From a virus, in the IMG/VR virus record IMGVR_UViG_3300018065_000011, positions 1 to 64,000 of that record: a stretch of 64,000 bases of DNA; one strand, written 5' to 3'. Shown one piece after another: positions 1 to 64,000 of this stretch (positions within the stretch are counted from its first letter, which is position 1; each line of letters opens with the position of its first letter). The translations under genes were made by a program, and so were the position numbers. The notes beneath the pieces are model-generated. The model worked only from the letters and a program-made list of their open reading frames with translations. It had not been told where the DNA came from and did no database searches.

Positions 1-5
1 CGGGG

Positions 6-269
6 GTGAGCGTGACTACCTACAACATTCGACACTGGCGCGGATGGCCCACTTCCCCTCGGATGCAGTCGGGCAAGAAGCCCCATCCGAAGGCGCTCAA
101 GTGGGGCGACGAGTGGAAGGTTGACCTGACTCCCGAAGAGATTGTACAGCTTGCTACGGACTACGATGTCATGCTGCGCCGAACGAAACAACGCACACGA
201 GAAGGCTCGGTCGTCTGGTCAGACGAGATCTGGCTGGATGAACGAGGCGGCTTCTTCAGAAGGAGATAG
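6..269 (+). CDS. hypothetical protein, possibly truncated by window edge
   Basis: An 87-residue basic protein with no family I recognise. It has a charged middle (TPEEIVQLATDYDVMLRR) and ends in RRR. The GTG at 6 can start it, but the frame is open to the window edge, so the true start may lie outside. The next gene begins 2 bases after its stop, with AAGGAG inside this gene's last codons, which indicates an operon. Confidence 0.6.
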   Translation: MSVTTYNIRHWRGWPTSPRMQSGKKPHPKALKWGDEWKVDLTPEEIVQLATDYDVMLRRTKQRTREGSVVWSDEIWLDERGGFFRRR

Positions 270-271
270 CG

Positions 272-493
272 ATGGCTGAGTCGATGGAATTCATCGTAAC
301 CGTGGAGTCGATGGAACGCGAGAGTGTTTCGGGCGCGTCTGTAGTCCTCACGGGCCGGGACAACGCGACCGCGGGCTCCAAGACACTCATCATGGTGAAG
401 CTGGATACGCTACCTCACAAGGCGAGGGCGATGCCCTTCGCCTCCAACTGGCGTGTTACACTGGAGCCGATCGAGCATGACTCTGAATCTTGA
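272..493 (+). CDS. hypothetical protein
   Basis: A 73-residue protein, predicted mostly beta from alternating hydrophobic residues (FIVTVESMERESVSGASVVL). An excellent AAGGAG site lies 6 bases before the ATG. No family recognised. It overlaps the next gene by 17 bases. Confidence 0.6.
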   Translation: MAESMEFIVTVESMERESVSGASVVLTGRDNATAGSKTLIMVKLDTLPHKARAMPFASNWRVTLEPIEHDSES

Positions 494-689
494 AAAGATC
501 TTCGTGGACAGCACAGCCTATCCCGAGCGTAAACGCGATGAGGATGAGACGCTGAAGCAGTACAAGAGCCACGTGCTCGTGCAAGAACTGCTCAGACGGG
601 GCTGGCACCACGTGCCTGAGCACGTGAAAACGATTCACGTGGAGCCCGGAAGTCAACTTCTGTCGTGGTCATGGTGGAAGGCGCAGTGA
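477..689 (+). CDS. hypothetical protein, paralogue of the gene at 1142
   Basis: A 70-residue protein. I chose the ATG at 477, just inside the previous gene. Its C-terminal half (YPERK..., VQELLRRGW, then ...GSQLLSW) matches the pattern of the gene at 1142 (YPERD, VGELFRRGW, ...GTELLWKLP). The two look like diverged copies separated by one gene. Function unknown. Confidence 0.55.
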   Translation: MTLNLEKIFVDSTAYPERKRDEDETLKQYKSHVLVQELLRRGWHHVPEHVKTIHVEPGSQLLSWSWWKAQ

Positions 690-693
690 GGCC

Positions 694-1167
694 GTGACTC
701 TCTGGACGTTCTACCAACAAGCTGTCGCCATGGCGAGAAGGTCCGATTCTGCCTTTCCCCGCTTTGATCATGCGTGCTTTGTTGAGGCGCTCGTAGAGGT
801 TGGCGACATGCTGTGGGAAGGGATGCGGCCGTACATCAAAGGGTCCCGCTACGAGGAGTATCGCGCCACACTGACGCCGAGGGAACGTCTGTGGCAATGG
901 CTTCTCTCTACGATTCGGTGGGGGAGTTACGGATCGTGTGTGCGTCCGTGGCCCGCGGGACTGGAGTATTCCCACTATGACCCGGCCACTCCGGGCGTTC
1001 CGGCTCCGGTTCCAGCGGCGCAGGAGATCTTGGGAGGCTCTGCTGAGGCCATCGAATTCAGCGATGACGAAAAGATACGGGTAAACCGTTGCGCGTGGCT
1101 TGAGTGCCAGCACATCGAGAAAGACGCGCAGCGAGAAACCAATGAAACTGACCAAAGCAGACAGTGA
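694..1167 (+). CDS. hypothetical protein
   Basis: A 157-residue Trp- and Arg-rich protein starting at GTG 694, four bases after the previous stop. It has an aromatic N-terminus (LWTFYQQAVAMARR) and an acidic segment near the end. No known family seen. Its last codons overlap the next gene. Confidence 0.6.
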   Translation: MTLWTFYQQAVAMARRSDSAFPRFDHACFVEALVEVGDMLWEGMRPYIKGSRYEEYRATLTPRERLWQWLLSTIRWGSYGSCVRPWPAGLEYSHYDPATPGVPAPVPAAQEILGGSAEAIEFSDDEKIRVNRCAWLECQHIEKDAQRETNETDQSRQ

Positions 1168-1360
1168 GAAAATGCTTCGCGATCTCGCAGCAAGGATTGC
1201 GCCTTTGCTGACGGAGCACAACATCCGAGAGATCTTGCTGCCCTACTATCCCGAGCGTGACTTGGTGGGCGAGTTGTTCCGTCGAGGTTGGCAGCGACCC
1301 ACTCGCATGGACGTGGCCGAGCCGCCCGCGGGGACTGAGCTACTCTGGAAGTTGCCATGA
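1142..1360 (+). CDS. hypothetical protein, paralogue of the gene at 477
   Basis: A 72-residue protein starting at ATG 1142 inside the preceding gene. It has an amphipathic N-terminal helix followed by the YPERxLVGELFRRGW block shared with the gene at 477. The stop overlaps the next start as ATGA. Confidence 0.55.
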   Translation: MKLTKADSEKMLRDLAARIAPLLTEHNIREILLPYYPERDLVGELFRRGWQRPTRMDVAEPPAGTELLWKLP

Positions 1361-1836
1361 GCGATATGATTGTCATTGGGCCGAGAGACCCCAGGGATTT
1401 CGTTCTCTGTCCCGCGTGTGCTTGTTCCTACTCGCAACGCTATGTAGATCGCGTCACGATGGAGTGTCCCATGTATGCCTGCGACTGGGTTTGGGATGCA
1501 GAGGAGCTAGACAGAGCCATCTGGGGTGTTCGGGAAGCCAAGCGTGGTTCTCCTCCGAGCAAGCCGAAAGAGGAATCTACCCACTGGCTTTCGTACACGT
1601 CCCGAGTCCTCACACTCTCCGATGGATCTTGGGTCTCTGTCGAGGACGATCCCGATGGCGGCTTCTTTGCGAAGGTTCACGTCGACACGGGCGGCCACAC
1701 GCTCCTCGATGCAACACGCGGAGAGATCGAGACGTTGGATAAAGCGAAGGAGTGGGCGACGGACACTACGCCCGTCTTCTTGATCTGGAGGACGTATGAT
1801 GGTTGGGATCGCCCACGTTCGCAGCCGTGCGAATGA
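1357..1836 (+). CDS. putative zinc-ribbon protein
   Basis: A 159-residue protein. The N-terminal part has a CPAC...CPMYAC pattern that could hold a zinc ion. The rest looks like a small mixed domain ending in Pro/Arg. It is coupled to the previous gene by ATGA. Its 3' end overlaps the opposite-strand gene ending at 1766 by 71 bases, so the extreme C-terminus of one of the two may be wrong. Confidence 0.55.
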   Translation: MSDMIVIGPRDPRDFVLCPACACSYSQRYVDRVTMECPMYACDWVWDAEELDRAIWGVREAKRGSPPSKPKEESTHWLSYTSRVLTLSDGSWVSVEDDPDGGFFAKVHVDTGGHTLLDATRGEIETLDKAKEWATDTTPVFLIWRTYDGWDRPRSQPCE

Positions 1837-2329
1837 GAGGCAGTAGCGCGTCGCGAACCTTGCCGGGATTCTCATGTGCGATGCGAATCAGTTGCTTGCG
1901 AAGATGTGACGTGGCTACTCTTGCTGGAGCGGGACGGCGTACAGGCGTGGTCGCTCGGGGTCGAGGAGCGCGGACCATGGACTTGGGCGGAGCCGGAGGT
2001 TGCTGTCTCGAAATGAGCGCGATCAGATCGGGCACTTCCCCCTTCATCTGCTCCCGTGCATCCAAACCAACATCGCCTATTCGCATAGCACGTCGGACGA
2101 GACCTTTGAGGTTGCCCAACGCCGACTTCTCGTTCGGACGCAGCGCGGAAACGTCGATGGCTTTCAGAATCCCCTGGATCATCCTCGCGGGCTGCTCCTT
2201 CTGGAGCGCACGTTCGGCGTCTTTGAGATTCGTGAGAGCATCCTGACGAGCCGCCACGATCTCCTCTGGCTCCCTACGGGCTTCTTTGAGGAAGGAAAGA
2301 AGCGCCTCGTGAATGATGTGGTCGATCAT
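1766..2329 (-). CDS. LRKQ-tag protein with the tag at the C-terminus
   Basis: A 187-residue protein. Residues 1-110 are helical and charged, followed by a Pro/Arg linker. At about residues 143-170 comes the peptide shared by eight proteins here (LRKQLIRIAHENPGK, then RDALLPLI). This is the only member with the tag at the C-terminal end, which shows the tag is a mobile module and not simply a signal peptide. Function unknown. Confidence 0.6.
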   Translation of the reverse strand: MIDHIIHEALLSFLKEARREPEEIVAARQDALTNLKDAERALQKEQPARMIQGILKAIDVSALRPNEKSALGNLKGLVRRAMRIGDVGLDAREQMKGEVPDLIALISRQQPPAPPKSMVRAPRPRATTPVRRPAPARVATSHLRKQLIRIAHENPGKVRDALLPLIRTAANVGDPNHHTSSRSRRRA

Positions 2330-2331
2330 GG

Positions 2332-2658
2332 CTAGTAGCTCAACTCTTTGTAGGTTTGCTTGTCCTCGTAGCGAATCCGAGTGGCCCCACCACGTTTCCC
2401 GTCGTACATGGGTCCCAGCAACCCCTGCAACTTCGGGGCTCCCTGCAACTCCTTGCGCGTCCCTGGTCTCGAAAAACGCCCGGTGATTCGGTACTTTCGC
2501 GCGAGCGCTTCCTCAGAGTTGAAGGTCTCCGTCCCGCGAGTGGTCCTGACGACATAGACTTTCTTGTCGTTGGCTTCCTTCAGGAGTGGAAGGATCGCGT
2601 CCCGAACCTCACCAGGATTCTCGTGCGCGAGCCGAATCAGTTGCTTGCGTAGATCCAT
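2332..2658 (-). CDS. LRKQ-tag protein, N-terminal tag
   Basis: A 108-residue protein beginning MDLRKQLIRLAHENPGEV with RDAILPLLKEA directly after, then a basic beta-rich domain (KVYVVRTTRG...). I chose the ATG that puts the tag at the very N-terminus; a GTG 24 bases upstream is also possible. The stop is 2 bases from the next minus-strand start. Confidence 0.65.
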   Translation of the reverse strand: MDLRKQLIRLAHENPGEVRDAILPLLKEANDKKVYVVRTTRGTETFNSEEALARKYRITGRFSRPGTRKELQGAPKLQGLLGPMYDGKRGGATRIRYEDKQTYKELSY

Positions 2659-2896
2659 GTTGGCTCTCTTTCCCAGCGTCACTTCCTCGGCAAAGAAGTT
2701 GGATCTGACTGGATTGATGAGGAGCGGCCGAACCCTCTCGTTGAAACAACCGCGGATTGTGTTTCGCCTGCCGGAACGTCTTGTCCAGAGCTTCCCGAGC
2801 AGAGCTTGCTGGGACCGTGTGGACCAGAAACGTGCGCCCGGCCGCCCGAACCCTCACGTCAAAGTGCTTGCGGGTGCCGGTGTGAAGATCGGACAT
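2609..2896 (-). CDS. hypothetical protein, overlaps following tag gene
   Basis: A 95-residue reading frame. Residues 8-60 look like a real small beta domain (HFDVRVRAAGRTFLVHTV, then SSAREALDKTF). The last 30 residues are low quality because they run antiparallel in register with the start of the next gene, overlapping it by 50 bases. The true end could be earlier if a frameshift is present. Confidence 0.4.
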   Translation of the reverse strand: MSDLHTGTRKHFDVRVRAAGRTFLVHTVPASSAREALDKTFRQAKHNPRLFQREGSAAPHQSSQIQLLCRGSDAGKESQHGSTQATDSARARESW

Positions 2897-3094
2897 CTCA
2901 TCCGAAGCGCTTGTATAGGGAGAATCTCGGCCCCCAAGGCCCCCAGACAGCCCCAGAGCTTTCAGGCTCCCTGACGGCTCCTAGGAGACTTCCCAGAGCA
3001 GAGAGGCTCACAGAGGCTCAGAGGCGCTCAGGCGAGTGCGTGAAGCGCGCCTCCGGCTAGCTTGCCTATCGCGTGACCCGTGTGAGGACCGAGC

Positions 3095-3484
3095 ATGCCT
3101 ACCCTCCGCAAGCAACTGATCAGACTCGCCTACGAGAATCCCCAGATGCAGGAGAAATTGCTTCCGCTGCTCAAAGAGGGAGCGGTTATGAGCGAGCCGC
3201 TCGATCGGGCGCTCAGGGACATCCTCCGCAAAGCCTACATCGCAGGGACGGAAGCTGGTTTCGTTCGTGAGCAAGATGAAGGGGACGAATTCGTGCGCAC
3301 CGCAGGACGGGAAAGCCTCGCCGCGTACAAGGAAGTGAAGCACGCCATCGCCAAGCTGGAGCCGAAGAATTGGGGAAGAGCAGGCACCCTTGGCGGGGTT
3401 CCCATCGGCACGCTCAAGAATCTTTCCGCAGCACTCTGGGAGCTTGCCTATTGGAATGGGGCTTTCCAGGGACCAAGCAAGTAG
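3095..3484 (+). CDS. LRKQ-tag protein, N-terminal tag
   Basis: A 129-residue protein that starts MPTLRKQLIRLAYENP, followed by a QMQEKLLPLLKEG variant of the tag. The remainder (SEPLDRALRDILRKAY...) is a helical domain, different from the other tagged proteins. It is divergent from the minus-strand tag genes, with about 200 bases of GAGGCTC-rich sequence between them. Confidence 0.65.
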   Translation: MPTLRKQLIRLAYENPQMQEKLLPLLKEGAVMSEPLDRALRDILRKAYIAGTEAGFVREQDEGDEFVRTAGRESLAAYKEVKHAIAKLEPKNWGRAGTLGGVPIGTLKNLSAALWELAYWNGAFQGPSK

Positions 3485-3602
3485 GCTGCGATAAACGGTA
3501 AGGGCTCTAAGCGGGTCCGTCCATCCAGCCCGCGGAGATCGCCCTAGCACTCCTCGGTGGCCACGTCGCCGGGGAGTGCGCCTTTGGTATGGTTCTGGGG
3601 AC

Positions 3603-3803
3603 ATGGAAGAATTCACCTTCACTGGCTACCCCATCCCCCTGACTCGTAAAGAACGATGCGCCATGGCTGCGAGGAAGGTGAAGGAAGCCAACGAGATTCT
3701 CGCCTACGAAGCCGAGAATCTCCCCGAGCCCCAAAGGACAGAGAACGCGGCAGTACGAGGATCGTTGATGCATCTGTCCGACAGACTGGAAAAGCTCCGC
3801 TAG
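3603..3803 (+). CDS. hypothetical protein
   Basis: A 66-residue mostly helical protein (TRKERCAMAARKVKEANEI). The start is the ATG at 3603. The ribosome site is weak. No family recognised. Confidence 0.45.
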   Translation: MEEFTFTGYPIPLTRKERCAMAARKVKEANEILAYEAENLPEPQRTENAAVRGSLMHLSDRLEKLR

Positions 3804-3827
3804 GGATGGCGTAGAGACCCACTGACC

Positions 3828-3980
3828 ATGCTAGACGTGCGCACGATAGACGACAATCGAGAGTTGTACGAAGGACGCTGGATTCCCTCGCGCCCATTGC
3901 CAGGGCCGTTCCTCAGACGACTGTTGGACGCCTGGGCTGTTTTACGGGGCCGTGCAGAGGCAGTCCACTGGCCGCGATGA
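3828..3980 (+). CDS. hypothetical small protein
   Basis: A 50-residue protein rich in Arg, Pro and Leu (ELYEGRWIPSRPLPGPFLRR). Codon use fits its neighbours and it fills the gap between two genes. No known function. Confidence 0.4.
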   Translation: MLDVRTIDDNRELYEGRWIPSRPLPGPFLRRLLDAWAVLRGRAEAVHWPR

Positions 3981-3996
3981 CGGTATCGTGGGTTGC

Positions 3997-4470
3997 ATGG
4001 ACCAGGAAAGTCTCCGTGACATCCAGAGCCGGCTGAAGCACGTTGGGGACTTGCTCGAATCAGCAAGTCAAGCCCCTGACTCCCGCTACTTTGCACGAGA
4101 AGCGAAGAGAGTACTTCGCAATGTGACCGACACGATCGAGATCAAGACGGAGCGGTGCTTTACGTCTATCGAAGCATTCGTGCAAGCCTGTGAGGATCTC
4201 CAAACCGAAGATCCTGAGGAGCTTCCTTCTGACATCCGGCCACGCCGAGGAGACATGTTACGTCCCTGGTTTCAGCCATTCGAGGACGCACGGCGGAGAG
4301 TGCTTGGTGTTCAAGAGATTCTATCAGGCGACCGCCTGACGATGCCGCTCACGGCGTTGAAAGAAGCACCGCCGGAATGGAAAGCTCTCGTGAGCAAATT
4401 CGTGAAGCCAGAAGGCCGAAAACTCCTGGCTGACGCCCTCACGAGGGGAGAGTACCCCGGCGTGTTGTAA
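3997..4470 (+). CDS. hypothetical helical protein
   Basis: A 157-residue all-helical protein (SLRDIQSRLKHVGDLLESAS). The start at 3997 follows the small gene ending at 3980. A longer frame from 3952 would overlap that gene. No family recognised. Confidence 0.55.
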   Translation: MDQESLRDIQSRLKHVGDLLESASQAPDSRYFAREAKRVLRNVTDTIEIKTERCFTSIEAFVQACEDLQTEDPEELPSDIRPRRGDMLRPWFQPFEDARRRVLGVQEILSGDRLTMPLTALKEAPPEWKALVSKFVKPEGRKLLADALTRGEYPGVL

Positions 4471-4626
4471 TCGCAACCGCCCCGTAGCAGAGCGGAAACC
4501 CTCGCGCCCTCAGAAGCACCCGCTCACTGATTCGAGCGGCAAGCTGACGCGCACCCTAGTGAACCTCGAAAACGGAGGGATGTCAAGTGGGCACCCGTTG
4601 TGAAGGAAATGGGGTAAAAGATCAAG
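4471..4626 (+). other. short intergenic region
   Basis: 156 bases without a gene. It ends in AATGGGGTAAAA shortly before the next start; the same words precede the tag gene region near 14530, so they may be part of a promoter. No hairpin of note was seen. Confidence 0.3.
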
Positions 4627-4837
4627 ATGCCAGACGACCCCAAGTACTTCTGCGCCGACTGCCTGCGCTACCAGCCCTCGATGAAACGACCCTGCCCCGA
4701 CTGCGGATCAATCCGCGTGACCCTGCCCCGACTGCGGATCAATCCGCGTGATCCTGCTGTCGATCGTGGACCAGATCGCAGACCCGGCAGACAAAGAGAG
4801 GACTCTCGCTGACATCCGAAAGGCAAACGAGGTCTAG
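4627..4837 (+). pseudogene. zinc-ribbon gene frameshifted by a 31-bp tandem duplication
   Basis: The gene starts MPDDPKYFCADCLRYQPS and has two Cys pairs (CADC, CPDC) typical of a small zinc ribbon. A perfect 31-bp tandem duplication (4689-4719 and 4720-4750) shifts the frame. As sequenced, the product goes out of frame and stops at 4812. Removing one copy restores a clean frame (...SIRVILLSIVDQIADPADK...) whose stop at 4837 lies one base before the next start. The allele is therefore recently disrupted or carries an assembly error. Confidence 0.7.
4689..4750 (+). repeat. 31-bp perfect tandem duplication
   Basis: Two adjacent identical 31-bp units beginning ACCCTGCCCCGACTGC. The unit length is not a multiple of three and knocks the enclosing gene out of frame. 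Confidence 0.95.
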
Positions 4838-4838
4838 T

Positions 4839-5162
4839 ATGGGAAGCGGTCTCAGACACGTCATGGAAGTGCCCCAGGATCACGGCCCAAACTGGCTGTG
4901 CGATGTGCGAACAGACGGTGCCTACGCCGGCACGCGCATCGCCACCAAGCTCAAGCCGAACAACGAGATCCTGACCCAGCTTGAATGGGCCGATCGCGAA
5001 GGCGATGACATGTATGAGGAGCACAATCAAGGGCTCCTCATCGTGCTCAACGGGCCAGGTACAGAGTCGGTCCCCCGGAAGGTGCTCGAATGGCTCATGA
5101 ACGGCCAACCGAGCGAAGAGAAGGACGAGATGGATGTGCTTCTGGATCAGATGGGCTACTGA
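4839..5162 (+). CDS. hypothetical protein
   Basis: A 107-residue acidic protein (WLCDVRTDGAYAGTRIATKL). It starts one base after the restored stop of the upstream gene, which supports the two being an operon. Function unknown. Confidence 0.6.
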   Translation: MGSGLRHVMEVPQDHGPNWLCDVRTDGAYAGTRIATKLKPNNEILTQLEWADREGDDMYEEHNQGLLIVLNGPGTESVPRKVLEWLMNGQPSEEKDEMDVLLDQMGY

Positions 5163-5177
5163 GGAAAGGAAAAAACG

Positions 5178-5654
5178 ATGCCACTGTTCAAACTAGATGG
5201 CGAGTACGCCATGCCCGAGATAGAATTCACCGTCTTTGTCGAGGCCAAGGATCAAGCCGAAGCAGACAAACTGCTCAAAGAGCTACGTGACTGGGATAGC
5301 AGGATAGACGGTGCGATAGAAGATGAGATCCATGAAGCCCTGATAGAACGCAGGGGCGGTCACCAAGGCACCCAATGGAATTTCGCCAACCCTGTGGAGA
5401 AGGTTCCTGAGGGCGCCACGGTGGTGAAGCTCCCAGACGGCTGGGATTGGCATGGGGTGAGTATGACCAGCGTGCGCCAAATCCGTTGTCCCAACTGCGA
5501 TTCTCTCTCGTTCACGACAGAGCGACTGGAGAAGAACAACCATTCCTTGAACGTGAGAGCAAAGCTCACCTGCAAAAAGTGTGGGCACGTCTGGGAATGC
5601 AACGTGTCAAATCCTGATCACCGAGTGAGTCGGGGGCGCCTCGGGTTGCCGTAA
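5178..5654 (+). CDS. putative zinc-ribbon protein
   Basis: A 158-residue protein. The N-terminal half is an acidic alpha/beta domain (EIEFTVFVEAKDQAEADKLL). The C-terminal half has a zinc ribbon with CPNC about 30 residues before CKKCGHVW. A GAGGAAAGG site precedes the ATG. Possibly nucleic-acid binding; no family named. Confidence 0.6.
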   Translation: MPLFKLDGEYAMPEIEFTVFVEAKDQAEADKLLKELRDWDSRIDGAIEDEIHEALIERRGGHQGTQWNFANPVEKVPEGATVVKLPDGWDWHGVSMTSVRQIRCPNCDSLSFTTERLEKNNHSLNVRAKLTCKKCGHVWECNVSNPDHRVSRGRLGLP

Positions 5655-5665
5655 AGGGCTGATAC

Positions 5666-6172
5666 ATGCGAGTGTCTTTTCAAGTAGCTGTCAACCTCAA
5701 GGGAAAGCCTGCTCCGAAAGCCGTCATGATGGCGCGGCTAGAAGAGTGGGAGGGCCCGCTTCCAAGAGCAGGCGAATTGGTGCGTATAGGAGAGCTTACG
5801 CGGTCCGTCAGGAACGTCATCCATGCGCTCGATACGACTGCTCCCCTCGAAATCTGTCTGGTCTCTCTAGACACCTGCCGGGCTCAAGACTTTGAAGAGA
5901 CCGTCGCCTACCTGACGAGCATGGGATTCGAGATCGTTGTCTCTGCCCACGACGTTTTTGACGAGGCGAAAGAAGCTGTCATGGGGGAGAACGTTCAAAA
6001 GAGCGGCACCTATGGCGACTGGCATCCAGACGGGCGCATCGACGTGAGCACCGACGACCGGCCAATCTGGGTCCGCGCTCGTGTGGAAACGGGGGCGAAA
6101 GTACCAGGCCAAGGAACCTTGATGCGCGTGCTTCGTATCGAGGACGGATACGCAGTCGTGGAGGTAGCATGA
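5666..6172 (+). CDS. hypothetical protein
   Basis: A 168-residue protein with beta-rich ends and a central helix (FDEAKEAVMGENVQKSG). It follows the zinc-ribbon gene by 11 bases and is coupled to the next gene by ATGA. No family recognised. Confidence 0.6.
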   Translation: MRVSFQVAVNLKGKPAPKAVMMARLEEWEGPLPRAGELVRIGELTRSVRNVIHALDTTAPLEICLVSLDTCRAQDFEETVAYLTSMGFEIVVSAHDVFDEAKEAVMGENVQKSGTYGDWHPDGRIDVSTDDRPIWVRARVETGAKVPGQGTLMRVLRIEDGYAVVEVA

Positions 6173-6381
6173 GCCGCGTGTACCTAGTGATCAACATCAT
6201 GCAGAGCGAGACCGGCTACGCGGTCATGGTCAACTCGTCGCGAGACTACAGGGGTGTAGATCCCGAGACCAAGGGAATTGCTCGCGGCGAGAATCTCGAT
6301 GCCGATGCTGCGGCGGCGACCGTTGCTGCTGCGTTGGAGCAGTGGACGGAACACGAGGAAAAGCAAGGGTGGGTCGAGTAG
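6169..6381 (+). CDS. hypothetical protein
   Basis: A 70-residue protein (VYLVINIMQSETGYAVMVNS) with an Ala-rich helix at the end. Coupled by ATGA. Function unknown. Confidence 0.55.
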   Translation: MSRVYLVINIMQSETGYAVMVNSSRDYRGVDPETKGIARGENLDADAAAATVAAALEQWTEHEEKQGWVE

Positions 6382-6382
6382 G

Positions 6383-6613
6383 ATGATGGAAGGCAACGGC
6401 GAATCACCGCAGGGCACCACCTGGACGGAATGGGGGAAAGCTCTGAAAGCCAAGTTCGAGACGATCTGTGACGAATGGACGGAGAGTCTCAAAGCGCTTT
6501 GCCGGATGGAACGGGCTCCCCAGCGGAAACGCAGGAAACGTGTCGCTAAGAAGATCGCGGCACGCAACGGATATCTCCACCACAACTGCTTCGGCTACTA
6601 CGACTGGAAATGA
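6383..6613 (+). CDS. hypothetical basic protein
   Basis: A 76-residue protein with a Lys/Arg cluster (RAPQRKRRKRVAKKIAARNG) that may bind nucleic acid. It starts one base after the previous stop and ends in ATGA overlap with the next gene. Confidence 0.55.
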   Translation: MMEGNGESPQGTTWTEWGKALKAKFETICDEWTESLKALCRMERAPQRKRRKRVAKKIAARNGYLHHNCFGYYDWK

Positions 6614-6822
6614 AACTCTATAGCATGATCCAACTCATGGAGATCGCCCACATCTTCCGGCGGCAGTTTGGCGAACAGATCATGCGAGAAGCCATCGAGA
6701 AGCTGACGGACCGTGAGTTTGTCGAGTTTCAAATGCGATTCCATGCGATGCTTCGCCTGCTAGAGCAGATGCAGCACGATTTCGAGATTTCGCTCAAGCA
6801 CGTGGAAGGAGGCAAGGCATGA
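6610..6822 (+). CDS. hypothetical helical protein
   Basis: A 70-residue fully helical protein (MEIAHIFRRQFGEQIMREAI) with ATGA overlaps on both sides. No family recognised. Confidence 0.55.
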   Translation: MKLYSMIQLMEIAHIFRRQFGEQIMREAIEKLTDREFVEFQMRFHAMLRLLEQMQHDFEISLKHVEGGKA

Positions 6823-7178
6823 GCAAGAGTGACTTCTTGGTGAAGGGGACGGACGCCATCAAGCATAAGCCTTGTGAGCCGTGCAACGGGACAGGACATG
6901 ACCCGCGATCGGAAGACATCCAGTTTCCCTGCAAAGACTGCATGGCGTCTGGGGTGGACTGCTCAGACTGGACGCGGGAAGAGTTGGACCGAAACATGCT
7001 GGCCTACATCGTCTACCATTGGGCGCCAAGTAAGGTGGTTCTGTCAGGCATCTGGATGCACGACCTAGAGAAATGGGTGCGTGCGGTAGAAGAGAAGTTT
7101 CCGGCAGACTTTCTGCGCCGCTTCGCGCAAGACCCGATCGCGGATGAAGATGCGGAGGAGCCAGATGGACCTGCATGA
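6819..7178 (+). CDS. putative zinc-binding protein with DnaJ-like Cys repeats
   Basis: A 119-residue protein. CEPCNGTGHD and CKDCMASG near the N-terminus resemble the CxxCxGxG repeats of DnaJ zinc fingers, but only two are present. The rest is helical with a Trp-rich stretch. The chaperone link is a pattern match only. Confidence 0.5.
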   Translation: MSKSDFLVKGTDAIKHKPCEPCNGTGHDPRSEDIQFPCKDCMASGVDCSDWTREELDRNMLAYIVYHWAPSKVVLSGIWMHDLEKWVRAVEEKFPADFLRRFAQDPIADEDAEEPDGPA

Positions 7179-7425
7179 CGCAATCGAAAGAGCCCAGCTT
7201 CGCGCTGACAGCAAGTATCTTCGCCAACGGTGGGAGTGTCCAGAAATCCTGTGGAACCTTCTGCACAATCTCGGTGAGGGCAGCCCGGACATGGGGCTTG
7301 ATCGGCTACTTGAGTTAGTGGCCGCGACGCATCGGCCAAAGGAATATAGCTACTTGACACGACCCACTGGAGTGGCGACGAGACTGATAGATCTAGAGCA
7401 GTGGTGCCCGAAGGAGGAGCCATGA
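7165..7425 (+). CDS. hypothetical protein
   Basis: An 86-residue helical protein starting at ATG 7165 within the previous gene, preceded by GGAGGAG. Unknown function. Confidence 0.5.
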   Translation: MDLHDAIERAQLRADSKYLRQRWECPEILWNLLHNLGEGSPDMGLDRLLELVAATHRPKEYSYLTRPTGVATRLIDLEQWCPKEEP

Positions 7426-7658
7426 CCCATTGGGGGCAAACGTGCGAGCATCGTTTCGAGTATCGTGGTGTGGTGTACCGTGTCGGTCACCAGTTGGCAG
7501 GCAGCGGCGCCAGGCACGTTTCGTACTACGACTGCTATTTCTGCTCGCGTTGCTTGGAGACTCGCATCGACAAATTGGACTGCGAGTCTGATACTTACAC
7601 CGATCTCAAATTCGGAGCGACGCCCGCTCCGAAGAAAGCGATGCCGCTTTCACCATGA
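7422..7658 (+). CDS. hypothetical Cys-rich protein
   Basis: A 78-residue protein with CEHRFEYRGVVYRVGHQ and later DCYFCSRC. The Cys/His spacing suggests a zinc site. ATGA-coupled to the previous gene, with GGAGGAG before the start. Confidence 0.5.
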   Translation: MTHWGQTCEHRFEYRGVVYRVGHQLAGSGARHVSYYDCYFCSRCLETRIDKLDCESDTYTDLKFGATPAPKKAMPLSP

Positions 7659-7721
7659 GCACCCCCAACGAACAATGCATCTGTCGCTACAGCAATTATT
7701 GAAAGAGAGACGAGACACCCC

Positions 7722-8021
7722 ATGAGCGATATCCACATCATCGTAGATTTCTACGATGTCACCGCAGAGCCAGGGGACGATTCCGTGTGGCAGATGAACA
7801 CATGCGCAGTGCCCCGAGTCGGGGAGCGTTGTCTGGTGCATGCCTACGTCGAGCGTGGATGCGAACCCTCTGCTTGGAAAGATTGGGATCTGCCACGTAA
7901 GCTGGAAGGCGTCGTAGAGCGCGTGGAGTGGACATTCGAGTCGCGCTCGTACCAACACCCGCGCCACAAAGAGATGTGTTTTGCCCAGGTCTTCATTAGA
8001 CCGGACACGGAGCGAGAATGA
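7722..8021 (+). CDS. hypothetical protein
   Basis: A 99-residue beta-rich protein (DIHIIVDFYDVTAEPGDD). No family recognised. Coupled to the next gene by ATGA. Confidence 0.55.
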   Translation: MSDIHIIVDFYDVTAEPGDDSVWQMNTCAVPRVGERCLVHAYVERGCEPSAWKDWDLPRKLEGVVERVEWTFESRSYQHPRHKEMCFAQVFIRPDTERE

Positions 8022-8254
8022 TCGACCAAGGCCCGGTGTTGAAAACGCTCCAAGAGGCAGACGACGTGTTGCTCAAGTACGAGGCAGCCATGGAGTGGTG
8101 GGGAGAGCACCCAGGGGTTTCGGAAGAGCATCCAGAGGTTTCGTCCCCGCCGATGGTCCTTGTTGCCCTACGTGACGCGATCAAACACGTCTCGAAAGCT
8201 GTCCGCCTGGAGCACGAAGCAAGGATCCAGGCCGAGGAACGTACGAGCGTGTGA
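8018..8254 (+). CDS. hypothetical protein
   Basis: A 78-residue helical protein containing a near-repeat EHPGVSEEHPEVS. The next coherent frame (zinc ribbon) begins before this gene's stop without a good start codon, so this gene and the next may once have been a single reading frame. Confidence 0.5.
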   Translation: MIDQGPVLKTLQEADDVLLKYEAAMEWWGEHPGVSEEHPEVSSPPMVLVALRDAIKHVSKAVRLEHEARIQAEERTSV

Positions 8255-8462
8255 CTGCGGCCACTTCTTACTACCCATCGACAAGGAACAGGGGTCGTGG
8301 TGGTGCGGAGCGTGTGGCCGGATGCTCATGGAGGACGACGACGGAGACTCCTGGTTTGTCCCAAACCACAACCTCGAAGGGGTGTCATGGGAGGATCAGA
8401 GACGCGAAGAGGAGGAGTTGCTACGCGTCCCCGACGAGGCACAGGCGCCGCCGTCGAGTTGA
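8160..8462 (+). CDS. zinc-ribbon protein, start uncertain
   Basis: The convincing part runs from about 8241 (CDCGHFLLPIDKEQGSWW, CGACGRML) to an acidic tail. No ATG or GTG lies close to that point; the frame is open back to TTG 8160 inside the preceding gene. Either an unusual start is used or an upstream base was gained or lost, which would fuse it to the gene at 8018. Confidence 0.4.
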   Translation: MLPYVTRSNTSRKLSAWSTKQGSRPRNVRACDCGHFLLPIDKEQGSWWCGACGRMLMEDDDGDSWFVPNHNLEGVSWEDQRREEEELLRVPDEAQAPPSS

Positions 8463-8477
8463 TCGCGAAGTGAGACC

Positions 8478-8598
8478 ATGAAGACGACGCGGATGATTCG
8501 TCTCCAGCAAGCTCGTGTCAGGCCACGCAGTGAAGGTTCAAGTGAAAGGTAAAATCGCCTACTTGTGGTACGATGGTCCTCCAGGTAGGACACTATAG
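8478..8598 (+). pseudogene. small gene with a one-base frameshift
   Basis: The ATG at 8478 opens MKTTRM, then the frame is lost. One base further on, the sequence reads VSSKLVSGHAVKVQVKGKIA and continues coherently to a TAG at 8598. Together they would make a ~39-residue beta-rich protein. A single extra base near 8496 explains the break. Confidence 0.4.
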
Positions 8599-8678
8599 CG
8601 CGTTCTAGGGCTTCGGGAGTCGGGCAGGGTACTTCGGTCCAATCATCAAAGCTCAACTTAGAGCGCTCCGACGAGTCA

Positions 8679-8951
8679 ATGGCTGACGCAAAGAAAGAGT
8701 TGCTCCAGACGATCAACGCCATGGCGGATGCGTGGGGCTACATGTGCGGCACGGGATGCAATGACGACTCGAAAGTTGCCGAGCTACAAGCCAAGATCGA
8801 GAAGCAGATCGATGCCTTGATAGCCGGGCAGCGTGATGGATCGCGCACTGAGTGCATCTTGTGTGATGAGCCGGCAACCTGGATAGCGGTGGAGTCGGAT
8901 CACGAGATCTCGCGAGCGAGCGACCCCGCTGAGCAAAGGGACAGATGGTAG
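8679..8951 (+). CDS. hypothetical protein
   Basis: A 90-residue helical protein with CILCDEPATW near the end. No strong ribosome site precedes the start. Its end overlaps the next gene. Confidence 0.45.
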   Translation: MADAKKELLQTINAMADAWGYMCGTGCNDDSKVAELQAKIEKQIDALIAGQRDGSRTECILCDEPATWIAVESDHEISRASDPAEQRDRW

Positions 8952-9670
8952 ACATAAAGCTCACCGAGAAAGAGCTAGAAGCGATCGATACGATCGCCAA
9001 ATCAACGCTCAGTTACCGCGAAGTCGCCAGGTGCGTAGATGCCTACCGCGAAGGACTCAAAGATTACCAGACGCACCTGACTCGTGACCCACCCTTTGAC
9101 GCCCTGTTTGAAGCCGGACAGAAGGCAAGGAAAGCCGCGGAGTTGGCAGACGCCTATCGAGAGGAGATCTTGCCCTTGGTGGGTGCTGGGTATCAGCGTC
9201 GGGAGATTAGCCCTGCCTCGATAGGACTAGGACAGGAACAAGAGACCATCGAATGTCCCTCCTGCGGTGCTCAAACAACACACGTCTGGGACGAATGCTG
9301 CTCCCAATGCCACCCGAGTATCTCCAGGTCCTACGACGATCCGAGTCCTGAGGGAGACATGACAGAGAAAGAGAAGAAACCTTGGTGGATCGGGGAGTAC
9401 GGGCCAGAGCTTAACCGTAAGACCTACGGCCGCATCTGGGTGCGAACCGAAGCGGACCGGGTGAAAGTGCTCGATCTCATCAAGGAGGTCGATCCGGGCG
9501 AGTACGAGACCTACATGCCCAAGGACTTCGTGGCCGTCATGCCCGAAGACCTGTCCAAAGCCAAGCTCGTGTACGGTCACAAATTCGAGATCCGTACCGA
9601 CCAGCTTGAGTTGGCATGCTGGAAAGCCGGGGTCGAAATCTGGATCGTGACAGGCCATCGAGACGGGTGA
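8945..9670 (+). CDS. mosaic zinc-ribbon protein containing a sigma-factor fragment
   Basis: A 241-residue protein that looks composite. Residues 1-85 are helical and end in EEILPLVGAGYQRREI, identical to part of region 4 of the sigma factor at 17777; the DNA matches at 43 of 45 bases. Next is a zinc-ribbon segment (CPSCGAQ...CCSQC), then from an internal ATG (9360) a different domain (KPWWIGEYGPEL...). I infer a recombination join, or two genes fused. Confidence 0.55.
   Translation: MVDIKLTEKELEAIDTIAKSTLSYREVARCVDAYREGLKDYQTHLTRDPPFDALFEAGQKARKAAELADAYREEILPLVGAGYQRREISPASIGLGQEQETIECPSCGAQTTHVWDECCSQCHPSISRSYDDPSPEGDMTEKEKKPWWIGEYGPELNRKTYGRIWVRTEADRVKVLDLIKEVDPGEYETYMPKDFVAVMPEDLSKAKLVYGHKFEIRTDQLELACWKAGVEIWIVTGHRDG
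9163..9207 (+). repeat. 45-bp copy of sigma-gene sequence
   Basis: Matches 18730-18774 with two substitutions. It encodes EILPLVGAGYQRREI in the same frame in both genes, so it is a duplicated or recombined piece of the sigma gene. Confidence 0.85.
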
Positions 9671-9849
9671 GCGACATGATCGAGGTCATCTTCTACTGGG
9701 GCGCAACGACAGGAGGTATCGTGGTCGTGGGCCTCAGTACCGCCCTCGCAATCCTAGAACCTCGCGACCGCCGCGAAGCCATACCTCTAGTGATCGTCGG
9801 CATCATCATGGTGGCCTTCGGGATCGCTGCGTTGAAAGGCTGGCTGTAG
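9667..9849 (+). CDS. small membrane protein, two transmembrane segments
   Basis: A 60-residue protein with two hydrophobic segments (GIVVVGLSTALAIL and PLVIVGIIMVAFGIAAL) joined by a short charged loop (EPRDRREA). It begins at GTG 9667 in GTGA overlap, or at ATG 9676. Inner-membrane location inferred. Confidence 0.6.
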   Translation: MSDMIEVIFYWGATTGGIVVVGLSTALAILEPRDRREAIPLVIVGIIMVAFGIAALKGWL

Positions 9850-9851
9850 CC

Positions 9852-10181
9852 ATGAGCATCGACTTTGGTACGGTAACAGGCTTCGGTTTCGTCCTTTCAC
9901 GAGCCGAGATTGAAGCAGCCCTCAAGCTCAAAAGCATCGAGTGGGACCACGACGAGCCCGAATACGAGTTGCTGGACAACTATAGCGTCCAGATGAACGA
10001 GTGCGGAAACTGTCTCGTTGAGAACGGTGTGCGGTATCTCTACCACGCGAAGCAAACCCGAGACGAGAAAACCGGGTCCACACAGGCCGACCCAGAGCAG
10101 ATCGCCGAGTTGAAACGCATGATCGAGGAGTGCAAGCTGGACGTGACCATCGACTTCAGGGAAGAAAGGCACCTGTACTAG
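9852..10181 (+). CDS. hypothetical protein
   Basis: A 109-residue acidic protein (RAEIEAALKLKSIEWDHDEP). It follows the membrane gene after 2 bases. Unknown function. Confidence 0.55.
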   Translation: MSIDFGTVTGFGFVLSRAEIEAALKLKSIEWDHDEPEYELLDNYSVQMNECGNCLVENGVRYLYHAKQTRDEKTGSTQADPEQIAELKRMIEECKLDVTIDFREERHLY

Positions 10182-10183
10182 CG

Positions 10184-11317
10184 ATGCGAGACCACAAAGA
10201 AGTGCTGGCCCTTTTTCGCGAAAACCATCGGCTGGCCGGGCTCCTGTTGTTGAATCTCGTGGATGGGCTCGGACCTACCCATGCCCATGACCATCGCTGG
10301 GAAGACAAAGGACACCTTCCACAAGCAAACTGGCTGCTAGATCCCGACAATGCACACTTTCTTCGAGAAGTGCTCCATGGCCTGGCCCTGGAACGACCAG
10401 CAAGACATATACCCTACTTCGCCCCCTTCCAAGTCACGTACTACGACGGCAATCCGCCCCATTCTACGCTGCTCGCTCGCCGCCTCCTGGACCGCCTACA
10501 ACACGGCCTCGCCATGGTGAGCCACAACAACCAAGAAGGGTTAATGGGAACAACCTACGATGAGCAAGACGTGGCGAGACGAATACAGGAGATCCGGCTA
10601 GTCGTGGAAGACATCGCATACGCGCTTCTGGGCGAGAAAGCACGGGAGTTGGTAAACTTCGAGTTGCCGCCGTTCGGAGACGTGACCTACCACCGTGAAG
10701 TGCCTCCTTGCATCGAAGCAGACGTGACCTACCACCGTGAAGTGCCTCCTTGCATCGAAGCAGAAGGCCCAGAAGCGGCAAGACAATGGCACGCATGGGC
10801 AGCCAACATCGTGGCCGAGTACTGCGATGGGTTCACGGAGGAAATGGAGAAGTGCTCAGACGATGAATTGAAAGCGTCGATAGAACGACTGCTCGCTGAC
10901 CTGATGCAACAGGCTTACCCCGATACGCCTCCAGATCCCGAATCCGATACGCCTCCAGATCCAGAATCCATCGTCCGTGGCTGGGTGGGGCCCATCGCCC
11001 GTGGCTTCAAACGCGTGCGGTACAGCTACCACCGAGACCTGTTCAAGCTCCTAGGGTATCCAGACATCGCCGCCCAATTCGACGCCATCTGGGCGCTCTG
11101 TGAACCCCACATGGAAACCGATCCACACGAGCCCCAAGTGCTAGGCCAAGAACCAGCACACTGGCTGCCATACATCGACAACCCCACCTTCTACACGGCC
11201 CTCATCGAAGTCCTGGAATCCGAAGCCGCCGTAGATGAGGAAAAAGGCCGTACCCGACTCGCCTCCATGCTCCGTGCGGCCGTCCGGTTGATCAAAACGC
11301 GCGGGAAACGAACATGA
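10184..11317 (+). CDS. large hypothetical protein with internal tandem duplications
   Basis: A 377-residue protein, the largest in this operon. It is His/Arg-rich at the N-terminus and helical throughout. Two in-frame tandem duplications are visible: a perfect 42-bp unit (DVTYHREVPPCIEA twice) and a 24-bp unit (DTPPDPES twice). I chose ATG 10184, 2 bases after the previous stop. No known family. Confidence 0.65.
   Translation: MRDHKEVLALFRENHRLAGLLLLNLVDGLGPTHAHDHRWEDKGHLPQANWLLDPDNAHFLREVLHGLALERPARHIPYFAPFQVTYYDGNPPHSTLLARRLLDRLQHGLAMVSHNNQEGLMGTTYDEQDVARRIQEIRLVVEDIAYALLGEKARELVNFELPPFGDVTYHREVPPCIEADVTYHREVPPCIEAEGPEAARQWHAWAANIVAEYCDGFTEEMEKCSDDELKASIERLLADLMQQAYPDTPPDPESDTPPDPESIVRGWVGPIARGFKRVRYSYHRDLFKLLGYPDIAAQFDAIWALCEPHMETDPHEPQVLGQEPAHWLPYIDNPTFYTALIEVLESEAAVDEEKGRTRLASMLRAAVRLIKTRGKRT
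10679..10762 (+). repeat. 42-bp perfect tandem duplication
   Basis: Two identical 42-bp units (10679-10720, 10721-10762) that add 14 residues in frame to the enclosing protein. Confidence 0.95.
10922..10969 (+). repeat. 24-bp tandem duplication
   Basis: Two 24-bp units differing at one base. Each encodes DTPPDPES. Confidence 0.9.
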
Positions 11318-11553
11318 GAGGTCATTTCCGTTACGTCATTTCAGAGATCCGATGCCTATCCACGACAGATGGGAAGAACGACGTGCTCTCGATCTGGAGC
11401 CGAGGCAAGTTTGCCGGACACCTGAAGCTCGAAAAAGGCGACGGCGAAAAGGTGGAAAAGTACTTGCTCAACCTCGGAGTCGGGGACTACGAAGGCACGT
11501 CCGATGGGATGGAAACGACATGGGCCTGGTCACCCGGCGAATTGAGAGACTAG
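11314..11553 (+). CDS. hypothetical protein
   Basis: A 79-residue protein (IRCLSTTDGKNDVLSIWSRG), ATGA-coupled to the large gene upstream. Unknown function. Confidence 0.5.
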   Translation: MRGHFRYVISEIRCLSTTDGKNDVLSIWSRGKFAGHLKLEKGDGEKVEKYLLNLGVGDYEGTSDGMETTWAWSPGELRD

Positions 11554-11605
11554 GAAACCCGTGAAGAGGACGGATGCGACAGACTGCGGCAGATGAGGAA
11601 CAATC

Positions 11606-11935
11606 ATGAACAATGCATCGACGGAACAGCGGAAACCACTGGTTCTCCGGTTTGCCTCTTCGGGGGCAGCAAGTGAATTTGTGGAGGAGATGGCCAAAAT
11701 GTCTCGTGACGCTCGACTGATTATGCTGGAGGCGCTGAGGGACGACACTGTGCCCGCTTCGAACCGTTGGCGGGAAAGCAAGATAGAAGACCAGCATGTC
11801 CCGGTCGCCCGCGAAAATCTGTCCTCGGCTGACGAGATTCGCCTGATTGTGAAACGCCTTGGGTGGTGTGGCGAAGATGTGCAGCATCTCAGTACCCTGT
11901 TGGCTGAGCGTATTGAAAAGCATCTCAACGGATAG
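11606..11935 (+). CDS. hypothetical protein
   Basis: A 109-residue helical protein (KPLVLRFASSGAASEFVEEM). A TGAGGAACAATC leader before the ATG is repeated almost exactly before the gene at 12215, suggesting a copied translation signal. Function unknown. Confidence 0.5.
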   Translation: MNNASTEQRKPLVLRFASSGAASEFVEEMAKMSRDARLIMLEALRDDTVPASNRWRESKIEDQHVPVARENLSSADEIRLIVKRLGWCGEDVQHLSTLLAERIEKHLNG

Positions 11936-11947
11936 AAAGGCGAAACG

Positions 11948-12205
11948 ATGGCAGTCAACTTCACCAAAGCACAGGCCCAGGAGATGCGGGACGATCCCGA
12001 CTACAAGCCCCGGACTGAAACATGCCCACTCTGCAATCCCGATGTGCAAGTGGTGGGAGGTATCTCTCTCTACCTCACGTCTGCCAGAAATGTGGCAACG
12101 TGTGGCAACCAGCCCAAGTGCTGAGCGCACACCCGACCTGTATCATCGGGAATGGGGCAGTTTTCCCTGACAAGCTACTACGAGCCAAGCTACTACGAGC
12201 CTTGA
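11948..12205 (+). pseudogene. zinc-ribbon gene with two compensating frameshifts
   Basis: Begins MAVNFTKAQAQEMRDDPDYK and CPLC. At a TCTCTCTC run near 12063 the coherent frame changes (LPHVCQKCGNVWQPAQ, completing a four-Cys ribbon). It changes back near 12150 (MGQFSLTSYYEPSYYEP) before a TGA at 12205. Read literally, the first frame stops at 12124 after 58 residues. The run suggests slippage or sequencing error. Confidence 0.45.
12171..12200 (+). repeat. 15-bp perfect tandem duplication
   Basis: Two identical units CAAGCTACTACGAGC near the end of the disrupted zinc-ribbon gene. Confidence 0.9.
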
Positions 12206-12214
12206 GGAACAATC

Positions 12215-12577
12215 ATGAGCATTCTTCACGTCTTGACCGTCGAAAATGAGAAGGATCTGACCGATCCCGTCGTGACGGTGGAACGTACCTGGGAAGGCCC
12301 TACCTTTGTCGTGGGATCAGAGGGTGAGAACATTCTCGCGGTCAATTCGCCTAACCGAGTTACGTTGCCCTTCTTTCGTAGGGATGGCGATGAACCAGAC
12401 CGAGCAGAGGCACTACTGGAGGCGGCAAACGAACATGCCAGCTACGAGCCAGAAGTCCACATGGTGACAGTGAGACTCGTGAATGGAGACTCGGCCGAGA
12501 ACCATACAAGGCTGGCGATGTTTGCCGCTCCCGAAAAAGCGAAGATTGACCTGTCGGTCCTTGGGACAACGGACTAA
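12215..12577 (+). CDS. hypothetical protein
   Basis: A 120-residue beta-rich acidic protein (LHVLTVENEKDLTDPVVTVE). Start supported by GAGGAACAATC. Unknown family. Confidence 0.55.
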   Translation: MSILHVLTVENEKDLTDPVVTVERTWEGPTFVVGSEGENILAVNSPNRVTLPFFRRDGDEPDRAEALLEAANEHASYEPEVHMVTVRLVNGDSAENHTRLAMFAAPEKAKIDLSVLGTTD

Positions 12578-12578
12578 G

Positions 12579-12767
12579 ATGACCTTCTCTGACTTCGTGG
12601 CCAAGTCCGTAGGCCGGGATCTCTCCCCAGAGCAACAGGCTATCTGTGAGCAGTACGCCGACTGGAGACGCAGAGGAAGAAAAGGAGGCTCCGGGCTCTC
12701 CATCATCCCCGGTGGGAAAGCAGAATCCATGCTCGATCACTGGTGGGAGGACTACGAGGATGGCTGA
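12579..12767 (+). CDS. hypothetical small protein
   Basis: A 62-residue protein (SPEQQAICEQYADWRRRGRK). The 18 bases encoding part of AICEQY recur at 13538-13555 upstream of another gene. It overlaps the next gene by 8 bases. Confidence 0.5.
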   Translation: MTFSDFVAKSVGRDLSPEQQAICEQYADWRRRGRKGGSGLSIIPGGKAESMLDHWWEDYEDG

Positions 12768-13197
12768 GCACTCATTCTTCGTGCTCGCCTGCTTGGATGG
12801 CTCCGTCGTGACGTTGCAGCAGGAAGATGGCATGGCATGGCTTCCTGTGATGTCAACACAGGAGGATGCAGAAGGCTTGCTACGGGCGCAAGACACAGAA
12901 GGCGTAGAAGTGGCCGAAGTAGCCCCCGAAGTCCTTTTCCACGGCATAGGCAGGCTACTTCCACACATCGATGTGGTCGGCTTCGTGGGAGACGATCCCG
13001 CGGTTATTCCCCTGACCAGAAAAGGCTTACGTGGTGCGTGGGATATGCTCCGAGACTTCTTCGATGACGACACAGGGCTAAAAGGACGCCTGCTCCAAAT
13101 CGGAAGCCTGGAGAAGATGGAATCGCAAGATCCCGAGATGTTCCTCAAGGAATCGCTCGGTAAGGTCAGAGAGATGCTCGGGCTACGCGAGAATTGA
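12760..13197 (+). CDS. hypothetical protein
   Basis: A 145-residue acidic alpha/beta protein (EHSFFVLACLDGSVVTLQQE). It starts inside the previous gene. No family recognised. Confidence 0.6.
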   Translation: MAEHSFFVLACLDGSVVTLQQEDGMAWLPVMSTQEDAEGLLRAQDTEGVEVAEVAPEVLFHGIGRLLPHIDVVGFVGDDPAVIPLTRKGLRGAWDMLRDFFDDDTGLKGRLLQIGSLEKMESQDPEMFLKESLGKVREMLGLREN

Positions 13198-13199
13198 AC

Positions 13200-13382
13200 A
13201 TGACGGAGCGAGAGATGGAGATTCGAGTAGAAAAGCTAGAGGGAGGCATACGGTTCGTTGCCTACATAGACGGAAGAAGGGGTCCGTCGTTGTTCCTGAC
13301 CGATGCGTACTACCGGAAGGTAGGGCCGATCGATCCCATGCCAATCCTTGCCCAAGGGGGTAAAAGGAGCCAGAGTGGGTGA
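13200..13382 (+). CDS. hypothetical small protein
   Basis: A 60-residue protein (RVEKLEGGIRFVAYIDGRRG) starting at ATG 13200, two bases after the previous stop. Confidence 0.5.
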   Translation: MTEREMEIRVEKLEGGIRFVAYIDGRRGPSLFLTDAYYRKVGPIDPMPILAQGGKRSQSG

Positions 13383-13548
13383 GAACCAAGCAGAACGAGC
13401 ACTGCGTGCGCTGATTGAAGATCTGGAGCGTCTGGTCAAAAACCTGTCTCCACTGCGTGCTCGTGAAACTATCGAGTGCGAACCGGCAACAATCGCCGTC
13501 GCGGAAATCGAAGCTGCCCTCCGTAAGCTGCCGAAGCGCTATCTGTGA
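13375..13548 (+). CDS. hypothetical helical protein
   Basis: A 57-residue helical protein starting at GTG 13375 and overlapping the previous stop. The last codons use the 18-bp sequence also present at 12639. Confidence 0.45.
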   Translation: MGENQAERALRALIEDLERLVKNLSPLRARETIECEPATIAVAEIEAALRKLPKRYL

Positions 13549-13573
13549 GCAGTACACCGAGAGACTACAGGCG

Positions 13574-13831
13574 ATGATCATGGACCTGGAAGGCATCGAT
13601 GACATGGCTCAGAACGAGCCCAGCCGCCTACGGAAACTCATGAAGGGTCTCCTGACACTGGAAGCAGAGATTGTCGATCTCTGCTTTTTCCAGCGGACCA
13701 GCCAGGTCAAAATAGCCGAAAAGCTCGACGTAGGGCTTCCGGTAGTGGGTTATCGCCTTGGGAGAGCCGCAGCGAAGATACAGGCGATGATGGACGCAGA
13801 ACAGGACATGACGATCAATGACAAACCTTGA
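13574..13831 (+). CDS. sigma region 4-like HTH protein
   Basis: An 85-residue protein. Residues 30-75 (LEAEIVDLCFFQRTSQVKIA, then EKLDVGLPVVGYRLGRAAAKI) have the pattern of sigma-70 region 4: a recognition helix following a conserved turn. There is no region 2. It could be an anti-sigma partner, a DNA-binding regulator, or half of a split sigma factor. The frame is open upstream through AICEQYTERL, so the start is uncertain. Confidence 0.5.
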   Translation: MIMDLEGIDDMAQNEPSRLRKLMKGLLTLEAEIVDLCFFQRTSQVKIAEKLDVGLPVVGYRLGRAAAKIQAMMDAEQDMTINDKP

Positions 13832-14192
13832 AGAAGTGCTAAAGATCATCAGCACGCACCCGGATGCCCCCTGCTACTTTCTGGAAGTCGAACCTTTGCC
13901 AGATGATGCCGAGGTTTTCGACACGGCCTCGGATTGGTACGAAGCCGTGAAAACCGAAGGGCAAAAGGGCCGGATGGTGCTGTCCATGGACCACCCGTCA
14001 ACAAGGATGTTGGGCTTCTCGACGTATGATCCGGCAAACGAGGAAGACACGGCCAGATATCTGGTGGTGGCGCTCTTTCGGTTCAAAGAAGAAGCCCCCG
14101 ACTCAATCAGGGAGTACTTCAAGACTCCGCAGAAACGACACGGGCTGGCAGAAATGCTTGCGAAGGGAATAGCACCGGATTGGAACGCTTGA
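13818..14192 (+). CDS. hypothetical protein
   Basis: A 124-residue acidic protein (LEEVLKIISTHPDAPCYFLE) overlapping the previous gene by 14 bases. Convergent with the minus-strand tag gene after 4 bases. Unknown function. Confidence 0.55.
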   Translation: MTNLEEVLKIISTHPDAPCYFLEVEPLPDDAEVFDTASDWYEAVKTEGQKGRMVLSMDHPSTRMLGFSTYDPANEEDTARYLVVALFRFKEEAPDSIREYFKTPQKRHGLAEMLAKGIAPDWNA

Positions 14193-14196
14193 GCGA

Positions 14197-14490
14197 CTAC
14201 CGCCGGTAGTGCTCGCGAATCCCCGTTCGGATGGCCTTCTTCGTGGCCGCGTTCCACCTGTAAGAACGTGCATCCGCGTCGAGATTCATCAACGCATCAC
14301 GCTCGCGCACCCCCTCCAACGTGCCCAGGAAATTCTCCACCGCAACAGCCTTGACCCCAGGCTGACGTGCAAGAGCCTGGATACGAGCGTCCGATAGACC
14401 CGCCTGACGGAGCAACGGAAGAACAGCATCCCGAATCTTGCCAGGGTTGGCATGAGCGAGACGGATGAGACGTTTGCGAAGGTCAGACAT
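14197..14490 (-). CDS. LRKQ-tag protein, N-terminal tag
   Basis: A 97-residue protein starting MSDLRKRLIRLAHANPGKI with RDAVLPLLRQA next. The rest is a short helical domain (DARIQALARQPGVKAVAVEN). Upstream, ACGCTATAGGG may be a -10 region. It lies alone on the minus strand between plus-strand operons. Confidence 0.65.
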   Translation of the reverse strand: MSDLRKRLIRLAHANPGKIRDAVLPLLRQAGLSDARIQALARQPGVKAVAVENFLGTLEGVRERDALMNLDADARSYRWNAATKKAIRTGIREHYRR

Positions 14491-14635
14491 CCTACTCGGA
14501 CCAACCCTATAGCGTGAATACCGCCAAATGGGGTAAAACGTACCAGAGGATGAGCCGTGGTACTATGAGACGACCGTACACGCTGGAGAATTGTCTTCAG
14601 ACGAGCAAGAGATTGGTGCTCTGCGTGGGGGGAAG

Positions 14636-14824
14636 ATGAAACACTGCCTCTACTGTAAAAGCGAGATGAATACGTCAGATGCGGCCTATGCGGAAAACCC
14701 GTTCTGCGTGAAATGCCTGCCCGAGAGGATGAAGAAGGCGGCTGAGGAAAGAGGACCAGGAAAATGGGTGACCGAAGGAAACTACGTCGTGTGGAAGGAG
14801 CAAGATGAGCGAAAAAGCACGTGA
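14636..14824 (+). CDS. zinc-ribbon protein
   Basis: A 62-residue protein with CLYCKSE and FCVKCLPER, a four-Cys zinc ribbon. GGGGGAAG directly precedes the ATG. It overlaps the next gene by 20 bases. Confidence 0.6.
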   Translation: MKHCLYCKSEMNTSDAAYAENPFCVKCLPERMKKAAEERGPGKWVTEGNYVVWKEQDERKST

Positions 14825-15146
14825 GTGGCTCTGTCCCAAATGCCACGGAAATCGCTGCCCCGCTTGCTTTCAAACCGGTAAGCGACTCTACGAGATCGGC
14901 GAGCAGGTCGTCTGGGACAACCAAGAGGGCAGCCTGGCACCGTGGAACGTGCGGGAGGAGGACTACCGCACGTACGTCGGAAAGACCTACCGTGTGAACG
15001 CCCTCATGGCCCACCCCGGCGACACCGAAGATCGCTACTATGTCGGCATCGACGTGGCTATGGAAACCATTCATGGCGGCACAGCCTCGATGCTCGTGTT
15101 CGACACAAACCTGCGCCGCCTAAGGAACAATGGACATCATCCTTGA
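14805..15146 (+). CDS. zinc-ribbon protein
   Basis: A 113-residue protein with LCPKCHGNRCPACFQTG near the N-terminus (four Cys), followed by a beta domain (YRVNALMAHPGDTEDRYYVG). Unknown role. Confidence 0.6.
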   Translation: MSEKAREWLCPKCHGNRCPACFQTGKRLYEIGEQVVWDNQEGSLAPWNVREEDYRTYVGKTYRVNALMAHPGDTEDRYYVGIDVAMETIHGGTASMLVFDTNLRRLRNNGHHP

Positions 15147-15477
15147 ACAAGCCAAGAAGGCCCACTGCGGAGGACTCCATGGATGGCTCAGGCGCTTCTG
15201 GCGCATCCTGACCCAAGGAAGATGGCAACCCCCTCCAGTCGTCCGAGGATGCGGCGTGTGCTGTCCAACCTGTGGGTACACCTTCGTGGCCAGCTTCAGA
15301 GGAAAACGCGACAAGGTGCTCTGTGAGCGCTGCTGGACATGGGTGGGAAGACCCAGCATCGGGATGGAGTGGGAAGGCAACGACGATGCCCAGAGGTACA
15401 GCTTGAGGGGATCGTCCTCATACGTTTTCCGGGCTTGGTCGAAGTCCAGGGTCCCGTCGATCTTTTCATCCTTGTAA
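15130..15477 (+). CDS. zinc-ribbon protein, C-terminus altered by inversion
   Basis: 115 residues as read. CGVCCPTCGYTF and LCERCW form a zinc ribbon. Everything after residue ~86 (past EWEGNDDA) is read through the inverted segment 15391-15501 and is probably nonsense. With the segment flipped back, the gene would end EGNDDAES at a TGA overlapping the next start. Confidence 0.5.
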   Translation: MDIILEQAKKAHCGGLHGWLRRFWRILTQGRWQPPPVVRGCGVCCPTCGYTFVASFRGKRDKVLCERCWTWVGRPSIGMEWEGNDDAQRYSLRGSSSYVFRAWSKSRVPSIFSSL

Positions 15478-15775
15478 GCCTGTAGAGTTTCATCAGCTTT
15501 CGGCAAGAGCCAGGTTCGTACACGCCCTCAATCAGTACGACGGGAAAACCCCTCCCGAGACCCTTGTCCAAGCGCTCAAAGTGATCCTGCGCATAACTCG
15601 CATGTTCGAGAAGCACCTCCTCGATAGGGAAGTCCCCTACCTGGCCGGCAACAAGTTCCGAGAACACGCGAAGGAGCTTGAAGAAATGGTGGGGCTCTTC
15701 GAAAGTATCCCCTCCGAGGACCTTCGCCGTGAGTTGATGCTGGCAGGTGTAGGCGTGGAAGACCTAGGCGATTGA
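15386..15775 (+). pseudogene. helical-protein gene broken by a 111-bp inversion
   Basis: Flipping bases 15391-15501 creates a single uninterrupted frame from ATG 15386 to the stop at 15775: MPKADETLQAYKDEKIDGTL, then ...DDPLKLYLWARARFVHAL and the intact downstream half (YDGKTPPETLVQALKVILRI...). The restored protein is 129 residues and helical, with its start overlapping the restored upstream stop as in the rest of the operon. As sequenced, the first third is on the opposite strand. Function unknown. Confidence 0.65.
15391..15501. other. inverted 111-bp segment
   Basis: Bounded by TGCC at 15387-15390 and its reverse complement GGCA at 15502-15505. The strand inside reads as coherent coding sequence only in the minus direction, with no start codon of its own. 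The length is a multiple of three. Confidence 0.65.
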
Positions 15776-15803
15776 TACGGAACCAATAGCCTCTAGATGG
15801 GGA

Positions 15804-16343
15804 TCACGTACGCGGCTCGCTGAGAAGGCAAGCGTTGAACAAGGTGTGTGGCCCGGAGTGTTGTGGGTGATACCAGGCGCCGTGTGTCCAGCCAGGGCCA
15901 GACCTGAAGCCGGCGGTCGGTTTGGCAACCCAACAACGCCGAAGAAGGGCGTCCGAAGCGTCCTTGACCACCAGGGGCGGAAGCTCATCGGTGAAAGACG
16001 GCAGGATCTCTTGGGCAACGTCGAGCAGCATGATGATGGCCTTGTCGCCTCCAACAAGCGCTCTCTTCTGCCTGTGCTCCCAGATGTAGAGCCCGGTAAC
16101 AAGCAGCGAACCCGACAACAGCACATGCCATCCGAAGAAGTCTGGAGGAGTGTCCCTCATCGATACCACCACAACACCCACCATGAAGGCCAGTACCCCC
16201 AGATTGATCAGGAAATCATCGAGGGTCTTCGCCTTGAAAAGTACGCCGACGATCCTCGATAGCGTCCAAAATGCCGCCATAGCGGCTAGTAGGACCACAA
16301 CAACCAGAATCAGCATGGCAACCATCACCTGAAAAAATAGCAT
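15804..16343 (-). CDS. membrane protein
   Basis: A 179-residue protein with about four hydrophobic segments in residues 1-90 (VMVAMLILVVVVLLAAMAAF, INLGVLAFMVGVVVV, WHVLLSGSLLVTGLYI) and a cytoplasmic-looking tail. No family recognised. Transcribed against the neighbouring operons. Confidence 0.6.
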   Translation of the reverse strand: MLFFQVMVAMLILVVVVLLAAMAAFWTLSRIVGVLFKAKTLDDFLINLGVLAFMVGVVVVSMRDTPPDFFGWHVLLSGSLLVTGLYIWEHRQKRALVGGDKAIIMLLDVAQEILPSFTDELPPLVVKDASDALLRRCWVAKPTAGFRSGPGWTHGAWYHPQHSGPHTLFNACLLSEPRT

Positions 16344-16381
16344 GCATCAAGGGAAAGCCGCAAGAGTGGTAGTGTGGAGGC

Positions 16382-16666
16382 ATGGCAATCGATTGGGGTT
16401 CCAAGAACACAGCCATCAGGGCCGAGGGCATGCTGACCGTGATGGGTCCACAAGTGCGCGTGACCATCGGCGGAGAGGATCTAGGTATAAGCCCAGAAAA
16501 GGCCGCCGATTTTGGGGCGTACATGGTCAAGGTTGCGGCTGAGACGATAGCTGCGGCGTCAGAAGCAGATGTTGAGGCAGGCGGGGACTACACAGCCTCG
16601 CTCGAAGAGCCCGTGACGCTGGAGTGGCGGGCCGTGAAGGATGAAAACGGAACCGAGGTCGTCTAG
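16382..16666 (+). CDS. hypothetical protein
   Basis: A 94-residue acidic protein (GPQVRVTIGGEDLGISPEKA). No family recognised. Confidence 0.55.
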   Translation: MAIDWGSKNTAIRAEGMLTVMGPQVRVTIGGEDLGISPEKAADFGAYMVKVAAETIAAASEADVEAGGDYTASLEEPVTLEWRAVKDENGTEVV

Positions 16667-16695
16667 TCCACGTCGTAGTCCGTCCATGACCCCGC

Positions 16696-17082
16696 ATGAG
16701 CATGACCACGTGGTCCCAACTCAGCGAGCCGGAAAAGACCAAGCTGCTGCTGAAACACCCCGCCAAGGAGATAGCTGAGGCGCTCGAAAATAGCCTCCAG
16801 AAGCGATGGGACAACGAAAGCGGGCTCTACCACACAGAGGAATGCAGAAGGAACGGAGTGCTCAAGCTCGTCCGTCAAGCCCTAGAACCCCTCCTGCCCG
16901 ATCACGAAGAGAAAGCACGGGAAGTGTATGCGCAAATCCCGTGGCCCGTAGCTCCCAAGGCATTCAGACCCGTCCCAACGTTCGAAGGCTGCATGGGGCT
17001 CGCTTGTGCGACCTGTGGCGGAACAGGCGTCTGGGGCTTCATCTCAGGTCAACGCTGTCCCGACTGTGAAGGAGGCGGGTAG
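16696..17082 (+). CDS. zinc-binding protein with DnaJ-type Cys motif
   Basis: A 128-residue protein. The N-terminal 90 residues are helical. The C-terminus has CATCGGTGVWGF and CPDCEGGG, two CxxCxGxG-like repeats as in DnaJ or related RNA-binding zinc ribbons. In the same frame past its TAG the sequence stays open and charged to about 17320; readthrough cannot be excluded. Confidence 0.55.
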   Translation: MSMTTWSQLSEPEKTKLLLKHPAKEIAEALENSLQKRWDNESGLYHTEECRRNGVLKLVRQALEPLLPDHEEKAREVYAQIPWPVAPKAFRPVPTFEGCMGLACATCGGTGVWGFISGQRCPDCEGGG

Positions 17083-17119
17083 GAAAGAGCTAGAGATCTC
17101 CAAGAGGCCCCCCAGGGGA

Positions 17120-17356
17120 ATGAGATCGAGATCCCAGGGGAAGGAGACAGGAAAGGGAAGGAGGAGAAGGAGGAGGAGGGGAAGCACCGGAAGAAGCCCA
17201 AGCACAAGCAGAAGAGAAGGGGCAACAAGTGCCAACCTCCCAGACGGCAAGAAGGAGCCTCTACAGAGGGGCCCGATCACATACACGACTGGGTATCCGC
17301 AGCAGTGGAGAGCTATAGCTCGTAGAGTTTTCGGACGGGGCAGATCTGCCTCGTAA
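17120..17356 (+). CDS. putative basic protein, frame uncertain
   Basis: A 78-residue Arg-rich frame (KGRRRRRRRGSTGRSPSTSR) with a more ordered end (GPITYTTGYPQQWRAIARRV). The competing frame continuing from the upstream gene is Glu/Lys-rich. Which one is translated cannot be decided here. Confidence 0.3.
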   Translation: MRSRSQGKETGKGRRRRRRRGSTGRSPSTSRREGATSANLPDGKKEPLQRGPITYTTGYPQQWRAIARRVFGRGRSAS

Positions 17357-17776
17357 ATTCCTTCGGGGTGAGTTTCAAGTGCCGCCAGAGCACTTGAGTT
17401 TTGAGTTTGGTCCCTGAAACTCGAAACTCAGGGTGCGTAGACGAGTTTGGTTCTCCGTTGGACCCGAATTTTCTGCCGTTGGGAGAAACAAGTTGGGTCT
17501 TGCATCGAGTTTTCGAGTGGTGCTAAAGTCCGCACCGCAAAACAGCCTGCATCTACAGTCAACACGACGCAGAGCACGCATAGATGGCATTCGGGGATCA
17601 GGGCGTGAAGCACGCACAGCTCCTCCCAAAATCGAACCGGCGAGGAGAATGCATCGACCTGCGTGCGAGCAGACAAACGCACTGCCCACATTCGCAGACA
17701 AGTTATGTCAAAACTCGACTGAACATTTGCAATTGTCGGAAAAGTTAATCATCAAACACCGATAAAACTCGACAAA
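17357..17776 (+). other. AT-richer region dense in AAACTCG/CGAGTTT words
   Basis: 420 bases with no convincing gene. The 7-mer CGAGTTT or its complement AAACTCG, plus TGAGTTT variants, recur here and on into the first 520 bases of the sigma gene, on both orientations. Base composition is more AT-rich than the flanks. Possible protein-binding array, for example partition or regulation sites. Confidence 0.5.
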
Positions 17777-18904
17777 ATGCAAACACAAACGCGCGATGAT
17801 ACATTCAAACCAGACTTCGGATTCACGAAAGCTACTTCCAAACTTGTAGAGCGAGTTTGGACGCGACAAGAGCACGGGCAAATTCCGGTTTCGGTCTGGG
17901 AAACAGAAACTCGCGGCCTCGTTTACGAATTAGAGCGTGAAGAAGGCAGCGAATTTTATCGCTCAGCCCGAAGATTGCTCAAGGCGATCACGGGAAGTCG
18001 CCGTCACGACTCGTTCGGCGCGTACTTTCGGGCTGACAACGCGAAAGTTACGGACGAAAAACTTTCCGTCGCGAAAGTTTTGGATGAAACTCAGCGCAAA
18101 GTCATCGTCCCGCGCGTGAAAGGTGAGCTTCGCGAGACCAAATCCGTCATCGACACGAGTGAAACTCGACAAATCGAGTCAAAAGTCGAGTTTGGTTTCG
18201 ACGCGGACGAGTTTCACACGACTTCGGACGGTCTGAAACTCACGGACGGGGCAGATGAGCAACTTGTTCGGCAGCTTGTCGCGAGTTTCGACGGACTTTA
18301 CGAAGAAATTGCAAGGCCCGAGCTAGGAATTGACCTGGCACAGCGCGGACATGAGGTACGCAAGCTGTTGTTCAAGGGCTTCCGTGGGCTGATGTTCTCG
18401 CGGGGCTACGACCCGGAGGATGTCTTGCAAGAGATCTACCGGGGCTTGCTCACTCGCAACAAGGGCAAGTGTCCGTGGGACGGGCGCAAGAGCACGTTCG
18501 GGTTCTACGTGACGATGGTGTGCCGCTGCGTGCTGACCAACTACCATCGCAAGCAGAGCCGGCGACTGGACCGGCAAGCGGTCGAGCTAGATGAGGCGAT
18601 GCTGGATGGTCAGGTCATGGACCCGAGCGATTCGAGCGATTCGAGCGACCGGCTGGCGCAGGAATCGCTGGAGAAGTGGTTATCCGACCCCGAGCGTGGT
18701 GGAGACACGCCGGATGGGAAGCTCGCGGTGGAGATCTTGCCCTTGGTGGGAGCGGGGTATCAGCGTCGGGAGATCATCGAGGTGACGGGCAAGCGGGAGA
18801 CTTTGGTGAGTCGGGCCTTGGCTCACTTGAGGAAGTGGTCGAAGGAGTGGGCTTCTGAGATGGGCATGACGATTCGCGAGAGGCGGCGTCAGCCGGTTCA
18901 CTAA
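17777..18904 (+). CDS. RNA polymerase sigma factor (ECF-like, with long N-terminal extension)
   Basis: A 375-residue protein. Region 2 is at about residues 205-265 (GYDPEDVLQEIYRGLL, then KSTFGFYVTMVCRCVLTNYH). Region 4 is at about 315-360 (ILPLVGAGYQRREIIEVTGK, ETLVSRALAHLRKWSKEW). Residues 1-170 have no match I recognise. The first 520 bases are AT-richer and full of AAACTCG/CGAGTTT words, while the sigma part has the GC-rich codon use of its neighbours, so the gene looks chimeric. It may direct polymerase to the 30-bp promoter motif found across the window. Confidence 0.75.
   Translation: MQTQTRDDTFKPDFGFTKATSKLVERVWTRQEHGQIPVSVWETETRGLVYELEREEGSEFYRSARRLLKAITGSRRHDSFGAYFRADNAKVTDEKLSVAKVLDETQRKVIVPRVKGELRETKSVIDTSETRQIESKVEFGFDADEFHTTSDGLKLTDGADEQLVRQLVASFDGLYEEIARPELGIDLAQRGHEVRKLLFKGFRGLMFSRGYDPEDVLQEIYRGLLTRNKGKCPWDGRKSTFGFYVTMVCRCVLTNYHRKQSRRLDRQAVELDEAMLDGQVMDPSDSSDSSDRLAQESLEKWLSDPERGGDTPDGKLAVEILPLVGAGYQRREIIEVTGKRETLVSRALAHLRKWSKEWASEMGMTIRERRRQPVH
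18730..18774 (+). repeat. sigma region 4 segment duplicated at 9163
   Basis: 45 bases shared with 9163-9207 (43 identical). Confidence 0.85.
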
Positions 18905-18916
18905 TCTCGCGAAGTC

Positions 18917-18945
18917 TGGTTGGGTTTTTTGTCCCAGCCCTGTGC
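18917..18945 (+). terminator. weak terminator-like hairpin after the sigma gene
   Basis: GGTTGGG, a TTTTTTG loop, then TCCCAGCC; six of seven pairs form. The T-run sits in the loop rather than after the stem, so activity is doubtful. Confidence 0.25.
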
Positions 18946-19025
18946 CTTCATTTCGTCTTTCACTCGTTCCTGAGGCGTACGACGACATCAATGAACCCCA
19001 CTTCTACGGCCCACAGGAGGGCGTC

Positions 19026-19262
19026 ATGGCGTTGTCGCACGGCAAGACCGAATTTACGCACGGATGTGACCGCGTAATGCTGTGTGGCCAAGCAGGAGCT
19101 TGCAAACCCTACCTGTATCCCCCAGGGGATACCCAGGAGGTAAGGTGTGTCCTGGAGACCCTCGATGTTGCCCAGTATCCTGGGACGGTCAATCACTACC
19201 GACTGCTCAAACCTGAAGGCTGGGAAAAAGCAGTCTCCGCTCAGGAACGATCGTCATCGTGA
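19026..19262 (+). CDS. hypothetical protein
   Basis: A 78-residue Cys-containing protein (FTHGCDRVMLCGQAGACKPY). I chose ATG 19026 because AGGAGGG lies 6 bases upstream. Its last five codons lie inside the 74-bp repeat. Confidence 0.55.
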   Translation: MALSHGKTEFTHGCDRVMLCGQAGACKPYLYPPGDTQEVRCVLETLDVAQYPGTVNHYRLLKPEGWEKAVSAQERSSS

Positions 19263-19321
19263 TCGTTGCGATCTGAGCGTTCGTGATGTTCCGTTAGTTT
19301 CGATGCAACCATCTATACGCA
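19248..19321 (+). repeat. 74-bp repeat, copy 1
   Basis: Identical to 22949-23022. Contains GATCGTCATCGTGATCGTTG, rich in GATCG words, and ends CATCTATACGCA. Lies between converging genes. Confidence 0.95.
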
Positions 19322-19726
19322 CGGCTTGGGGTTCAGGGTGTACTGCGTGACAGCTTCGGAACACGGCTTGAGAGCTTCGTGGATCTTCACCATGTCTGCA
19401 TTGGCGGCGTAGCCGGTGATTATCCCTGACGACGGGTATGGGTTGGCTTTCTGGTAGGACGCATCGGCTTGAGCGGCCACGGAGGCGTATTTGGCCTGAA
19501 GAGTCGTGGATATGCGGCCTTGTTCCTTCGTTATTGTTTCGGGGTGTGCTTTGCACCTCTGGCTCCATTCCTTGATCTCCTGGACCACGGGTGCGGTGGC
19601 TGTGGTTATGGCTTCAACCAGTCCTTTCTCCCAGTCCGTGACGGACGATTTATCTGGCGTCGTGGTACCAAACAAATTGCATCCAAGACAGGCCAGGATA
19701 AAGAAAGCAAACACCTTGAGCGTCAT
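19313..19726 (-). CDS. putative lipoprotein
   Basis: A 137-residue protein with a signal sequence MTLKVFAFFILACLGC; the Cys residues could be lipidated. The mature part is helical and Lys/Gln/Ala-rich. GAGGAGGAAA precedes the chosen ATG. Probably envelope-anchored in the host. Confidence 0.6.
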   Translation of the reverse strand: MTLKVFAFFILACLGCNLFGTTTPDKSSVTDWEKGLVEAITTATAPVVQEIKEWSQRCKAHPETITKEQGRISTTLQAKYASVAAQADASYQKANPYPSSGIITGYAANADMVKIHEALKPCSEAVTQYTLNPKPCV

Positions 19727-19846
19727 CGGTTTCCTCCTCGTGGACGACATTGTCAGGATCGCGCTGTCAGGCATGGGGGGTCAATGTTTTTCTGGCAGGG
19801 CGAGATCGCCCTTGTGGCGCCGTGAAACGCAGATTTGTGGGGCTTT

Positions 19847-19876
19847 GTATACTTTCGTCGGATTCCCGCGTAGAGG
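19847..19876 (+). promoter_or_regulatory. 30-bp promoter motif
   Basis: GTATACTTTC, 10 bases, CGCGTAGAGG. One of at least eight copies with identical 10-base spacing. Drives the small gene at 19947 and those after it. Confidence 0.75.
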
Positions 19877-19946
19877 GGTTGGAACCGAATGGAGATTTCT
19901 TCCACTAGGAGAGCACGCATGTACGTGATTTAAAGGAGCAGAGACA

Positions 19947-20075
19947 ATGGCGATGGGTTGGGATGTCGTTTTGGTGGTCACGTTGGTCGTGAAGGTGCTC
20001 GAAACGTTCCCCGAAGTGTTTGGAGAGCCCGGCGAAGTGCTCGATTCGCTCTACGAGGGCCTCGGAAGAAAATAG
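19947..20075 (+). CDS. hypothetical small protein
   Basis: A 42-residue protein (VVLVVTLVVKVLETFPEVFG) with a hydrophobic N-terminal half and acidic C-terminus. An AAAGGAG site and the promoter motif about 75 bases upstream support it. Possibly membrane-associated. Confidence 0.55.
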   Translation: MAMGWDVVLVVTLVVKVLETFPEVFGEPGEVLDSLYEGLGRK

Positions 20076-20082
20076 AGACCTG

Positions 20083-20279
20083 ATGCTGACCGTACAAGAC
20101 GAAATGATCACTCCTGAGCAGGCTAAGCTGCTTTTGGGTTCTCACAACCGATCGCGGCAGACGGGACGTTGATCGACGGGGCGTGTCGTTTGAAGGCAGT
20201 GGTTAGACTTGGGTGTCCGGTCTCCTTTAGCGTTGTACGCGGTATGAGCCTGGAGCCGTTTACGGCGAATGAAGCCTAA
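20083..20279 (+). pseudogene. ParB-fold (sulfiredoxin-like) gene fragment with frameshift
   Basis: The first frame reads MITPEQAKLLLGSHN and stops at 20172. The second, from about 20150, reads ADGTLIDGACRLKAVVRLG, then FSVVRGM, to a TAA at 20279 that overlaps the next ATG. DGxLIDGxxRLxAV is the ParB/sulfiredoxin-like signature, seen intact in the gene at 43769 (INGQHRLAAIV). A frameshift, probably with internal loss, separates the two halves. Confidence 0.55.
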
Positions 20280-20680
20280 TGATGAGCATGGAGCAGCGTC
20301 ACGCACTGGATTTCCAGTTTCGGTGCCGGGTCGACCAACTTAGGAGACGAATCATGCTGACAGCAGGCGATTTGGAAAAAATCAGAAGAGGGCAAGTCGA
20401 GGAGCCGTTCTTCGATGCGTTCTTTCGTCCCGTGCTTGCAGAAGTGCTCGATCGAGTCGAGCTAACGGGCTGTACAAAGGTCGAGTTGGAAACGGATCTC
20501 AGGACGGCGCTTGCACTTCGTGTCGATCTGCCCCAGATGGAAGGGCTCATGAGGGCTTTCATCCAGCCGGTGGTCGAAACAGCGCTCGAAAAGGGGTCCA
20601 AGAAGGGTCTCTTCAAGCTCAAGGGACGCCAAAATTTCGACAATTGGACTGCTTCGATGAAAGCAGACCTAGATCCGTAA
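20279..20680 (+). CDS. hypothetical protein
   Basis: A 133-residue helical protein (FFDAFFRPVLAEVLDRVELT). Its ATG overlaps the TAA of the ParB-like fragment. Function unknown. Confidence 0.55.
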   Translation: MMSMEQRHALDFQFRCRVDQLRRRIMLTAGDLEKIRRGQVEEPFFDAFFRPVLAEVLDRVELTGCTKVELETDLRTALALRVDLPQMEGLMRAFIQPVVETALEKGSKKGLFKLKGRQNFDNWTASMKADLDP

Positions 20681-20706
20681 ACTCTCGCTTGGATCTCGCG
20701 TAGGAG
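20677..20706 (+). promoter_or_regulatory. 30-bp promoter motif
   Basis: GTAAACTCTC, 10 bases, CGCGTAGGAG, 20 bases before the J-domain gene. Confidence 0.75.
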
Positions 20707-20725
20707 AGGTAGAGGAGCGTGCGTA

Positions 20726-21265
20726 TTGAGTTTCACGTGGTCTAGACCGGTCGAGAACCCCTACGGGCTCCAGGTCCGCACGTCCAAGTGCGGTCGTGCG
20801 AAGATCGCGCGTCTTTCCAAGCCCGGATGGTCGTGGAACGAGTACCTACCGCTGCTCGACGGGGTGTTTCTGCCCAAGTACTACCGGCTCAAGGACGCCA
20901 AGGCAGCCTTGGAGGCCGCTGAGACGGGCCAGGAGCTTCCAGAAGCCGTTGCACCGAAGTGGATGCACGAGTACGAGGTCACGGAGACAAAGACTCAGAG
21001 CGAGGCTGAGGCGTCCTACAAGCGTGCGACGGAGTGGTTCCGGTCCAAGGTGCGGGCAGGGCGCCATGCGGCTAACCAGGGCGCCGACAAGGCGCAGAAT
21101 CCCTACGAGGTTCTGGGGCTCGATGAGACAGCCTCGCTCGATGACTGCAAGGAGGCCGCCCGAAACCTCATCTTGCTCTACCATCCCGACAGGGAGACCG
21201 GAGACAGGGACAAATTCGAGGCAGTGAAGGCAGCGATCGATGAGATCAAGGAGCTAGCATCGTGA
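20726..21265 (+). CDS. J-domain protein
   Basis: A 179-residue protein. The C-terminal 45 residues form a J domain (NPYEVLGLDETASLDDCKEA, then LLYHPDRETGD) with the HPD motif that stimulates Hsp70 ATPase. The N-terminal ~115 residues are unlike DnaJ. TTG start preceded by AGGAG. Likely recruits the host DnaK; no DnaK gene is seen here. Downstream of the promoter motif at 20677. Confidence 0.75.
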   Translation: MSFTWSRPVENPYGLQVRTSKCGRAKIARLSKPGWSWNEYLPLLDGVFLPKYYRLKDAKAALEAAETGQELPEAVAPKWMHEYEVTETKTQSEAEASYKRATEWFRSKVRAGRHAANQGADKAQNPYEVLGLDETASLDDCKEAARNLILLYHPDRETGDRDKFEAVKAAIDEIKELAS

Positions 21266-21585
21266 AGATTGTGGAGACAACCTTCGGCAAGTTGAAACGA
21301 GGCGATCGTTTTGCCTTGGGGCCAGGAGCATTTCTGGAGCCTACGGACCACTTGATGAACATCAAGGTCGATCCGGCGTTACTCTGCGGCGAGGACCAAC
21401 CGTTGCCTTTCAACGTCATTTGTTTGGGAGACGGGCGTGTTCGTACCTTCCGCGATGAAGAGAAAGTGCTGGTGAAGCGCACTGAAGCGCGAACCGACGC
21501 GGCCGAAGCGCGAGCGGAGGAGGCGGACTCTACCATCGATTGCGACGCTCTCACCGACACCCCCGAGCCAGAGGAGAAGCCATGA
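21262..21585 (+). CDS. hypothetical protein with AEARAE tail
   Basis: A 107-residue protein. The N-terminal part is a beta domain (GKLKRGDRFALGPGAFLEPT). The C-terminus has TDAAEARAEEADS, a module also repeated in the next gene. GTGA-coupled to the J-domain gene. Confidence 0.55.
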   Translation: MKIVETTFGKLKRGDRFALGPGAFLEPTDHLMNIKVDPALLCGEDQPLPFNVICLGDGRVRTFRDEEKVLVKRTEARTDAAEARAEEADSTIDCDALTDTPEPEEKP

Positions 21586-22562
21586 CCGTCACGAGATACA
21601 CCTGCGACCCGATGCCAAACTCAGGCGATGTGATGGTCGAGGACCCCTTGGGGGAGTACGTGCTCGCATCTGACTACGACGCAGCCGAAGCGCGAGCGGA
21701 GCAGCAAGAGTCTGTTGCGCGCAAGGCAATAGGTTTCTCCGGGCTGTGCATGGAGATGGCTGACATTGAGGAGAGGCGAACCGACGCAGCCGAAGCACGA
21801 GCAGGGGAGAAGGTGCGGACGCTCAAGGCCAAGCTCGTCGCAGCCGAAGCGCGGGCGGGGCGATGGGAAGAGAAGGCCAGAAACTACAAGGCAAGTCTAG
21901 TAGCCCGCAGCACAATTCTCAGCGACACGGAAGCCGACCGCGACCGCCTAGCCGAAGCGCTGCGGGAGTTGCGAGAAACACTACGCAATCCGGGCTTGAC
22001 CGAAAGGGCGAAGATGGAGAAGGCGCTCGCCGCCCTTGTCAACATCTCCGGGACGGATTCGATGACTCAAGGGAACGAGGCCGAAGCGCGAGCGGAGGAG
22101 GCAACGCGAATAGGCTACGCGCTGAGTGCAGAGGTTGCCGACCTGACTGACCGCACCGACCGACTAGCCAAAGCGGCCACACACGCGCGCGACCTGTTGG
22201 GAGGGATCGCGAAGCAATTGTCACCCGACGCCAAGACGGCACTTCGTGCGATCGTCAACTTCAGCAAGGTCACGCATCAGAATATCGATGAGCTACGCGA
22301 AGCAGGTTTGGTGGAGCGTAGGTACGGGGGAACGTATGGTGCGAACGACCTGGGCTGGGTAGTCGAGTCTCATCTGGCGGACGACAGCATTCTCAGTCGA
22401 GAGAAGCTGCGCAAAGGCAAGTACACGAGGGGCTGGGCCAGTCTCACGGAGGACCAAATGACGGCCTTGCTCTGGTTGCTCGGAGAATGGTCTATTCGGG
22501 GCGGCCACGGACCACCTCTCTCGCTATTGGAGGTTTACGCACTCATGCAGTGCGCCCCATGA
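21582..22562 (+). CDS. coiled-coil protein with repeated AAEARAE modules
   Basis: A 326-residue protein. It begins with a short domain (YTCDPMPNSGDVMVEDPLGE, YVLASDYD), followed by a long coiled coil in which the 17-base word GCCGAAGCGCGAGCGGA or a variant recurs five or six times. The C-terminus (QNIDELREAGLVERRYGGTY) is different. The start is an ATGA overlap. Phage proteins of this layout are common but uncharacterised. Confidence 0.55.
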   Translation: MTVTRYTCDPMPNSGDVMVEDPLGEYVLASDYDAAEARAEQQESVARKAIGFSGLCMEMADIEERRTDAAEARAGEKVRTLKAKLVAAEARAGRWEEKARNYKASLVARSTILSDTEADRDRLAEALRELRETLRNPGLTERAKMEKALAALVNISGTDSMTQGNEAEARAEEATRIGYALSAEVADLTDRTDRLAKAATHARDLLGGIAKQLSPDAKTALRAIVNFSKVTHQNIDELREAGLVERRYGGTYGANDLGWVVESHLADDSILSREKLRKGKYTRGWASLTEDQMTALLWLLGEWSIRGGHGPPLSLLEVYALMQCAP

Positions 22563-22828
22563 ATCTTGAAGCGCAACAAGAACGCATAGCCGAGCTAGAG
22601 GCGGAATTCGGGTTCACGCACGATGAGGCCCTACTCGAGACCGAGCTATGCTGCAACGACTACAGCCTGGAGCAGCTACGCAAAATCAAACGTGCTTTCG
22701 TGGGCTTGAAGTCGTACCTGAAGCGTAGGATTTCGTCTACGGTCACCCACACGCCAGGGCCGCTCGCGGAGAGCTACTACGTTGCGGGCACGCCCTGGAG
22801 GGCACGCCATGAGGGGCACGATGACTGA
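22559..22828 (+). CDS. hypothetical helical protein
   Basis: An 89-residue protein (LEAQQERIAELEAEFGFTHD), coiled coil at the start. ATGA-coupled to the coiled-coil gene. Confidence 0.5.
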   Translation: MNLEAQQERIAELEAEFGFTHDEALLETELCCNDYSLEQLRKIKRAFVGLKSYLKRRISSTVTHTPGPLAESYYVAGTPWRARHEGHDD

Positions 22829-22907
22829 CGTGCTCATGGCGTTCGGGTTGACCGTGTGGGTTGGCTTCATGGTCGTGCTTGCGTACCACACGATCCGCAC
22901 GTGGTGA
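22809..22907 (+). CDS. small single-pass membrane protein
   Basis: A 32-residue protein with one hydrophobic segment (LMAFGLTVWVGFMVVLAY). It begins inside the previous gene. Size and layout fit small phage membrane proteins. Confidence 0.45.
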   Translation: MRGTMTDVLMAFGLTVWVGFMVVLAYHTIRTW

Positions 22908-23506
22908 TCGTCGTGGTCAGCTATGCGCGGACCGACGCATAGCTCGATCGATCGTCATCGTGATCGTTGCGATCTGAGCGTTCGTGATGTTCCGTTAGTT
23001 TCGATGCAACCATCTATACGCAATGTCGATTCATCTATTGCAATTGTGTGACGCGAGTCGGTCGCAATCGTGATAGGTGCGCACGAAGTTGGTTTCGAGT
23101 CGATCGTCAAAACCGTTTAAAAAAGTCATCGGGGTGGGGCCCAAGGGCTTAAATTCCGAATCCGACCGACACCCAAAATCTCAAAGTGAACTTCCGGGAG
23201 CAGATCCCTAACTTCTTGAAATCATTGGGTTTTCTCCACAGGGCCCGTCTCTCTCCTCACGAAACCTGTTTCGATGGAGAGCGCGGGAGTCCCTGGGGCA
23301 GCTATTCTGTTAGTGCTTCGCACGAAAGGGTGTTTTCAAAGGGCCTCTGCGGGCAGTTTGTGCTACTCGTGCATCAAAAGGCCCCTGCGGGGCGGTTTCG
23401 TGCATATCTACCCTCATCAAAACGACCATCGACCTGTCACGGCTCTCCTCTGGGCGCTTTTCCCGCACTAGCTGGCCTATGGGGTCGGTGAGGGTAGGAG
23501 CGAGAG
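22908..23506 (+). other. 600-bp non-coding region with hairpins and repeats
   Basis: No credible gene. Contents in order: hairpin AGCTATGCG...CGCATAGCT (22920-22945); the 74-bp repeat copy 2; a stretch with GTTTAAAAAAG and TTGCAATTGT; then two similar ~27-base units, each with AAAGGGCC or AAAAGGCC, CTGCGGG and GTTT.GTGC (about 23337 and 23378), the second able to fold as GGCCCCTGCGGGGC. Candidate structured RNA, origin or regulatory region. Confidence 0.4.
22949..23022 (+). repeat. 74-bp repeat, copy 2
   Basis: Identical to 19248-19321. Here it lies in a non-coding region. Confidence 0.95.
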
Positions 23507-24148
23507 ATGGTCGACCCACGACAAGTCGAGGAGTGGAACAAGACGCTCGACAAGCGGATGGCCGACGCGAAGAGGATGTATGCGCATCTGCTGGAGCGGG
23601 GTGAGATTCCGGTTCAAGTGCGCAAGGGCGCGCCCGGTGGCAAGCCGGGCAAGAAGTTTACGATCAAGATGCGGACGGGGATGGGGGCCAAGGGGTTCGG
23701 GGTGATCGAGCCGGGGAGGAAGAGGCCGGTGGAGGGGTACAAGATGCTGGGCAGGGACCGGATGCTCGATTGGCTGTCTGGTCTGGAGCCGCAGCGAGGA
23801 ACGAGAGTTGGAGCCATGGACGAGCTACGCAAGCAGGTCTTCAAGGTAGCGTATGAGAATCCTGGCGAAGTGAGGGAGGCCCTCTTGCCGCTGCTGAGGG
23901 AGGAAGGCGAGCCGATGGCGAAGCCGGGCACAGATTCCAAAAAAGCCGCTCAAGCATCTCACAAGGCGCTCATGGCGGCTTACGACTTGCTCACTGACGT
24001 GAAGGCGGAGATTCAAGTACTGCTCAATCCCCACGCGGGTGTAGATGACAAGACGAAGCAGCAGGCCAAGAAGGTGTTTGATTCAGTCAAGAAGATCGAA
24101 TTGGCGATGAACACCACCCACACCCATCTAGGCAAGATGATTCGGTAG
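23507..24148 (+). CDS. LRKQ-tag protein with internal tag
   Basis: A 213-residue protein. Residues 1-100 are basic (KGAPGGKPGKKFTIKMRTGM). At residue 104 an internal Met starts MDELRKQVFKVAYENPGEV, REALLPLLREE, the shared tag. Residues 135-213 are helical. Two products are possible: the full-length protein, or a tagged protein from ATG 23816 (weak GGAG site). Confidence 0.6.
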   Translation: MVDPRQVEEWNKTLDKRMADAKRMYAHLLERGEIPVQVRKGAPGGKPGKKFTIKMRTGMGAKGFGVIEPGRKRPVEGYKMLGRDRMLDWLSGLEPQRGTRVGAMDELRKQVFKVAYENPGEVREALLPLLREEGEPMAKPGTDSKKAAQASHKALMAAYDLLTDVKAEIQVLLNPHAGVDDKTKQQAKKVFDSVKKIELAMNTTHTHLGKMIR

Positions 24149-24177
24149 GCACTGCGGGGGCGGAAGCCACGAAGGCG

Positions 24178-24342
24178 ATGAACAGAGACCTGACAGGATT
24201 TTTGAACGGGCCGCCAAGCCAGGTGCTCTGCGGCATCTGGCTTTCCGCCTTGACCAGACCGGAAGTCCAGGCTTGGACAGGCCGATCGAAAGATGGGGCC
24301 GCCGCGGTGCGGGTAATGCCGAAAGGCCGGAGTGAGAGATGA
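24178..24342 (+). CDS. hypothetical small protein
   Basis: A 54-residue protein (NGPPSQVLCGIWLSALTRPE). Its TGA overlaps the ATG of the next tag gene, which supports its being translated. Confidence 0.45.
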   Translation: MNRDLTGFLNGPPSQVLCGIWLSALTRPEVQAWTGRSKDGAAAVRVMPKGRSER

Positions 24343-24836
24343 ACGATCTACGCAAGCAAGTCATCAAGGTCGCGTACGATAATCCTGGAGAGGTACGGGA
24401 CGCATTGCTGCCGTTGTTGTTGAAGATTCGAGTTACGCCCGACAGCACTCTGGTGCGGAAGGCAGTCGGAGACCCGACTTCATCACGAACCTCGCCTGGA
24501 CCGTGGCCGGAGTTGACGAATGACGACAGGAAGGTGCTCGGGGAAATTGCGTGGAAGTACAACAAGATCCTTGAGAGGCTCTCGGGTCAACTGTATGGCG
24601 AGTTACGGAAGCTGGCGGGTCAAGCAGAGAGACATCGGCGGGCGGTCTTGCAGCAGGCCAGACAATCAGAGGACCCGGTCACACAGCGGAAGATGAAGAG
24701 CTTGGCTGATGTGCTCAGGGACGTGGTCAAGCAGGCTACGGCTTTTGCACACAAGGATACGCTATGGAGGGATTTGAGCCAGGTAGGTCAAGCGGATTAC
24801 GAAGCCAGGTGGATGCTCGATCCGTTCCACACGTGA
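24339..24836 (+). CDS. LRKQ-tag protein, N-terminal tag
   Basis: A 165-residue protein starting MNDLRKQVIKVAYDNPGEV, RDALLPLLLK. A Pro/Ser linker follows, then a helical domain (GEIAWKYNKILERLSGQLYG). Second of three consecutive tag genes. Confidence 0.65.
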   Translation: MNDLRKQVIKVAYDNPGEVRDALLPLLLKIRVTPDSTLVRKAVGDPTSSRTSPGPWPELTNDDRKVLGEIAWKYNKILERLSGQLYGELRKLAGQAERHRRAVLQQARQSEDPVTQRKMKSLADVLRDVVKQATAFAHKDTLWRDLSQVGQADYEARWMLDPFHT

Positions 24837-24843
24837 GGTAACC

Positions 24844-25185
24844 ATGTCCAATCTACGCAAGGAAGTCATCAAGCTGGCTCACGAAGCCGGGCCGGGAGAG
24901 CTACGGGACAAGCTGATGCCTCTCATCAAGGAGGGCATCTCGGATGAGGAGGCCCAGTCGGGCGCGATTCAGAAGCGCATGGCAACGGCTCACGCGATGT
25001 GTTGGGTGCTCCACAGCGTCCTTCAGGACATGCTGCCGCTCGGGGAGCACATTCCGAGGCAGTCAACACTCAAGCTCCAGAACGATGCTGTCAGGATGGG
25101 GAAGGTGTTGTGGGAGAAGATGGACTCGCAGGGGCGGAGTTGGGCCAAGCGCTATCGGGGCAAGATCGAGTCGGCGTTGCGGTAG
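24844..25185 (+). CDS. LRKQ-tag protein, N-terminal tag
   Basis: A 113-residue protein starting MSNLRKEVIKLAHEAGPGEL with RDKLMPLIKEG, the most diverged tag. The rest is helical (MATAHAMCWVLHSVLQDML). Last of the three-gene tag cluster. Confidence 0.6.
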   Translation: MSNLRKEVIKLAHEAGPGELRDKLMPLIKEGISDEEAQSGAIQKRMATAHAMCWVLHSVLQDMLPLGEHIPRQSTLKLQNDAVRMGKVLWEKMDSQGRSWAKRYRGKIESALR

Positions 25186-25220
25186 CATGGGCGCGCCCGA
25201 TCGTTCCGCGCTGAGCGTAG

Positions 25221-25691
25221 CTACTGGTCCTTAGCCCACTGAATCAGCGCTTCGTGGGCGGCCTTGTCCCACTTGATGATGATGTTGATGACCGGTTCCA
25301 TGAAAAGGGTGATCGTGCCTTCTTCAACTTGAGGCGAGTACAAGATCTCCAGGGTGCCTTCGCCCTCGACTCCCTTGGTTTCGATGAGGGTATAGATCGG
25401 GACGCGTCGGAGGAAGATGAGGTCTGGGGCCAAGCTGGCTCCGCACTTGGGGCAGAACGTGAAGGACCTATCGTTGACGACGTACTGGCAGCCTGGTTTG
25501 TGGGGGTTGTCGTTACCGTCTGCATCTTTGCCTTGGTCGAGAAGCTCTCCTGCGCGTTGCAGTCTTCGTTCTCGTATCTGGGCATCGATCGCTTCATCAG
25601 ACGGGTTGTAACAGCAAGCGCCTTGCCGCAGTGCTCTTCCGAGCAGGGCGGCACGGGCGTCTTCTCTTTCCTGTTTGGATGGCTCTGTCAT
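25221..25691 (-). CDS. putative zinc-ribbon protein
   Basis: A 156-residue protein. Charged N-terminal helix, then CQYVV...FCPKCGASLAP (half zinc ribbon with CCY earlier), then a beta-rich C-terminus (EEGTITLFMEPVINIIIKWD). ATGA-coupled to the gene upstream. Confidence 0.55.
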   Translation of the reverse strand: MTEPSKQEREDARAALLGRALRQGACCYNPSDEAIDAQIRERRLQRAGELLDQGKDADGNDNPHKPGCQYVVNDRSFTFCPKCGASLAPDLIFLRRVPIYTLIETKGVEGEGTLEILYSPQVEEGTITLFMEPVINIIIKWDKAAHEALIQWAKDQ

Positions 25692-26011
25692 TTTTTCGTT
25701 CCCTCGAAAGAAGCATCGTCCAGGTAGGCTGCGTGTTTTGATCTGCCTCGTAGTCCGTTTTGCTCTCTCCGGTTGCCGATTTGCTCGATGCATTCGTCGG
25801 CTGCTTCTTTGAACGTGTCGCCGATTGCGTGTGCGTAACCAGGCCAGTTGTGTGGCGAACGAACGGAGAACGCCCACGTCTCTAGGGGTTCTTCGCTGCC
25901 GATGGAAAACTCCAGCTTCACGTAGTCGACGGGGACATTCCATGCGTCGGCGACGCGCTTGCACTCGTCGCACATCCGCCGTTTCATTGTTGACCACTTG
26001 AGGTCTGGCAT
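25688..26011 (-). CDS. hypothetical protein
   Basis: A 107-residue protein with a CDECKRVADAW motif, then a domain (TWAFSVRSPHNWPGYAHAIG) resembling small phage proteins that match sequence-variable domains. Function unknown. Confidence 0.55.
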   Translation of the reverse strand: MPDLKWSTMKRRMCDECKRVADAWNVPVDYVKLEFSIGSEEPLETWAFSVRSPHNWPGYAHAIGDTFKEAADECIEQIGNRREQNGLRGRSKHAAYLDDASFEGTKK

Positions 26012-26013
26012 GG

Positions 26014-26913
26014 CTAGGTTTTCCGTAGCAGCTCACGGAGCGCTTTTCCGGGTGGGGGTTCTACTGTCTCGGCGCGCAGCGAGGGATCGAGACGCAACCA
26101 GACAGTTTCGTAGACAAAGGCGATGAGCTTTTCAAGCTCTGCCTCCTTCACTCCCGTTGCTTTGTCTACCAGGGTTTCGATGGGTGTCCGCTCGGATGCC
26201 AGGCGACAACCCATGAGGCTGTCAAACTCGCGGAGGAAACCTTCGTTCTTGAGGCAGAGGCGAATGCAGGTTTCGAACGTGATCATGCTATTCGGTGTTT
26301 CCGGGCGCCTACTCGGTATCGGAGGGTGCCATAGGGTTGGTGGATGCGGCCGGCTCTCTAGCCGTTTGACGGAGCTTTCCAGAGCGCGGCCGATGCTGTT
26401 GCTGAGTTTTCGAGTGCCGCGCCACCATCGCTCGGGATCGGTGAGATGGTTGTAAAAGAAGTGGTGTGCGATGTCTACGTCCCACAGCAGGTCGGGCTCG
26501 TCGCGGAGAATAGCGACTACGAGATCATCGAGTTTCTCCTTCGCGGCCTTGCAGCGAAGGTCTAGCTGCCACACTTCTCGCACGGCGGGTGCGTGACGGA
26601 CGAGCGAATCGAGGAAGCGTTCTCCACGTTCGCGACGGAGGATTGGGTGGTGTGCTAGCTCATCGGGATCGGTAGGCACGGTGACGAGATGGTCAACGAC
26701 TTTGAGAAACCCATCTTCGATGAGTGCGGTGCTGCAATCGTAGAGGGGAGCGAGTCCGTGGGTGGGGAAGCGGGTTGTGAAGTACCAGCGCTTCTTGCCC
26801 AGGTGGATCACTCGGTCGCCGGGGCTCACGACGCAGCTATCGAAGTCCGTGGCGACTTCAATCACGTCGCCGACCCGGAGCGGCGGGATCTCTGTGTCGG
26901 TGGTCGTTGTCAC
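26014..26913 (-). CDS. hypothetical protein
   Basis: A 299-residue protein starting at GTG 26913 in GTGA overlap with the upstream gene. The first 70 residues are beta-rich (LRVGDVIEVATDFDSCVVSP), the rest helical and Arg-rich. No family recognised. Confidence 0.6.
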   Translation of the reverse strand: MTTTTDTEIPPLRVGDVIEVATDFDSCVVSPGDRVIHLGKKRWYFTTRFPTHGLAPLYDCSTALIEDGFLKVVDHLVTVPTDPDELAHHPILRRERGERFLDSLVRHAPAVREVWQLDLRCKAAKEKLDDLVVAILRDEPDLLWDVDIAHHFFYNHLTDPERWWRGTRKLSNSIGRALESSVKRLESRPHPPTLWHPPIPSRRPETPNSMITFETCIRLCLKNEGFLREFDSLMGCRLASERTPIETLVDKATGVKEAELEKLIAFVYETVWLRLDPSLRAETVEPPPGKALRELLRKT

Positions 26914-27097
26914 GCCATGCCTTCCACGGTGACGGTGAGACCGGAGATCTTGCCTCCTTCGTTGCGGCTGATGGCACACCTGCATCCCCTTCTCTGCAAC
27001 TCCATGATCAAGTCCTCGGTTGAGAAGCTGTCAGATCGAGTTTCCTTCGGCGTAGCTCGTCTACCAGTTGTTCGGCACGGTATTCGTGTAGTTTCAT
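26910..27097 (-). pseudogene. small helical-protein gene with frameshift
   Basis: Starts MKLHEYRAEQLVDELRRRKL at ATG 27097, ATGA-coupled to the gene upstream. After that it goes out of frame, while another frame continues DSFSTEDLIMELQRRGCRCA to the stop at 26910, also coupled to the next gene. Two bases near 27036 separate the frames. The matching couplings at both ends imply one former gene. Confidence 0.5.
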
Positions 27098-27621
27098 GGA
27101 TTACTCCGGGCCTTGTAGAAGGCACGCCAGCCGCCTTGCCAGCAGCAGAGGTCCAGTGGTGGGTCACGTCCATCTTTAGGCTCAGCGCCCCGCACGCCCA
27201 TCGCCCAGGGATAGTTGATGAGGTCTTCGGCATTCATGCACTCGTAGATGGCTTCTTGCCGGGACTGTTCTTCCGCAAAGGCGTGACGCAAGCGTTCGGC
27301 GTTGGTGTACTTGCAGTAGTCTTGGTCGAGCCGGTCTTGAGCCACCATGCGTATCTCGGCGACGGTCATCTGGACTTCCTCGGCTCGTTCTTTCGCTGCC
27401 GCCCGACTCGTGACGATGTGCTTTGCCTCCCAACACGAGAACCTGAAGGAGTCTCCCTCACGATGGGAGAAGTGCCTGTTCCACCGCATCATGCACAATT
27501 CCATCTCTGCGCGGCTTTCGTCTCCGAAGGCAACGAGGTCTTTGTGCAGAACGTCCCAGCAGGTCGCTGGGCAGGAGAAGGAATTGAGCTTGAGCAAGAG
27601 GGGGAGGACTAGGGAGATCAT
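27094..27621 (-). CDS. hypothetical protein
   Basis: A 175-residue protein. The N-terminus is hydrophobic (ISLVLPLLLKLNSFSC), the rest charged and helical with several Cys and Trp. ATGA overlaps on both sides. Unknown family. Confidence 0.55.
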   Translation of the reverse strand: MISLVLPLLLKLNSFSCPATCWDVLHKDLVAFGDESRAEMELCMMRWNRHFSHREGDSFRFSCWEAKHIVTSRAAAKERAEEVQMTVAEIRMVAQDRLDQDYCKYTNAERLRHAFAEEQSRQEAIYECMNAEDLINYPWAMGVRGAEPKDGRDPPLDLCCWQGGWRAFYKARSNP

Positions 27622-27917
27622 GGTATGTGTCCTGTCAGCTTCACGTATTCGTTGAAGTCTACGAGACCTTGCAACGCGATTGGGAATTTCTCCCGCACCC
27701 ACGGATACTTGGTGAGGATGATGTGAGCGAGAGCGTCTTTGGTGTCTTGGATGCTACGTGTCTTCACTTCGCAGAGCAGGACAATGAGCTTTCCTTGCCA
27801 TCTGCCTGCCGTTTGGATTCCAAGCTCGACGTTGCCGATGTAGGCACCGCACTCCTCGACTTGCAGCGTGTCGGGATCGATCACGAGGCAGAATTGCCAG
27901 TGGGTTCGGTCAGTCAT
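27618..27917 (-). CDS. hypothetical protein
   Basis: A 99-residue alpha/beta protein (QTAGRWQGKLIVLLCEVKTR). No family recognised. First gene after a 24-base gap. Confidence 0.55.
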   Translation of the reverse strand: MTDRTHWQFCLVIDPDTLQVEECGAYIGNVELGIQTAGRWQGKLIVLLCEVKTRSIQDTKDALAHIILTKYPWVREKFPIALQGLVDFNEYVKLTGHIP

Positions 27918-27941
27918 GGTTCTCTGAGGTTGGGTTTGTGG

Positions 27942-28247
27942 TCAGCCCTCTTCTCCCCATATCTGTCCGGTCACGTAGTCAACGCCCAAGCAGTCTTGGA
28001 TCGTCTCACGAAGGACACCGTGGACGTTGGGGCAGAAGTCGTTTCGGATGCGTTGGCACACCTGGCACGTTCGAAACTCCATCCAATAACCGTCCCACTT
28101 GCCACGGACGTGCTCGTGTTGTTCACCGATGGTGATGGTCTCTCCGCACTCGGAACAAAGATGTTCCTTGCGAGCCCTGGGATGTCTTGTGCGGCAGACT
28201 TCTGGCCAGGGTTCGTCATTGGAGCAGAAGCAGGAACATTCCATCAT
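27942..28247 (-). CDS. Cys-rich zinc-finger protein
   Basis: A 101-residue protein with CSCFCSNDEP, LCSECGETI and CQVCQRIRNDFC plus His. It resembles a family of small phage Cys-rich proteins whose role is unknown. Start supported by GAGGA and an ATGA overlap. Confidence 0.65.
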   Translation of the reverse strand: MMECSCFCSNDEPWPEVCRTRHPRARKEHLCSECGETITIGEQHEHVRGKWDGYWMEFRTCQVCQRIRNDFCPNVHGVLRETIQDCLGVDYVTGQIWGEEG

Positions 28248-28381
28248 GGGTCCTCGTGAGAACGTCGGGTTCGCCGTCGTGTTACCCAATCGTCTGCCTT
28301 GGCCGCCAACCGGACGCCACACCAAACTCCCAGGACTCCGAGGGTGGCTACGAGCCCGAGGAAAATCCATGTCTCGGTCAT
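28244..28381 (-). CDS. small single-pass membrane protein
   Basis: A 45-residue protein with one transmembrane segment (WIFLGLVATLGVLGVWCGV) and a basic tail (VTRRRTRRS). ATGA overlaps at both ends make it likely to be real. Confidence 0.6.
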   Translation of the reverse strand: MTETWIFLGLVATLGVLGVWCGVRLAAKADDWVTRRRTRRSHEDP

Positions 28382-28791
28382 GGAGTTTCGCTCCGGGGTG
28401 GCATTGTTTCATCGCAGGCGGCGAACCATTGCTTCAGCTTGGCTTCATCTTCGCCGTTGAGTCTTTCTCCGCTTCGCACAGTGCAGGCAAGGAACGCGAC
28501 CATCTCTCGACCTTGCCGCAGGACTTCTTCCAAGCTGGCGATCGAGCCACGTAGGTTGTCTAGCTCTTCGCCGCATAGCTCGCATTCACAACCGATGTCG
28601 TCGCACGTGTCCACGCGGGGAGACTTCATGATCTCCTGCATGGTCTCGACACGGGCGCTCAGGTCGATGACGCCTTGGGCGAGTTTTGCCACGGTTTCCA
28701 TCGGCGGTGGTCCGTGTAGCGTCAGGGTGAGAACGTCGGTCGCGAGTTGTTTCACGCCAGGGTCTGGTTGGCCGGGTAGGACTTGCGGCAT
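28378..28791 (-). CDS. hypothetical Cys-containing protein
   Basis: A 137-residue helical protein with a CDDIGCECELCGEE cluster in the middle. First gene of the minus-strand operon; AGTAGGCTCTATAC just upstream may be a -10 region. Confidence 0.55.
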   Translation of the reverse strand: MPQVLPGQPDPGVKQLATDVLTLTLHGPPPMETVAKLAQGVIDLSARVETMQEIMKSPRVDTCDDIGCECELCGEELDNLRGSIASLEEVLRQGREMVAFLACTVRSGERLNGEDEAKLKQWFAACDETMPPRSETP

Positions 28792-28868
28792 GTATAGAGC
28801 CTACTCCATTTGAACCTTGCGTGAGACGCGCGTTCCTAACCGAGCTATTTGTGGGGTAGGTAGAGATA

Positions 28869-29039
28869 GTGAAGATTCCGAAAACCGTCACCTACGTGTG
28901 TCGACATTGCCAGCAGCCGGTAGACGAGAGCGATCGATTTTGTCGTAACTGTGGGGCTCCGTGGGGCAGGGACGGGGTGCCTTATGATGAGCTTTACCGG
29001 ATGGTCAAGTCCGATGAGCCCGACAGGGAAGGTGCATGA
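28869..29039 (+). CDS. zinc-ribbon protein
   Basis: A 56-residue protein starting at GTG 28869 with VCRHCQQPV and FCRNCGAPW, a standard four-Cys zinc ribbon. ATGA-coupled to the methyltransferase fragment. Confidence 0.6.
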   Translation: MKIPKTVTYVCRHCQQPVDESDRFCRNCGAPWGRDGVPYDELYRMVKSDEPDREGA

Positions 29040-29320
29040 GGGCCGTCACCATAGCCCGAAAGCCCATGAAAGGAGCGATTGCTCAGAATGCGATCGAGTA
29101 TGGGTGTGGAGCGCTCAACGTGGACGGTTGTAGAATCCCTGGTGTCAAGCAAGCAACAGCCGGTCGTAGAACGGTGAGATGGGGTGTTGGGGAAGGCGGA
29201 TGCTCGTATGAGAAGGGGACAGGAGCACTCTTTTCCAACGAGGGACGTTGGCCTGCCAATCTGATCCTGCTTTCGGGCGGGCGCACGGCGTCTCGATTCT
29301 TCAAACAGGTAAAACCATGA
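29036..29320 (+). CDS. DNA methyltransferase fragment
   Basis: 94 residues. TIARKPMKGAIAQNAIEYGC, GALNVDGCRIP and GRWPANLILL match the middle-to-late part of phage adenine/cytosine N-methyltransferases (target-side region). The SAM and catalytic motifs (FGG, DPPY) are missing. It is either a remnant or a stand-alone piece with a new role. It starts by ATGA and ends by ATGA, so it is maintained as a gene. Confidence 0.6.
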   Translation: MRAVTIARKPMKGAIAQNAIEYGCGALNVDGCRIPGVKQATAGRRTVRWGVGEGGCSYEKGTGALFSNEGRWPANLILLSGGRTASRFFKQVKP

Positions 29321-29772
29321 GTCTACACGAACGATATCCGCTTGTCTTTTCCCAGGGGCCTGCGGCGGTACAGCACGAGTTTGGATGGAGTGCCTTGCTT
29401 GATCGGGCATGCGCCACGATCGAGAATGTGCTTTTGCGGCTACCGGAAGAGGATCGCCAGTACTACCACATGGCATACACCAAGGAGAAGTACGGTGGTC
29501 TGGTGCTCGTGTTTCACTCTCCGACTCCGCCCTGGGGAGGGGACAAACGCTACCCGGCGCGAGAGGCTGGTCCGGGCTACGACCCGGCCGTGTGCGATGC
29601 GATCGAGAAGATCATCAAGGCGACCGAGCACGAGAGCTACACGATCTGTGAGAGTTGCGGAAAGCCAGGGGAGCTACGCATGTACTCTTGGTGTCGGACC
29701 CACTGTGAAGACTGCTTCGACCCGAGGGCGGTTTGCCCCGAAGCCTGGGAAGGCATGATTCGGATCTGCTGA
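29317..29772 (+). CDS. phage Cys-rich protein
   Basis: A 151-residue protein: helical N-terminus (FGWSALLDRACATIENVLLR), a YTKEKYGGLVLVF segment, then CESCGKPG...CRTHCEDC zinc-binding Cys. Similar small proteins occur in many phages; function unknown to me. Confidence 0.6.
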   Translation: MSLHERYPLVFSQGPAAVQHEFGWSALLDRACATIENVLLRLPEEDRQYYHMAYTKEKYGGLVLVFHSPTPPWGGDKRYPAREAGPGYDPAVCDAIEKIIKATEHESYTICESCGKPGELRMYSWCRTHCEDCFDPRAVCPEAWEGMIRIC

Positions 29773-29782
29773 GGAGGGGATG

Positions 29783-29944
29783 ATGGACAAGTGTCGATGT
29801 TGTGGAAGTCAACGAACCCAGGTGTGGTGGAGAGCGCGTGACACCTTTCGGACACGAACGGGCCGCATGATTGCGGGCGACTCGTATGCGGTTGTTTGGT
29901 GTCCTGACTGCAAGAGCGTGGAGCGGCGCTACCTAGGCTTGTAG
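29783..29944 (+). CDS. zinc-ribbon protein
   Basis: A 53-residue protein, MDKCRCCGSQ...WCPDCKSV. GAGGAGGGG precedes the start. Tail-to-tail overlap of 12 bases with the minus-strand gene. Confidence 0.55.
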   Translation: MDKCRCCGSQRTQVWWRARDTFRTRTGRMIAGDSYAVVWCPDCKSVERRYLGL

Positions 29945-30334
29945 CACGCTGGCTACAAACTGCCTGATCGCGTTCTCCACGGCTGGGAGCGGCATGTCAA
30001 CTTGCTGTTCTTTGACCAAGTCCTTGGTGCCGTCCGAGCACGTCATGAGGTAGGAGACTTTCAGCGTGGGCGTCCATCGCGTCGCGTCTTCCATCGTGAA
30101 GGCGAGGTAGAGCCGCAGCGTCGCTGGGCGTTTGTGGAAGAAGAACACGATCTTGTTTTGACGACGCGGATTCCAGTACTTCGGCGGCCCGGATTGAAAG
30201 AAGTCACCTTGTGGGATCTTGCCCCAGCCAGTCAGAGCGTTGCCCTCCACACCAGCTTTCTTCAACGCATCCTCCAGCGAGGCCGCGAAGGCAGCCTGCG
30301 TCTCGTTGTAGGGCTTGTTGGACATCCCGCTCAT
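29933..30334 (-). CDS. hypothetical protein
   Basis: A 133-residue alpha/beta protein (AAFAASLEDALKKAGVEGNA). An AGGCTATGATT sequence upstream may be its -10 region. Unknown family. Confidence 0.55.
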   Translation of the reverse strand: MSGMSNKPYNETQAAFAASLEDALKKAGVEGNALTGWGKIPQGDFFQSGPPKYWNPRRQNKIVFFFHKRPATLRLYLAFTMEDATRWTPTLKVSYLMTCSDGTKDLVKEQQVDMPLPAVENAIRQFVASVLQA

Positions 30335-30355
30335 TGGAGGGAAATCATAGCCTGG

Positions 30356-30670
30356 CTAACGGAGTCGCTTGTACTTCCTGACGGTGTAGGGGCTGACGCC
30401 TAGGCGACAGGCGATCTGTCTCGATGAGCCAGAGGCGGCGGCGATCTTCTTCTGCGTCTGGGCAGAGACCAGATGGCGGAATCCGCGTTTCAAGGTAGCA
30501 TCGGCAATTTGTCCACAGGTTCCGCAGAGACGCAGCAGGTACTCTTCGCCTCTGCCGATGATGATGCAGTACCCAACCGGATCTCTGGGGCACACGGAAC
30601 ATGATAACCGGCGGTCAAAGGTCCACGGGAAGAACCCGAGGTACGTGAAGCCGTCGAGCGAAGTGCTCAC
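30356..30670 (-). CDS. zinc-ribbon and HTH protein
   Basis: A 104-residue protein: CSVCPRD...CGTCGQ forms a zinc site; residues 72-104 (KKIAAASGSSRQIACRLGVS, YTVRKYKRLR) look like a resolvase-type helix-turn-helix. Putative DNA-binding regulator. Confidence 0.6.
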   Translation of the reverse strand: MSTSLDGFTYLGFFPWTFDRRLSCSVCPRDPVGYCIIIGRGEEYLLRLCGTCGQIADATLKRGFRHLVSAQTQKKIAAASGSSRQIACRLGVSPYTVRKYKRLR

Positions 30671-30984
30671 TTGCTGGTTGCTTTCTCGGCCACCGTCTCG
30701 ACGGCTGCTTCGGAGATAGGAAACTCACCCTGCATCTGCCCACAGTCGAGGCAGTATTCGAAGTCCACGTAGTCTCCGCCGCCGATGCCAACGTTCTCGG
30801 GAGCGTAGTCGTTGAGGCAAATACCTGACCGATCCTGCGCATAGCCCGTCGAGTTTAGCGAACCGCCGGCAGATCGCCAAAAGACGCTCAGCCCCGTAGG
30901 ACATGTTGTTTGCCATGTGCAGCGGTCGCTTGTCTTGGCGCCGACTGACGCGATGCGGTTACTGTTACATCGTTGACAACTCAT
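30667..30984 (-). CDS. zinc-binding phage protein
   Basis: A 105-residue protein: MSCQRCNSNRIASVGAK at the start, then VGIGGGDYVDFEYCLDCGQM. These blocks match a known small phage protein family. A ~36-residue stretch between them looks foreign, so an insertion or partial replacement is likely. ATGA-coupled to the next gene. Confidence 0.55.
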   Translation of the reverse strand: MSCQRCNSNRIASVGAKTSDRCTWQTTCPTGLSVFWRSAGGSLNSTGYAQDRSGICLNDYAPENVGIGGGDYVDFEYCLDCGQMQGEFPISEAAVETVAEKATSK

Positions 30985-31022
30985 TCTCTAGTCTCCGTTT
31001 CAGTGCTTCCATGCAGCCATAC

Positions 31023-31382
31023 TCAGTTGACGATGGTTGGGTCTTCGCCTGTGACTCTCCAGTTGTTGGTGATCCACACGACGCCAATCTCGCCGTCCCA
31101 TGGTCTCACGTCACGCCAGACGTTTTCGGGCGGCACTTCAATCTTGGAGGCCAGATCATCGAGATGCTCCATTGCCTCTTTTAGGGTGGGTGATCCCGTC
31201 GTGTGGTGTAGTCTCGACTTGAGCCGTACGGCTGTCACTTCTTTCCAATCGGGAACGGGGCCGGGCATCGGCTTTTCTTCGAAGAAAGCTACGTGGTAGG
31301 TGTTGGCTTTGACGTTGTGGAGGACACAAAGGACATCTAGGGGGCCGCCAATGAATGTTCCGTTGCCGTTGTCGATCAGCAT
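31023..31382 (-). CDS. hypothetical protein
   Basis: A 119-residue protein (VKANTYHVAFFEEKPMPGPV). The promoter motif on this strand ends 19 bases upstream of the ATG, with GAGGAG between. Unknown function. Confidence 0.6.
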   Translation of the reverse strand: MLIDNGNGTFIGGPLDVLCVLHNVKANTYHVAFFEEKPMPGPVPDWKEVTAVRLKSRLHHTTGSPTLKEAMEHLDDLASKIEVPPENVWRDVRPWDGEIGVVWITNNWRVTGEDPTIVN

Positions 31383-31400
31383 AAAATGCTCCTCTTGCTC

Positions 31401-31430
31401 CTACTACGCGAGATTCGGTCCAGAGTTTAC
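31401..31430 (-). promoter_or_regulatory. 30-bp promoter motif, minus strand
   Basis: On the minus strand: GTAAACTCTG, 10 bases, CGCGTAGTAG. Correctly oriented toward the gene at 31382, which supports a promoter role rather than a chance repeat. Confidence 0.75.
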
Positions 31431-31718
31431 ACACCTGTCGAATTAGGCCGCAAGAAGCCCCGTGGTGGCCTTTTTGAACCAGGAAACTCCCCTTTGCCAA
31501 TTTCTCAATTCCCTGCTCCAGCGGGGCAAGATAAGCATTGGATCGGGTCAGATACTATCTTTCCTGCGGTGTGCTGCAAAGTGGGGGTTTCTCGCTCGCG
31601 GCGAGATCGGTGAAAAACCCTTTGTTGGGATATGAAACCCTGGCCGTGTCCGAATTCGGGAAGTTATCGCCCTGAGCGTTGCGGTTTCCAACCCCGATTG
31701 GTCGCTTTCGTGTAGCAT
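31431..31718. other. non-coding region between divergent genes
   Basis: Nothing gene-like. One stem AGGCC...GGCCT followed by TTTTT (about 31446-31480) could terminate plus-strand transcription. TTGGGATATG near 31625 could serve as part of a promoter for the plus genes. Confidence 0.3.
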
Positions 31719-31967
31719 GTGGGTGTGGATCATTCGGAGGCCCACATTCGGCTCAATCGGTTGCTCGACGGCACCTTCTGTGGAGCGACTACAGAGGAGC
31801 GGCGACTGGAGGGCGTTCTCTTGTGTGCAGTGTCGGTCACACGGTGGCCGAAGCTTACGCAGATCTTGAAGTCACCCAAGGTCGTGTACAAGGCGAGCCA
31901 TTCGACGTGGGAGGATGCCTACGAAGCGTTCGCGGCGTGGGTCGAGGCTGAGTTGCCTGGGGTATAG
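31719..31967 (+). CDS. hypothetical protein
   Basis: An 82-residue protein (LEGVLLCAVSVTRWPKLTQI) starting at GTG. Unknown family. Confidence 0.45.
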   Translation: MGVDHSEAHIRLNRLLDGTFCGATTEERRLEGVLLCAVSVTRWPKLTQILKSPKVVYKASHSTWEDAYEAFAAWVEAELPGV

Positions 31968-31973
31968 TGAAGC

Positions 31974-32471
31974 ATGGCCGAGAACGAGAAGGCTGGCGGG
32001 GACTACACTCCCCAGACACCAGAGGAGCGGAGACGCACCACGGTGGACATCGTGAGGCGCGGCCTGGAGGAGTGCGGCAATCTCAAGTGGTCACACTACG
32101 CGGACTTGATGATCCGGCGGGATGGCAAAGACATCCATGTAGAGGCTGACTGGCTCAAGTACGTCGAGGACGTGTGTCCCGAAGTCAAGCCGGGTGAGCG
32201 GGAGCGTTGTGTGATTTCGGATCTTCCGCCGGGCACGCTGTTTCTCGATAAGGGGGAGCGCCACGTGCTGATCGACAACTCCTCTTACGCGATTCATCGT
32301 TTGACTGAGGCGATGTATTGGCCGACTGTGCGGTTGCGGGATGGAGAGGTAGTCCTCTTTCTTTATCCCGACACGGAAGTCGAGATCCTAGAGAAGCCCG
32401 TGGAGCCCAAGGCGGTCGTCGCAGAAGAAGAAACAACCGTCATGGCAGCACCCCATGACGGAACGGACTGA
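31974..32471 (+). CDS. hypothetical protein
   Basis: A 165-residue acidic protein (LEECGNLKWSHYADLMIRRD) with a beta-rich C-terminal half. Six bases after the previous stop; overlaps the next gene by 17. Confidence 0.55.
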   Translation: MAENEKAGGDYTPQTPEERRRTTVDIVRRGLEECGNLKWSHYADLMIRRDGKDIHVEADWLKYVEDVCPEVKPGERERCVISDLPPGTLFLDKGERHVLIDNSSYAIHRLTEAMYWPTVRLRDGEVVLFLYPDTEVEILEKPVEPKAVVAEEETTVMAAPHDGTD

Positions 32472-32928
32472 GACAGAGGCTCTCTGGGAGCAGCTACGCC
32501 AAGCGTGGGGAGACATCCGATCGCTTGAGGAACGGCTCCTCATAGCCGAAGCCCAGAAGTCTGATGAGGAAAGTCGTGTAGAGATCTCGCGCGCAGAGGA
32601 GACGCTGCGGATGCCGATGGGGAAGGTGCGGGGTTGTATGGTCCAGTGCTTTGAGCAGATCACCCGATACCGCACGCATGATGTTCGGCAGTGCTTCGTT
32701 GTCGCGATTCCTGGCCGTACTTCCGAGCAGCCTCCCAAGGCGATCCAGGTCACCAAGGAGGATACCTGGGAGAAGGCTGTTGCGGCGGCGGAGAAGTGGC
32801 TAGCTGAGACGGAGCCCGTGAAGCGAGAGCTTTCGGAAGAGGTCGCCGCGGTGGAGAAGCGGCAAGGCGAGAAACGAGAGCTTTCGGAAGAGGAGCTAGC
32901 TCCTCTGGCTTGGCACGTCCAGCGCTAG
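32455..32928 (+). CDS. hypothetical coiled-coil protein
   Basis: A 157-residue protein: helical start, a middle domain (QCFVVAIPGRTSEQPPKAIQ), and a C-terminus with KRELSEEVAAVEK and KRELSEEELAP, a small internal repeat (CGAGAGCTTTCGGAAGAG twice). Confidence 0.55.
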   Translation: MTERTETEALWEQLRQAWGDIRSLEERLLIAEAQKSDEESRVEISRAEETLRMPMGKVRGCMVQCFEQITRYRTHDVRQCFVVAIPGRTSEQPPKAIQVTKEDTWEKAVAAAEKWLAETEPVKRELSEEVAAVEKRQGEKRELSEEELAPLAWHVQR

Positions 32929-33605
32929 TCCCAATCTAGGCGAACGGGATCGCCTGGCTTCCAGGTCGCCTGGTACGCTTTGAGAGCGGCGGGCCGTGGG
33001 TCTTTGGGGAAGTCGGGTTGATGTTCCGACTTCGCGAACAGATCTTTCCAAGAGATGCGGCCGAGGAGAGGCAGAGTTTCTGTCTTCGTAAGCGCAAAGG
33101 CTGGGTAGTGCCTTGTCTGTCGCACATCGTACCAGTGGGCTTTGAGATACTCCTGGCTGTTGTGCCAATAGATTTCGTCTTGATACCGAGGAGCGGGGGA
33201 CATGGGTTTGCCATCTTTGTAGAGAAAGTCGGAGTGCAGCCCTGCGTGAAGTTGCCATTGACGATGACGTTGTTTGGCGAAAAGATCAGGCGTCAGTTGT
33301 CGAATGTCGAAAATTCGTGGCTGGTTTTCGTTCATCTTCTCATCGTACTTGCGTTCGATGCGGTCCCAGATGTTCTCCGCGTCCTCCTCATCGAGCAGGT
33401 CATCGATCAAGGTTTCTAGCTCTCGCCAACGAGGCTTGAGATTCCAGCTTCCCATCTGCTCGGAGGCATCGAGGTAGACAGGCTGCCCGTCGAGAAGGCC
33501 GATTCCTGTGACCATCCCGTCGTAGCTTCCCTCGCGCCAGAGAAGGAGAATACGGCCGGGCTCGATGTCTGATCGGTCGAATGTCTCCTTTACGCTAGTC
33601 ATCAT
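32925..33605 (-). CDS. hypothetical protein
   Basis: A 226-residue protein rich in Trp, Tyr and Arg (GRILLLWREGSYDGMVTGIG). Overlaps the upstream minus-strand gene by 11 bases. Unknown function. Confidence 0.6.
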   Translation of the reverse strand: MMTSVKETFDRSDIEPGRILLLWREGSYDGMVTGIGLLDGQPVYLDASEQMGSWNLKPRWRELETLIDDLLDEEDAENIWDRIERKYDEKMNENQPRIFDIRQLTPDLFAKQRHRQWQLHAGLHSDFLYKDGKPMSPAPRYQDEIYWHNSQEYLKAHWYDVRQTRHYPAFALTKTETLPLLGRISWKDLFAKSEHQPDFPKDPRPAALKAYQATWKPGDPVRLDWD

Positions 33606-34029
33606 TCTCCCTTGACTCAGCGATTTCGCTGTCGAGCAGGCTTTTGATCTGTTGAATGAGATCCTCGGGGATGTCTATCTTTCGATACCTGTCTTGCCAG
33701 CCGTGAAATTCATGCATGTAGCTGTACGTGCGGCCTTCGCCGACTTCCATGTAGAAAGGATCTGAGTAGATCCTTCCTAGAGTAGTCTCGACGTAGGGCA
33801 TGGCGAGAATGCCGGCGTCGGAACAACAGCCGCATGTGCGTCTCCACTCAAACTTGTTGCACTGGCTGTTAACCGTTGCGCTCTTGTACCGGATCGTGCC
33901 CCACCGATCTCGCTGAAAAGTGAGATCTGGAAACTCTTGTCTGAGCCGGTGAAGGCGCTCGTGCTCGGTCAGTCTTTTGGTTGCCTCTGCCTTGAGAGAC
34001 GCGAGGTGTTCTTCCATTGAGTCAGGCAC
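33595..34029 (-). CDS. hypothetical protein
   Basis: A 144-residue protein: charged helix then a Cys/Tyr-rich domain (CNKFEWRRTCGCCSDAGI). Possible metal site; unknown role. Confidence 0.55.
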   Translation of the reverse strand: MPDSMEEHLASLKAEATKRLTEHERLHRLRQEFPDLTFQRDRWGTIRYKSATVNSQCNKFEWRRTCGCCSDAGILAMPYVETTLGRIYSDPFYMEVGEGRTYSYMHEFHGWQDRYRKIDIPEDLIQQIKSLLDSEIAESRENDD

Positions 34030-34363
34030 AGGCGGACTCCTCTTCTTCGCGGAGATACTGTTGTCCCACGCACTCGGCGAGTTTGCGGTTGTGCTCCTCG
34101 GCGTCCCACTCGGTACACAATTTCTCGCGGCCTGTTTCTCTCATCGATCTGTTGTAGTCGCGGACGTGAGCGGGAGGATTCTTGCGGTGCAATCGTCCTC
34201 TGCCCCAAGCCCGAAGTGTGTAGAGACCCGTCACCACGTCGGCGTAGCGCCAGGGTGAGTAGTTACGGGCCTTGCAGAATTTCGTCCACTCGTCCCAAGA
34301 GGTACGGTGGAGTTTCTCGGCTGCGTGTATGTCGTCTACGAGTTTCTTGATGTCGATTTGCAT
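34022..34363 (-). CDS. hypothetical protein
   Basis: A 113-residue helical Arg-rich protein (KKLVDDIHAAEKLHRTSWDE). Overlaps the following gene by 8 bases. Confidence 0.55.
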   Translation of the reverse strand: MQIDIKKLVDDIHAAEKLHRTSWDEWTKFCKARNYSPWRYADVVTGLYTLRAWGRGRLHRKNPPAHVRDYNRSMRETGREKLCTEWDAEEHNRKLAECVGQQYLREEEESACA

Positions 34364-34369
34364 GTTTCC

Positions 34370-34666
34370 TCAGCGCAGCAACGGCAAGCCGCCGACTGCC
34401 TTTTTGATGGGTTGACGGTCGGCTACCGGCGGAATGCCGATTGCCATGATCTCTCCGCACCACGGCTCATCGGGTTCCCGAATTGCGTGGTGTGGAATGT
34501 TGAAAAGCCGCAGCTTGTCCTCGATGAAGGACAAGTGCGGCTCGTCTCTCGCAGCTAGCGCTACGGCATGTGTCCCCGGAGGCAGTTGCCCCGGCGACGA
34601 TTCTCCGGCAGCGTGGATGACCATCGCTGCCAGGACGCCCAACGGAAGGTCGCGGCGGACGATCAC
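34370..34666 (-). CDS. peptidyl-tRNA hydrolase Pth2-like protein
   Basis: A 98-residue protein: VIVRRDLPLGVLAAMVIHAA (Pth2 start with the DL.xG...A...HAA pattern), IREPDEPWCGEIMAIGIPPV (the late AIG motif) and GGLPLL. The Pth2 fold releases tRNA from stalled peptidyl-tRNA; shortened phage relatives exist, and enzymatic activity is inferred only. The usual Met start codon position reads ACG; GTG 34666 is used instead. Sits directly downstream of a tRNA gene. Confidence 0.6.
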   Translation of the reverse strand: MIVRRDLPLGVLAAMVIHAAGESSPGQLPPGTHAVALAARDEPHLSFIEDKLRLFNIPHHAIREPDEPWCGEIMAIGIPPVADRQPIKKAVGGLPLLR

Positions 34667-34683
34667 GTAGTGCGTCCAGAACG

Positions 34684-34757
34684 CGCGCTGAGAGGGGGTC
34701 GAACCCTCGACCTTCCGGGCGAATACCCCGGCTGCTCGGCCTACTGAGCTTCCAGCG
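34684..34757 (-). tRNA. tRNA with ATT anticodon (Asn-like) or pseudo-tRNA
   Basis: Acceptor GCGCTGG/TCAGCGC, D stem GCTC/GAGC, T arm GAGGGTTCGACCCCCTC all form. The anticodon stem CCGGG/CCCGG closes the loop GTATTCG, giving ATT at 34-36. Bacteria normally use GTT for Asn, and C37 is odd, so it may not decode normally. Confidence 0.55.
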
Positions 34758-34895
34758 CTGGCGTCTGCGGAGTCGCCTGGGGCGCTTCCGCGTGAATTCC
34801 GAGGTCCCTCAAGGGGCTGACTGTCATTCGGACTTCATCTGGGTCTCGACTCTAAGACCGGCCCCCGGTGGTGTCAAGGCCGCGCGAGTCGCGCT

Positions 34896-34951
34896 GTAAA
34901 CTTCTTACCCACGGCTACCAAGGGATCCCGTCCGCGATTCCCGCGTAGAGG
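34896..34951 (+). promoter_or_regulatory. variant promoter motif with a wider gap
   Basis: GTAAACTTCT and CGCGTAGAGG are both present but 36 bases apart instead of 10, as if 26 bases were inserted. The small gene at 34968 follows. Confidence 0.4.
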
Positions 34952-34967
34952 TGAGCCGTCTCAGGGC

Positions 34968-35096
34968 GTGGGCCGTAAAGGGTGCCGCTACTTTGAAGGA
35001 GGCAACACGGACGCCGGTACGCTGCGCAGGCTTGATTTGGTGCTCGGGGTTCTCAAGTATGCTGTCGACCACGGTCAACGAGTGGTCTGGAATTAG
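34968..35096 (+). CDS. hypothetical small protein
   Basis: A 42-residue protein (LRRLDLVLGVLKYAVDHGQR) starting at GTG 34968, 17 bases after the CGCGTAGAGG box. Tail overlap of 4 bases with the minus-strand gene. Confidence 0.45.
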   Translation: MGRKGCRYFEGGNTDAGTLRRLDLVLGVLKYAVDHGQRVVWN

Positions 35097-35293
35097 CGCC
35101 GCTTTGGCACCTTGTTGATCAGCCACAGGGCCATGCGCTCCAGAAGTCCCAGCGGTCGTACTCTCAATTGTGTTGTGGAGCGGGCAAGGATTTTGACGTA
35201 ATCCCCGTTCGTCAATTGAATGATATTTCCACGTCGGTAGTCGTGGCCGTCAGGATGTGGAATCCAAGGCATCTTGTACTTGGGGAGTTGCAT
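35093..35293 (-). CDS. hypothetical small protein
   Basis: A 66-residue basic protein (RGNIIQLTNGDYVKILARST). I chose ATG 35293. A strong hairpin lies just upstream. Confidence 0.5.
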   Translation of the reverse strand: MQLPKYKMPWIPHPDGHDYRRGNIIQLTNGDYVKILARSTTQLRVRPLGLLERMALWLINKVPKRR

Positions 35294-35307
35294 AGACCAA
35301 ATAGAAA

Positions 35308-35330
35308 GGGCTTCCCCGTGAGGAAGCCCC
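35308..35330 (-). terminator. hairpin GGGCTTCC/GGAAGCCC
   Basis: An 8-bp perfect stem with a 6-base loop, followed on the minus strand by CTTTCTATTT. Terminator or attenuator before the gene at 35293. Confidence 0.5.
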
Positions 35331-35536
35331 GTGCTCGATGACGCGGCCAAAAAGTGACCGGCCTCGGTGCGGATACCTGGCCCGTATCCGACACTTCGCG
35401 CCCCGCTGCTTTTGGATCTACGATCCGGCCTTACAGCGATTGGGAGGAGTATAGATGGCCTGGGGGGCGCCCGTCAACGCGCCTGGCGCGCGAAGGTTGG
35501 TCTATTTTGTGCCGATTCGGCGTATTCTGTAGGTGG

Positions 35537-35923
35537 ATGATGGTCGAATTGGAACATCCTCTGGAGTCGATCGCGGCTGTGATGGCGTTCTCCACTCTAG
35601 ACATGAAGCGGAAGTCCCAAGCAGCTTGGGAGGGGGATCGTGTGTGGAACAGCATTGCAGTTTCGCCGGACAGGCCCCCGATTGATTGGTTGTCCGATCC
35701 AAGACTCGCGTGGGTTTGGGGTGTCGTCCACGGCTGGGGTCCAGAAGACGAGGACTGGCATAGAGCGGCCAACGTAATCGGTTGGGATGATAGCACTCTC
35801 GATCGTTTGCGACGACTTCATCGCAAGTACCGGAATCTTCGTGCTAGTCAGATTGTACGTTCCTACATGAAGATGATCGGCATTGCAGAGGAGACTGCTC
35901 GTGATCTGGGAGATCTTCCATGA
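35537..35923 (+). CDS. hypothetical protein
   Basis: A 128-residue Trp-rich protein (AWVWGVVHGWGPEDEDWHRA). ATGATG start; either Met may be used. ATGA-coupled to the next gene. Confidence 0.55.
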   Translation: MMVELEHPLESIAAVMAFSTLDMKRKSQAAWEGDRVWNSIAVSPDRPPIDWLSDPRLAWVWGVVHGWGPEDEDWHRAANVIGWDDSTLDRLRRLHRKYRNLRASQIVRSYMKMIGIAEETARDLGDLP

Positions 35924-36120
35924 ATGAACAGAAGCAAACGTGGTTTCCTCTCGACGCCAGCACGACGGAACAGCATCGTGCTTGGGGGCTTTTGGTGTAC
36001 CGCAATGACGGACAGACACGAGGGCACGTAGCGGGCACCATTGTGATGGCTCGCATGGGTGAGGCCAGTGGGGTGGTGTTTGTGCCGCATGAGCTAATGC
36101 CCGCGCCTCGAAAGGGATGA
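35920..36120 (+). CDS. hypothetical small protein
   Basis: A 66-residue protein (VAGTIVMARMGEASGVVFVP), coupled by ATGA on both sides. Confidence 0.5.
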   Translation: MNEQKQTWFPLDASTTEQHRAWGLLVYRNDGQTRGHVAGTIVMARMGEASGVVFVPHELMPAPRKG

Positions 36121-36296
36121 CAGTCGAGCACATCCAGAGCGCCGTGGTTCACTCCTGGCGCTGCACGGTCTGCAAGTACGAGTGGGATGTCTACGGAGGA
36201 GACCCCTACGACTACGACCCGGATGAGGAGCCGGTAGGTCCGGTGCCGGACAGTTGTCCTCGTTGCGGGCCTTGGCAGCCTACCGTCACTCGATAG
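36117..36296 (+). CDS. zinc-ribbon protein
   Basis: A 59-residue protein with WRCTVCKYEW and SCPRCGPW (four Cys) around an acidic Tyr/Asp loop. ATGA-coupled; tail overlap of 11 bases with the minus-strand tag gene. Confidence 0.55.
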   Translation: MTVEHIQSAVVHSWRCTVCKYEWDVYGGDPYDYDPDEEPVGPVPDSCPRCGPWQPTVTR

Positions 36297-36975
36297 GAGC
36301 CCAGGCCCACTCTGCGGTAGCCGTGAATTTCGCCCGGAAGGGGAACGTGATCTGTCGCGTGTCTGCCCTGATTCGTCTGGGAGGAACGGCGAGGTTGTCC
36401 CAATCGGGGAACAGGATGTCCCAAGCCCCTACGTTGCTCTCTTGAGCCATCCAGTCTTCCCAAGTCTCCTCATCATCGATCACGCGCCCTACTCTCGGCC
36501 ACTCGGCGTGCTCGATGATCACCCAGGACCAGACCTTGGGGAAGTGCCGGTTGAGCACCATGGTCTCTAGCTTGCTCTCGATGATGAGAAAGTCACGTCC
36601 GCTTACCCGCGTCCGCATGGCTCGCCGCATGCTTTTCAGGGGGTAGCGGATCACTCCAGTCGTGTAGGCTGCGACGGTGCCCTTCACATCGCGTCGTTCG
36701 TGCTGAGCTTTTTCTGCGTCATCGGCAAGATTCTGAAAAGTGCTCTTGTCGGCTTGCGTCACTTGCCGAACAATGTAGTTGTCTGCGTCGTTCGCCGCAG
36801 CGATCAGAGCCTTGACCAGCTTGGGAAGGATGGTTCGCGCCTGATCTTCGAATACTTCTTTCGCGAGCGACTGGAGCGCCGAAGGAGGGGCTGCCTTCTT
36901 GAGCAAAGGAAGCAAGCCTTCCCGAAGTTGCGGTTGTTGCTGGGCGAGCCGGAGAATGCTGCGTCGTAGGCTCAT
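36286..36975 (-). CDS. LRKQ-tag-like protein, N-terminal tag
   Basis: A 229-residue protein starting MSLRRSILRLAQQQPQL, REGLLPLLKKA, a diverged form of the shared tag. The body has a helical part (VKALIAAANDADNYIVRQVT) then a Trp/Arg-rich alpha/beta domain. GGTAGGCTATGG upstream may be a -10 region, similar to that before the gene at 45716. Confidence 0.6.
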   Translation of the reverse strand: MSLRRSILRLAQQQPQLREGLLPLLKKAAPPSALQSLAKEVFEDQARTILPKLVKALIAAANDADNYIVRQVTQADKSTFQNLADDAEKAQHERRDVKGTVAAYTTGVIRYPLKSMRRAMRTRVSGRDFLIIESKLETMVLNRHFPKVWSWVIIEHAEWPRVGRVIDDEETWEDWMAQESNVGAWDILFPDWDNLAVPPRRIRADTRQITFPFRAKFTATAEWAWAPIE

Positions 36976-37040
36976 GGTCCTACTTCACGATCTTCCATAG
37001 CCTACCTATCGAGAGGCTGTTTGGGGTAAGGTGTTCTATC

Positions 37041-37232
37041 ATGGTGTTGGAAGCACTACCGAAGACGGAGCGCATTCGGCGGCTGATAAAGAAGGCGGAT
37101 TTGGCAGTTGAGCTTGCGAGGCTGTCGCTCCCAGCGCACTCGAGTCTTGAGGAAGTTGAGGAGAAAGCTCTCAAGTACATGAGTCTCACGAACAAGGAGA
37201 TTCAGGCTCGGATTCGGAAGAAGCAGAAGTAA
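37041..37232 (+). CDS. hypothetical helical protein
   Basis: A 63-residue helical Lys-rich protein (LIKKADLAVELARLSLPAHS). Confidence 0.5.
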   Translation: MVLEALPKTERIRRLIKKADLAVELARLSLPAHSSLEEVEEKALKYMSLTNKEIQARIRKKQK

Positions 37233-37258
37233 CGTGGATTCGTGGGCGTGTGTGTAAG

Positions 37259-37517
37259 ATGAGAGATGCGTGGGACGTGGAGGGCGAGGAGTCCGTAGCT
37301 CTCGTGAAGTGGTGTGACAAGCGGAAGTGCCTCCGAATCGGCGTACCACAAGGCGGCTGCCGAGGAGCTAGCGGTGCAAACGGGAGAGCAGAAACCCCGA
37401 TAACGCTCGGGGCCGGCGGCCCGTCTCTACCCGTTTGCGAGGTCGGCTTTGGACGGAGCCGAGGTCAACCTATCCTCGCTCCAGTATACCCTTGCATTTG
37501 CTCAGGGAGTCGTGTAG
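37259..37517 (+). pseudogene. small gene with a frameshift and an in-frame stop
   Basis: Starts MRDAWDVEGEESVALVKW. The coherent frame then moves (SASESAYHKAAAEELAVQTG...KPR), meets a TAA at 37401, and resumes in the same frame (RLYPFARSALDGAEVNLSSL, AFAQGVV) to a TAG at 37517. Two lesions in one gene point to decay. From 37518 to 37668 only a 32-residue frame is visible, of doubtful reality. Confidence 0.45.
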
Positions 37518-37668
37518 AAGGTGATCAGAGGTCAACATGTTCATCCTCAGCCGTCGAATATCCAAGCCTGTCGCCCCCGTTCCCAGCGGTATGGGTGTCG
37601 TCGTCGTGCGCTTGGCGTTTGACAGGCGACGGTGAACGCCAGGCTCAAGGACCGCGGAACGGGCGTAT

Positions 37669-37742
37669 AGGCCCGTAGCTCAGTCGGTTAGAGCGTGGGG
37701 CTCATAACCCCGTGGTCCTCGGTTCAATCCCGAGCGGGCCTA
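37669..37742 (+). tRNA. tRNA-Met (CAT)
   Basis: Acceptor AGGCCCG/CGGGCCT, D arm GCTC/GAGC, anticodon arm TGGGG CTCATAA CCCCG, T arm CTCGGTTCAATCCCGAG. CAT could also be Ile after lysidine modification. Confidence 0.9.
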
Positions 37743-37757
37743 CGAAAAGCATTCAAG

Positions 37758-37831
37758 GAGGACGTATCGGCCCAGTCTCCTAAACTGGCAAGCCGTAATG
37801 GATGATGGGGGTTCGAGTCCCTCCGTCCTCA
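37758..37831 (+). tRNA. tRNA-like element, CCT anticodon loop, no D arm
   Basis: Acceptor GAGGACG/CGTCCTC and T arm GGGGGTTCGAGTCCCTC are good and the total length (74) is normal. The only internal hairpin is CCAGT CTCCTAA ACTGG, placed where the D arm should be, extended by CGGC/GCCG. Eighteen bases then replace the usual anticodon arm. Possibly a rearranged tRNA-Arg. Confidence 0.4.
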
Positions 37832-37836
37832 CTATA

Positions 37837-37864
37837 CCGAGGTTCAAATCCTGCCGGGGACGCC
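37837..37864 (+). tRNA. 3' fragment of a tRNA gene
   Basis: GAGGTTCAAATCCTGCC followed by GGGGACGCCA: a T arm and acceptor 3' strand with encoded CCA but no 5' half. Remnant of a lost tRNA or a recombination/attachment site. Confidence 0.45.
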
Positions 37865-37874
37865 AAGGAGAAAC

Positions 37875-38147
37875 ATGAAGAGACGCACGTTCATAGGCAG
37901 CCTGTTCGCGGCCCTTGGAGCGATCTGCTTCCCTTGGAAGAGACGCAAGCGCAAGAAGTCTCTAGAGGAGATCAAGCAGGAGATCCTCATGGAGTACTTT
38001 CGTTCTCCTCAAGCACGAGGGAAACTGGCTGTAGGTATGGCTTTCCCTCTCCGAATGCGTCGCAACTATGCAGAGATTGGCAAGAGGATCTTTCTTGTGG
38101 AGGAATTGCCATCGGGCGCTCTCCCCTTCTACGACAGGGAGCCATGA
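37875..38147 (+). CDS. hypothetical protein with hydrophobic N-terminus
   Basis: A 90-residue protein starting MKRRTFIGSLFAALGAICF (a signal-like segment after Arg-Arg), then a very basic stretch (KRRKRKKS), then EILMEYFRSPQARGKLAVGM and IFLVEELPSGALPFYDRE. The last block faintly recalls N-terminal parts of some phage structural proteins. ATGA-coupled to the next gene. Confidence 0.5.
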   Translation: MKRRTFIGSLFAALGAICFPWKRRKRKKSLEEIKQEILMEYFRSPQARGKLAVGMAFPLRMRRNYAEIGKRIFLVEELPSGALPFYDREP

Positions 38148-38422
38148 AAGAGCACTGTACCAGACATCTCCGAAAAGGGATCAAGAAGCCAGCCGTGTAC
38201 ATCCTCGAAGGCGGGCTATGCGAGACTTGTTGGATCGATTGGTGGATCGAAGGACTGCACATCGAGAACCCGAGAGAACGAGCCAAAGTACGTCGAGAGA
38301 CAAAAGCTGCCTTAAGGAGAAGACGCAAGCGAAAGGCCGGGAAGCTCAGATGGTTAGAGCACCATCCCGACACGGTGGGGGTCCTCGGTTCGATCCCGAG
38401 CCCGGTCACCACGTTCCTGTAG
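38144..38422 (+). CDS. Cys-containing basic protein overlapping a tRNA
   Basis: 92 residues. Residues 1-62 look normal (KPAVYILEGGLCETCWIDWW, then RRRRKRK). The frame then runs straight through the tRNA-Val gene before reaching a stop, so the last ~30 codons are tRNA sequence. tRNA processing would cut the mRNA. Confidence 0.45.
   Translation: MKEHCTRHLRKGIKKPAVYILEGGLCETCWIDWWIEGLHIENPRERAKVRRETKAALRRRRKRKAGKLRWLEHHPDTVGVLGSIPSPVTTFL
38335..38408 (+). tRNA. tRNA-Val (GAC)
   Basis: Acceptor GGCCGGG/CCCGGTC, D arm GCTC/GAGC, anticodon arm CCATC CCGACAC GGTGG, T arm CTCGGTTCGATCCCGAG. Position 33 is C instead of U. Confidence 0.75.
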
Positions 38423-38487
38423 CTCAGCCCGGACAGAGCGTCACGTTCCGAACGTGAGGGGCGTAGGTTCAAATCCTACCAGGAACG
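38413..38487 (+). tRNA. tRNA-Arg (CCG)
   Basis: Acceptor GTTCCTG/CAGGAAC, anticodon arm TCACG TTCCGAA CGTGA, T arm GTAGGTTCAAATCCTAC. All arms complete. Confidence 0.9.
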
Positions 38488-38490
38488 CAA

Positions 38491-38520
38491 GTATACTTTC
38501 TGCCGAAACTCACGTAGACA
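38491..38520 (+). promoter_or_regulatory. 30-bp promoter motif
   Basis: GTATACTTTC, 10 bases, CACGTAGACA, just after a tRNA gene. A 29-codon plus-strand frame at 38576 follows with TAGGAGG before its ATG, but it lies opposite a longer minus-strand gene. Confidence 0.65.
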
Positions 38521-38548
38521 AGAGCGTGTGGAGACGACACAAACCTCT

Positions 38549-38857
38549 TCAACGAGCTACTGTAGGAGGTAAGCTATGGGCATGCCCCAAAAGGGTTCCC
38601 GTACGCGCTTGAAGGATGAAGATGCCGTCGTGTCCCTCTTCGTCATGCGCGACGCCAGCTTCTAGTTGTACGTTTCCGCCATCGGGAGGCACACGGAATT
38701 CTTGCTCCTCTCCGAACCGGCTGCCCGCTTCGCCCGGCTCACCCGGCTCGCCTCCAAGGTCCGCCTGGATCTTGCCTTCGCCGCCCGGCGTGAGAATGAC
38801 ATCATCAGGATGGGATTCTTGTGGGTTTGTGATCTCTGGCACGTTCCACTCTACCAA
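38549..38857 (-). CDS. hypothetical protein with GEPGEPGEAG segment
   Basis: A 102-residue acidic, Gly/Pro/Glu-rich protein (DDVILTPGGEGKIQADLGGE) with a short collagen-like stretch. TTG start overlapping the upstream stop by 7 bases. The plus strand holds a competing short frame with a better ribosome site, so this call is moderate. Confidence 0.4.
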   Translation of the reverse strand: MVEWNVPEITNPQESHPDDVILTPGGEGKIQADLGGEPGEPGEAGSRFGEEQEFRVPPDGGNVQLEAGVAHDEEGHDGIFILQARTGTLLGHAHSLPPTVAR

Positions 38858-39069
38858 CCAGAGGTATCGGGATTTGCCAGCATGGCGTGGCGCTCAGCCA
38901 CACGTCGGGAGCGTCTGAGGCATCGTGGCTTGCCGTCGATGGGTTTGCCGTCGAGGTACACGAGGTAGTCGTCTGTTCGCTGTTGTTTCACCGGACGAAT
39001 TTCGTAGCCCTTCCACGTGTACGTGTACGACGTGTTTCCTTTATCCAGGCGAGGGACCCACGTAGCCAT
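38851..39069 (-). CDS. hypothetical protein
   Basis: A 72-residue basic protein (NTSYTYTWKGYEIRPVKQQR). GAGAGAAG precedes the ATG. Confidence 0.5.
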   Translation of the reverse strand: MATWVPRLDKGNTSYTYTWKGYEIRPVKQQRTDDYLVYLDGKPIDGKPRCLRRSRRVAERHAMLANPDTSGW

Positions 39070-39128
39070 GCTTCTCTCAAGAGAACACAATACGCTCAGT
39101 ACCGATCCAGATGGTGTAGAATAGGGCA

Positions 39129-39323
39129 GTGGACGATTACCGCAAGATCGACGCAGCGGTTCCCGTAGCGAGGAAGAAGAACCTCACCATCCGCATGGCT
39201 TGCTTCAGCGAAGAAGAAGCACGAGCACTAGAGGACTACGCGAAGAACAAGTACCCGGATGTTTCGTTCCAATTCACTTGGCTCACGTTTTTCGATCCCA
39301 ATGAAACAGACGCTAACAACTGA
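39129..39323 (+). CDS. hypothetical protein
   Basis: A 64-residue protein (LTIRMACFSEEEARALEDYA) starting at GTG 39129, with GTGTAGAAT just upstream as a possible -10. Confidence 0.5.
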   Translation: MDDYRKIDAAVPVARKKNLTIRMACFSEEEARALEDYAKNKYPDVSFQFTWLTFFDPNETDANN

Positions 39324-39540
39324 AGAAGTGCTACGACAGCGCGTTCAAGGTGCCATCCGCGAGGAGATTCGGTTGCGCATAGTATGGGAAAATGCGGTAG
39401 AGCGTGCCAAGACAGGCGCTCCTGGTGCGCGGCATGCCGAAGAGGACGCTGCGTATGCCCTCGGCCTAGCTCGCAAACAAGTGAACGAGCAAATGCGGCA
39501 GTTGATGGAGCACTGTCGCCGGAGGTACGGATACGGCTAG
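39301..39540 (+). CDS. hypothetical helical protein
   Basis: A 79-residue helical protein (TEEVLRQRVQGAIREEIRLR). Tail overlap of 4 bases with speE on the other strand. Confidence 0.5.
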   Translation: MKQTLTTEEVLRQRVQGAIREEIRLRIVWENAVERAKTGAPGARHAEEDAAYALGLARKQVNEQMRQLMEHCRRRYGYG

Positions 39541-40469
39541 TAGAGGTTTCTGATCTCAGGCGCAGCCGTGAACAGGCGGCAATGCGTTCCCGGTGTATAG
39601 TACCGTAACTGCAAACCGTTGCGAGCTAGTGCATGGTGGACGGGAGGATCCGAGATGCGCGTCGTGTTCTGCTGACAGGCGAACGTCGTTGTCCACGTTG
39701 CGTTGAAGGACGGGATGTACTCGTAAGCGGTTCGCGTCACACGGAAGGCTGAGCGGATGGTCTTGATGATTTCGACGTGGTGAGCATCGAGGGGACCGCT
39801 CAGGCGGATGCCTCCTGTCTGTGCGGCAAAGATGCCTCTGTCACGCAGTTTCCCGCCAATGGCCGAGAAGAAGTCCTTGGTGAACAACCGCTCAGAGAGA
39901 TTGTTGCTGTCGCCCGTGTCATCGTAGGGCTCAGTGAGATCGGAGATGATCACGTTCCAAGTCTGGTTCTCGTTGAGCACAGTGGACGCGTCGGAGATGC
40001 GGACGGTAACGCGCTCGTCCTCGAATGCGCCGTGTGTCCATTCGGGAAAGAGCACCTTGAAGGTCTCGATCATGTCTTCATCGATCTCGACCAAGCAGAC
40101 TTCTTTCACGTCGGGCCACTTGAGCACTTCGCGGAGAGCACAGCCATCGCCGCCACCGAGGATGAGCACACGCCCGATGTTCTGGGCCATGACCATGGCC
40201 GGATGCACGAGCATGTCGTGGTAGATATACTCGTCACTCTCCGCAACCTGGATGCGCCCGTCTAGAATCAGAGTGCGTCCGAGGTCCGCGAAGTCTGCTA
40301 GCTGGATGAGTTGGTACTCGCTTTGCTTTTCGTAGAGGAGATCGCGGATACCCCACAGAGCGAAGAAGGATTCGCTCTCTGCCTCAAGAAACCAGCGCGG
40401 CTGTCGAGTCTCCAGCAAGTGCGGCAGAGATTCCAACGGACTAAAGATTCGGTTGGCTGGTATCACCAA
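39537..40469 (-). CDS. speE: spermidine synthase (polyamine aminopropyltransferase)
   Basis: A 310-residue protein. The SAM-fold core shows VLILGGGDGCALREVL (GGGDG nucleotide loop), CLVEIDEDMIETFK (acidic residue contacting decarboxylated SAM), RVTVRISDAS and VIISDLTEPYDD (catalytic Asp region). It transfers an aminopropyl group from decarboxylated SAM to putrescine. TTG start (or GTG 40466) chosen for the AAGGAGGG upstream. Its partner speD is 22 kb away, so both pathway enzymes are carried. Slightly longer at the N-terminus than typical SpeE. Confidence 0.9.
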   Translation of the reverse strand: MVIPANRIFSPLESLPHLLETRQPRWFLEAESESFFALWGIRDLLYEKQSEYQLIQLADFADLGRTLILDGRIQVAESDEYIYHDMLVHPAMVMAQNIGRVLILGGGDGCALREVLKWPDVKEVCLVEIDEDMIETFKVLFPEWTHGAFEDERVTVRISDASTVLNENQTWNVIISDLTEPYDDTGDSNNLSERLFTKDFFSAIGGKLRDRGIFAAQTGGIRLSGPLDAHHVEIIKTIRSAFRVTRTAYEYIPSFNATWTTTFACQQNTTRISDPPVHHALARNGLQLRYYTPGTHCRLFTAAPEIRNLY

Positions 40470-40660
40470 CGGAGTCCCTCCTTGCGCCGTTGTTCTTGCT
40501 CCTCGCAGACGCTCCGAAGCTGGCTCCAATTGCGGATGACGTTGAGATCGTCCAGGGCTTCTTTGGTTTCCTGGGTCATCGTGGCTTGGAAAGGCAGCCG
40601 ATCGTCGTTGCGGAAGCTCTCGCTCGCGTAGTTGAAGGTCGTGATGTTTTGCCGTCTCAC
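40463..40660 (-). CDS. hypothetical small protein
   Basis: A 65-residue charged protein (TKEALDDLNVIRNWSQLRSV) upstream of and overlapping speE by 7 bases. Confidence 0.5.
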   Translation of the reverse strand: MRRQNITTFNYASESFRNDDRLPFQATMTQETKEALDDLNVIRNWSQLRSVCEEQEQRRKEGLRW

Positions 40661-40668
40661 ACTCTACC

Positions 40669-41097
40669 CTACATCTGATGGCCCATCTGGGAGACCACGT
40701 TTTGGAACGATTGCTGGAGAAGGGCGTAGAGAATCTCCGCTGCGTTTTCCTTGATGAGCTTTTCGATGCGAATGCCCGCCATTTGCTTTCCGTCTTCCCA
40801 GAATTCCGTCCATTCCTCGGACTCCAGCATTTTCTTGATCTTCGCGCGTGCTTGTTCTTCTAGTACTGAGTGGACGATCTGCTGGAGTAGTGGGGGTCGT
40901 TCTCTCGCCCGCCCGTACTGATCCTGTTCGGTGTGCCTGTTGAGAAAGGTGTTGATGTGCTCTTGGAGTACCTTTTCCCACATCTCATCGGGCATCAACT
41001 CTGCGAGATCGAGATGGATCTTGTCCTTGAGTTTTTGCGCGAGGGTCATTGCATCGTGGGAAGATTCGTCCTGGGGAGTGAGGCTGTGGTTTCCCAT
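40669..41097 (-). CDS. hypothetical helical protein
   Basis: A 142-residue fully helical protein (LAQKLKDKIHLDLAELMPDE). No family recognised. Eight bases before the next gene of the operon. Confidence 0.55.
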   Translation of the reverse strand: MGNHSLTPQDESSHDAMTLAQKLKDKIHLDLAELMPDEMWEKVLQEHINTFLNRHTEQDQYGRARERPPLLQQIVHSVLEEQARAKIKKMLESEEWTEFWEDGKQMAGIRIEKLIKENAAEILYALLQQSFQNVVSQMGHQM

Positions 41098-41114
41098 GCA
41101 GTCTCTTTACTCCC

Positions 41115-41315
41115 CTAGCGTGGGGTTGGGAGCAACCTGCGCAACTTCATCCACCAGATGGTCCAGAACCGTAGTTTGTGGACTACCAGTCCACGTTTGT
41201 CCCGTCCTATGATTTTGGCCCAGCCCTTGTCTGTCCAGACGATGGCCCCGTCCTCGAAGAGTTTGTGGGAGGACACCGGTACTCTGAAGCGGCGTCTATG
41301 CATTCTCCTTGCCAT
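41115..41315 (-). CDS. hypothetical basic protein
   Basis: A 66-residue basic protein (EDGAIVWTDKGWAKIIGRDK) with many Arg and Trp. Confidence 0.5.
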   Translation of the reverse strand: MARRMHRRRFRVPVSSHKLFEDGAIVWTDKGWAKIIGRDKRGLVVHKLRFWTIWWMKLRRLLPTPR

Positions 41316-41344
41316 GGTGTAGGCTGTGAGGAATGTCCGTTACC

Positions 41345-41590
41345 TCACTCGTCATCGGGATTGTCGTCGCTGTCGTCGGGCTTGTGTTCTTCCTTGCTGT
41401 CCGATGGCTCCGGGGCTGGCTCGGGGCTGGGGGTGGGCTCATCTTCAGTGTCTCGCGCCCGTGTTCTGATCACCCGCGCTTTGGGCGGAACCAGGGGCGG
41501 ACTGGCATCAAGTGAGGCTCTGCTCTTAGCTAGCCGTCCTCGAATGTAGGATCTCGGGCGAACGTTGCGGCTGTAGCTTGGGGGTCTCAT
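41345..41590 (-). CDS. hypothetical protein with acidic tail
   Basis: An 81-residue protein: basic first half (RGRLAKSRASLDASPPLVPP) and an acidic Pro/Asp-rich second half (EHKPDDSDDNPDDE). A plus-strand hydrophobic frame at 41333 is its antisense shadow. Confidence 0.45.
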   Translation of the reverse strand: MRPPSYSRNVRPRSYIRGRLAKSRASLDASPPLVPPKARVIRTRARDTEDEPTPSPEPAPEPSDSKEEHKPDDSDDNPDDE

Positions 41591-41610
41591 GTACCCCGGC
41601 AACGCATACA

Positions 41611-42237
41611 CTAACTATCGTCAGGAGCCGCTGCGATGCGGTAGTTGTCGCTGTTCTTTGGCTTGTGCCTGTCGAGAAACTCCGCAAACTGTTCGCGCGT
41701 GTGTGTTCGTCCGCACTCTCGATCCCAACTACTCAACCTAGCTTGGTAATTTTTCCAGTATTGGTCGAGTTCTTCCTTGTAGCCTGGAAGATCCGAGATC
41801 TCATCTCCCTGAAGCGCTCGGACGATCATCTGCTCCCCGTGTTCGGGGAAGTAGAGGATCTCGTGTTTGGGGTGTTGCAAGATCTCCTCCAGGTTAGGCC
41901 AAGGCCACCATTGGCATGGTAGCTCTCCGCCCCAATCGTCGCTCGTGCCTCCGTTGAGCGCGAACAACCAGCTTTGGAATTCCTCCAGGTCGAATTTCAC
42001 GCGAAGCTGCGAGCCGCACTCCGGGCAGTACTCGCTGTCGGCCTTCTTGCAGCAGTCGCGGTATGGCGTTGAGGACTGGAGAAGCTCATCAGCATACTTG
42101 AGGATGAATCCGTGAGCTAGATCCTGAAGGGCATCAATCCCGCGTTCGAATGGAGGACCATGGTTGTCGAAGAACAGCGTCGCCGTGTGGGCCGACTCCA
42201 CGTAGCCCATGGTCATACAGATGAGATTGGTTCGCAT
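41611..42237 (-). CDS. hypothetical Cys-containing protein
   Basis: A 208-residue protein with DCCKKADSEYCPECGSQLRV (zinc ribbon) in the middle, followed by a Trp-rich region. Unknown family. Confidence 0.55.
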   Translation of the reverse strand: MRTNLICMTMGYVESAHTATLFFDNHGPPFERGIDALQDLAHGFILKYADELLQSSTPYRDCCKKADSEYCPECGSQLRVKFDLEEFQSWLFALNGGTSDDWGGELPCQWWPWPNLEEILQHPKHEILYFPEHGEQMIVRALQGDEISDLPGYKEELDQYWKNYQARLSSWDRECGRTHTREQFAEFLDRHKPKNSDNYRIAAAPDDS

Positions 42238-42281
42238 AGGAGAAATCTACCCCACGCGAGCGTACCTGTGAGCCTACGAAT

Positions 42282-42509
42282 CTATGGGATGGGGCCCAGC
42301 GCCGCGGCGATCACTTCATCCACGTTGTCGTAGGAGAGGTAGAGCGCGTTGTTCTGGTAGGGTACGAGGTACTCGGCAATCCGACTGGACACTTCCTTGA
42401 CCATCCGTGCGTGTCCTCTTCGGATGTCCCAGGCCATGAGCTTGATCTCGCCCTCGGTGACAGTGAGCCCATACTTCTGTTGAATGCCGTCGATGACCTG
42501 CTGAGACAT
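42282..42509 (-). CDS. hypothetical protein
   Basis: A 75-residue helical protein (IQQKYGLTVTEGEIKLMAWD). Confidence 0.5.
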   Translation of the reverse strand: MSQQVIDGIQQKYGLTVTEGEIKLMAWDIRRGHARMVKEVSSRIAEYLVPYQNNALYLSYDNVDEVIAAALGPIP

Positions 42510-42516
42510 GGGGGTC

Positions 42517-42969
42517 CTAGCTGGGGGAAGGGATAGACTCGTTAGGGAAGCAGTGCTGTAGGAGCGGGAGGGGATCGATGTTGCGCTCTTTTCTCCAGAT
42601 ACCTACGTGAAGGTGTGAGCCTGTGGTGCGTCCCGAATCTCCCACCGATCCGATGCTCTCACCTGACTTTACTTGTTCGCCCTTCACGACAGCTATCTGA
42701 TCCAGGTGGGCATACAAGATCCTGAAGTCGCCTGACTGAATCATGACGTAATTGCCGAATCCGCGGTTTGAGGGGCGTGTGGCTGTCACTTTTCCGCCCC
42801 AGATCGCCCTCACCTCAGTGCCCTTGGGAGCCCCAATGTCCAGGCCCTTGTGCCATCTTCGGCGGTTGCTTGCGATGGGATCTCTACGCGGCCCCCAAAA
42901 AGATGTTATGTGGCCGTCTGTGGGGCAGGAAGGCAACAATTGCAGCCAAAGGAGGATTCCCAGGAACAC
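42517..42969 (-). CDS. M23-family metallopeptidase
   Basis: A 150-residue protein. N-terminal signal or lipoprotein sequence (FLGILLWLQLLPSC). M23 motifs: H40-x3-D44 in RRRWHKGLDIGAPKG, and GSHLHVGIW with the second active-site His. These peptidases cut peptidoglycan crosslinks, so it is probably a lysis or entry enzyme. GTG start. Confidence 0.85.
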   Translation of the reverse strand: MFLGILLWLQLLPSCPTDGHITSFWGPRRDPIASNRRRWHKGLDIGAPKGTEVRAIWGGKVTATRPSNRGFGNYVMIQSGDFRILYAHLDQIAVVKGEQVKSGESIGSVGDSGRTTGSHLHVGIWRKERNIDPLPLLQHCFPNESIPSPS

Positions 42970-42997
42970 GTAATCTTCACTTTCGTCTGGAGAGGTT

Positions 42998-43027
42998 GTT
43001 CACTTTTACTCCCGGTTCGCGTATAAG
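42998..43027 (+). promoter_or_regulatory. 30-bp promoter motif
   Basis: GTTCACTTTT, 10 bases, CGCGTATAAG, only 8 bases before the GTG of the DNA-binding gene, implying a very short or absent leader. Confidence 0.7.
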
Positions 43028-43034
43028 AGCCTCA

Positions 43035-43748
43035 GTGCATTCAAACTCGCGGGACCAATATCTGCCTTTTCGGAAGGTGTACGACCTCTACAAGACGATG
43101 GTGAGGTATCCTGTGTCGGAAGGTGCGGTCCGGCGTTGGGTCAACCAAGGCAAGATACCGGCGTTCAAGCGAGGTAACCGGTGGACGTTCTGCGTCAAGG
43201 ATCTCGTTCGCTACCACGTGAACAATCTGGGCCAGGGGCCTTCTTACAAGAAGGCTCCCCCGCGCACGACGCGAATTCGGCCGGTTGCTGATCACGAGCT
43301 AGACCCGGTCGAGTGGGAGCCTCACGTCAGGAAGTTTCTCAAGGGACGTACGGTCGTGAGACCACGGCAGATCTGCGATCTCGTTGGCGTCGCTCAGGAC
43401 AGGTTGGGGCCTGAGGTTCGAAACCAGATGGATAGGGTCAAGACGCTGCTCCGGCATCTCGGATGGGAGAGGATGCCCGAACCCAAGAGCTATGACTGGT
43501 CTCCCATTGCGATCGTTCGCAAGGCCAGTGCCAAGAAGCGGGCGCCTGCTCGCACACAGAAACAGATCGAACAACAGAAACGACAATTGGTACGCCTCCT
43601 GAAACGTGAAGGAGGAGCCTATACCGCGGACGAGCTTGCTGAGAAGATGGGGTTGACACGCATTCAGGTTCAACGTCGTCTTCTTCGTCCGCTGGTCAAG
43701 GAAGGCAAAGTCCTCTATATGGGGGCGCAACTCTACTATCACCCCTGA
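43035..43748 (+). CDS. DNA-binding protein with Xis/MerR-like and C-terminal HTH
   Basis: A 237-residue protein. Residues 28-60 (PVSEGAVRRWVNQGKIPAFK, RGNRWTF) are an excisionase-type helix-turn-helix. The C-terminus (LLKREGGAYTADELAEKMGL, RIQVQRRLLRPLVKEGKV) is a winged-helix-like domain. Likely a regulator or segregation protein; the ParB-fold gene follows in the same operon. Confidence 0.65.
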   Translation: MHSNSRDQYLPFRKVYDLYKTMVRYPVSEGAVRRWVNQGKIPAFKRGNRWTFCVKDLVRYHVNNLGQGPSYKKAPPRTTRIRPVADHELDPVEWEPHVRKFLKGRTVVRPRQICDLVGVAQDRLGPEVRNQMDRVKTLLRHLGWERMPEPKSYDWSPIAIVRKASAKKRAPARTQKQIEQQKRQLVRLLKREGGAYTADELAEKMGLTRIQVQRRLLRPLVKEGKVLYMGAQLYYHP

Positions 43749-43768
43749 CAGACACAGGAACAACAGAC

Positions 43769-44833
43769 ATGCCCAAGAAGACCAAGAAGCAAAAGACCAA
43801 GAAAAAGAAGACTTCCGCCGCGCGAGCCACCAAGGTGAGGAAGCCTCCCAAGAGGAAAACCCCCGGATTGAGCGGTGCAGAACGAGCCGCCAAGAAACGA
43901 GCCGCACGCAAGAAGTTGACTGCGGACAACCGACGCAAGAAGTACGCTAAGCGCACGACGGAGTTTGGCGCACGAATCACTCTGACTCGCGCGAAGGGTC
44001 TCCTCTCTCTGAATTATGAGGGACAGCGGAACCTCCGTCCCACCAGAGTCGATCAATTCTGTGGCATTCTCCGTCGCGGGTTGTGGATTGAGTCCGGTGA
44101 GCCCATCATCATCGACTGGTTTGGGAACCTGATCAACGGGCAGCATCGGCTGGCTGCCATCGTCAAGACCGGAATCACCGCCAAGATCGACATCACCTAT
44201 GGCGTTCCGCCAAAGGCGTTTGATGTGATCGATACTGGTGCCGTGCGTGCTCTCTACGACATCCTGCCTGTGGAGTTTCCCAAGCAGGTTTCGGCGCTGT
44301 ATCGCGTCTACCTGGATTTCAAGACCACCGAGGGAGCGACTTACACCAGCTTTGGTCGACGGAGTGCTTCGGCCTTCCGTGAGGATCGGACCGGAGCCAT
44401 CCAGTGGGCGCAGCGGAACGAAAAGCTCTTGACCAAGATCGTCAAGACGTGTCATGTGGACAAGGACGCTCGCGCATTGCTCCGTCCTCCCGCAGTGTTT
44501 AACGCGTTCTACTTCCTCGTCGCTCGCAAGGCACCCAAGGAAGCGGACACGTTCTTCCGCACTCTGATCGACGGCGTGGAGTTTGAGTTGAAGGGGCTCG
44601 ACCCCATCTACCAGCTTCGGCAGAATCTCGTGATGTTCAACGACAAGTACAAGAACAAGCGAGGGACTGCGGTGCCTCTGTGGATGATCGGAGGCATGCT
44701 CATCAAGGCGTGGAATGCCTACATGAAACGTGCGCCCGTTCGCCAGCTTCGGATGATGTCGAGCGAGAAGTGGCCTGAGATCACGAGTCGGACTACTCGG
44801 GCTCGGAAGTCTGCGAGGAAAGCCGCCGCGTAG
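43769..44833 (+). CDS. ParB-fold nuclease-like protein with Lys-rich N-terminus
   Basis: A 354-residue protein. Residues 1-60 are histone-like (KKTKKQKTKKKKTSAARATK). Residues 75-150 contain IIDWFGNLINGQHRLAAIVK and ITYGVPPKAFDVIDTG, the ParB/sulfiredoxin-type signature found in many phage proteins. The remainder is helical. Possibly a DNA-modification or segregation protein; the catalytic role is unproven. The disrupted copy at 20083 is a shorter relative. Confidence 0.7.
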   Translation: MPKKTKKQKTKKKKTSAARATKVRKPPKRKTPGLSGAERAAKKRAARKKLTADNRRKKYAKRTTEFGARITLTRAKGLLSLNYEGQRNLRPTRVDQFCGILRRGLWIESGEPIIIDWFGNLINGQHRLAAIVKTGITAKIDITYGVPPKAFDVIDTGAVRALYDILPVEFPKQVSALYRVYLDFKTTEGATYTSFGRRSASAFREDRTGAIQWAQRNEKLLTKIVKTCHVDKDARALLRPPAVFNAFYFLVARKAPKEADTFFRTLIDGVEFELKGLDPIYQLRQNLVMFNDKYKNKRGTAVPLWMIGGMLIKAWNAYMKRAPVRQLRMMSSEKWPEITSRTTRARKSARKAAA

Positions 44834-45077
44834 GCACGTCGATCTCGCCTGAGATCGGGGCCAAGCACGGGGCACCCTTCGGCCGCATCTTGAGCGGCCC
44901 CAGGAGCCGTTTTCCGATCAGGACGGCGGCTTCGATGTCGCCAATGTGGAGCGCCTTCTGGAGCGCCAGAGACGGATCTACCTGTCCGTTGGTTCTAGTC
45001 AGAACGAGCAAGTCGGCTATGCGCTGCCGGACAGGTGGCTCACGTCTCCAGAAGGATCGTGCGGAGCCACGCATCAT
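44793..45077 (-). CDS. hypothetical protein
   Basis: A 94-residue basic protein (SARSFWRREPPVRQRIADLL). Overlaps the ParB-fold gene tail-to-tail by 41 bases. Confidence 0.45.
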   Translation of the reverse strand: MMRGSARSFWRREPPVRQRIADLLVLTRTNGQVDPSLALQKALHIGDIEAAVLIGKRLLGPLKMRPKGAPCLAPISGEIDVPTRRLSSQTSEPE

Positions 45078-45430
45078 GTCAGCCACTTGAAGATGGCTGG
45101 GTAGGTTCCGTCGTTGGGGAAGAGAAAGCAGAATCTCACGTTGGTGAACGTGCCTGTCAGAGTGCGGCCCCATTGGTCTCGACAGGTCACTGTGGAAATC
45201 ATCGTGCCCTCGATCCAGTAGTTGCCGTCTTCGCAGAATCCTGAGTGTGCGGCATGACCCGCAAAGCTCGTGTAGGAGATATCCGTCCGCACGTTGTCGC
45301 CGGGTTCTCCAATCCTCGCAAACCACTGCGCCTCTTGGAGATAGAAGTCTCCGGTTTTGATGATCTGTTCGGCCGTCGTAAACGCGTGTTGGTGGCGATA
45401 CGTGATCGGAGTGGGTGGGTGCGGTGTCAT
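45074..45430 (-). CDS. hypothetical protein
   Basis: A 118-residue aromatic-rich protein (GDNVRTDISYTSFAGHAAHS), ATGA-coupled to the next gene. Confidence 0.5.
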   Translation of the reverse strand: MTPHPPTPITYRHQHAFTTAEQIIKTGDFYLQEAQWFARIGEPGDNVRTDISYTSFAGHAAHSGFCEDGNYWIEGTMISTVTCRDQWGRTLTGTFTNVRFCFLFPNDGTYPAIFKWLT

Positions 45431-45506
45431 GTTTCCCTCGACTGCGGACGCACCACGGCTGTCGGAGAGAGAAAGATCTCCGTCGCGAACCCAGACAACT
45501 GACTAC

Positions 45507-45716
45507 CTACTTCTTCTCCTCGGCCTTCTTTTCGTCGGCCTTTTTCTCCTCAGCTTTTGCCTCCGGCTTCGCGTCGGCCTTCTTCTCCTCGGCCTTCTCT
45601 TCGGCCTTTGCCTCAGCTTTTGCGTCGGCTTTTTCGTCAGCCTTTTTCTCTTCCTTGGCCGTCTCGGGACAACCCGCGAGCAGCAGTGTGAACAGGGCTA
45701 CTGTGGTCTTGCGCAT
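45507..45716 (-). CDS. Lys/Glu/Ala-repeat lipoprotein
   Basis: A 69-residue protein: signal sequence with lipobox TLLLAGC, then about 50 residues made only of Ala, Lys, Glu, Asp and Pro in KADEKADAKAEAK-type repeats. Secreted, helical, highly charged. Upstream GTAGGCTATAGTATCC fits a -10 region. Confidence 0.6.
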   Translation of the reverse strand: MRKTTVALFTLLLAGCPETAKEEKKADEKADAKAEAKAEEKAEEKKADAKPEAKAEEKKADEKKAEEKK

Positions 45717-45742
45717 GATTTGCTCCTGAGTGGGGGGATACT

Positions 45743-45760
45743 ATAGCCTACCCACCGTAC
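45743..45760 (-). promoter_or_regulatory. candidate -10 region
   Basis: Minus strand GTAGGCTATAGTATCC, with TTGTGC about 16 bases further upstream. Similar TAGGCTAT words precede the genes at 36975 and 30334. Confidence 0.4.
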
Positions 45761-45803
45761 CGCACAAAACTGGCGCTATCTCGTCTATCTCTGACCCTTT
45801 CCC

Positions 45804-46100
45804 ATGATGAAGTGCAGGTACTACACACTAGCCCTTGCTCTATCGTTCGGCATTCCCGGATGCTCAACTAGCGACGATGACGACGATGGAGGCACTGGAG
45901 AAACCGGTTCGGAAACAGGCTCGGAGACCGAAACCCCGACCAACGACGGAACGGGAACCCCGACCAACGACGGAACGGGAACCCCGACCGATGACGGGAC
46001 AGAGACTCCGACCGATGACGGGACAGAGACCAACACGCCGACCGACGGAACGGAGACCAACACCCCGACTGACGGAACGCCGACAGGCAGCGGTAGTTGA
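45804..46100 (+). CDS. Thr/Asp/Gly-repeat lipoprotein
   Basis: A 98-residue protein: signal sequence LALALSFGIPGC (lipobox), then CSTSDDDDDGGTGETG and repeats such as TPTNDGTG, TPTDDGTE and TNTPTDG. Low-complexity acidic lipoproteins of this kind are frequent in Myxococcota, so the gene hints at the host or was taken from it. Confidence 0.6.
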   Translation: MMKCRYYTLALALSFGIPGCSTSDDDDDGGTGETGSETGSETETPTNDGTGTPTNDGTGTPTDDGTETPTDDGTETNTPTDGTETNTPTDGTPTGSGS

Positions 46101-46281
46101 GGTTAGCGACAGCGCCGCTTGCTGAGCAGAACGTGGCGGTATGCCCAGAGAACACTGAGCACCGAATTGCGGCCAGGATCTCGGGGCAAATGCAGTTTCC
46201 GTGAGAGAGTAGCCTCTCTTGCGAGATCGATGGGAAAGTACATTCAGCGTGGTGCTGTGCCTATAATTGTTCTCTGATTGA

Positions 46282-46686
46282 GTGTCCGGGAAGCGCAAGC
46301 CTAGCGAGTACGGGTTGCATGGAAGAATTCAGCACTCGGTGACTCGCGTGCAGCCCGGAGCGCCTTCGGCGCAGATTCACGACGTTACGCCCATTCAGCC
46401 GATCGTGATCCAGGTGCCGCGCGAGCGCGAGCCTTCGGGGCCGAAAAATTCGCATCATCGAGGACCAGAGTGGTGGTTTGTGGGGGTTGTGGTCCTGATA
46501 GCGGTCATTTTGTCGGGATCGATCTCGGTATATGTTGCATCGCAATTCCTAGATGAGTACTCCAGTCGCATCGAGCAACTGGACCAGAAGATCGAGGAGC
46601 TGGACCGCAAGATTCAATTGCACGACATGACTCTCACCCGGATCGAGGCCCAGGTTGAACATCTCAACGAACGTCGAAACCGTTAG
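46282..46686 (+). CDS. membrane-anchored coiled-coil protein
   Basis: A 134-residue protein: basic N-terminus, one transmembrane segment (WFVGVVVLIAVILSGSISVY), then a coiled coil (IEQLDQKIEELDRKIQLHDM). GTG start; GTGCCTATAATTG about 20 bases upstream looks like a -10 element. The topology resembles spanin or phage inner-membrane proteins; unproven. Confidence 0.55.
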   Translation: MSGKRKPSEYGLHGRIQHSVTRVQPGAPSAQIHDVTPIQPIVIQVPREREPSGPKNSHHRGPEWWFVGVVVLIAVILSGSISVYVASQFLDEYSSRIEQLDQKIEELDRKIQLHDMTLTRIEAQVEHLNERRNR

Positions 46687-46954
46687 TCCGTGTCCTCGTT
46701 GCGGATCTGTGGACTACACACGCAAGCTGGGTTTGGTCATCGCCGGAACGTCGGTCACTGTGTGTAACCTCTGTGCGCCCTCTGAAATCAAGATCCCTCT
46801 GGAAGTCAAAGAGCAAGACATGACCGTGTCCACGGGTGTCTTTCATGCTCGTCTAGATTGGGAGCACGACAACCCGATTCGATCGACTTCGTGGGAGCGT
46901 CCTGTCTGGCGAAGGATCGTCAACTGGCTCGGGCTTCCGCTGCACCAGATCTAG
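46655..46954 (+). CDS. zinc-ribbon protein
   Basis: A 99-residue protein with CPRCGSVDY and CNLCAP at the N-terminus. TTG start inside the previous gene. Confidence 0.5.
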   Translation: MNISTNVETVSPCPRCGSVDYTRKLGLVIAGTSVTVCNLCAPSEIKIPLEVKEQDMTVSTGVFHARLDWEHDNPIRSTSWERPVWRRIVNWLGLPLHQI

Positions 46955-47211
46955 TCGCGGCTCGGTAAGTCTTTGGGTCCGAGCGGTTGCGTGATCGCGT
47001 TGGGATCCACGTCGTCGTCGTCGTCGTCGCCTCCGCCGACTTCACCAATTGAGAGATTGAAGCCCTCGGATGCGGAGATCCTTTGGATGACCAGCGGCGG
47101 TAGATCGAACATCTCGACAAGCTCACAGACCGTGTAGCGCTTGTCGCCCACGTCCCAGGAGCGTAGCTCGCGCAGAAGCCGATCGATCTTGGCTTTGGTG
47201 TCCGCATCCAT
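46951..47211 (-). CDS. hypothetical protein with acidic run
   Basis: An 86-residue helical protein (KIDRLLRELRSWDVGDKRYT) with a GGGDDDDDDVD stretch encoded by a GTC/GAC repeat. GCGCCTATAATTCC upstream fits a promoter. Confidence 0.5.
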   Translation of the reverse strand: MDADTKAKIDRLLRELRSWDVGDKRYTVCELVEMFDLPPLVIQRISASEGFNLSIGEVGGGDDDDDDVDPNAITQPLGPKDLPSRD

Positions 47212-47274
47212 GGGCTCTCTAGAGGGGAATTATAGGCGCGTGAGGCGGTTTTGGCGCGAGGCCCGCGCCAAAAT

Positions 47275-47304
47275 GTAAACTTCTTGGAGGAATCCGCGTA
47301 GAGG
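47275..47304 (+). promoter_or_regulatory. 30-bp promoter motif
   Basis: GTAAACTTCT, 10 bases, CGCGTAGAGG, 13 bases before the next ATG. Confidence 0.75.
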
Positions 47305-47317
47305 GGTTGGAGAGCAA

Positions 47318-48064
47318 ATGGCACGCAAAGCAACAGCACTTACCAAGCCCGATCTCGACGTTCTTGCACTTCCCGAGGATGTCACCCTTCTTCCCGACAA
47401 CAGCACGCACCAGCATCGCTTCGACTTCACATCATCGAGCGGTCGCGTCTATCGGGTCGCGCAGCGGAAGTACAACCCCAAGACTGGCAAGGGCGGCTGG
47501 TGGGCTTGCTCGTGCCCGAGTTTCATTCACGGCCGCAAGGGCTCGAAGGACTGCAAGCACCTTCGTGACTTCGGTCTCCCCGGCAATCACGAGCGTTTCG
47601 AGATTGGCGAGATCTCCGTGGGCGCACTCGACGGCGAAGTGGGCGCAACCACGATGAGGGACTCCGAGCGGGCCGGTCGCAAGTCGGCACAGAAGACTCA
47701 ACTTCGCGCAATCGCTGGCGGCGAAGGCAAGGTCGTGGACCCGTCGAGCGGCGCGGCAGATCTCAGCCTGCTCATCACCGATCCAAACACGTACTCACTT
47801 CGGGATGAGATCAAGAAGCTGGGTGGCCGACCCCGTTACCAAAATAGCAAGTTTCAGGGCTGGCTCATGCCGAACGCAGCGGCCAAGGCCAAGGTCGAGG
47901 CCCTTTTGGCAGAGTCGTCCAAGGCGGCTGCCCCGAAGGCTGAATCCAAGGCACTCCCGGCTGTGAAGCCGACCAACGTCGAAATGAAGAACGGCCAGAT
48001 CGTCGTGACCTTCGATGCGAAGGACCAGGCGGCGGTGTTCGCCCTCCTGAGCAAGATCTCCTAG
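47318..48064 (+). CDS. SWIM-like zinc-finger protein
   Basis: A 248-residue protein. Residues 30-85 (VYRVAQRKYNPKTGKGGWWA, CSCPSF...DCKHL) have the CxCxnCxH order of a SWIM zinc finger, which binds DNA or proteins. The C-terminal half is Lys/Ala-rich with a beta tail (GQIVVTFDAKDQAAVFALLS). Its own promoter and a following terminator suggest a single-gene, possibly abundant transcript. Confidence 0.6.
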   Translation: MARKATALTKPDLDVLALPEDVTLLPDNSTHQHRFDFTSSSGRVYRVAQRKYNPKTGKGGWWACSCPSFIHGRKGSKDCKHLRDFGLPGNHERFEIGEISVGALDGEVGATTMRDSERAGRKSAQKTQLRAIAGGEGKVVDPSSGAADLSLLITDPNTYSLRDEIKKLGGRPRYQNSKFQGWLMPNAAAKAKVEALLAESSKAAAPKAESKALPAVKPTNVEMKNGQIVVTFDAKDQAAVFALLSKIS

Positions 48065-48082
48065 CGTCTGTGCTAACCTCCC

Positions 48083-48126
48083 CCCGGCCCGAGTCAATGG
48101 TGGCTCAGGCCGGGTTAACTTTTTCT
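48083..48126 (+). terminator. rho-independent terminator
   Basis: CCCGGCCcGAG, a loop, CTCaGGCCGGG, then TTAACTTTTT. Ends the SWIM-like gene; its T-run doubles as the first box of the rnpB promoter. Confidence 0.75.
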
Positions 48127-48143
48127 CTGATCTCGCGTATATG
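48114..48143 (+). promoter_or_regulatory. 30-bp promoter motif before rnpB
   Basis: GTTAACTTTT, 10 bases, CGCGTATATG. Confidence 0.7.
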
Positions 48144-48285
48144 ACTCCCGCAGGCACACTAGCTCGTGGTAGCTGTCAGGACCCAATGCTTGGAGGTCGC
48201 AAAGCTGCGGCGCGACAACGCAAGGCGATAGCAGGCTTGTTTGGGCTGGAGCTTGCTTCCTGATCGTTTCCGCTGTACACCTGGG
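48144..48285 (+). other. leader between promoter and RNase P RNA
   Basis: About 140 transcribed bases without a good reading frame. Contains GTCGCaaagctgcGGCGCGAC and other possible stems. May be a 5' leader removed in processing, or a separate small RNA. Confidence 0.35.
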
Positions 48286-48632
48286 GATCGGTCGAGAGGA
48301 TGAGGAGATCGCAGCCGCAAGGCTGAGGAAAGTCCGGGCTCCGTAGAGCAGCGTGCTTGGGAAATCCAAGTCGGGGCGACCCGCAGGAAAGTGCCGCAGA
48401 AAGCAAACCGCCGATGGCCTTCGGGCACAGGCAAGGGTGAAAGGGTGGGGTAAGAGCCCACCGGGTTCCTGGCGACAGGGATCGCATGGTAAACCCCACG
48501 CGGAGCAAGACAAACAGAGAGCGCTGAAGTTGCTCGCCTAGCTCTCGGGTTGTCGCAAAGATGAATGATCGCCACCTGGCAAGGGCAACCGACCCAGGGA
48601 CAGAACCCGGCTTACGACCCTCTCGGCCGATT
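48286..48632 (+). ncRNA. rnpB: RNase P RNA (bacterial type A)
   Basis: About 347 bases. Diagnostic conserved blocks are in order: GAGGAAAGTCCGGGCTCC (CR-I), AGAAAGCAAACCGCC, GGCAAGGGTGAAAGGGTG then GGGGTAAGAGCCCACC, GGTAAACCCCACG with AGCAAGACAAACAGAGAG, and near the 3' end CAGAACCCGGCTTAC. The ends pair as helix P1 (GATCGGTCGAGAGG with CCTCTCGGCCGATT). A TTATTTT tract follows. This is the catalytic subunit that trims tRNA 5' leaders; no gene for the protein subunit is visible. Confidence 0.95.
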
Positions 48633-48726
48633 ATTTTCCGTAGCGGTTCAAAAACGGAGCGCTCGCTATACGACTTCAGCGGCTCTTGGAAGAAAACGGT
48701 GTCGGCATTGGTCCGGGGGAATCGCC

Positions 48727-49197
48727 CTAGGACCCGGTGCTTCCGAATCCTCCCTTGCCTCGCTCTGTTTCGGGCAACTCTTCAACTTGACGAACACCCC
48801 TCGGGGTGGCGACGGCAGCGATGACAAGCTGAGCGATGCGGTCTCCATGCTTGACTGAAAACCCGACGTTGCTGTGGTTGATCAGAATGACGCCGACTTC
48901 TCCTCTGTAGTCCGCGTCGATTGTTCCTGGCGCATTGAGCACTGTGATCTTGTGCTTGAGCGCTAACCCTGACCGCGGGCGTATTTGTGCTTCAAAGCCA
49001 GGCGGGAGAGCCATGGCTATTCCGGTGGGTATGAGTCCTGTCGCGCCCGGAGAGATGATGCAATCCTCGCAGCAGGCGAACAAGTCTAGCCCGGCCGCAT
49101 TCGGGCTCATTCGTTTCGGGAGAATGGCTGCGTCGTTGAGCTTCTTGAAAAGGACATTCCAAGAGCCGTCATCGTTGTAGAATTCGCTACCGAGCAT
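48727..49197 (-). CDS. dut: dUTP diphosphatase (trimeric dUTPase)
   Basis: A 156-residue protein with the family motifs in order: AAGLDLFA (1), PRSGLALK (2), GTIDADYRGEV (3, catalytic Asp), GDRIAQLVI (4), RGKGGFGSTG (5). Hydrolyses dUTP to dUMP, keeping uracil out of DNA. I chose ATG 49197; the upstream 12 codons contain a promoter-like GTATATAC. Confidence 0.95.
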   Translation of the reverse strand: MLGSEFYNDDGSWNVLFKKLNDAAILPKRMSPNAAGLDLFACCEDCIISPGATGLIPTGIAMALPPGFEAQIRPRSGLALKHKITVLNAPGTIDADYRGEVGVILINHSNVGFSVKHGDRIAQLVIAAVATPRGVRQVEELPETERGKGGFGSTGS

Positions 49198-49235
49198 GAC
49201 TGTATATACTCCGGTCGTTTGGGGTATAGGCACCC

Positions 49236-49559
49236 ATGCGGCAGCCTCTATTTCAGGCCAAGCTGGCGCGCGTTCCTACGCTGCTCACGGCTCAGCGGTT
49301 TCTGGCTGATCTCTTCGACTACGAACCGGATGAGATGTTTGCAGCGTTGATGTCTGGCGTGGGAGCGCAGCCGTTGCATTCTTGGCCTGGCTGGGTCCCA
49401 AGGGTCTCGGGTTGGGAGAGTGTTGAGGTTGCCTACGATGAGTTTCGGTTTGTGAGAGCCGACCTGGAGATTCGGGTAGCCTATGATCGTGGTGAACGGA
49501 CCTGGACGATCGTGGGTACTCTGTTTGGGGATTTGCCGTGGGTGGTAGTGGATGGCTAG
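49236..49559 (+). CDS. hypothetical protein
   Basis: A 107-residue Trp-rich alpha/beta protein (FRFVRADLEIRVAYDRGERT), divergent from dut; overlaps the next gene by 8 bases. Confidence 0.55.
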   Translation: MRQPLFQAKLARVPTLLTAQRFLADLFDYEPDEMFAALMSGVGAQPLHSWPGWVPRVSGWESVEVAYDEFRFVRADLEIRVAYDRGERTWTIVGTLFGDLPWVVVDG

Positions 49560-50067
49560 GCCGACCAAAATCATCTCTGGAGGGCAAACGGGTGTTGATC
49601 GTGGCGCGCTCGATGCCGCCATGGATTTGGGCATCGACCATGGTGGCTGGTGTCCGCCAGAACGATACGCCGAGGACGGCCGCATCCCTGAGCACTACGA
49701 CGTAGAGGAAGTGTCAACAGACCACTTCATCGACCACGGATACGACTATGGAGACTACAGGGAGCACTACCGTCTCAGGACGATGCTGAATGTCAAGACT
49801 GCGGACGCGACCCTGATCTTGACACAGGGGCCAGGTAAGCTGACTCCGGGCACGCGATTGACGCTCACCTTCGTGCGGGGCGCAGGAAAGCCATGCCTCA
49901 TGCTCCCCTTCGCAGACGAGGATGCCCCGTGGCGTATCAAAACTTGGGTCGAGGATCAACAGATTACGTGCCTGAATGTCGCTGGCCCCCGAGAGAGCAA
50001 GATTTCGGGCATTCAGGAGAAGACGCGGAGTCTTCTGATGAAGGCTTTTTCTGGCTCCGGCGGGTAG
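49552..50067 (+). CDS. putative molybdenum-carrier / SLOG-family protein
   Basis: A 171-residue protein: KIISGGQTGVDRGALDAAMD (nucleotide-binding GGQTGxD loop), GGWCPPERYAEDGRIPEHY and TADATLILTQGPGKLTPGT. These match the putative molybdenum carrier / lysine-decarboxylase-like Rossmann family. The fold binds nucleotide-derived ligands; the true substrate is unknown. Phages often carry single copies. Confidence 0.8.
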   Translation: MARPTKIISGGQTGVDRGALDAAMDLGIDHGGWCPPERYAEDGRIPEHYDVEEVSTDHFIDHGYDYGDYREHYRLRTMLNVKTADATLILTQGPGKLTPGTRLTLTFVRGAGKPCLMLPFADEDAPWRIKTWVEDQQITCLNVAGPRESKISGIQEKTRSLLMKAFSGSGG

Positions 50068-50116
50068 GATTGGCGTGAGCTTGTCAAACCTCCCGTTTAG
50101 GGATACAAGGACGCCT

Positions 50117-50146
50117 GTTCATTTTTGCCTCAAAAGGCGTAAGTAG
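50117..50146 (+). promoter_or_regulatory. variant of the promoter motif
   Basis: GTTCATTTTT then, one base closer than usual, GGCGTAAGTAG. Upstream of the histone-like gene. Confidence 0.45.
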
Positions 50147-50229
50147 GAGACAAGCCTTTGTTACACCAAGGTAAGTGAATCGGAGGCGTCCTAAACGCCG
50201 ACCAAATCAAACAGGAGAGATAGGAACAC

Positions 50230-50811
50230 ATGCCCGACGACAACTTTGTCCAAGATCTGGAAGATGGCGTTGAGAAGGATGCTGAAGAACGCAAACGCTC
50301 CGACATCCTCAACCGGCTTGCCACGGTGAACCCCACGCTGGAGGATCTCTTCAACGTCTGTCAGAACAGCAAGCTCGGCGACGTGATGAAGACTTTTACC
50401 TTGGACGACCTTGTATCGACGCGCCAGCCGGTCGTTGACGATGATGACGACGATGACGTGTCGGCGCCAGCACCAAGGAAAAAGCGCGGCAAGAAGAAGG
50501 CCGCCAAGAAGACCGCCAAGAAAAAGGTCGCCAAGAAGAAGGTCGCCAAGAAGAAGGCCGCCAAGAAGAAGGTCGCCAAGAAAGCGCCGAAGACCGGCAA
50601 GGCACGCAAGGCTCGTCAAAACTACGATGAGCTAGCCAAGGAAGTTCACGCCTATATGAAGAAGGCTAAGGAGCCCATCTCGACTGGTACGATTGTGTCC
50701 GAGTTTGGCGTCAGCGGATCGCAGGCGCGCAAGGTGGCTGAGATTCTCGTTGCGGAGAAGAAGGCCAAGCGGCAGGGCGCGGGACGGGGCACGAAGTACG
50801 AGTTGAAGTAG
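50230..50811 (+). CDS. histone H1-like DNA-binding protein with C-terminal winged helix
   Basis: A 193-residue protein. Residues 1-65 are acidic and helical with a DDDDDDD run; residues 80-122 are KKRGKKKAAKKTAKKKVAKK-type repeats as in bacterial histone H1-like proteins; residues 130-193 (EPISTGTIVSEFGVSGSQAR, KVAEILVAEKKA) look like a winged helix. Probably condenses or organises DNA. Own promoter and terminator. Confidence 0.65.
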   Translation: MPDDNFVQDLEDGVEKDAEERKRSDILNRLATVNPTLEDLFNVCQNSKLGDVMKTFTLDDLVSTRQPVVDDDDDDDVSAPAPRKKRGKKKAAKKTAKKKVAKKKVAKKKAAKKKVAKKAPKTGKARKARQNYDELAKEVHAYMKKAKEPISTGTIVSEFGVSGSQARKVAEILVAEKKAKRQGAGRGTKYELK

Positions 50812-50832
50812 CCGCTACACAGCAGATTCAAC

Positions 50833-50866
50833 GAGGAAAACCCGGCCAGCGGAGCCGGGTTTTCCG
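50833..50866 (+). terminator. strong rho-independent terminator
   Basis: GGAAAACCCGGC, CAGCGGA loop, GCCGGGTTTTCC. The stem is perfect, with A and T runs on each side, so it can act on both strands. Confidence 0.9.
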
Positions 50867-50884
50867 TTTATAGGTTCACCCAAG

Positions 50885-51469
50885 ATGGTGAAACGAGCAG
50901 CCTCACTCCTGTTGTGCGCGTGTGCGGTGACGCAAACTCCCTCCACGGCGATTCCCGAGTACAATCGCAAGGAGTGGAAGCACTGGATCGATGAAGATCG
51001 AGACTGCCAGGACACGCGACAGGAAGTGCTGATTGCTGAGTCCGAGATTCCCGTCACCTTCAAGACCGAGCGTCAGTGCCGGGTCATCTCGGGTCGCTGG
51101 GTTGATCCCTACACAAACAAGATGATCACTGATCCGGGGTTGCTCGACATCGATCACGTGGTTGCGCTCCGCGATGCGCATGATTCGGGCGGCCATGCTT
51201 GGGACGCTGACAAGAAACGAGACTTCGCGAACGATCTCTTCGATCCCGCTCATCTGATGGCCGTCGATCGTTCGGTCAATCGCAGTAAAGGTTCCCGAGG
51301 CCCCGATGCATGGTTACCACCAAACCCAGCTTACCGGTGCGAGTACATCCGAAGCTGGGTGGCGATCATGGGGCAGTGGGATCTGGACATGACGATTCCC
51401 GAAGCCACGATGATTGAGTACATGCTCCGCGTCTGTGATTCAGGTTGTGTGCCTCCGTTGCCGCAGTAG
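50885..51469 (+). CDS. secreted HNH nuclease, GmrSD C-terminal/DUF1524-like
   Basis: A 194-residue protein. Signal-like start (VKRAASLLLCACAV), then YNRKEWKHWIDEDRDCQDTR, LDIDHVVALRDAHDSGG (His-Asp-His core) and FANDLFDPAHLMAVDRSVN, NRSKGS. This pattern is the HNH family related to the C-terminal part of GmrSD enzymes, often found as secreted nucleases. May degrade host or competitor DNA outside the cytoplasm. Confidence 0.8.
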   Translation: MVKRAASLLLCACAVTQTPSTAIPEYNRKEWKHWIDEDRDCQDTRQEVLIAESEIPVTFKTERQCRVISGRWVDPYTNKMITDPGLLDIDHVVALRDAHDSGGHAWDADKKRDFANDLFDPAHLMAVDRSVNRSKGSRGPDAWLPPNPAYRCEYIRSWVAIMGQWDLDMTIPEATMIEYMLRVCDSGCVPPLPQ

Positions 51470-51477
51470 AGTTGGTC

Positions 51478-51846
51478 ATGCTCATTCCTGACGACGTGAA
51501 AGTACTCTGCAAACACTACGAGCAGTATGTTCCGGTGATCAGGGATCTGGTCACCGAGGCCAATGCGATCATCGAGTCCCAAGGTCTCACCGAGCTTTGG
51601 ATCGAGGAGTATAGCGAGCCAGAGCCCTCGATGGGGATCACACCGCTCAAGAACGGCCGAGTCGGGGTCATGGTCTGGGCTCCCGTGATCAAGGAATTCG
51701 ATCAAGTGCTCGCGTTTCTCCGTCACAAGGACATCGGTCTGTTCCGTGTGCCGGGCGAATCGATCGGTCGTGTCGATGGGATCAGGCTGAGTGGCCCTGA
51801 CTTCATCGTGCTTCGCGATCTCGCAGACATCCTCGGGAAGTTGTAG
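51478..51846 (+). CDS. hypothetical protein
   Basis: A 122-residue acidic protein (YVPVIRDLVTEANAIIESQG), directly followed by the exonuclease start with no gap. Unknown family. Confidence 0.55.
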   Translation: MLIPDDVKVLCKHYEQYVPVIRDLVTEANAIIESQGLTELWIEEYSEPEPSMGITPLKNGRVGVMVWAPVIKEFDQVLAFLRHKDIGLFRVPGESIGRVDGIRLSGPDFIVLRDLADILGKL

Positions 51847-52455
51847 ATGCCGCGTCCGACGAAACTCGTGTTCGTTGACCTGGAAACCACCGGGTTCGAT
51901 GAAAGCTATCACGAGATCATCGAGGTCGCGATCGTTGCTCAGAACAAGATGCCGCTTCTGCATACGAAGGTTCGGCCAAAGCATCTCGATGAAGCGATGG
52001 CGAAAGACCCGGCCGGAACCAAGCAAGCGTTGGAGCTAAACGGCTACAACGAGTTGGAGTGGAAGAACGAACCGACTTGGGTCGAGATCGCTCCCCGAGT
52101 ACGAAGTCTCCTGACGGATGTGGTCATCGTCGGGCACCATCCTGGTTTCGATCTTCGCTTCATCAACGCGTGGCTCAAACGCACCGAGGTCGGGAATGGA
52201 GGAATCCCCTACCACGGGATAGACACGGCCACGCTCGCTCACGAGCACTTGATCCCGTGTGGGGCCAAGAGTGTGAGTCTGGGGGCTACATGCGCGTTTC
52301 TCGGCATTTCCAACGTGGGAGCCCACACGGCGCTCTCTGACGCCCTACGCTGCCGGGCCGTCTACTATGCCCTTCTGCGTGCAGGGCCTCTGAGGCGGCT
52401 CTGGTGGCGTCTGGCGGGGCCGTGGAGGCTACGGAGAGCCCATGCTCGACATTGA
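51847..52455 (+). CDS. DEDDh 3'-5' exonuclease (DnaQ-like)
   Basis: A 202-residue protein: VFVDLETTGFDE (Exo I, Asp-x-Glu), VIVGHHPGFDLRFINAWL (Exo II), VGAHTALSDALRCRAVY (Exo III, His and Asp). The DEDDh set is complete, so it should be an active proofreading-type or RNA/DNA exonuclease (RNase T, epsilon type). The tail is Arg-rich and may be affected by the downstream insertion. Confidence 0.85.
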   Translation: MPRPTKLVFVDLETTGFDESYHEIIEVAIVAQNKMPLLHTKVRPKHLDEAMAKDPAGTKQALELNGYNELEWKNEPTWVEIAPRVRSLLTDVVIVGHHPGFDLRFINAWLKRTEVGNGGIPYHGIDTATLAHEHLIPCGAKSVSLGATCAFLGISNVGAHTALSDALRCRAVYYALLRAGPLRRLWWRLAGPWRLRRAHARH

Positions 52456-52639
52456 CGCCTGTTTCGACCGGTGGCGCGCGCGACAAGCGCAGATTGCCCA
52501 TCTTCTGACGCGGCTGGAGGAAGAGGCCGCGGCTCAGGCGATGCTTCTGGAGGGGTTGCGAACTGTTTGGGTGAAACGTGGGTATAGTTTCTCGAAGCTG
52601 CGTTTTTCTGCCTATACAACGCAGGAAAGGAGAGACGCG
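52442..52639 (+). pseudogene. coiled-coil gene cut by the IS607 element
   Basis: Begins at ATG 52442, overlapping the exonuclease end: a helix (LDIDACFDRWRARQAQIAHL, LTRLEEEAAAQAMLLEG...VKR), then non-protein-like sequence from about 52580, where GGTATAG...CTATAC marks the probable left end of the element. No matching second half was recognised after the right end. Confidence 0.4.
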
Positions 52640-52843
52640 ATGTCCAAGATCAAGGTGATTCGCGTCAGCGCCACCGAATTCGAGACCGAAGATGGCAAGG
52701 TCTTCCCCCACCCGATCCCCTTCCAAGACGGCAAAGTCCCGTCCGTCGAAGAATTCCAGGCGATCCACGACCAGTGGCGGGAAATCTTTCAATCCCAAGG
52801 ACTCCTCCCAGGAGCGCCTCCTGGGCCCGGGAAAGACCGCTGA
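52640..52843 (+). CDS. hypothetical protein at the start of the IS607 element
   Basis: A 67-residue protein (IKVIRVSATEFETEDGKVFP). A strong AAAGGAG site precedes ATG 52640 and CTATACA lies about 20 bases further up. Its end overlaps the start of tnpA in another frame, so tnpA may be translated by coupling or frameshift. Confidence 0.5.
   Translation: MSKIKVIRVSATEFETEDGKVFPHPIPFQDGKVPSVEEFQAIHDQWREIFQSQGLLPGAPPGPGKDR
52803..52828 (+). promoter_or_regulatory. hairpin over the tnpA start
   Basis: CCCAGGAG, CGC loop, CTCCTGGG: an 8-bp perfect stem that contains both the AGGAG site and the CTG start candidate. It could limit transposase production. Confidence 0.6.
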
Positions 52844-53438
52844 GCTTCTCGGCGTCCACATCAGCACTCTCCGCCGATGGGACGAAGACGGCACCCTGGA
52901 GGCCGTCAGGACACCCGGAGGATGGCGAAAATACCGCCTCTCCGACATCGAAAGGTTCCAAGGCCGAGAATCTCCTGAACGTGAAAAACAGGAGATTCGG
53001 GCGGTCGCCTATTGCCGGGTCAGCAGCCACGACCAGAAACAAAAAGGAGACCTCGAACGCCAGTCAGATCGCGTCGTCGCCCACGTCGCCCGCCAAGGCT
53101 ACAAGCTGGTGGACGCACTCGAAGAAGTCGGCTCGGGAATGTCGGATACGAGACCGAAGCTCCATCGGCTGTTCAAGCTAGTGGGCGATCACGAGGTCGA
53201 TGTCGTGGTCGTCGAGCACAAGGACCGCCTGTGCCGGTTCAATTTCGGTTTCCTCCAAGCGTACTTCCAGAGCCACGGGGTCGAGGTGGAGTGGATCGAG
53301 GATGTGCTCGGTAGAAGCTACGAGGAGGAACTTGTGGAGGACATGCTGTCGTTGATGTCGAGTTTCTCGGCTCGCATCTACGGCAAGCGCAGCGCGGAGA
53401 ACCGTCGCAAGAAACGAAAGAAGGAGAAAGCAGCATGA
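52821..53438 (+). CDS. tnpA: IS607-family serine recombinase TnpA
   Basis: A 205-residue protein. N-terminal MerR-type HTH (GKTAELLGVHISTLRRWDED, GGWRKYRL), then the resolvase core AVAYCRVSSHDQKQKGDLER with the catalytic Ser in RVSS, EVGSGMSDTRPKLHRLFKLV and VVVVEHKDRLCRFNF. HTH before the catalytic domain is diagnostic for IS607. No ATG, GTG or TTG fits; CTG 52821 with AGGAG is the best candidate, or translation enters from the upstream orf. Confidence 0.85.
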   Translation: MGPGKTAELLGVHISTLRRWDEDGTLEAVRTPGGWRKYRLSDIERFQGRESPEREKQEIRAVAYCRVSSHDQKQKGDLERQSDRVVAHVARQGYKLVDALEEVGSGMSDTRPKLHRLFKLVGDHEVDVVVVEHKDRLCRFNFGFLQAYFQSHGVEVEWIEDVLGRSYEEELVEDMLSLMSSFSARIYGKRSAENRRKKRKKEKAA

Positions 53439-53950
53439 CTCCAGCACAGAAGATTCTGAAAGAGATCAAGGAACAAGGCGTCATCAGGAGACTCAATGTC
53501 ATCGTGAAATGCGACGGCCCATGGTCTCCTGTGCGAGTGTCCGGGACCGTGCTCCAGTGGGTCACGCACGAGGTAGCTGAGGTGTGTCGTCAGGACACCG
53601 ACGAATTGGGTTACGCTTTCCTCGCACCAACCCGCGATGGGGGAGGCTGGTGGTGGCGACGGTGGGACGAGGAAACGAAGTCCAAGTTGAGGGCCGCTGC
53701 GGAACACGGGTTCCGCGTCCAGATCAACCGGGAACTGGGGTGCCTGGAATTCCGTGCTGTCGAGAAAGCTCAGGAGCAGGCCCTCCGGGATCTGAAAGAC
53801 CGCAACGAACGTGAAATGCTTCTTCGCATGAGAGGTGAGAAGCTTTTCGGGAAGATCGCCGAGGAACTCAACGTGTTCTTCCCGGAGGAACGCACCAGGG
53901 AGACGTGGGTGCAGATCTGCGTTGCTCTCGCTCTCGCGGAAGGGAAATGA
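53435..53950 (+). CDS. passenger gene between tnpA and tnpB
   Basis: A 171-residue protein (GGWWWRRWDEETKSKLRAAA, then NEREMLLRMRGEKLFGKIAE), helical with a Trp-rich centre. ATGA-coupled to tnpA and to the next gene, so it is co-translated with the transposition genes. Not a known IS607 component. Confidence 0.6.
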   Translation: MTPAQKILKEIKEQGVIRRLNVIVKCDGPWSPVRVSGTVLQWVTHEVAEVCRQDTDELGYAFLAPTRDGGGWWWRRWDEETKSKLRAAAEHGFRVQINRELGCLEFRAVEKAQEQALRDLKDRNEREMLLRMRGEKLFGKIAEELNVFFPEERTRETWVQICVALALAEGK

Positions 53951-54162
53951 CAATGACCACCTTCAAAGATCTTGATGACGTGCAGCTTCTTCAGGCGCTC
54001 CAAGATGCCGAGAACGAGGCACAACGTATTCGGCAGGAGATCCGATTCCGTGGTGTTTCAAGATACGGCTCGCTGTTTGATGCTGTCGGAGACGCCACCC
54101 GTGAAGCACTTGACTGGCCATCCATGATGGAGCGGTCTCGGAAATCTGAACTGGACCGATGA
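53947..54162 (+). CDS. second passenger gene between tnpA and tnpB
   Basis: A 71-residue helical protein (LDDVQLLQALQDAENEAQRI, RQEIRFRG). ATGA overlaps on both sides. Function unknown. Confidence 0.55.
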   Translation: MTMTTFKDLDDVQLLQALQDAENEAQRIRQEIRFRGVSRYGSLFDAVGDATREALDWPSMMERSRKSELDR

Positions 54163-55586
54163 AGAAGTCTCGTCACCTCTACCTCCACCCGGAGACCAAT
54201 CCGGGCAAGATTGCCGCCCTGGAGGCCCTTCACGTCGAGTACGTCAGGTACGTGCGCATCTGCGTGCAGATCATGCTCGACAACCAGAGGCTCTCCCTCA
54301 AACGGTCGGAGAAGCAAGTCTTCTTCCCGAAGGCCGAGAACCTCACCAGCCAGATCCAGAAGAACGCCCGAGACCACGCCATCCAAATCGTGAGTACGTG
54401 GGCCAAGGCCACCTACGAGCGTGCCGTCAAGAAGCACCTCACCCGAGCACACAGGTTCGGCCAACTTTCCCAGGACGAACGACACGCCCTCTGCACGGTT
54501 GGAAAGCACCTGATCTCAGTGCCTTGGAAGCACGTCACCCAGGAGACCATCGACGCCTACTGGGCACTCCTGCTCGACCCAGAGGTCTCTGGTAACCAGC
54601 CACGGGTGTCCGAACGCATCCCGATGCGGATGTCGGAGAACACATGCACACTGGCCGACACTGACGAGGCCATCCACGCTCCCATGTGGATCAAGATTTC
54701 CACGCTGGTCAGCCGGAAAGTCGTCTGGCTTCCGCTCGCAGGGAATCCCTACGTCAAGTCGGCCAACGACGTGTCGAAGGGAGTCCACGCAAGGAAAGAC
54801 AAGCGTGGGCGCTGGAGGTTCGAGGTTGTTGAACGCAAGGAGTGGATCGTTCCCGAACTTCAACCCGATGCGCCCAGGATCGGTGTCGATGTCGGCCTGA
54901 ACGTCGTGGCCGCCACCTCGGATGGCCGGACGTTCGGAGCAAGTCTCAAACCCAAGTTCGACCGCCTCTACGAGCGCGTCAGGAACCTTCGTGCGAACCG
55001 TCAACGACAGGGTTTCAAGGAGAACAGCCCTCGGCTCAACCGGCTCGAAGACAAACTCACCAGGATGGTAAAGACGATCACCGGGGAGGTGGCCAACAGG
55101 CTCATCAAGAGCGCACCCGAAGGCACGGTTTTCGTGATCGAAGACTTGGACCTGCGTGGGTGCCGTGGTCAGAAGAGGTTCGCGTACCGGGCCCTGGCCC
55201 ACAGCTTGGAGACGAAAGCGCCCACCTTGAAGGTGAATCCGGCGTACACGTCTCAGACTTGCCCTTCCTGTGGTTACGTCTCTCGACGTAACCGATCAGG
55301 AACCGATTTCGTCTGCCGCTCATGTGGCAGGCGTTCTCATGCCGACGTGGTGGGAGGGATCAACCTGCTGAGACGTTCTCAGGACGAACAGGTTGACCTC
55401 AACGATCACCATCGAGACGTGAGGGAGTTGCTGCGAAAACGATACCGGGCCCGTAGGGCCGGGGACAGTTCCGCAGGACTCTGCCGAAAGGCACCCGCGC
55501 CTGAACCGTCAGGCCGGAGGCTCACTACCGGAGTATCTCCCCCGAGGAGAGGACGGCACAGCCTCGAATCCGATGCTTACCTTTGA
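54159..55586 (+). CDS. tnpB: TnpB RNA-guided nuclease
   Basis: A 475-residue protein. RuvC motifs are intact: Asp in RIGVDVGLNVVA, Glu in VFVIEDLDLRG, Asp in RSHADVVGGINLL. A zinc finger CPSCGYV...CRSCGRR sits between motifs II and III. TnpB proteins cut DNA guided by an RNA from the element's right end. The ~80 residues after motif III are basic and low-complexity, likely because the guide-RNA gene overlaps there. Confidence 0.9.
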   Translation: MKKSRHLYLHPETNPGKIAALEALHVEYVRYVRICVQIMLDNQRLSLKRSEKQVFFPKAENLTSQIQKNARDHAIQIVSTWAKATYERAVKKHLTRAHRFGQLSQDERHALCTVGKHLISVPWKHVTQETIDAYWALLLDPEVSGNQPRVSERIPMRMSENTCTLADTDEAIHAPMWIKISTLVSRKVVWLPLAGNPYVKSANDVSKGVHARKDKRGRWRFEVVERKEWIVPELQPDAPRIGVDVGLNVVAATSDGRTFGASLKPKFDRLYERVRNLRANRQRQGFKENSPRLNRLEDKLTRMVKTITGEVANRLIKSAPEGTVFVIEDLDLRGCRGQKRFAYRALAHSLETKAPTLKVNPAYTSQTCPSCGYVSRRNRSGTDFVCRSCGRRSHADVVGGINLLRRSQDEQVDLNDHHRDVRELLRKRYRARRAGDSSAGLCRKAPAPEPSGRRLTTGVSPPRRGRHSLESDAYL

Positions 55587-55625
55587 GTAGGTTTTGGAGT
55601 ACGGTATAAGGTAGGACACAGAGGC
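55440..55625 (+). ncRNA. probable omega (guide) RNA region
   Basis: By analogy with other TnpB elements, the guide RNA should span the 3' end of tnpB to the right end. The sequence contains several stems (for example GGGCCCGTAGGGCC; CTCCCCCGAGGAGAGG). No direct proof here. Confidence 0.4.
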
Positions 55626-55662
55626 ACGAATGGACGTTCCCGGTTGAGTGAGGCCAAACTAG

Positions 55663-56046
55663 ATGCCCCGCAAGATGCGTAAGAGTATCTCAGTAAAAGG
55701 ACTGACCTATTTTCGACTTCAGCGCTTGGCTGAGGAAAGGGGCGTGGGTATCGGTGGTCTGGTTGAAGAGTGGGCGAGAGAGGACATGCTCAAGAAGCAT
55801 CCTCCACAACCGCACATTCTCTACGAGGTTCGGACCGGCCTGAAGGCGGGCACGAGCAAAGACACGATGATCCATGTCGTTGCTCCCTCGGTAGAGAAAG
55901 CGACAATGTGGGCCGAGATGGAATTGCAGGCGGCCACGGGAAGTCTCATCGTCATGCCTTCGCAGCGTCCGTTCAACCCGGACAAGATCACCTACGCCCA
56001 CATCGGCGTAGTAAACTCCAGCGAGCTAGCGGAGATCTGTCGATGA
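55663..56046 (+). CDS. putative ribbon-helix-helix-like protein
   Basis: A 127-residue protein. The basic N-terminus KSISVKGLTYFRLQRLAEER followed by GIGGLVEEW matches a ribbon-helix-helix DNA-binding domain; the rest is an alpha/beta domain. ATGA-coupled to the next gene. Confidence 0.55.
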   Translation: MPRKMRKSISVKGLTYFRLQRLAEERGVGIGGLVEEWAREDMLKKHPPQPHILYEVRTGLKAGTSKDTMIHVVAPSVEKATMWAEMELQAATGSLIVMPSQRPFNPDKITYAHIGVVNSSELAEICR

Positions 56047-56270
56047 CCGATCGAGTACATGCGTTGACCGTGATCCTTGAACGCGAGTACCGGGATGATG
56101 ACGTTGAGGCAATCGTCAACGCGATCAAGATGATGCGTGGTGTTCTTGATGTGAAGCCGCACATCATCGAGGACATCGATTTCTACTCGTCGCGGGAGCA
56201 GGCCAAGTTTGAGCTACGACAGGAGATGCGCGAGGTTTTGTGGCCCGGCATTGCGAAGCGGAAAGGGTAA
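56043..56270 (+). CDS. conserved small phage protein
   Basis: A 75-residue protein (RVHALTVILEREYRDDDVEA, NAIKMMRGVLDVKPHI). I recognise the pattern as a common small phage/plasmid protein without known function. Confidence 0.6.
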   Translation: MTDRVHALTVILEREYRDDDVEAIVNAIKMMRGVLDVKPHIIEDIDFYSSREQAKFELRQEMREVLWPGIAKRKG

Positions 56271-56283
56271 CCATGCGCTTGGC

Positions 56284-56577
56284 GTGTTTCTGTTGGGGTG
56301 TGGCGAAAGATGGCCACACCTTGCATACGAACACCGCTGCACGACAGAAGAGGCGAAAACCGCTCTGGCGGCTTGGGTAGCGGCGTGCATCAAGGACGCG
56401 AACCCCATGTCTGATGAAGAGCCTGAGGATTGGATCTATCAGTGCGAGAACACGGGGAAACGTATCTTGTGTGAGGAGGTTCCCGTAGTGGTCTACATAC
56501 CTAGCGGGTCGAGCAACTGGAAGAAAGTGTCCTGCGCGAAGGCTCACGAATCGATCAGGGACGTTTGTCCCAGGTAG
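56284..56577 (+). CDS. hypothetical protein, start uncertain
   Basis: A 97-residue frame with a convincing body (HRCTTEEAKTALAAWVAACI). An ATG at 56273 in another frame opens MRLACFCWGVAKDGHT, which joins this frame if one base is shifted near 56318. GTG 56284 is the alternative start. Confidence 0.45.
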   Translation: MFLLGCGERWPHLAYEHRCTTEEAKTALAAWVAACIKDANPMSDEEPEDWIYQCENTGKRILCEEVPVVVYIPSGSSNWKKVSCAKAHESIRDVCPR

Positions 56578-56580
56578 GCC

Positions 56581-56910
56581 ATGCGGACACGAGACGTGCT
56601 GCTGGTACTTGTCGCCGGTTTCTGCCTTGGCGTCACCTACACCGTTAGCGTGCTCTACCTATCGCGGAGCCGAGAGCGTATGCCTGGGACTAAGCCCATG
56701 ATGCTGTCGTGGAATGGGTCGCCTGTAGACTGCATCCCGCTTTGTGGGTGTTTCACACCGATTCTTGACGATGGTGACGTGGCGATCGTGCATGGCTTTA
56801 CCGTGGCCACAGATCTGAACGCCCCAACATCAGCCAACCCAGCTTTCTTCGCTCGCTGTACGGTCTGCGGCCAAACCCTGAAGCGTTGGGTTGAGGTTCC
56901 TGACCGGTAG
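56581..56910 (+). CDS. membrane-anchored zinc-binding protein
   Basis: A 109-residue protein: N-terminal transmembrane segment (VLLVLVAGFCLGVTYTVSVL) and a Cys-rich outside part (CIPLCGCF...CTVCGQT). Confidence 0.55.
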   Translation: MRTRDVLLVLVAGFCLGVTYTVSVLYLSRSRERMPGTKPMMLSWNGSPVDCIPLCGCFTPILDDGDVAIVHGFTVATDLNAPTSANPAFFARCTVCGQTLKRWVEVPDR

Positions 56911-56919
56911 AGTGACGGT

Positions 56920-57258
56920 ATGTTTGACGATGAGTCCATGATCGTCGTGCATGTGGGCTACGCATGGGACGGTCAGGACGGCTGGACGTTTGCGCTGAGC
57001 CCTGAAACAGCGCATCGTCTTGAGGAAACGAAGACCCATCGGGCGACACGAGTTTTCGTTGGGAACGGCAACCCCGGTGATACAGACCCGAGGCAGTACG
57101 CTCACCTAGGCGATGGCGTGGGTCCTGAGAAGAAATGGAAGCGATGGAAGATCATCGCCTCGATGTTGACGGGAATTCCAGAAGCCGATCTGCCAACGTG
57201 CATGTTTCGTCGGATGCCCGAGGACACGTTGCTGGAGACGCTGGAAAAAAGCGCTTGA
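56920..57258 (+). CDS. hypothetical protein
   Basis: A 112-residue protein (GYAWDGQDGWTFALSPETAH). No family recognised. Confidence 0.5.
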   Translation: MFDDESMIVVHVGYAWDGQDGWTFALSPETAHRLEETKTHRATRVFVGNGNPGDTDPRQYAHLGDGVGPEKKWKRWKIIASMLTGIPEADLPTCMFRRMPEDTLLETLEKSA

Positions 57259-57303
57259 CTTTGGCTCTGTCTGTCCGTACAACTGCATCTGAGGCGGAAA
57301 GCC

Positions 57304-57423
57304 ATGACACAAATGCGGAACACACTCGGGTTGAGCACCTACCAGTCATTACTGGCGGGGAGGCTCCCCTTGCGTCCGTATTTGCGCCCGCTGCCGCCAC
57401 CCCGACTTAGGGGCGCCCTCTAG
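57304..57423 (+). CDS. doubtful small protein
   Basis: A 39-residue Pro/Leu/Arg-rich frame (NTLGLSTYQSLLAGRLPLRP) preceded by GGAAAG. May not be translated. Confidence 0.25.
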   Translation: MTQMRNTLGLSTYQSLLAGRLPLRPYLRPLPPPRLRGAL

Positions 57424-57433
57424 GCTAGAGGGC
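57412..57433 (+). terminator. hairpin before the tRNA array
   Basis: GCCCTCTA, GGC, TAGAGGGC: 8-bp perfect stem without a T-run. Terminator or processing signal ahead of the tRNAs. Confidence 0.5.
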
Positions 57434-57464
57434 AGGCGACAGCGGGAGAGACAGCCCGCGCACG

Positions 57465-57541
57465 CGAGGCGTAGCGCAATCTGGTAGCGCGTTCGGTTTG
57501 GGTCCGAAAGGATGCTGGTTCAAATCCAGTCGCCTCGACCA
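57465..57541 (+). tRNA. tRNA-Pro (TGG), CCA encoded
   Basis: Acceptor CGAGGCG/CGCCTCG, anticodon arm TTCGG TTTGGGT CCGAA, T arm GCTGGTTCAAATCCAGT, ACCA end. Confidence 0.92.
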
Positions 57542-57542
57542 C

Positions 57543-57621
57543 GCCCCTGTAGCTCAGTGGACTCAGAGCATCGGTCTACGGAACCGAGTTGTCGGAGGTT
57601 CGAATCCTTCCAGGGGTGCCA
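57543..57621 (+). tRNA. tRNA-Arg (ACG), CCA encoded
   Basis: Acceptor GCCCCTG/CAGGGGT, anticodon arm TCGGT CTACGGA ACCGA, T arm GGAGGTTCGAATCCTTC, GCCA end. Confidence 0.92.
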
Positions 57622-57623
57622 AA

Positions 57624-57701
57624 CGAGGCGTGGCTCAGTCTGGCTAGAGCGCCGCGTTCGGGACGCGGAGAACGGTGGTTCGAATCCACTCGCCTCGACC
57701 A
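57624..57701 (+). tRNA. tRNA-Pro (CGG), CCA encoded
   Basis: Acceptor CGAGGCG/CGCCTCG, the same as the TGG gene, anticodon arm CCGCG TTCGGGA CGCGG, ACCA end. Confidence 0.92.
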
Positions 57702-57741
57702 AAGGAGTACAAAGAGGAAGAGGAACAAAGGAACAACGAAA

Positions 57742-57816
57742 CGGGATGTGGCTCAGTCTGGTTAGAGCACCGGTCTGGGGGACCGGGGATCACTGGTTCG
57801 AATCCAGTCATCCCGA
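57742..57816 (+). tRNA. tRNA-Pro (GGG)
   Basis: Acceptor CGGGATG/CATCCCG, anticodon arm CCGGT CTGGGGG ACCGG, T arm CTGGTTCGAATCCAG. Confidence 0.92.
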
Positions 57817-57838
57817 CGAAGGTAGTGGTCGGGGTAGG

Positions 57839-58429
57839 ATGTGGGTGATGGCGTCCGACCACAAACGATGTAATCGGTGTGGGACTACAAAACCCACATC
57901 TGCTTTTTCCTACAAAACAGTCTACGGAGGTCGGTATCTCCGAACAGCTTGTCGGATCTGTGAGAACAAGAAACGAAGTGAAAGGAGGAAACGTTCGCCA
58001 AGCGCGGCGGACAAAGTAAGAGAGCAAAGACAACTGGATAGAAGATCGCGTATGCGGGCCGCAGGCATCGATTTGCCAAGATGGATCCTAACGGATTCGC
58101 GAGCGTCCGATCGAAAGAAAGGGCTTTCTAACGACTTGACCAAGTCGTTTATCGCAGAACGGATAGCGCAGGGCTGTTGCTATTGTGGCGACAAGACGAT
58201 CCGTATGACCTTGGATCGGATTGACAACAACCAAGGACACACCCGAAACAATGTTGTACCGGCCTGCATTCGATGCAACTACATCCGAAGGGACATGCCT
58301 TTCGAAGCATGGTTGCTTGTCACGGGAGCGATTCGGGAAGCTCGGAAGAGAGGGTTGTTCGGAGAATGGACTGGAAGAGCACGCAAGCCGCGGATGGCGT
58401 CAAAAGCGCGGGTGGTGAAATTCAGGTAA
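57839..58429 (+). CDS. HNH endonuclease with zinc ribbon
   Basis: A 196-residue protein. N-terminal zinc ribbon (CNRCGTTKP...CRICENKK); C-terminal HNH core (CCYCGDKTIRMTLDRIDNNQ, GHTRNNVVPACIRCN). Lies inside the tRNA array, a typical home for HNH genes. The last eight codons are the 5' end of the following tRNA-Leu gene, whose D loop supplies the stop codon, suggesting insertion beside the tRNA. Confidence 0.8.
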   Translation: MWVMASDHKRCNRCGTTKPTSAFSYKTVYGGRYLRTACRICENKKRSERRKRSPSAADKVREQRQLDRRSRMRAAGIDLPRWILTDSRASDRKKGLSNDLTKSFIAERIAQGCCYCGDKTIRMTLDRIDNNQGHTRNNVVPACIRCNYIRRDMPFEAWLLVTGAIREARKRGLFGEWTGRARKPRMASKARVVKFR

Positions 58430-58491
58430 ACACGCAGCCTTGAGGTGGCTGTGCCCAACAGGGTTTGAGGGTTCGAGTCCCTCCTCGCGCA
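58406..58491 (+). tRNA. tRNA-Leu (GAG)
   Basis: Acceptor GCGCGGG/CTCGCGC, anticodon arm CAGCC TTGAGGT GGCTG, long variable arm (class II), T arm GAGGGTTCGAGTCCCTC. Overlaps the end of the HNH gene by 24 bases. Confidence 0.88.
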
Positions 58492-58503
58492 CGAGCGACA
58501 TGA

Positions 58504-58579
58504 GCGCAGGTAGCCCAACTCAGGTAGAGGCGCTGGATTTAGGTTCCAGAGGTTGCGGGTTCGACTCCCGCCTTGCGCA
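58504..58579 (+). tRNA. tRNA-Leu (TAG) with short variable loop
   Basis: Acceptor GCGCAGG/CTTGCGC, anticodon arm CTGGA TTTAGGT TCCAG, T arm GCGGGTTCGACTCCCGC. The variable loop has only ~5 bases, whereas Leu tRNAs are normally class II. Confidence 0.85.
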
Positions 58580-58587
58580 CGGATTCT

Positions 58588-58673
58588 TGGTCGGTATGCA
58601 AGAGGTTAAAGCAAGCAGTCTGTAAAACTGCCGCGTTCGCGCTTCGTGGGTTCAAATCCCTCCCGGCCAGCCA
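58588..58673 (+). tRNA. tRNA-Tyr (GTA), CCA encoded
   Basis: Acceptor TGGTCGG/CCGGCCA, anticodon arm GCAGT CTGTAAA ACTGC, long variable arm CGCGTTCGCG, T arm GTGGGTTCAAATCCCTC. Confidence 0.92.
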
Positions 58674-58699
58674 GATTCGGAGTAGAAAGGAGAAGAAAC

Positions 58700-59875
58700 A
58701 TGACACAGAAGCAGCACATCAACGTAGGAACCATCGGACACGTGGACCACGGGAAGACCACCCTCACGGCGGCCATCACGATGGTCATGGCAGCGATCAA
58801 CGGAGGCGAGATCAAGACCTTCGATCAGATCGACAAGGCGCCCGAGGAGCGTGAGCGAGGAATCACAATCAACACGGCGCACGTCGAGTACGAGTCGGAG
58901 ACTCGCAACTACGCGCACATCGACTGCCCAGGCCACGCCGACTACATCAAGAACATGATCGTCGGTGCGTCCCAGATGGACGGCGCGGTACTGCTTGTGG
59001 ACGCTTCTCAGGGGCCGCAGCACCAGACGCGTGAGCACGTTCTCCTGGCGAAACAGGTGGGCGTCTCGCACATGGTGGTGTTCATCAACAAGGTGGATAT
59101 TGCAGATCCCGAGATGCTGGAGCTTGTAGAGATGGAGGTTCAAGATGCTCTTGCCCAGATGGGCTTCGAGGACACTCCGTTTATTCGGGGCTCCGCGCTC
59201 AAGGCACTGGAGGCCGCGAGCGAGGGGAAGATGGACGATCCCGAGATCGAGCCAGTCAAGGCGCTCATCGCCGCGATGGACGAGCACCTTCCGGTGCCCA
59301 AGCGAGATCGGGAGAGTCCGTTTCTCATGCCCATCGAGAATGTCCACACGATTCCAGGCAGGGGCACGGTCGTGACAGGTCGTGTGGAGAGGGGCATTCT
59401 CACCAAGGGGCAGACGGTGGAGATCGTGGGTCGGACGGACGGGAAGCCCCTGGCTGCGGTCGTCACGGGAATCCAAGCGTTCCACAAGGACATCCCCGAG
59501 GCGGCGGCGGGTCTCAACATCGGCATGCTCCTACGTGGCATCGATCGGGATGAAGTCCTGCGTGGTCAGGTAGCAGTTGCTCCTGGCTCCTTGCTTCCTC
59601 ACGAGAAAGGCAAGGCCGAGATCTTCACACTCACAGCCAAGGAGGGTGGTCGTCACACTTCGTTCTCTGGCGGATACAGGCCACAATTCTACTTTGGCGC
59701 CACTGACGTGACTGCGGCAGTCGTGCCGGAGGATGGGAAAGTCGTCGAGCCTGGCGATCGGGCCACGGTGGACTTTGAGCTAGTGAGTCCGGTTGCTTGC
59801 GAGCCCGGCATGAGGTTCGCCATCCGCGGGGGTGGCAAGACCGTAGGTGCTGGGATGGTCACGGAGGTAGTCTAA
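58700..59875 (+). CDS. tuf: translation elongation factor EF-Tu
   Basis: A 391-residue protein, nearly full length for the family (~394). GTPase motifs: GHVDHGKT (residues 13-20), [16 protein letters not shown] (switch I), [12 protein letters not shown] (switch II), FINKVDIAD and GSALKALE. Domains 2 and 3 are complete (ETEV-like [11 protein letters not shown], then [20 protein letters not shown]) and end in a normal beta strand. Delivers aminoacyl-tRNA to the ribosome; its place within the tRNA array suits that. AGGAG upstream. Confidence 0.97.
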
Positions 59876-59879
59876 CAAC

Positions 59880-59899
59880 CTGGAGGGCTGAGGCCCTCC
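59880..59899 (+). terminator. hairpin after tuf
   Basis: GGAGGGC, TGAG, GCCCTCC. No long T-run. Separates tuf from the next tRNA. Confidence 0.55.
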
Positions 59900-59902
59900 T
59901 CT

Positions 59903-59989
59903 GCTCGAATGGCGGAATCTTCGGTAGACGCGCACGGTTCAGGTCCGTGTACCCTCACGGGTGTAGGGGTTCGAGTCCCCTTTCGAGCA
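59903..59989 (+). tRNA. tRNA-Leu (CAG)
   Basis: Acceptor GCTCGAA/TTCGAGC, anticodon arm CACGG TTCAGGT CCGTG, class II variable arm ACCCTCACGGGTGT, T arm GGGGTTCGAGTCCCC. Confidence 0.9.
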
Positions 59990-60010
59990 CTAAAGGGGTA
60001 ATGGAGGCAG

Positions 60011-60251
60011 ATGACCAAAACATGCCAAACGTGTAAATTTTGGAAGCATTCGATGGTGAAGAGAAAAAGCAAGCAAAGGACCCTGTACTTCTCCATTGGT
60101 TCTCAAAGCAAAGGACCCTGTACTTCTCCATTGGTTCTCAGAGGGTACGGGCACGCCGAACCTCCCGAGAGAGGGCTTCTCGTGGAAAATGACGAAGAGT
60201 GGGGGCATCCTCACGGGGCCTTACTTCGGCTGTGTCAACCACGAAGAGTGA
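60011..60251 (+). pseudogene. zinc-binding phage gene with duplication and frameshifts
   Basis: Starts MTKTCQTCKFWKHSMVKR. A 35-bp tandem duplication (60071-60140) and a run of A shift the reading so that only the second copy continues KGPCTSPLVLRGYGHAEPPE, LLVENDEEWG. A run of five G then breaks the frame again; with four G it would end ILTGPYFGCVNHEE at a TGA at 60251. The CxxCKFW...GxC...GC pattern is a common phage zinc protein. As read, the frame stops at 60280 inside the next tRNA. Confidence 0.55.
60071..60140 (+). repeat. 35-bp perfect tandem duplication
   Basis: Units 60071-60105 and 60106-60140 are identical (AAGCAAAGGACCCTGTACTT...). Confidence 0.95.
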
Positions 60252-60258
60252 TTATCGA

Positions 60259-60345
60259 GGCCAGGTGGCGAAGTTGGTAGACGCAGCGGATTCAAAATCC
60301 GCCGCCCTCACGGGCATGAGGGTTCGACTCCCTCCCTGGCTACCA
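60259..60345 (+). tRNA. tRNA-Leu (CAA), CCA encoded
   Basis: Acceptor GGCCAGG/CCTGGCT, anticodon arm GCGGA TTCAAAA TCCGC, class II variable arm, T arm GAGGGTTCGACTCCCTC, ACCA end. Confidence 0.9.
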
Positions 60346-60353
60346 CTCTGGTA

Positions 60354-60386
60354 GAATCGAGACATCATGGCAGTCAAGATGGACCC
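60354..60386 (+). repeat. 33-bp direct repeat, copy 1
   Basis: GAATCGAGACATCATGGCAG...; near-identical to 60562-60594. Contains the start of the gene at 60367. Confidence 0.8.
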
Positions 60387-60627
60387 ACTTGGCCGGAGGA
60401 TCATGAGGTTTTTTCGTCAGCTTGGATATGAGGACGGTACGCAGGTTGCATTGCACGCGGGGTTGCTGGGCTGCCTCGTGATTTGTGCGCTGTTCATAAA
60501 TTACTGCGGTGCCAAGCCAACGACCGAAAACGATCCAGCTTCGCGGGCGCGTATTCGACGAGAATCGAGACATCATGGCAGTCAAGACGGACCCGGCAAT
60601 TTTTCGTTGCAAGACTATCCTGAGTAA
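60367..60627 (+). CDS. small membrane protein
   Basis: An 86-residue protein with one hydrophobic segment (HAGLLGCLVICALFINYCG). GGTAGAAT upstream is a likely -10. The end reads through the second copy of the 33-bp repeat. Confidence 0.5.
   Translation: MAVKMDPLGRRIMRFFRQLGYEDGTQVALHAGLLGCLVICALFINYCGAKPTTENDPASRARIRRESRHHGSQDGPGNFSLQDYPE
60562..60594 (+). repeat. 33-bp direct repeat, copy 2
   Basis: Repeats the start region of the membrane-protein gene; opens a 30-codon frame at 60575. Confidence 0.8.
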
Positions 60628-60806
60628 CCGTCTTTTCCCCATCCAACGCCGCCAGGAGCCAACATGAAGTTGCTGACTCCCATAATTTGTTCCATCGTGC
60701 CCTTTGAGTCGCACGCGGCACACTTGGCCGGAGGAGGATCGTTCATCTTCTGGATTTCCTCGACTACGTGTCCGCATTTACGGCACTTGTAGACGTAGAT
60801 GGGCAA
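60615..60806 (-). CDS. FmdB-type zinc-ribbon protein
   Basis: A 63-residue protein: MPIYVYKCRKCGHVVEEIQK, DPPPAKCAACDS, VSNFMLAPGGVGWGKDGY. This is the FmdB/CxxC small regulatory family, widespread in bacteria and phages; likely zinc-binding. TTG start. Confidence 0.75.
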   Translation of the reverse strand: MPIYVYKCRKCGHVVEEIQKMNDPPPAKCAACDSKGTMEQIMGVSNFMLAPGGVGWGKDGYSG

Positions 60807-60826
60807 CGATCACACCATACCGAGAC

Positions 60827-60899
60827 GCGCAGGTACGCCAACGGTGAGCGGGCCGACTTAAAATCGGCTGTCCTGCGGGTTCGACTCCCGCCCTGCGTA
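60827..60899 (+). tRNA. tRNA-Leu (TAA) with short variable loop
   Basis: Acceptor GCGCAGG/CCTGCGT, anticodon arm GCCGA CTTAAAA TCGGC, T arm GCGGGTTCGACTCCCGC. Variable region only ~6 bases, like the TAG gene. Confidence 0.85.
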
Positions 60900-60905
60900 C
60901 TCCTT

Positions 60906-60935
60906 GTATACTTTCACCCGGATCTGGCGTAGATT
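60906..60935 (+). promoter_or_regulatory. 30-bp promoter motif
   Basis: GTATACTTTC, 10 bases, GGCGTAGATT, 11 bases before the PcfJ-like gene. Confidence 0.75.
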
Positions 60936-60946
60936 GTCATGTCCAG

Positions 60947-62245
60947 ATGAGAGCGAGGAAGAAACTACGCGCAGCGCGAGCGCGAGCGCATTGGGAGAGG
61001 GTTTCCCAGGCCCGAGCGGAGCAGCGGGAGAAGTCTCGCGTGGAAACAGCAAAACGTGATACTGCCATTCGCAAGGCTTTCGAAACTAAGTCAGATCGCG
61101 CGAAGGAGCTTCTCCTCAAGCACGACATTCTGGGTGAGTTTGGTGCGGCGCTTCTCAAGAAGGCTCCGAAGCTGGCGGACGAGCGGTACGCTTTTGGTCT
61201 TCGGTTTCTCAAGGCGCGTCAGCAATCGTGGGAACGTCCTCTGGAGGACTGGAAGCCCAAGGGGAAGGCCGCCGACACGCAGTTCCGATCGTTGGTACGG
61301 CATCTCATCGTGAAGTACTCGGTGCCGCAGTTTCTCTACTCCGTCTTCTGGGACGACACTGACGGGTTGCGGCATCGGGGGTCGTTTTTGTTTTACTATC
61401 TCGCTCAGGGAGGTAGCCTGCGAAAGGCAGTCAAGCCGGACTTCTCCTATGAGCTTCGGGGTGAGTGGGTCCATGCGTATCGGCCGTTGTTGCCCGTGCC
61501 GCTCACGAAGCGGATGTGTCACACGTTCACGCAAAGCACGAGCGAGCACACGTTGGTGTCGGCTGTGCGTCATGCGCAGATCGAAGCGTTCGGCGGCGGC
61601 CAGCGGGTTGCGGAGCGAGTGTGCGCGACGCACCTAGGGCGAGATCTGGCTGGGGGGTCGTTGGCAGAGGAGTTTTGGCAGTCGGTTCTCCAGTGGGTGT
61701 GTAACCAGACGATGCTGGACCCGGCGCGGATCGGGAACATCGTGGATTGGGTTCGGCACAGGCGGATGGAGGATGCAAACACATTCTCCATGAAGGGCCG
61801 TACTGCCGTCTCTGTGCTGCGTGAAGTCGAGCGATGGCACACGGACCTGGCTGCGCAACGAGACGCTCTGAAGGGCATCTACGAGTCCTCAGGCATCAAG
61901 CCCTATCGTGGCGTGCGCAAGGTCAGGCTGCCGACAGGAGCAGATCACAAGGAGATCTGGACCATCACCGAGATCTTGAACGGTAAGGAGTTGCGCGAAG
62001 AGGGACGAGCCCACCGCCACTGTGTGGTGAGCTATGCGCGGAGCATCGAGGATGGCGGAACGTCGATCTGGAGTCTTCAAGTAGATGGCGTGCGCAGGGT
62101 GACGATCGAGGTCAACAATCGCACGCGACAGATCGTACAAGCAGCCGGAAAGTTCAATCGCCGTGCGACTCCGGTTGAGAAGAAAACCATCGATCAGTGG
62201 GTAGCCAAGAACGGGCTTGCCAAGAACAAATGGCTGCGGTGGTAG
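60947..62245 (+). CDS. PcfJ-like protein
   Basis: A 432-residue protein. Basic N-terminus (KKLRAARARAHWERVSQARA). The C-terminal part has the PcfJ pattern: GRAHRHCVVSYARSIEDGGT, IWSLQVDGVRRVTIEVNN and IVQAAGKFNRRATPVE. PcfJ-type proteins occur on conjugative plasmids and phages; their activity is not established. A four-codon ATG frame ending in ATGA overlap precedes the start. Confidence 0.75.
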   Translation: MRARKKLRAARARAHWERVSQARAEQREKSRVETAKRDTAIRKAFETKSDRAKELLLKHDILGEFGAALLKKAPKLADERYAFGLRFLKARQQSWERPLEDWKPKGKAADTQFRSLVRHLIVKYSVPQFLYSVFWDDTDGLRHRGSFLFYYLAQGGSLRKAVKPDFSYELRGEWVHAYRPLLPVPLTKRMCHTFTQSTSEHTLVSAVRHAQIEAFGGGQRVAERVCATHLGRDLAGGSLAEEFWQSVLQWVCNQTMLDPARIGNIVDWVRHRRMEDANTFSMKGRTAVSVLREVERWHTDLAAQRDALKGIYESSGIKPYRGVRKVRLPTGADHKEIWTITEILNGKELREEGRAHRHCVVSYARSIEDGGTSIWSLQVDGVRRVTIEVNNRTRQIVQAAGKFNRRATPVEKKTIDQWVAKNGLAKNKWLRW

Positions 62246-62284
62246 CTTGTCTATCCTGGCGGATAAGTCAGGAGGCCCCGTGGA

Positions 62285-62629
62285 TTGCTCGGACGACACG
62301 CCATTATCGACGGCAACGGCGCAGACGCCGCGTTGCTCGATGATCCAGGGCGCCTTGAGGCGCTCCTGAAGGCTGCTGTCGAGGAGACCGGGGCGACCGT
62401 CCTGAGTTGTCACAGTCACCAATTCGAGCCCCAGGGCGTGACTGTCGCGATTATCCTGGCCGAGAGCCACGCGACCATCCACACGTATCCCGAGCACGGC
62501 TGCTACATGGCCGACGTGTTCACTTGCGGGAGCCTCGATCCGACCGCCGCTGTCGAAATCCTGAAAACCTCATTTGGCGGGGACGCCCGTGTTCTCCAGC
62601 TATCGCGAGGAGTGACTTCCAATGATTAG
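62285..62629 (+). CDS. speD: S-adenosylmethionine decarboxylase proenzyme
   Basis: A 114-residue class 1B (bacterial) SAM decarboxylase. ESHATIHTYPEHGCYMADVF carries the self-cleavage Ser61 that becomes the pyruvoyl group, and His66; the catalytic Cys is C81 (FTCG). LGRHAIID and GADAALLDD are typical of the N-terminus. Makes decarboxylated SAM for SpeE (39537-40469). TTG start after AGGAGG. Confidence 0.95.
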   Translation: MLGRHAIIDGNGADAALLDDPGRLEALLKAAVEETGATVLSCHSHQFEPQGVTVAIILAESHATIHTYPEHGCYMADVFTCGSLDPTAAVEILKTSFGGDARVLQLSRGVTSND

Positions 62630-62662
62630 TGCGGGGCTCGGATGTAGCTAGGGCGACTGTAG

Positions 62663-63220
62663 CTACGTTTGCTTCTCTGTACCATGGTTGAATTTTGATT
62701 CGTGTTCGGCGTGTTCGAATGAGAGAACAGTGTGGTCGTGCAGGAAAGCGATTTCTTCGCCTGTTAGTGGCCGGACAACGACTCGCGGGCCGTACACGGT
62801 TAGCGTATTCTTGCGGTCGGGGACATGAGCCAGGATCTCTCTAGAGCGTAGATGATTCCACATCATGTCGTAGCCGCAAGCACTCCCGTCTGTGTTTTTG
62901 CCGAGATAGATGATGATCTCAGCGTCGGCCAGGATATCCACGATGCCGCATCTCCAGTTGACGATCCAAGACGCGAGCACTACCTTTGCTCGTTCGGTCA
63001 GGTTGTGGAAGTAGGACTGAAGACCTTGAACACGAGAGTCAGGAGAGTCGGGCAGCGGGTGTCTGTCCACCGCGATGACTCTGTGTGCGCCGAGGTCAAC
63101 AAGAGTCAGGGCCATTTTCAGGTCGCCTGCGCCCAAGTCCATTACGGTCTGGCCATGGACGAATCTTCGCACCACGCGGGCTTGGGGGCTGGATAGGGGG
63201 CTGGATAGGCGTCCGCTCAT
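62663..63220 (-). CDS. SAM-dependent methyltransferase-like protein
   Basis: A 185-residue protein. VMDLGAGDLKMALTLVDLGA and HRVIAVDRHPL fit the SAM-binding start of a Rossmann methyltransferase. No clear catalytic signature after it. A 12-bp tandem duplication gives LSSPLSSP near the N-terminus. Confidence 0.65.
   Translation of the reverse strand: MSGRLSSPLSSPQARVVRRFVHGQTVMDLGAGDLKMALTLVDLGAHRVIAVDRHPLPDSPDSRVQGLQSYFHNLTERAKVVLASWIVNWRCGIVDILADAEIIIYLGKNTDGSACGYDMMWNHLRSREILAHVPDRKNTLTVYGPRVVVRPLTGEEIAFLHDHTVLSFEHAEHESKFNHGTEKQT
63184..63207 (-). repeat. 12-bp perfect tandem duplication
   Basis: GGGGGCTGGATA twice on the plus strand, in frame within the methyltransferase-like gene. Confidence 0.85.
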
Positions 63221-63227
63221 GTAAGGC

Positions 63228-63590
63228 TCAGGTCCACCTGTCGTCGCCCGGCGGGAGGGATTCGAGCCATTTCGTAGCATCGCACGGGGATACTTGTGGG
63301 AGCCCAAGCGCTTCTTTGTGGTGTACGAAGGTGCCATCCTGTCCTAGCGTGGCCTGCCCCCGCTCGACGCACCTGGCACACATCGTGCGGGCGACTTCGT
63401 GGGCTATTCGGTCTGCGAAACGTTCGGCAGCATCACAGTCTCCCTTGTTCCACACGGCTCGGTTGTTTTGCATCATGCCTCCGCGAAGGAACGCGATCAC
63501 TTCGCGAATGCCGTCGAGCCTACCTGTCTTGTACACGTCGCGAAGATGCTGATCTGCGAAGGCAGCGTCTATGTCGATGTGCGGTTTCAT
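63228..63590 (-). CDS. hypothetical protein
   Basis: A 120-residue protein (RLDGIREVIAFLRGGMMQNN, then CARCVERGQA). ATG 63590 overlaps the end of the upstream fragment. Confidence 0.55.
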   Translation of the reverse strand: MKPHIDIDAAFADQHLRDVYKTGRLDGIREVIAFLRGGMMQNNRAVWNKGDCDAAERFADRIAHEVARTMCARCVERGQATLGQDGTFVHHKEALGLPQVSPCDATKWLESLPPGDDRWT

Positions 63591-63903
63591 TGCATCCCCC
63601 TTTCTCGTTCGGCTGCTTCCAAAATGGAAGCCATGGCTCCCGAATACGGACCTGATATCCTGTATCTGAACATGGTGCAGTTGTTGGGATCGTTCGGTTG
63701 CCGGAAGGCTTTGCGAGCATTCGCGCACAAGTTGTTCGAAGTCGTTACGCGCTCCCGAATCTGTAGGATATCCAGCAGCCGTCTGAGTCTGACCAAAAGA
63801 AGCCAAGCCCCTCAACAGCAGCAATGTCTTCTTCGGCCATCTGTTCCTTGGCTAGTCAGGTGCGAGAGATCATGGCGAGTAGCTGCCTGTTTGTTCGTAC
63901 CAT
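63587..63903 (-). pseudogene. decayed gene with stop and frameshifts
   Basis: From ATG 63903: MVRTNRQLLAMISRT, an in-frame TGA, then the same frame resumes (LAKEQMAEEDIAAVEGLGFF, SDSDGCWISYRFGSA) to a TAA at 63745. Coherent pieces then appear in two other frames (NDFEQLVRECSQS; MFRYRISGPYSGAMASILEA ending at 63587). Looks like a single degraded gene. Confidence 0.4.
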
Positions 63904-63925
63904 TGTCTCGCATTCCCAGTTGGCC

Positions 63926-64000
63926 CTAGTACCTGTAATTCTTGTGTGGCTTGCGAACGCGCACGAGCCATTCGGAGTTGTTCTTCTCGTTCACGCCAGG
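63926..64000 (-). CDS. hypothetical protein, 3' end only
   Basis: The last 24 codons of a minus-strand gene that runs off the window (NNSEWLVRVRKPHKNYRY). Function not judged. Confidence 0.5.
   Translation of the reverse strand, partial: PGVNEKNNSEWLVRVRKPHKNYRY

What the first reader, a model, noticed from the sequence alone, without database searches (positions are those of the whole stretch)
1766..36975. A ~28-residue peptide shared by eight unrelated proteins
LRKQLIRLAxENPG followed by xRDALLPLLKEA recurs at the N-terminus of proteins at 2332, 3095, 14197, 24339, 24844 and (diverged) 36286, in the middle of 23507, and near the C-terminus of 1766. The bodies of these proteins share nothing visible. 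The peptide predicts as two amphipathic helices. In T4-like phages, unrelated internal proteins share an N-terminal capsid-targeting sequence; encapsulin cargos share a docking peptide. By analogy this may be a sorting or packaging tag, unlike any I can name.
Basis: partly seen in the sequence, partly recalled or inferred. Interest (0 to 1): 0.85.

Follow-up and report, generated by a model that had tools for sequence, protein, structure and literature searches.

The report
Shared cargo tag on phage proteins
Giant bacterial viruses of one lineage attach the same 25-residue helical tag to scores of otherwise unrelated proteins, most likely as a label that loads them into the virus head for injection into the next host; the label is certain, the loading role is inferred.

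Summary
A profile built only from other phages' tags finds exactly the eight window copies (E 6e-14 to 3e-8) and nothing else below 0.29. The 372-kb virus record has at least 17 copies and a 497-kb near-copy has 24. About 45 other huge-phage contigs carry the tag. Consensus: LRxKLIRLAHxNPELRPHLLPLLK; it is predicted as a helical hairpin (pLDDT 92). Across 172 tagged frames the bodies form 112 clusters. The tag is usually N-terminal, but also C-terminal or between domains, and homologous bodies carry it at opposite ends. It is conserved as protein, not as DNA. Every tested tagged record above 110 kb encodes a phage-G-type capsid protein; the nearest isolates (Tunturi_5, phage G) lack the tag. 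Recognisable bodies are often of the injected 'polyvalent effector' kind (ART-PolyVal, LPD1, RelA/SpoT, ParB-like, DUF5710); replication enzymes examined are untagged. A [KR]xA[ASGT] motif sits on the body side of the tag whichever end the tag is on, resembling sites in the head protease, scaffold-like protein and capsid arm. Best reading: a head-packaging (capsid-targeting) signal, probably removed by the head maturation protease. No virion data exist, and tagged genes are not clustered near head genes.

The parts
1820..1906 (-). tag copy near the C-terminus (about 21 residues from the end) of gene 1766-2329
   Evidence: profile E 7.0e-19
1766..2329 (-). gene with C-terminal tag; RVATSH lies just before the tag
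2569..2655 (-). tag copy at the N-terminus of gene 2332-2682 (likely start ATG at 2658)
   Evidence: E 1.7e-19
2332..2682 (-). gene with N-terminal tag
3101..3184 (+). tag copy at the N-terminus of gene 3095-3484
   Evidence: E 2.3e-16
3095..3484 (+). gene with N-terminal tag
14398..14484 (-). tag copy at the N-terminus of gene 14197-14490
   Evidence: E 6.2e-17
14197..14490 (-). gene with N-terminal tag
23822..23908 (+). tag copy in mid-protein of gene 23507-24148, preceded by an in-frame ATG
   Evidence: E 2.7e-18; coding signal on both sides
23507..24148 (+). gene with internal tag
24345..24428 (+). tag copy at the N-terminus of gene 24339-24836
   Evidence: E 7.6e-18
24339..24836 (+). gene with N-terminal tag
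24850..24936 (+). tag copy at the N-terminus of gene 24844-25185
   Evidence: E 2.2e-16
24844..25185 (+). gene with N-terminal tag
36889..36972 (-). diverged tag copy at the N-terminus of gene 36286-36975
   Evidence: E 5.3e-13
36286..36975 (-). gene with N-terminal tag (diverged)

Best explanation
The peptide is a portable packaging signal, working like the capsid-targeting sequence of phage T4 and the N-terminal signal of P1 DarB. Its helical hairpin docks on a component of the assembling head (scaffold, protease or inner shell), so that many unrelated effector-type proteins are enclosed and later ejected with the DNA. The head maturation protease then probably cuts a [KR]xA[AS]-type site between tag and body. 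Shown by computation: the tag, its modularity, its conservation as protein, its restriction to phage-G-type capsid phages, the effector-type cargo and the side-switching junction motif. Inferred: docking, packaging, cleavage and ejection.
For: Bodies form 112 clusters among 172 tagged frames. Positions are N-terminal, C-terminal and internal. Homologous bodies carry the tag at opposite ends: L153 N-terminal, L175 and L185 C-terminal. Codon identity at shared residues is 0.41 against 0.35 expected. A scan of 84,980 bacterial and archaeal species hits only 5 contigs from 3 metagenome-assembled genomes, while IMG/VR gives 89 stretches. A phage-G-type capsid protein is present in every tagged record above 110 kb that was tested. 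Tagged bodies include ART-PolyVal, LPD1, RelA/SpoT, ParB-like, DnaJ, DUF5710, DUF2958, Dps-like and pentapeptide repeats; several of these are in the repertoire of injected polyvalent proteins (PMC5512222). Untagged neighbours are DNA polymerase III subunits, RNR, RecD2, EF-Tu, Cpn60, Thy1 and NAD synthase. [KR]xA[ASGT] occurs upstream of C-terminal or internal tags in 9/23 (random 0.7) and downstream of N-terminal tags in 63/122 (random 3.4); GS and GG linker pairs are not enriched. Related motifs lie at the N-termini of the protease, the scaffold-like protein and the capsid arm. In W01 a tagged gene lies between scaffold-like and capsid genes; in G027 tagged genes flank protease and capsid genes. 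P1 DarB residues 1-30 suffice to package a reporter (PMC9024508).
Against: Tagged genes are not enriched within 10-25 kb of capsid or terminase genes (p 0.27 to 0.53). No virion proteome of a tagged phage was found; all are metagenomic. Tunturi_5 (48% capsid identity), phage G (38%) and Myrna (29%) lack the tag, and Tunturi_5 and the sampled part of phage G show no comparable shared leader. T4 signals are N-terminal and removed, while this tag is also C-terminal. About half of the tags have no [KR]xA[ASGT] motif, and the capsid-arm motif varies (KTAAG, KTPQG). The motif could be a recurrent short linker rather than a cut site.
Confidence: 0.58

Rival explanations
1. The tag is a small folded interaction domain (helical hairpin) by which effectors bind each other or a common host or phage partner inside the infected cell, without a packaging role.
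For: Helical hairpin at pLDDT 92; several proteins have two or three copies, e.g. G000:114810-115793 and L089:8170-11898; C-terminal and internal positions.
Against: Does not explain the body-side [KR]xA[ASGT] motif that flips with the tag or the tie to one capsid lineage.
Confidence: 0.17
2. The tag sorts proteins to an intracellular phage compartment such as a phage nucleus or other replication body.
For: The phages are huge, and short sorting signals in unrelated proteins would look the same.
Against: Replication and recombination proteins (DNA polymerase III subunit, RNR, RecD2, an SMC/RecF-like ATPase) are untagged. The capsid protein is of the phage G type, not, to my knowledge, of the nucleus-forming family; a chimallin search was not made.
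Confidence: 0.12
3. The tag loads cargo into a non-capsid protein shell (encapsulin or microcompartment type).
For: Microcompartment cargo peptides are 15-20-residue helices at either terminus joined by a linker (PMC11157265), and the tag has similar positional freedom; Dps-like cargo recalls encapsulin cargo.
Against: The only strong match to this HK97-type capsid family in the genome is the major capsid protein. The record was not searched for microcompartment shell families.
Confidence: 0.05
4. The tag is a mobile coding DNA element inserted in many genes, like Rickettsia palindromic elements.
For: Same peptide in unrelated genes at varied positions.
Against: Synonymous codons are nearly random between copies (0.41 against 0.35 expected), and the copies are in frame, mostly at termini.
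Confidence: 0.02

Closest known systems
T4 capsid-targeting sequence (CTS) of the internal proteins and Alt
   Same: One phage puts a short shared sequence on several unrelated proteins; as described in PMC5694885 the CTS brings them to the prohead core and is cut off by gp21.
   Different: T4 CTS are 10-20 residues and N-terminal; this tag is about 25 residues, a helical hairpin, with 17-24 copies per phage, also C-terminal or internal. Packaging is not shown here.
P1 DarB N-terminal packaging signal
   Same: N-terminal 30 residues suffice to package a reporter (PMC9024508); cargo is effector-like.
   Different: No consensus is shared among Dar proteins (PMC9024508); here one consensus is shared by all tagged proteins.
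Propeptides of ejection proteins of phiKZ-like giant phages (SPN3US)
   Same: Leaders of internal head proteins, removed by the head protease (PMC5694885).
   Different: Those are mostly over 100 residues with AXE/SXE cut motifs; here the tag is short and uniform and the junction motif is [KR]xA[ASGT]. Different capsid lineage.
Polyvalent proteins of phages and conjugative elements
   Same: Several tagged bodies carry ART-PolyVal, LPD1, RelA/SpoT or ParB-like domains (PMC5512222).
   Different: Most tagged proteins are small with one or no recognisable domain; I found no common packaging tag in that description.
Encapsulation peptides of bacterial microcompartments and encapsulin cargo
   Same: Portable short helical tags at either terminus (PMC11157265).
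   Different: No such shell was found (nor fully searched for); the tag is a two-helix hairpin.

Membership tests
Phage capsid-targeting sequences (T4 CTS type) | Shared by proteins with otherwise unrelated bodies in one phage | tested here: met
   172 frames, 112 body clusters; 17-24 copies per phage
Phage capsid-targeting sequences (T4 CTS type) | N-terminal position | tested here: not met
   Mostly N-terminal, but 17 copies lie within 15 residues of the C-terminus of the frame and others are internal
Phage capsid-targeting sequences (T4 CTS type) | Carried by proteins inside the mature head | not testable with these tools
   No virion proteome of a tagged phage; only indirect cargo evidence
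Phage capsid-targeting sequences (T4 CTS type) | Sufficient to direct a foreign protein into the head | not testable with these tools
   Needs a fusion experiment
Phage capsid-targeting sequences (T4 CTS type) | Removed by the head maturation protease | tested here: inconclusive
   Protease gene present; body-side [KR]xA[ASGT] enriched, similar motifs in head proteins; cutting not shown
Polyvalent (co-injected) effector proteins | Several disparate effector domains in one protein | tested here: inconclusive
   Effector domains found, but most tagged proteins show one or no recognisable domain
Folded domain of known function | Matches a curated family | tested here: not met
   No Pfam, PHROG or NCBIfam model matches more than a few tagged proteins, so none covers the tag; best PDB sequence match is a weak stretch of DDIT4, E 0.005
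Mobile coding DNA element (RPE-like) | Conserved as DNA, including silent sites | tested here: not met
   Codon identity near the codon-usage expectation

The most novel reading that the evidence does not exclude
A lineage of huge phages with phage-G-type capsids uses one universal, position-independent cargo tag with a protease site on its body side, so that almost any gene product can be plugged into the virion-delivered effector set by gaining a 25-residue hairpin.
Probability: 0.45. Interest if true: 0.85.

Novelty: new variant of a known kind. Interest (0 to 1): 0.74.

Why it matters
If the tag loads proteins into heads, it reads out from sequence alone which proteins a huge phage injects at the start of infection. 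Over a hundred body families, nearly all of unknown function, would become candidate early effectors or counter-defence proteins. It would also be a general label for protein delivery by phage heads, and would make the question of how huge phages choose their internal proteins testable with one fusion experiment.

Tried and rejected
Mobile DNA repeat: rejected by the codon test. Chance: rejected by an independent profile with reversed and shuffled controls. Whole-protein homology: rejected by clustering. Placement beside head genes as evidence: tested with rigid circular shifts and not significant, so not used as general support. A shared leader in Tunturi_5 and part of phage G was sought by the same unbiased method and not found, while it recovers the tag in G000. 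PDB sequence search with the tag and fold search with one tagged protein (moderate-quality model) gave nothing convincing. Paper searches for consensus strings gave none. A mis-spaced DNA pattern for the LxxLIRLG variant found none; the corrected one found 14 stretches. Sigma-factor-like appearance of L095/L182/L114 was not supported. Tunturi_5, a soil-bacterium phage, was read in pieces as a control.

Full report
Setting. The window is the first 64 kb of a 372,162-base virus record (G000). It has 13 tRNA genes, EF-Tu and a TnpB-like gene. The terminase (169 kb), a portal gene with an intein-like insertion (172-175 kb), a protease-containing gene (188-192 kb), an acidic scaffold-like gene (192-193 kb) and the capsid gene (194.0-194.9 kb) lie elsewhere in the record. 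Its capsid protein is 90% identical to that of the uncultured huge phage LR745208.1 (485 kb), 48% to Tunturiibacter phage Tunturi_5, 38% to Bacillus phage G and 29% to Mycobacterium phage Myrna.

The observation. All eight peptides are present. An independent profile from other phages' tags finds just these eight in the window. Across the record there are 17-18 copies; the near-copy G002 has 24. Four copies lie at 158-167 kb, next to the terminase gene. A gene at 114,810-115,793 has three.

Distribution. A degenerate DNA pattern for LIRLAHxxPxLRxxLLP finds 89 stretches in about 42 IMG/VR contigs; a narrower pattern finds 17 stretches. Profile searches of the records confirm many copies each. 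The same pattern gives 5 contigs in a public set of 84,980 bacterial and archaeal species, from three metagenome-assembled genomes, plausibly phage contigs binned with them. In the phage collection only LR745208.1 gave convincing matches; a variant query gave none in plasmids. Of 31 tagged records tested, 22 match the phage-G-type major head protein family; 21 of the matches are strong (E below 1e-47), and the records with no or only a weak match are all fragments under 106 kb. A diverged variant (LxxQLIRLGxxNPELRPHIRPVL) occurs in further contigs and in G027 beside the head genes.

Anatomy. The consensus from 114 gap-free copies is LR[SK][KR][LV]IRLAHx[NK]PELRPHLLPLLK[ET]AA; conservation ends at about residue 27. 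AlphaFold on the tag alignment gives helices 3-13 and 17-30 at pLDDT 92. In a full protein the hairpin is followed by a low-confidence linker and an alpha/beta body. C-terminal copies stop at or just after LLPLLK, so the minimal tag is about 24-25 residues. A second peptide, EFPTEEARKKYLxEHPxADPxxHTV, directly follows several tags.

Modularity. Masking the tag, 172 frames fall in 112 clusters, most of them singletons. One body has the tag N-terminally in L153 and C-terminally in L175 and L185. In L170 and L159 a related stretch lies before or after the tag. In L114 the tag joins two bodies that occur separately elsewhere. Between copies in the own genome, codons at identical residues agree in 41% of cases against 35% expected from codon usage: selection is on protein.

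Cargo. Of the 84 and 81 tagged proteins scanned, recognisable domains are ART-PolyVal, LPD1, RelA/SpoT, ParB-like, DUF5710, DUF2958, DnaJ, pentapeptide repeats, YunG, Dps-like DUF5856, WGR, RNA ligase and a few others, some of them below the curated cut-off. Several of these belong to the polyvalent proteins proposed to be injected with DNA (PMC5512222). A random set of 84 untagged genes from the same loci matches 63 families, and the 25 shown are mainly DNA polymerase III subunits, AAA, NUDIX, chaperonin, thymidylate synthase, NAD synthase, methylases and RNR (the remainder were not shown, so absence there is not proven). Named replication genes of G000 are untagged.

Junction motif. [KR]xA[ASGT] lies within nine residues upstream of 9 of 23 C-terminal or internal tags (0.7 expected from random places in the same proteins) and within nine residues downstream of 63 of 122 N-terminal tags (3.4 expected); no random draw of 1,000 reached either. 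GS/SG and GG pairs are not enriched. The motif was chosen after looking at the junctions, and some proteins are related, so the counts are not fully independent. The head protease N-terminus (RTAS, RVAS, RIAS, RVAA), the scaffold-like protein (RTAS, KKAS, RKAS) and the capsid arm (KTAAG, KTASG, though KTPQG in some) have similar motifs. This fits a head-protease site but is not proof; a recurring short linker is the alternative.

Mechanism. Most likely the tag docks cargo on an assembling-head component and is then cut off, as for T4 CTS proteins (PMC5694885); P1 shows that a 30-residue N-terminal signal is enough to package a reporter (PMC9024508). Steps shown: tag, modularity, lineage, cargo type, motif. 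Steps inferred: docking, packaging, cutting, ejection. Against it, tagged genes are scattered and not enriched near head genes, no virion data exist, and close isolates lack any such leader.

Comparison. It works like a capsid-targeting sequence, but it cannot be filed as T4-type CTS: strict N-terminal position was tested and not met, and packaging and cleavage could not be tested. It is best called a new variant of a known kind, the cargo-loading peptide.

Noticed in passing
window 37875-38147 (+): A 90-residue ORF joins a twin-arginine-like leader (MKRRTFIGSLFAALGAICFP) to a stand-alone copy of the capsid protein's N-terminal arm, ending in a stop; also present in G002.
   Followed up: partly
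G000:217260-218387 (L269): A 375-residue frame has a stretch similar to the C-terminal half of the capsid protein after an unrelated N-terminal part.
   Followed up: partly
G030, G033, G019 capsid genes: The capsid frame of two records holds an in-frame TAG and that of a third a TGA; possible recoding or an upstream artefact.
   Followed up: no
L019:9810-10790 and L089:7595-8272: Tagged proteins share a further motif (GWTxxSxxKFWxSLTGDxKHKVTxCxKxM...DDxGAFCASLADxVxGxxWR) with a protein annotated as portal in Haloarcula tailed virus 3 (E 5e-4).
   Followed up: partly
L020:14956-16584 (G000:164955-166583): An untagged protein begins with the second peptide (EFSPEEWETYKKDHPGAKRERHTI) and has a Dps-like domain; similar proteins in G003 and G029 carry the tag instead.
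   Followed up: partly
G000:131462-134437, 135262-138906, 171977-174919: Ribonucleotide reductase, RecD2 helicase and the portal gene carry intein or homing-endonuclease insertions.
   Followed up: no
window 58700-59875 and 54159-55586: The phage encodes elongation factor Tu and a TnpB/Cas12f-like protein.
   Followed up: no

Follow-up and report, generated by a model that had tools for sequence, protein, structure and literature searches.

The window analysed here, 64,000 nt of an uncultivated viral genome (positions 1 to 64,000 of IMG/VR record IMGVR_UViG_3300018065_000011), encodes a bacterial class A RNase P RNA within a tailed phage of about 0.5 Mb. The covariance alignment confirms a full-length RNA whose catalytic core, S-domain and P1 are intact. 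We consider it probable that this catalytic RNA, joined to the host protein RnpA (C5), serves the 5’ end maturation of the ~49 phage pre-tRNAs during host gene shutdown, as a component of the translation kit of the phage. To our knowledge RNase P RNA has so far been a cellular and organellar gene only.

A complete class A RNase P RNA

Using Rfam cmscan, positions 48292-48630 (plus strand) match RF00010 (RNaseP_bact_a) with 247.4 bits (E 2.3e-79; curated cut-off 100 bits) over the complete model (1-367). Scanning the whole record (372,162 bases, G000) for RF00010 shows that the gene is single-copy. In the minimum-energy fold P1 is closed by 13 bp (48287-48299 with 48619-48631). The initial annotation had proposed both a closing P1 and the presence of all type A conserved blocks, and the full-length alignment bears this out: GAGGAAAGUCCGGGCUCC, CAGAAA, AAGGGUGAAA, GGUAAGAGC, GGAGCAAG and ACAGAACCCGGCUUA are found, and the covariance alignment recovers conserved regions I-V and both P4 strands. 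J16/15 reads CUCUCGGGUUG, aligned to CGGGU, of which GGU is the part meeting the RCCA/CCA end of the tRNA. Compared with 21 cellular RNAs, 87 of the 94 near-invariant columns are retained, whereby this column set is partly biased because the cellular RNAs were retrieved by a 27-mer of block I. The span given previously for the RNA (48114-48632) has to be shortened at its 5’ side, since 48114 marks where the promoter-like site starts and the mature RNA begins at 48287. All features are summarized in the table.

Table. Location of the RNase P RNA gene, its flanks and further phage features. Positions refer to the window unless a record or locus is named.
Feature	Position	Strand	Evidence or remark
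GC-rich inverted repeat followed by T run, overlapping the promoter-like site	48082..48122	+	visible directly in the sequence
Promoter-like site, shared motif GTAAACTTtt-N-AATctCGCGTAGAGgg, core AAAC-N16-CGTA	48113..48144	+	26.5 bits, matrix from 20 other sites
5’ leader of the RNase P RNA transcript, ~140 nt	48145..48286	+	inferred from promoter and P1
RNase P RNA (rnpB), class A, catalytic and specificity domains complete	48287..48631	+	RF00010, 247.4 bits at 48292-48630; P1 13 bp
dUTPase, convergent neighbour of the RNase P RNA	48727..49197	-	PF00692, E 1e-34
tRNA-Met, tRNA-Val, tRNA-Arg; weaker tRNA match 37758-37831	37669..38488	+	probable substrates
tRNA cluster Pro, Arg, Pro, Pro, Leu, Leu, Tyr	57465..58673	+	probable substrates
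EF-Tu, complete, all three domains	58700..59875	+	PF00009 (E 3e-60), PF03144, PF03143
Further tRNA genes (Leu and others)	59903..60900	+	
Large terminase	G000:168588-170759		tailed phage (Caudoviricetes)
Portal	G000:171452-174919		tailed phage (Caudoviricetes)
Trimmed RNase P RNAs of G006/G002/G042, G011, G021, G012/G020, G045	L020, L010, L060, L139, L135, L133, L138		catalytic domain intact

The gene is part of a tailed phage genome

A second record, IMGVR_UViG_3300017971_000185 (497,194 bases, G001), shares an identical 4.5-kb stretch surrounding the RNA with the first, of which it is a circular permutation. Its ends match G000 at 222,526 and 221,171, hence the two overlapping records together cover a circle of ~498.5 kb. 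As these records close a circle, large terminase and portal are encoded and no 16S rRNA is found in the phage genome, the element is a ~0.5-Mb tailed phage and not chromosomal. The initial annotation had assigned the RNA to the element itself rather than to a stray piece of chromosome. Phage genes, circle and promoter motif agree with that assignment. The closest cellular rnpB found shows about 77% identity over 193-200 nt, and in the tree alignment the window RNA is at most 65% identical to any cellular relative found.

Other genes of the window include a spermidine synthase (39537-40466, minus strand), a circularly permuted YpsA/SLOG protein (49552-50067, plus), a GmrSD C-terminal-like nuclease domain (50885-51469, plus) and an IS607-type element with, in this order, a MerR-serine resolvase (52692-53438, plus) and TnpB (OrfB/Cas12f-like; 54159-55586, plus). 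Further phage loci encode a PARP catalytic domain (L051:12550-14247), an SNF2-type helicase (L045:14476-17946) and a phospholipase B-like protein (L046:4520-5908).

Promoter motif and leader

A 32-base motif, tGTAAACTTTtg-gcgaATctCGCGTAGAGgg, was uncovered through repeated 9-mers in the phage genome. For the matrix, 20 sites from 264 kb of the genome served as training set, with the RNase P site omitted. This left-out site scores 26.5 bits, while the maximum of 20 shuffled 264-kb sets is 18.2; the earlier proposal of a motif common to other genes is thus sustained. The 20 sites of the motif in G000 (GTAAACTTtt...CGCGTAGAGgg) include window positions 19846, 38490, 47274 and 60905, and an ATG is located shortly 3’ of many listed sites. 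The core is similar to promoters of ECF sigma factors, e.g. sigma-W. A sigma region 2 domain (PF04542) to read the motif was found in neither phage record, and no sigma70-type promoter is found.

The inverted repeat overlapping the promoter-like site probably ends the upstream gene (47318-48064); it is not called by the terminator scan. The leader (48141-48291) was also considered as a separate structured RNA, which was rejected given a fold z of -0.6 and no Rfam family.

Translation genes of the phage

Rfam predicts 49 tRNA genes in G000, located between 34.7 and 100.1 kb. ARAGORN predicts 46 that cover all 20 amino acids, with CCA encoded in 12 of them. The nearest tRNAs are 9.8 and 8.8 kb away from the RNase P RNA, which is thus outside any array and has its own promoter. 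The EF-Tu gene adjoins a tRNA cluster, and 22 other IMG/VR loci, on contigs of up to 618 kb, encode relatives with 48-71% identity. A protein of ~1510-1520 aa (174,958-179,490) contains a PF01743 nucleotidyltransferase domain of the CCA-adding or poly(A) polymerase type. No protein subunit had been noticed initially, and in agreement with this rnpA (PF00825) is absent from G000 and G001, which jointly cover the circle. The rnpA search is positive in 10 of 14 control genomes, and none of the 22 records tested has a hit above cut-off.

RNase P RNA recurs in huge phages

Two exact-pattern scans of IMG/VR checked by RF00010, together with EF-Tu and terminase relatives that were searched in addition, place an RNase P RNA scoring better than the curated cut-off in ~13 distinct records >100 kb (G000/G001, G002, G003, G004/G006, G005, G007, G008, G009, G042, G044, G046, G049 and G080). 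A terminase search by phrog_2, which covered the listed records from G000 to G009, is positive for G000/G001, G002, G003, G007 and G008. The phage status of the remaining records is based on the IMG/VR class, a lack of 16S (searched in all but G080) and tRNAs adjoining the RNA (except in G044). Just 1 of 24 additional EF-Tu or terminase relatives searched has an RNase P RNA; since most EF-Tu huge phages show no detectable copy, the host RNase P usually suffices.

Eight RNA queries against 50,697 records of named phages, an incomplete collection, matched only bacterial or unannotated fragments. The view that a viral RNase P RNA is unusual therefore holds for named phages but not for uncultivated huge phages, in which the trait recurs. 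A match in the record of the Microcystis jumbo phage MaAM05 (MW495066.1, 273,876 bases; apparently the published PhiMa05) was rejected as phage RNase P because its rnpB sits among bacterial fliM, fabI, engB and glyS (109321-121473, L171), a region that looks chromosomal. Short records with 330-bit matches at their edges were left out of the count, being probably provirus edges or chromosome. Seven short IMG/VR records (G024-G028, G035, G039) carry chromosomal-type rnpB at one end, and most of them stop ~150 bases or less past its 3’ end with the element located 5’. Proviruses may use the rnpB 3’ end as attachment site in these records.

Many phage records place the RNA inside tRNA arrays. At most array loci it is encoded on the tRNA strand, 0-6 bases from a tRNA on at least one side and often on both. 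Three distinct neighbour pairs are conserved, namely tRNA-Cys and tRNA-Gly(tcc) in G002, G004/G006 and G042, tRNA-Thr(ggt) and tRNA-Gly(gcc) in G005, G009, G010/G018 and G016, and tRNA-Leu(cag) and tRNA-Arg(tcg) in G046 and G049. Array loci with other neighbours are found in G008, G021 and G045, while the G080 RNA is located ~200 bases past tRNA-Trp and 4 kb ahead of EF-Tu. Owing to the gaps of 0-6 bases, the cut freeing the next tRNA would free the RNase P RNA too. With gaps of 0-2 bases, cleavage at the 5’ end of that tRNA would also set the RNase P RNA 3’ end.

Covariation, trimmed forms and origin

Twelve phage RNAs were aligned, with a mean column identity of 58%. At least one pair-keeping change on both sides is seen in 55 of the 74 pairs of the consensus fold. 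The EF-Tu-bearing G080 has CGGGG/CCCCG in P4 instead of CCGGG/CCCGG, i.e. both sides are changed in the catalytic, most conserved helix. Such compensatory changes, that in G080 included, argue for a folded RNA that is in use.

The specificity domain is cut down in a number of phages, giving forms of 227-280 nt. P12-P14 are missing in G002, G006, G042, G011 and G021. In G012 (227 nt) and G045 (243 nt) the RNA keeps the catalytic domain while the S-domain is mostly gone; the G020 RNA equals that of G012 in score and length.

Resolution is poor in a tree of cellular and phage RNAs (50 rows, 380 columns); phage RNAs are scattered over it, and the window RNA has no supported placement. The tree requires 6 label changes, at least 3 of them by supported branches. 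RNase P RNA was likely acquired several times by phages, a single acquisition followed by transfers back being a possible alternative.

Proposed role and alternative explanations

According to the proposed mechanism, the RNA would be transcribed from the promoter class of the phage itself, and its transcript would fold as a normal class A RNA. It would then recruit host RnpA, as the phage encodes none. The holoenzyme is predicted to raise or sustain 5’ end processing of the phage pre-tRNAs while host genes are off, so that RNase P RNA, the CCA-adding-type enzyme and EF-Tu would each be part of one translation kit. The sequences show the RNA with its promoter motif, the surrounding phage genome and its tRNAs, the presence of such RNAs in other phages and the pairing kept through compensatory changes, whereas expression, recruitment of host RnpA, catalysis and a benefit to the phage are predicted. 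P RNAs and RnpA proteins can be exchanged between distant bacteria, hence a phage RnpA would not be needed; a match between the phage RNA and the host RnpA is assumed. The initial suggestion that the RNA processes the tRNAs of the virus itself is the most likely reading, since it fits the number of tRNA genes and gains weight from phages with the RNA inside the array. Counted against it are the position outside the array in the window phage and the many EF-Tu huge phages devoid of RNase P RNA.

A bacterial rnpB placed wrongly in a viral contig by contamination or misassembly is highly improbable. Although rnpB does look chromosomal at the edges of short IMG/VR contigs and in the MaAM05 record, the locus studied here is identical over 4.5 kb in a second, circularly permuted record, its promoter motif is common to 20 other sites and no cellular match exceeds about 77% over ~200 nt. 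More serious, yet still quite unlikely, is an unused gene taken from the host, perhaps along with tRNA genes. The patchy distribution and the scattering of phage RNAs in a poorly resolved tree would agree with such a passenger, but the shared phage promoter motif, the near-complete core (87/94 columns) and the compensatory changes across divergent phage RNAs would not be expected.

An anti-host function also appears unlikely. Plentiful phage P RNA could tie up scarce RnpA and starve the host RNase P, cutting the host tRNA supply in favour of phage tRNAs. The lack of rnpA above cut-off in the 22 records, the promoter motif of its own and the trimmed S-domain forms, which might be poor at tRNA processing but still able to bind protein, are in line with this. 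A mere RnpA sponge however would not require the conserved catalytic core and pairing, and in many phages the RNA is embedded in a tRNA array that itself requires RNase P. Conservation of the catalytic core thus disfavours both sponge and passenger.

For the preferred role in tRNA maturation, a broader scenario has in our view about even chances: huge phages of several lineages may have taken over 5’ end tRNA maturation by ribozymes that RNase P cutting releases from the polycistronic tRNA transcripts of the phage, with an S-domain reshaped or trimmed in some, and that act as chimeras with host RnpA.

Comparison with known systems

With RNase P RNA in many phages, a universal ribozyme enters the viral gene pool, and phages can supply both tRNAs and the catalytic RNA maturing them. 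For biochemistry, phages provide naturally occurring RNase P RNAs whose specificity domain is cut down, while rnpB becomes unsafe as an uncritical cellular marker in metagenomes. Full-text searches limited to the open PMC literature retrieved no report of a phage-encoded RNase P RNA, and earlier notice in subscription papers or preprints is possible.

The window RNA resembles bacterial class A RNase P RNA (RF00010, rnpB) in its full-length match, conserved regions, P1, P4, the GGU of J16/15 and the S-domain. It differs by being phage-encoded under a phage promoter motif, without co-encoded rnpA and with a sequence far from the cellular relatives found. Many tRNAs, an elongation factor, a CCA-adding enzyme and a genome >200 kb are shared with the translation kits of huge phages (Al-Shayeb et al. 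2020, PMC7162821), where the main text does not mention RNase P. In a screen of ~0.5-Mb megaphages with every Rfam model (Lui et al. 2021, PMC8172020), tRNAs and one tmRNA were the sole RNAs seen. In Mycobacterium austroafricanum, extra rnpB copies with an altered specificity domain are thought to be horizontally acquired (PMC9569102). Those copies reside in bacterial genomes and a phage origin is not shown there, but they may be related to the trimmed phage forms. GOLLD and ROOL (PMC12286853) likewise are large, structured non-coding RNAs among phage tRNA genes, whereas the phage RNA described here is the known tRNA-processing ribozyme itself.
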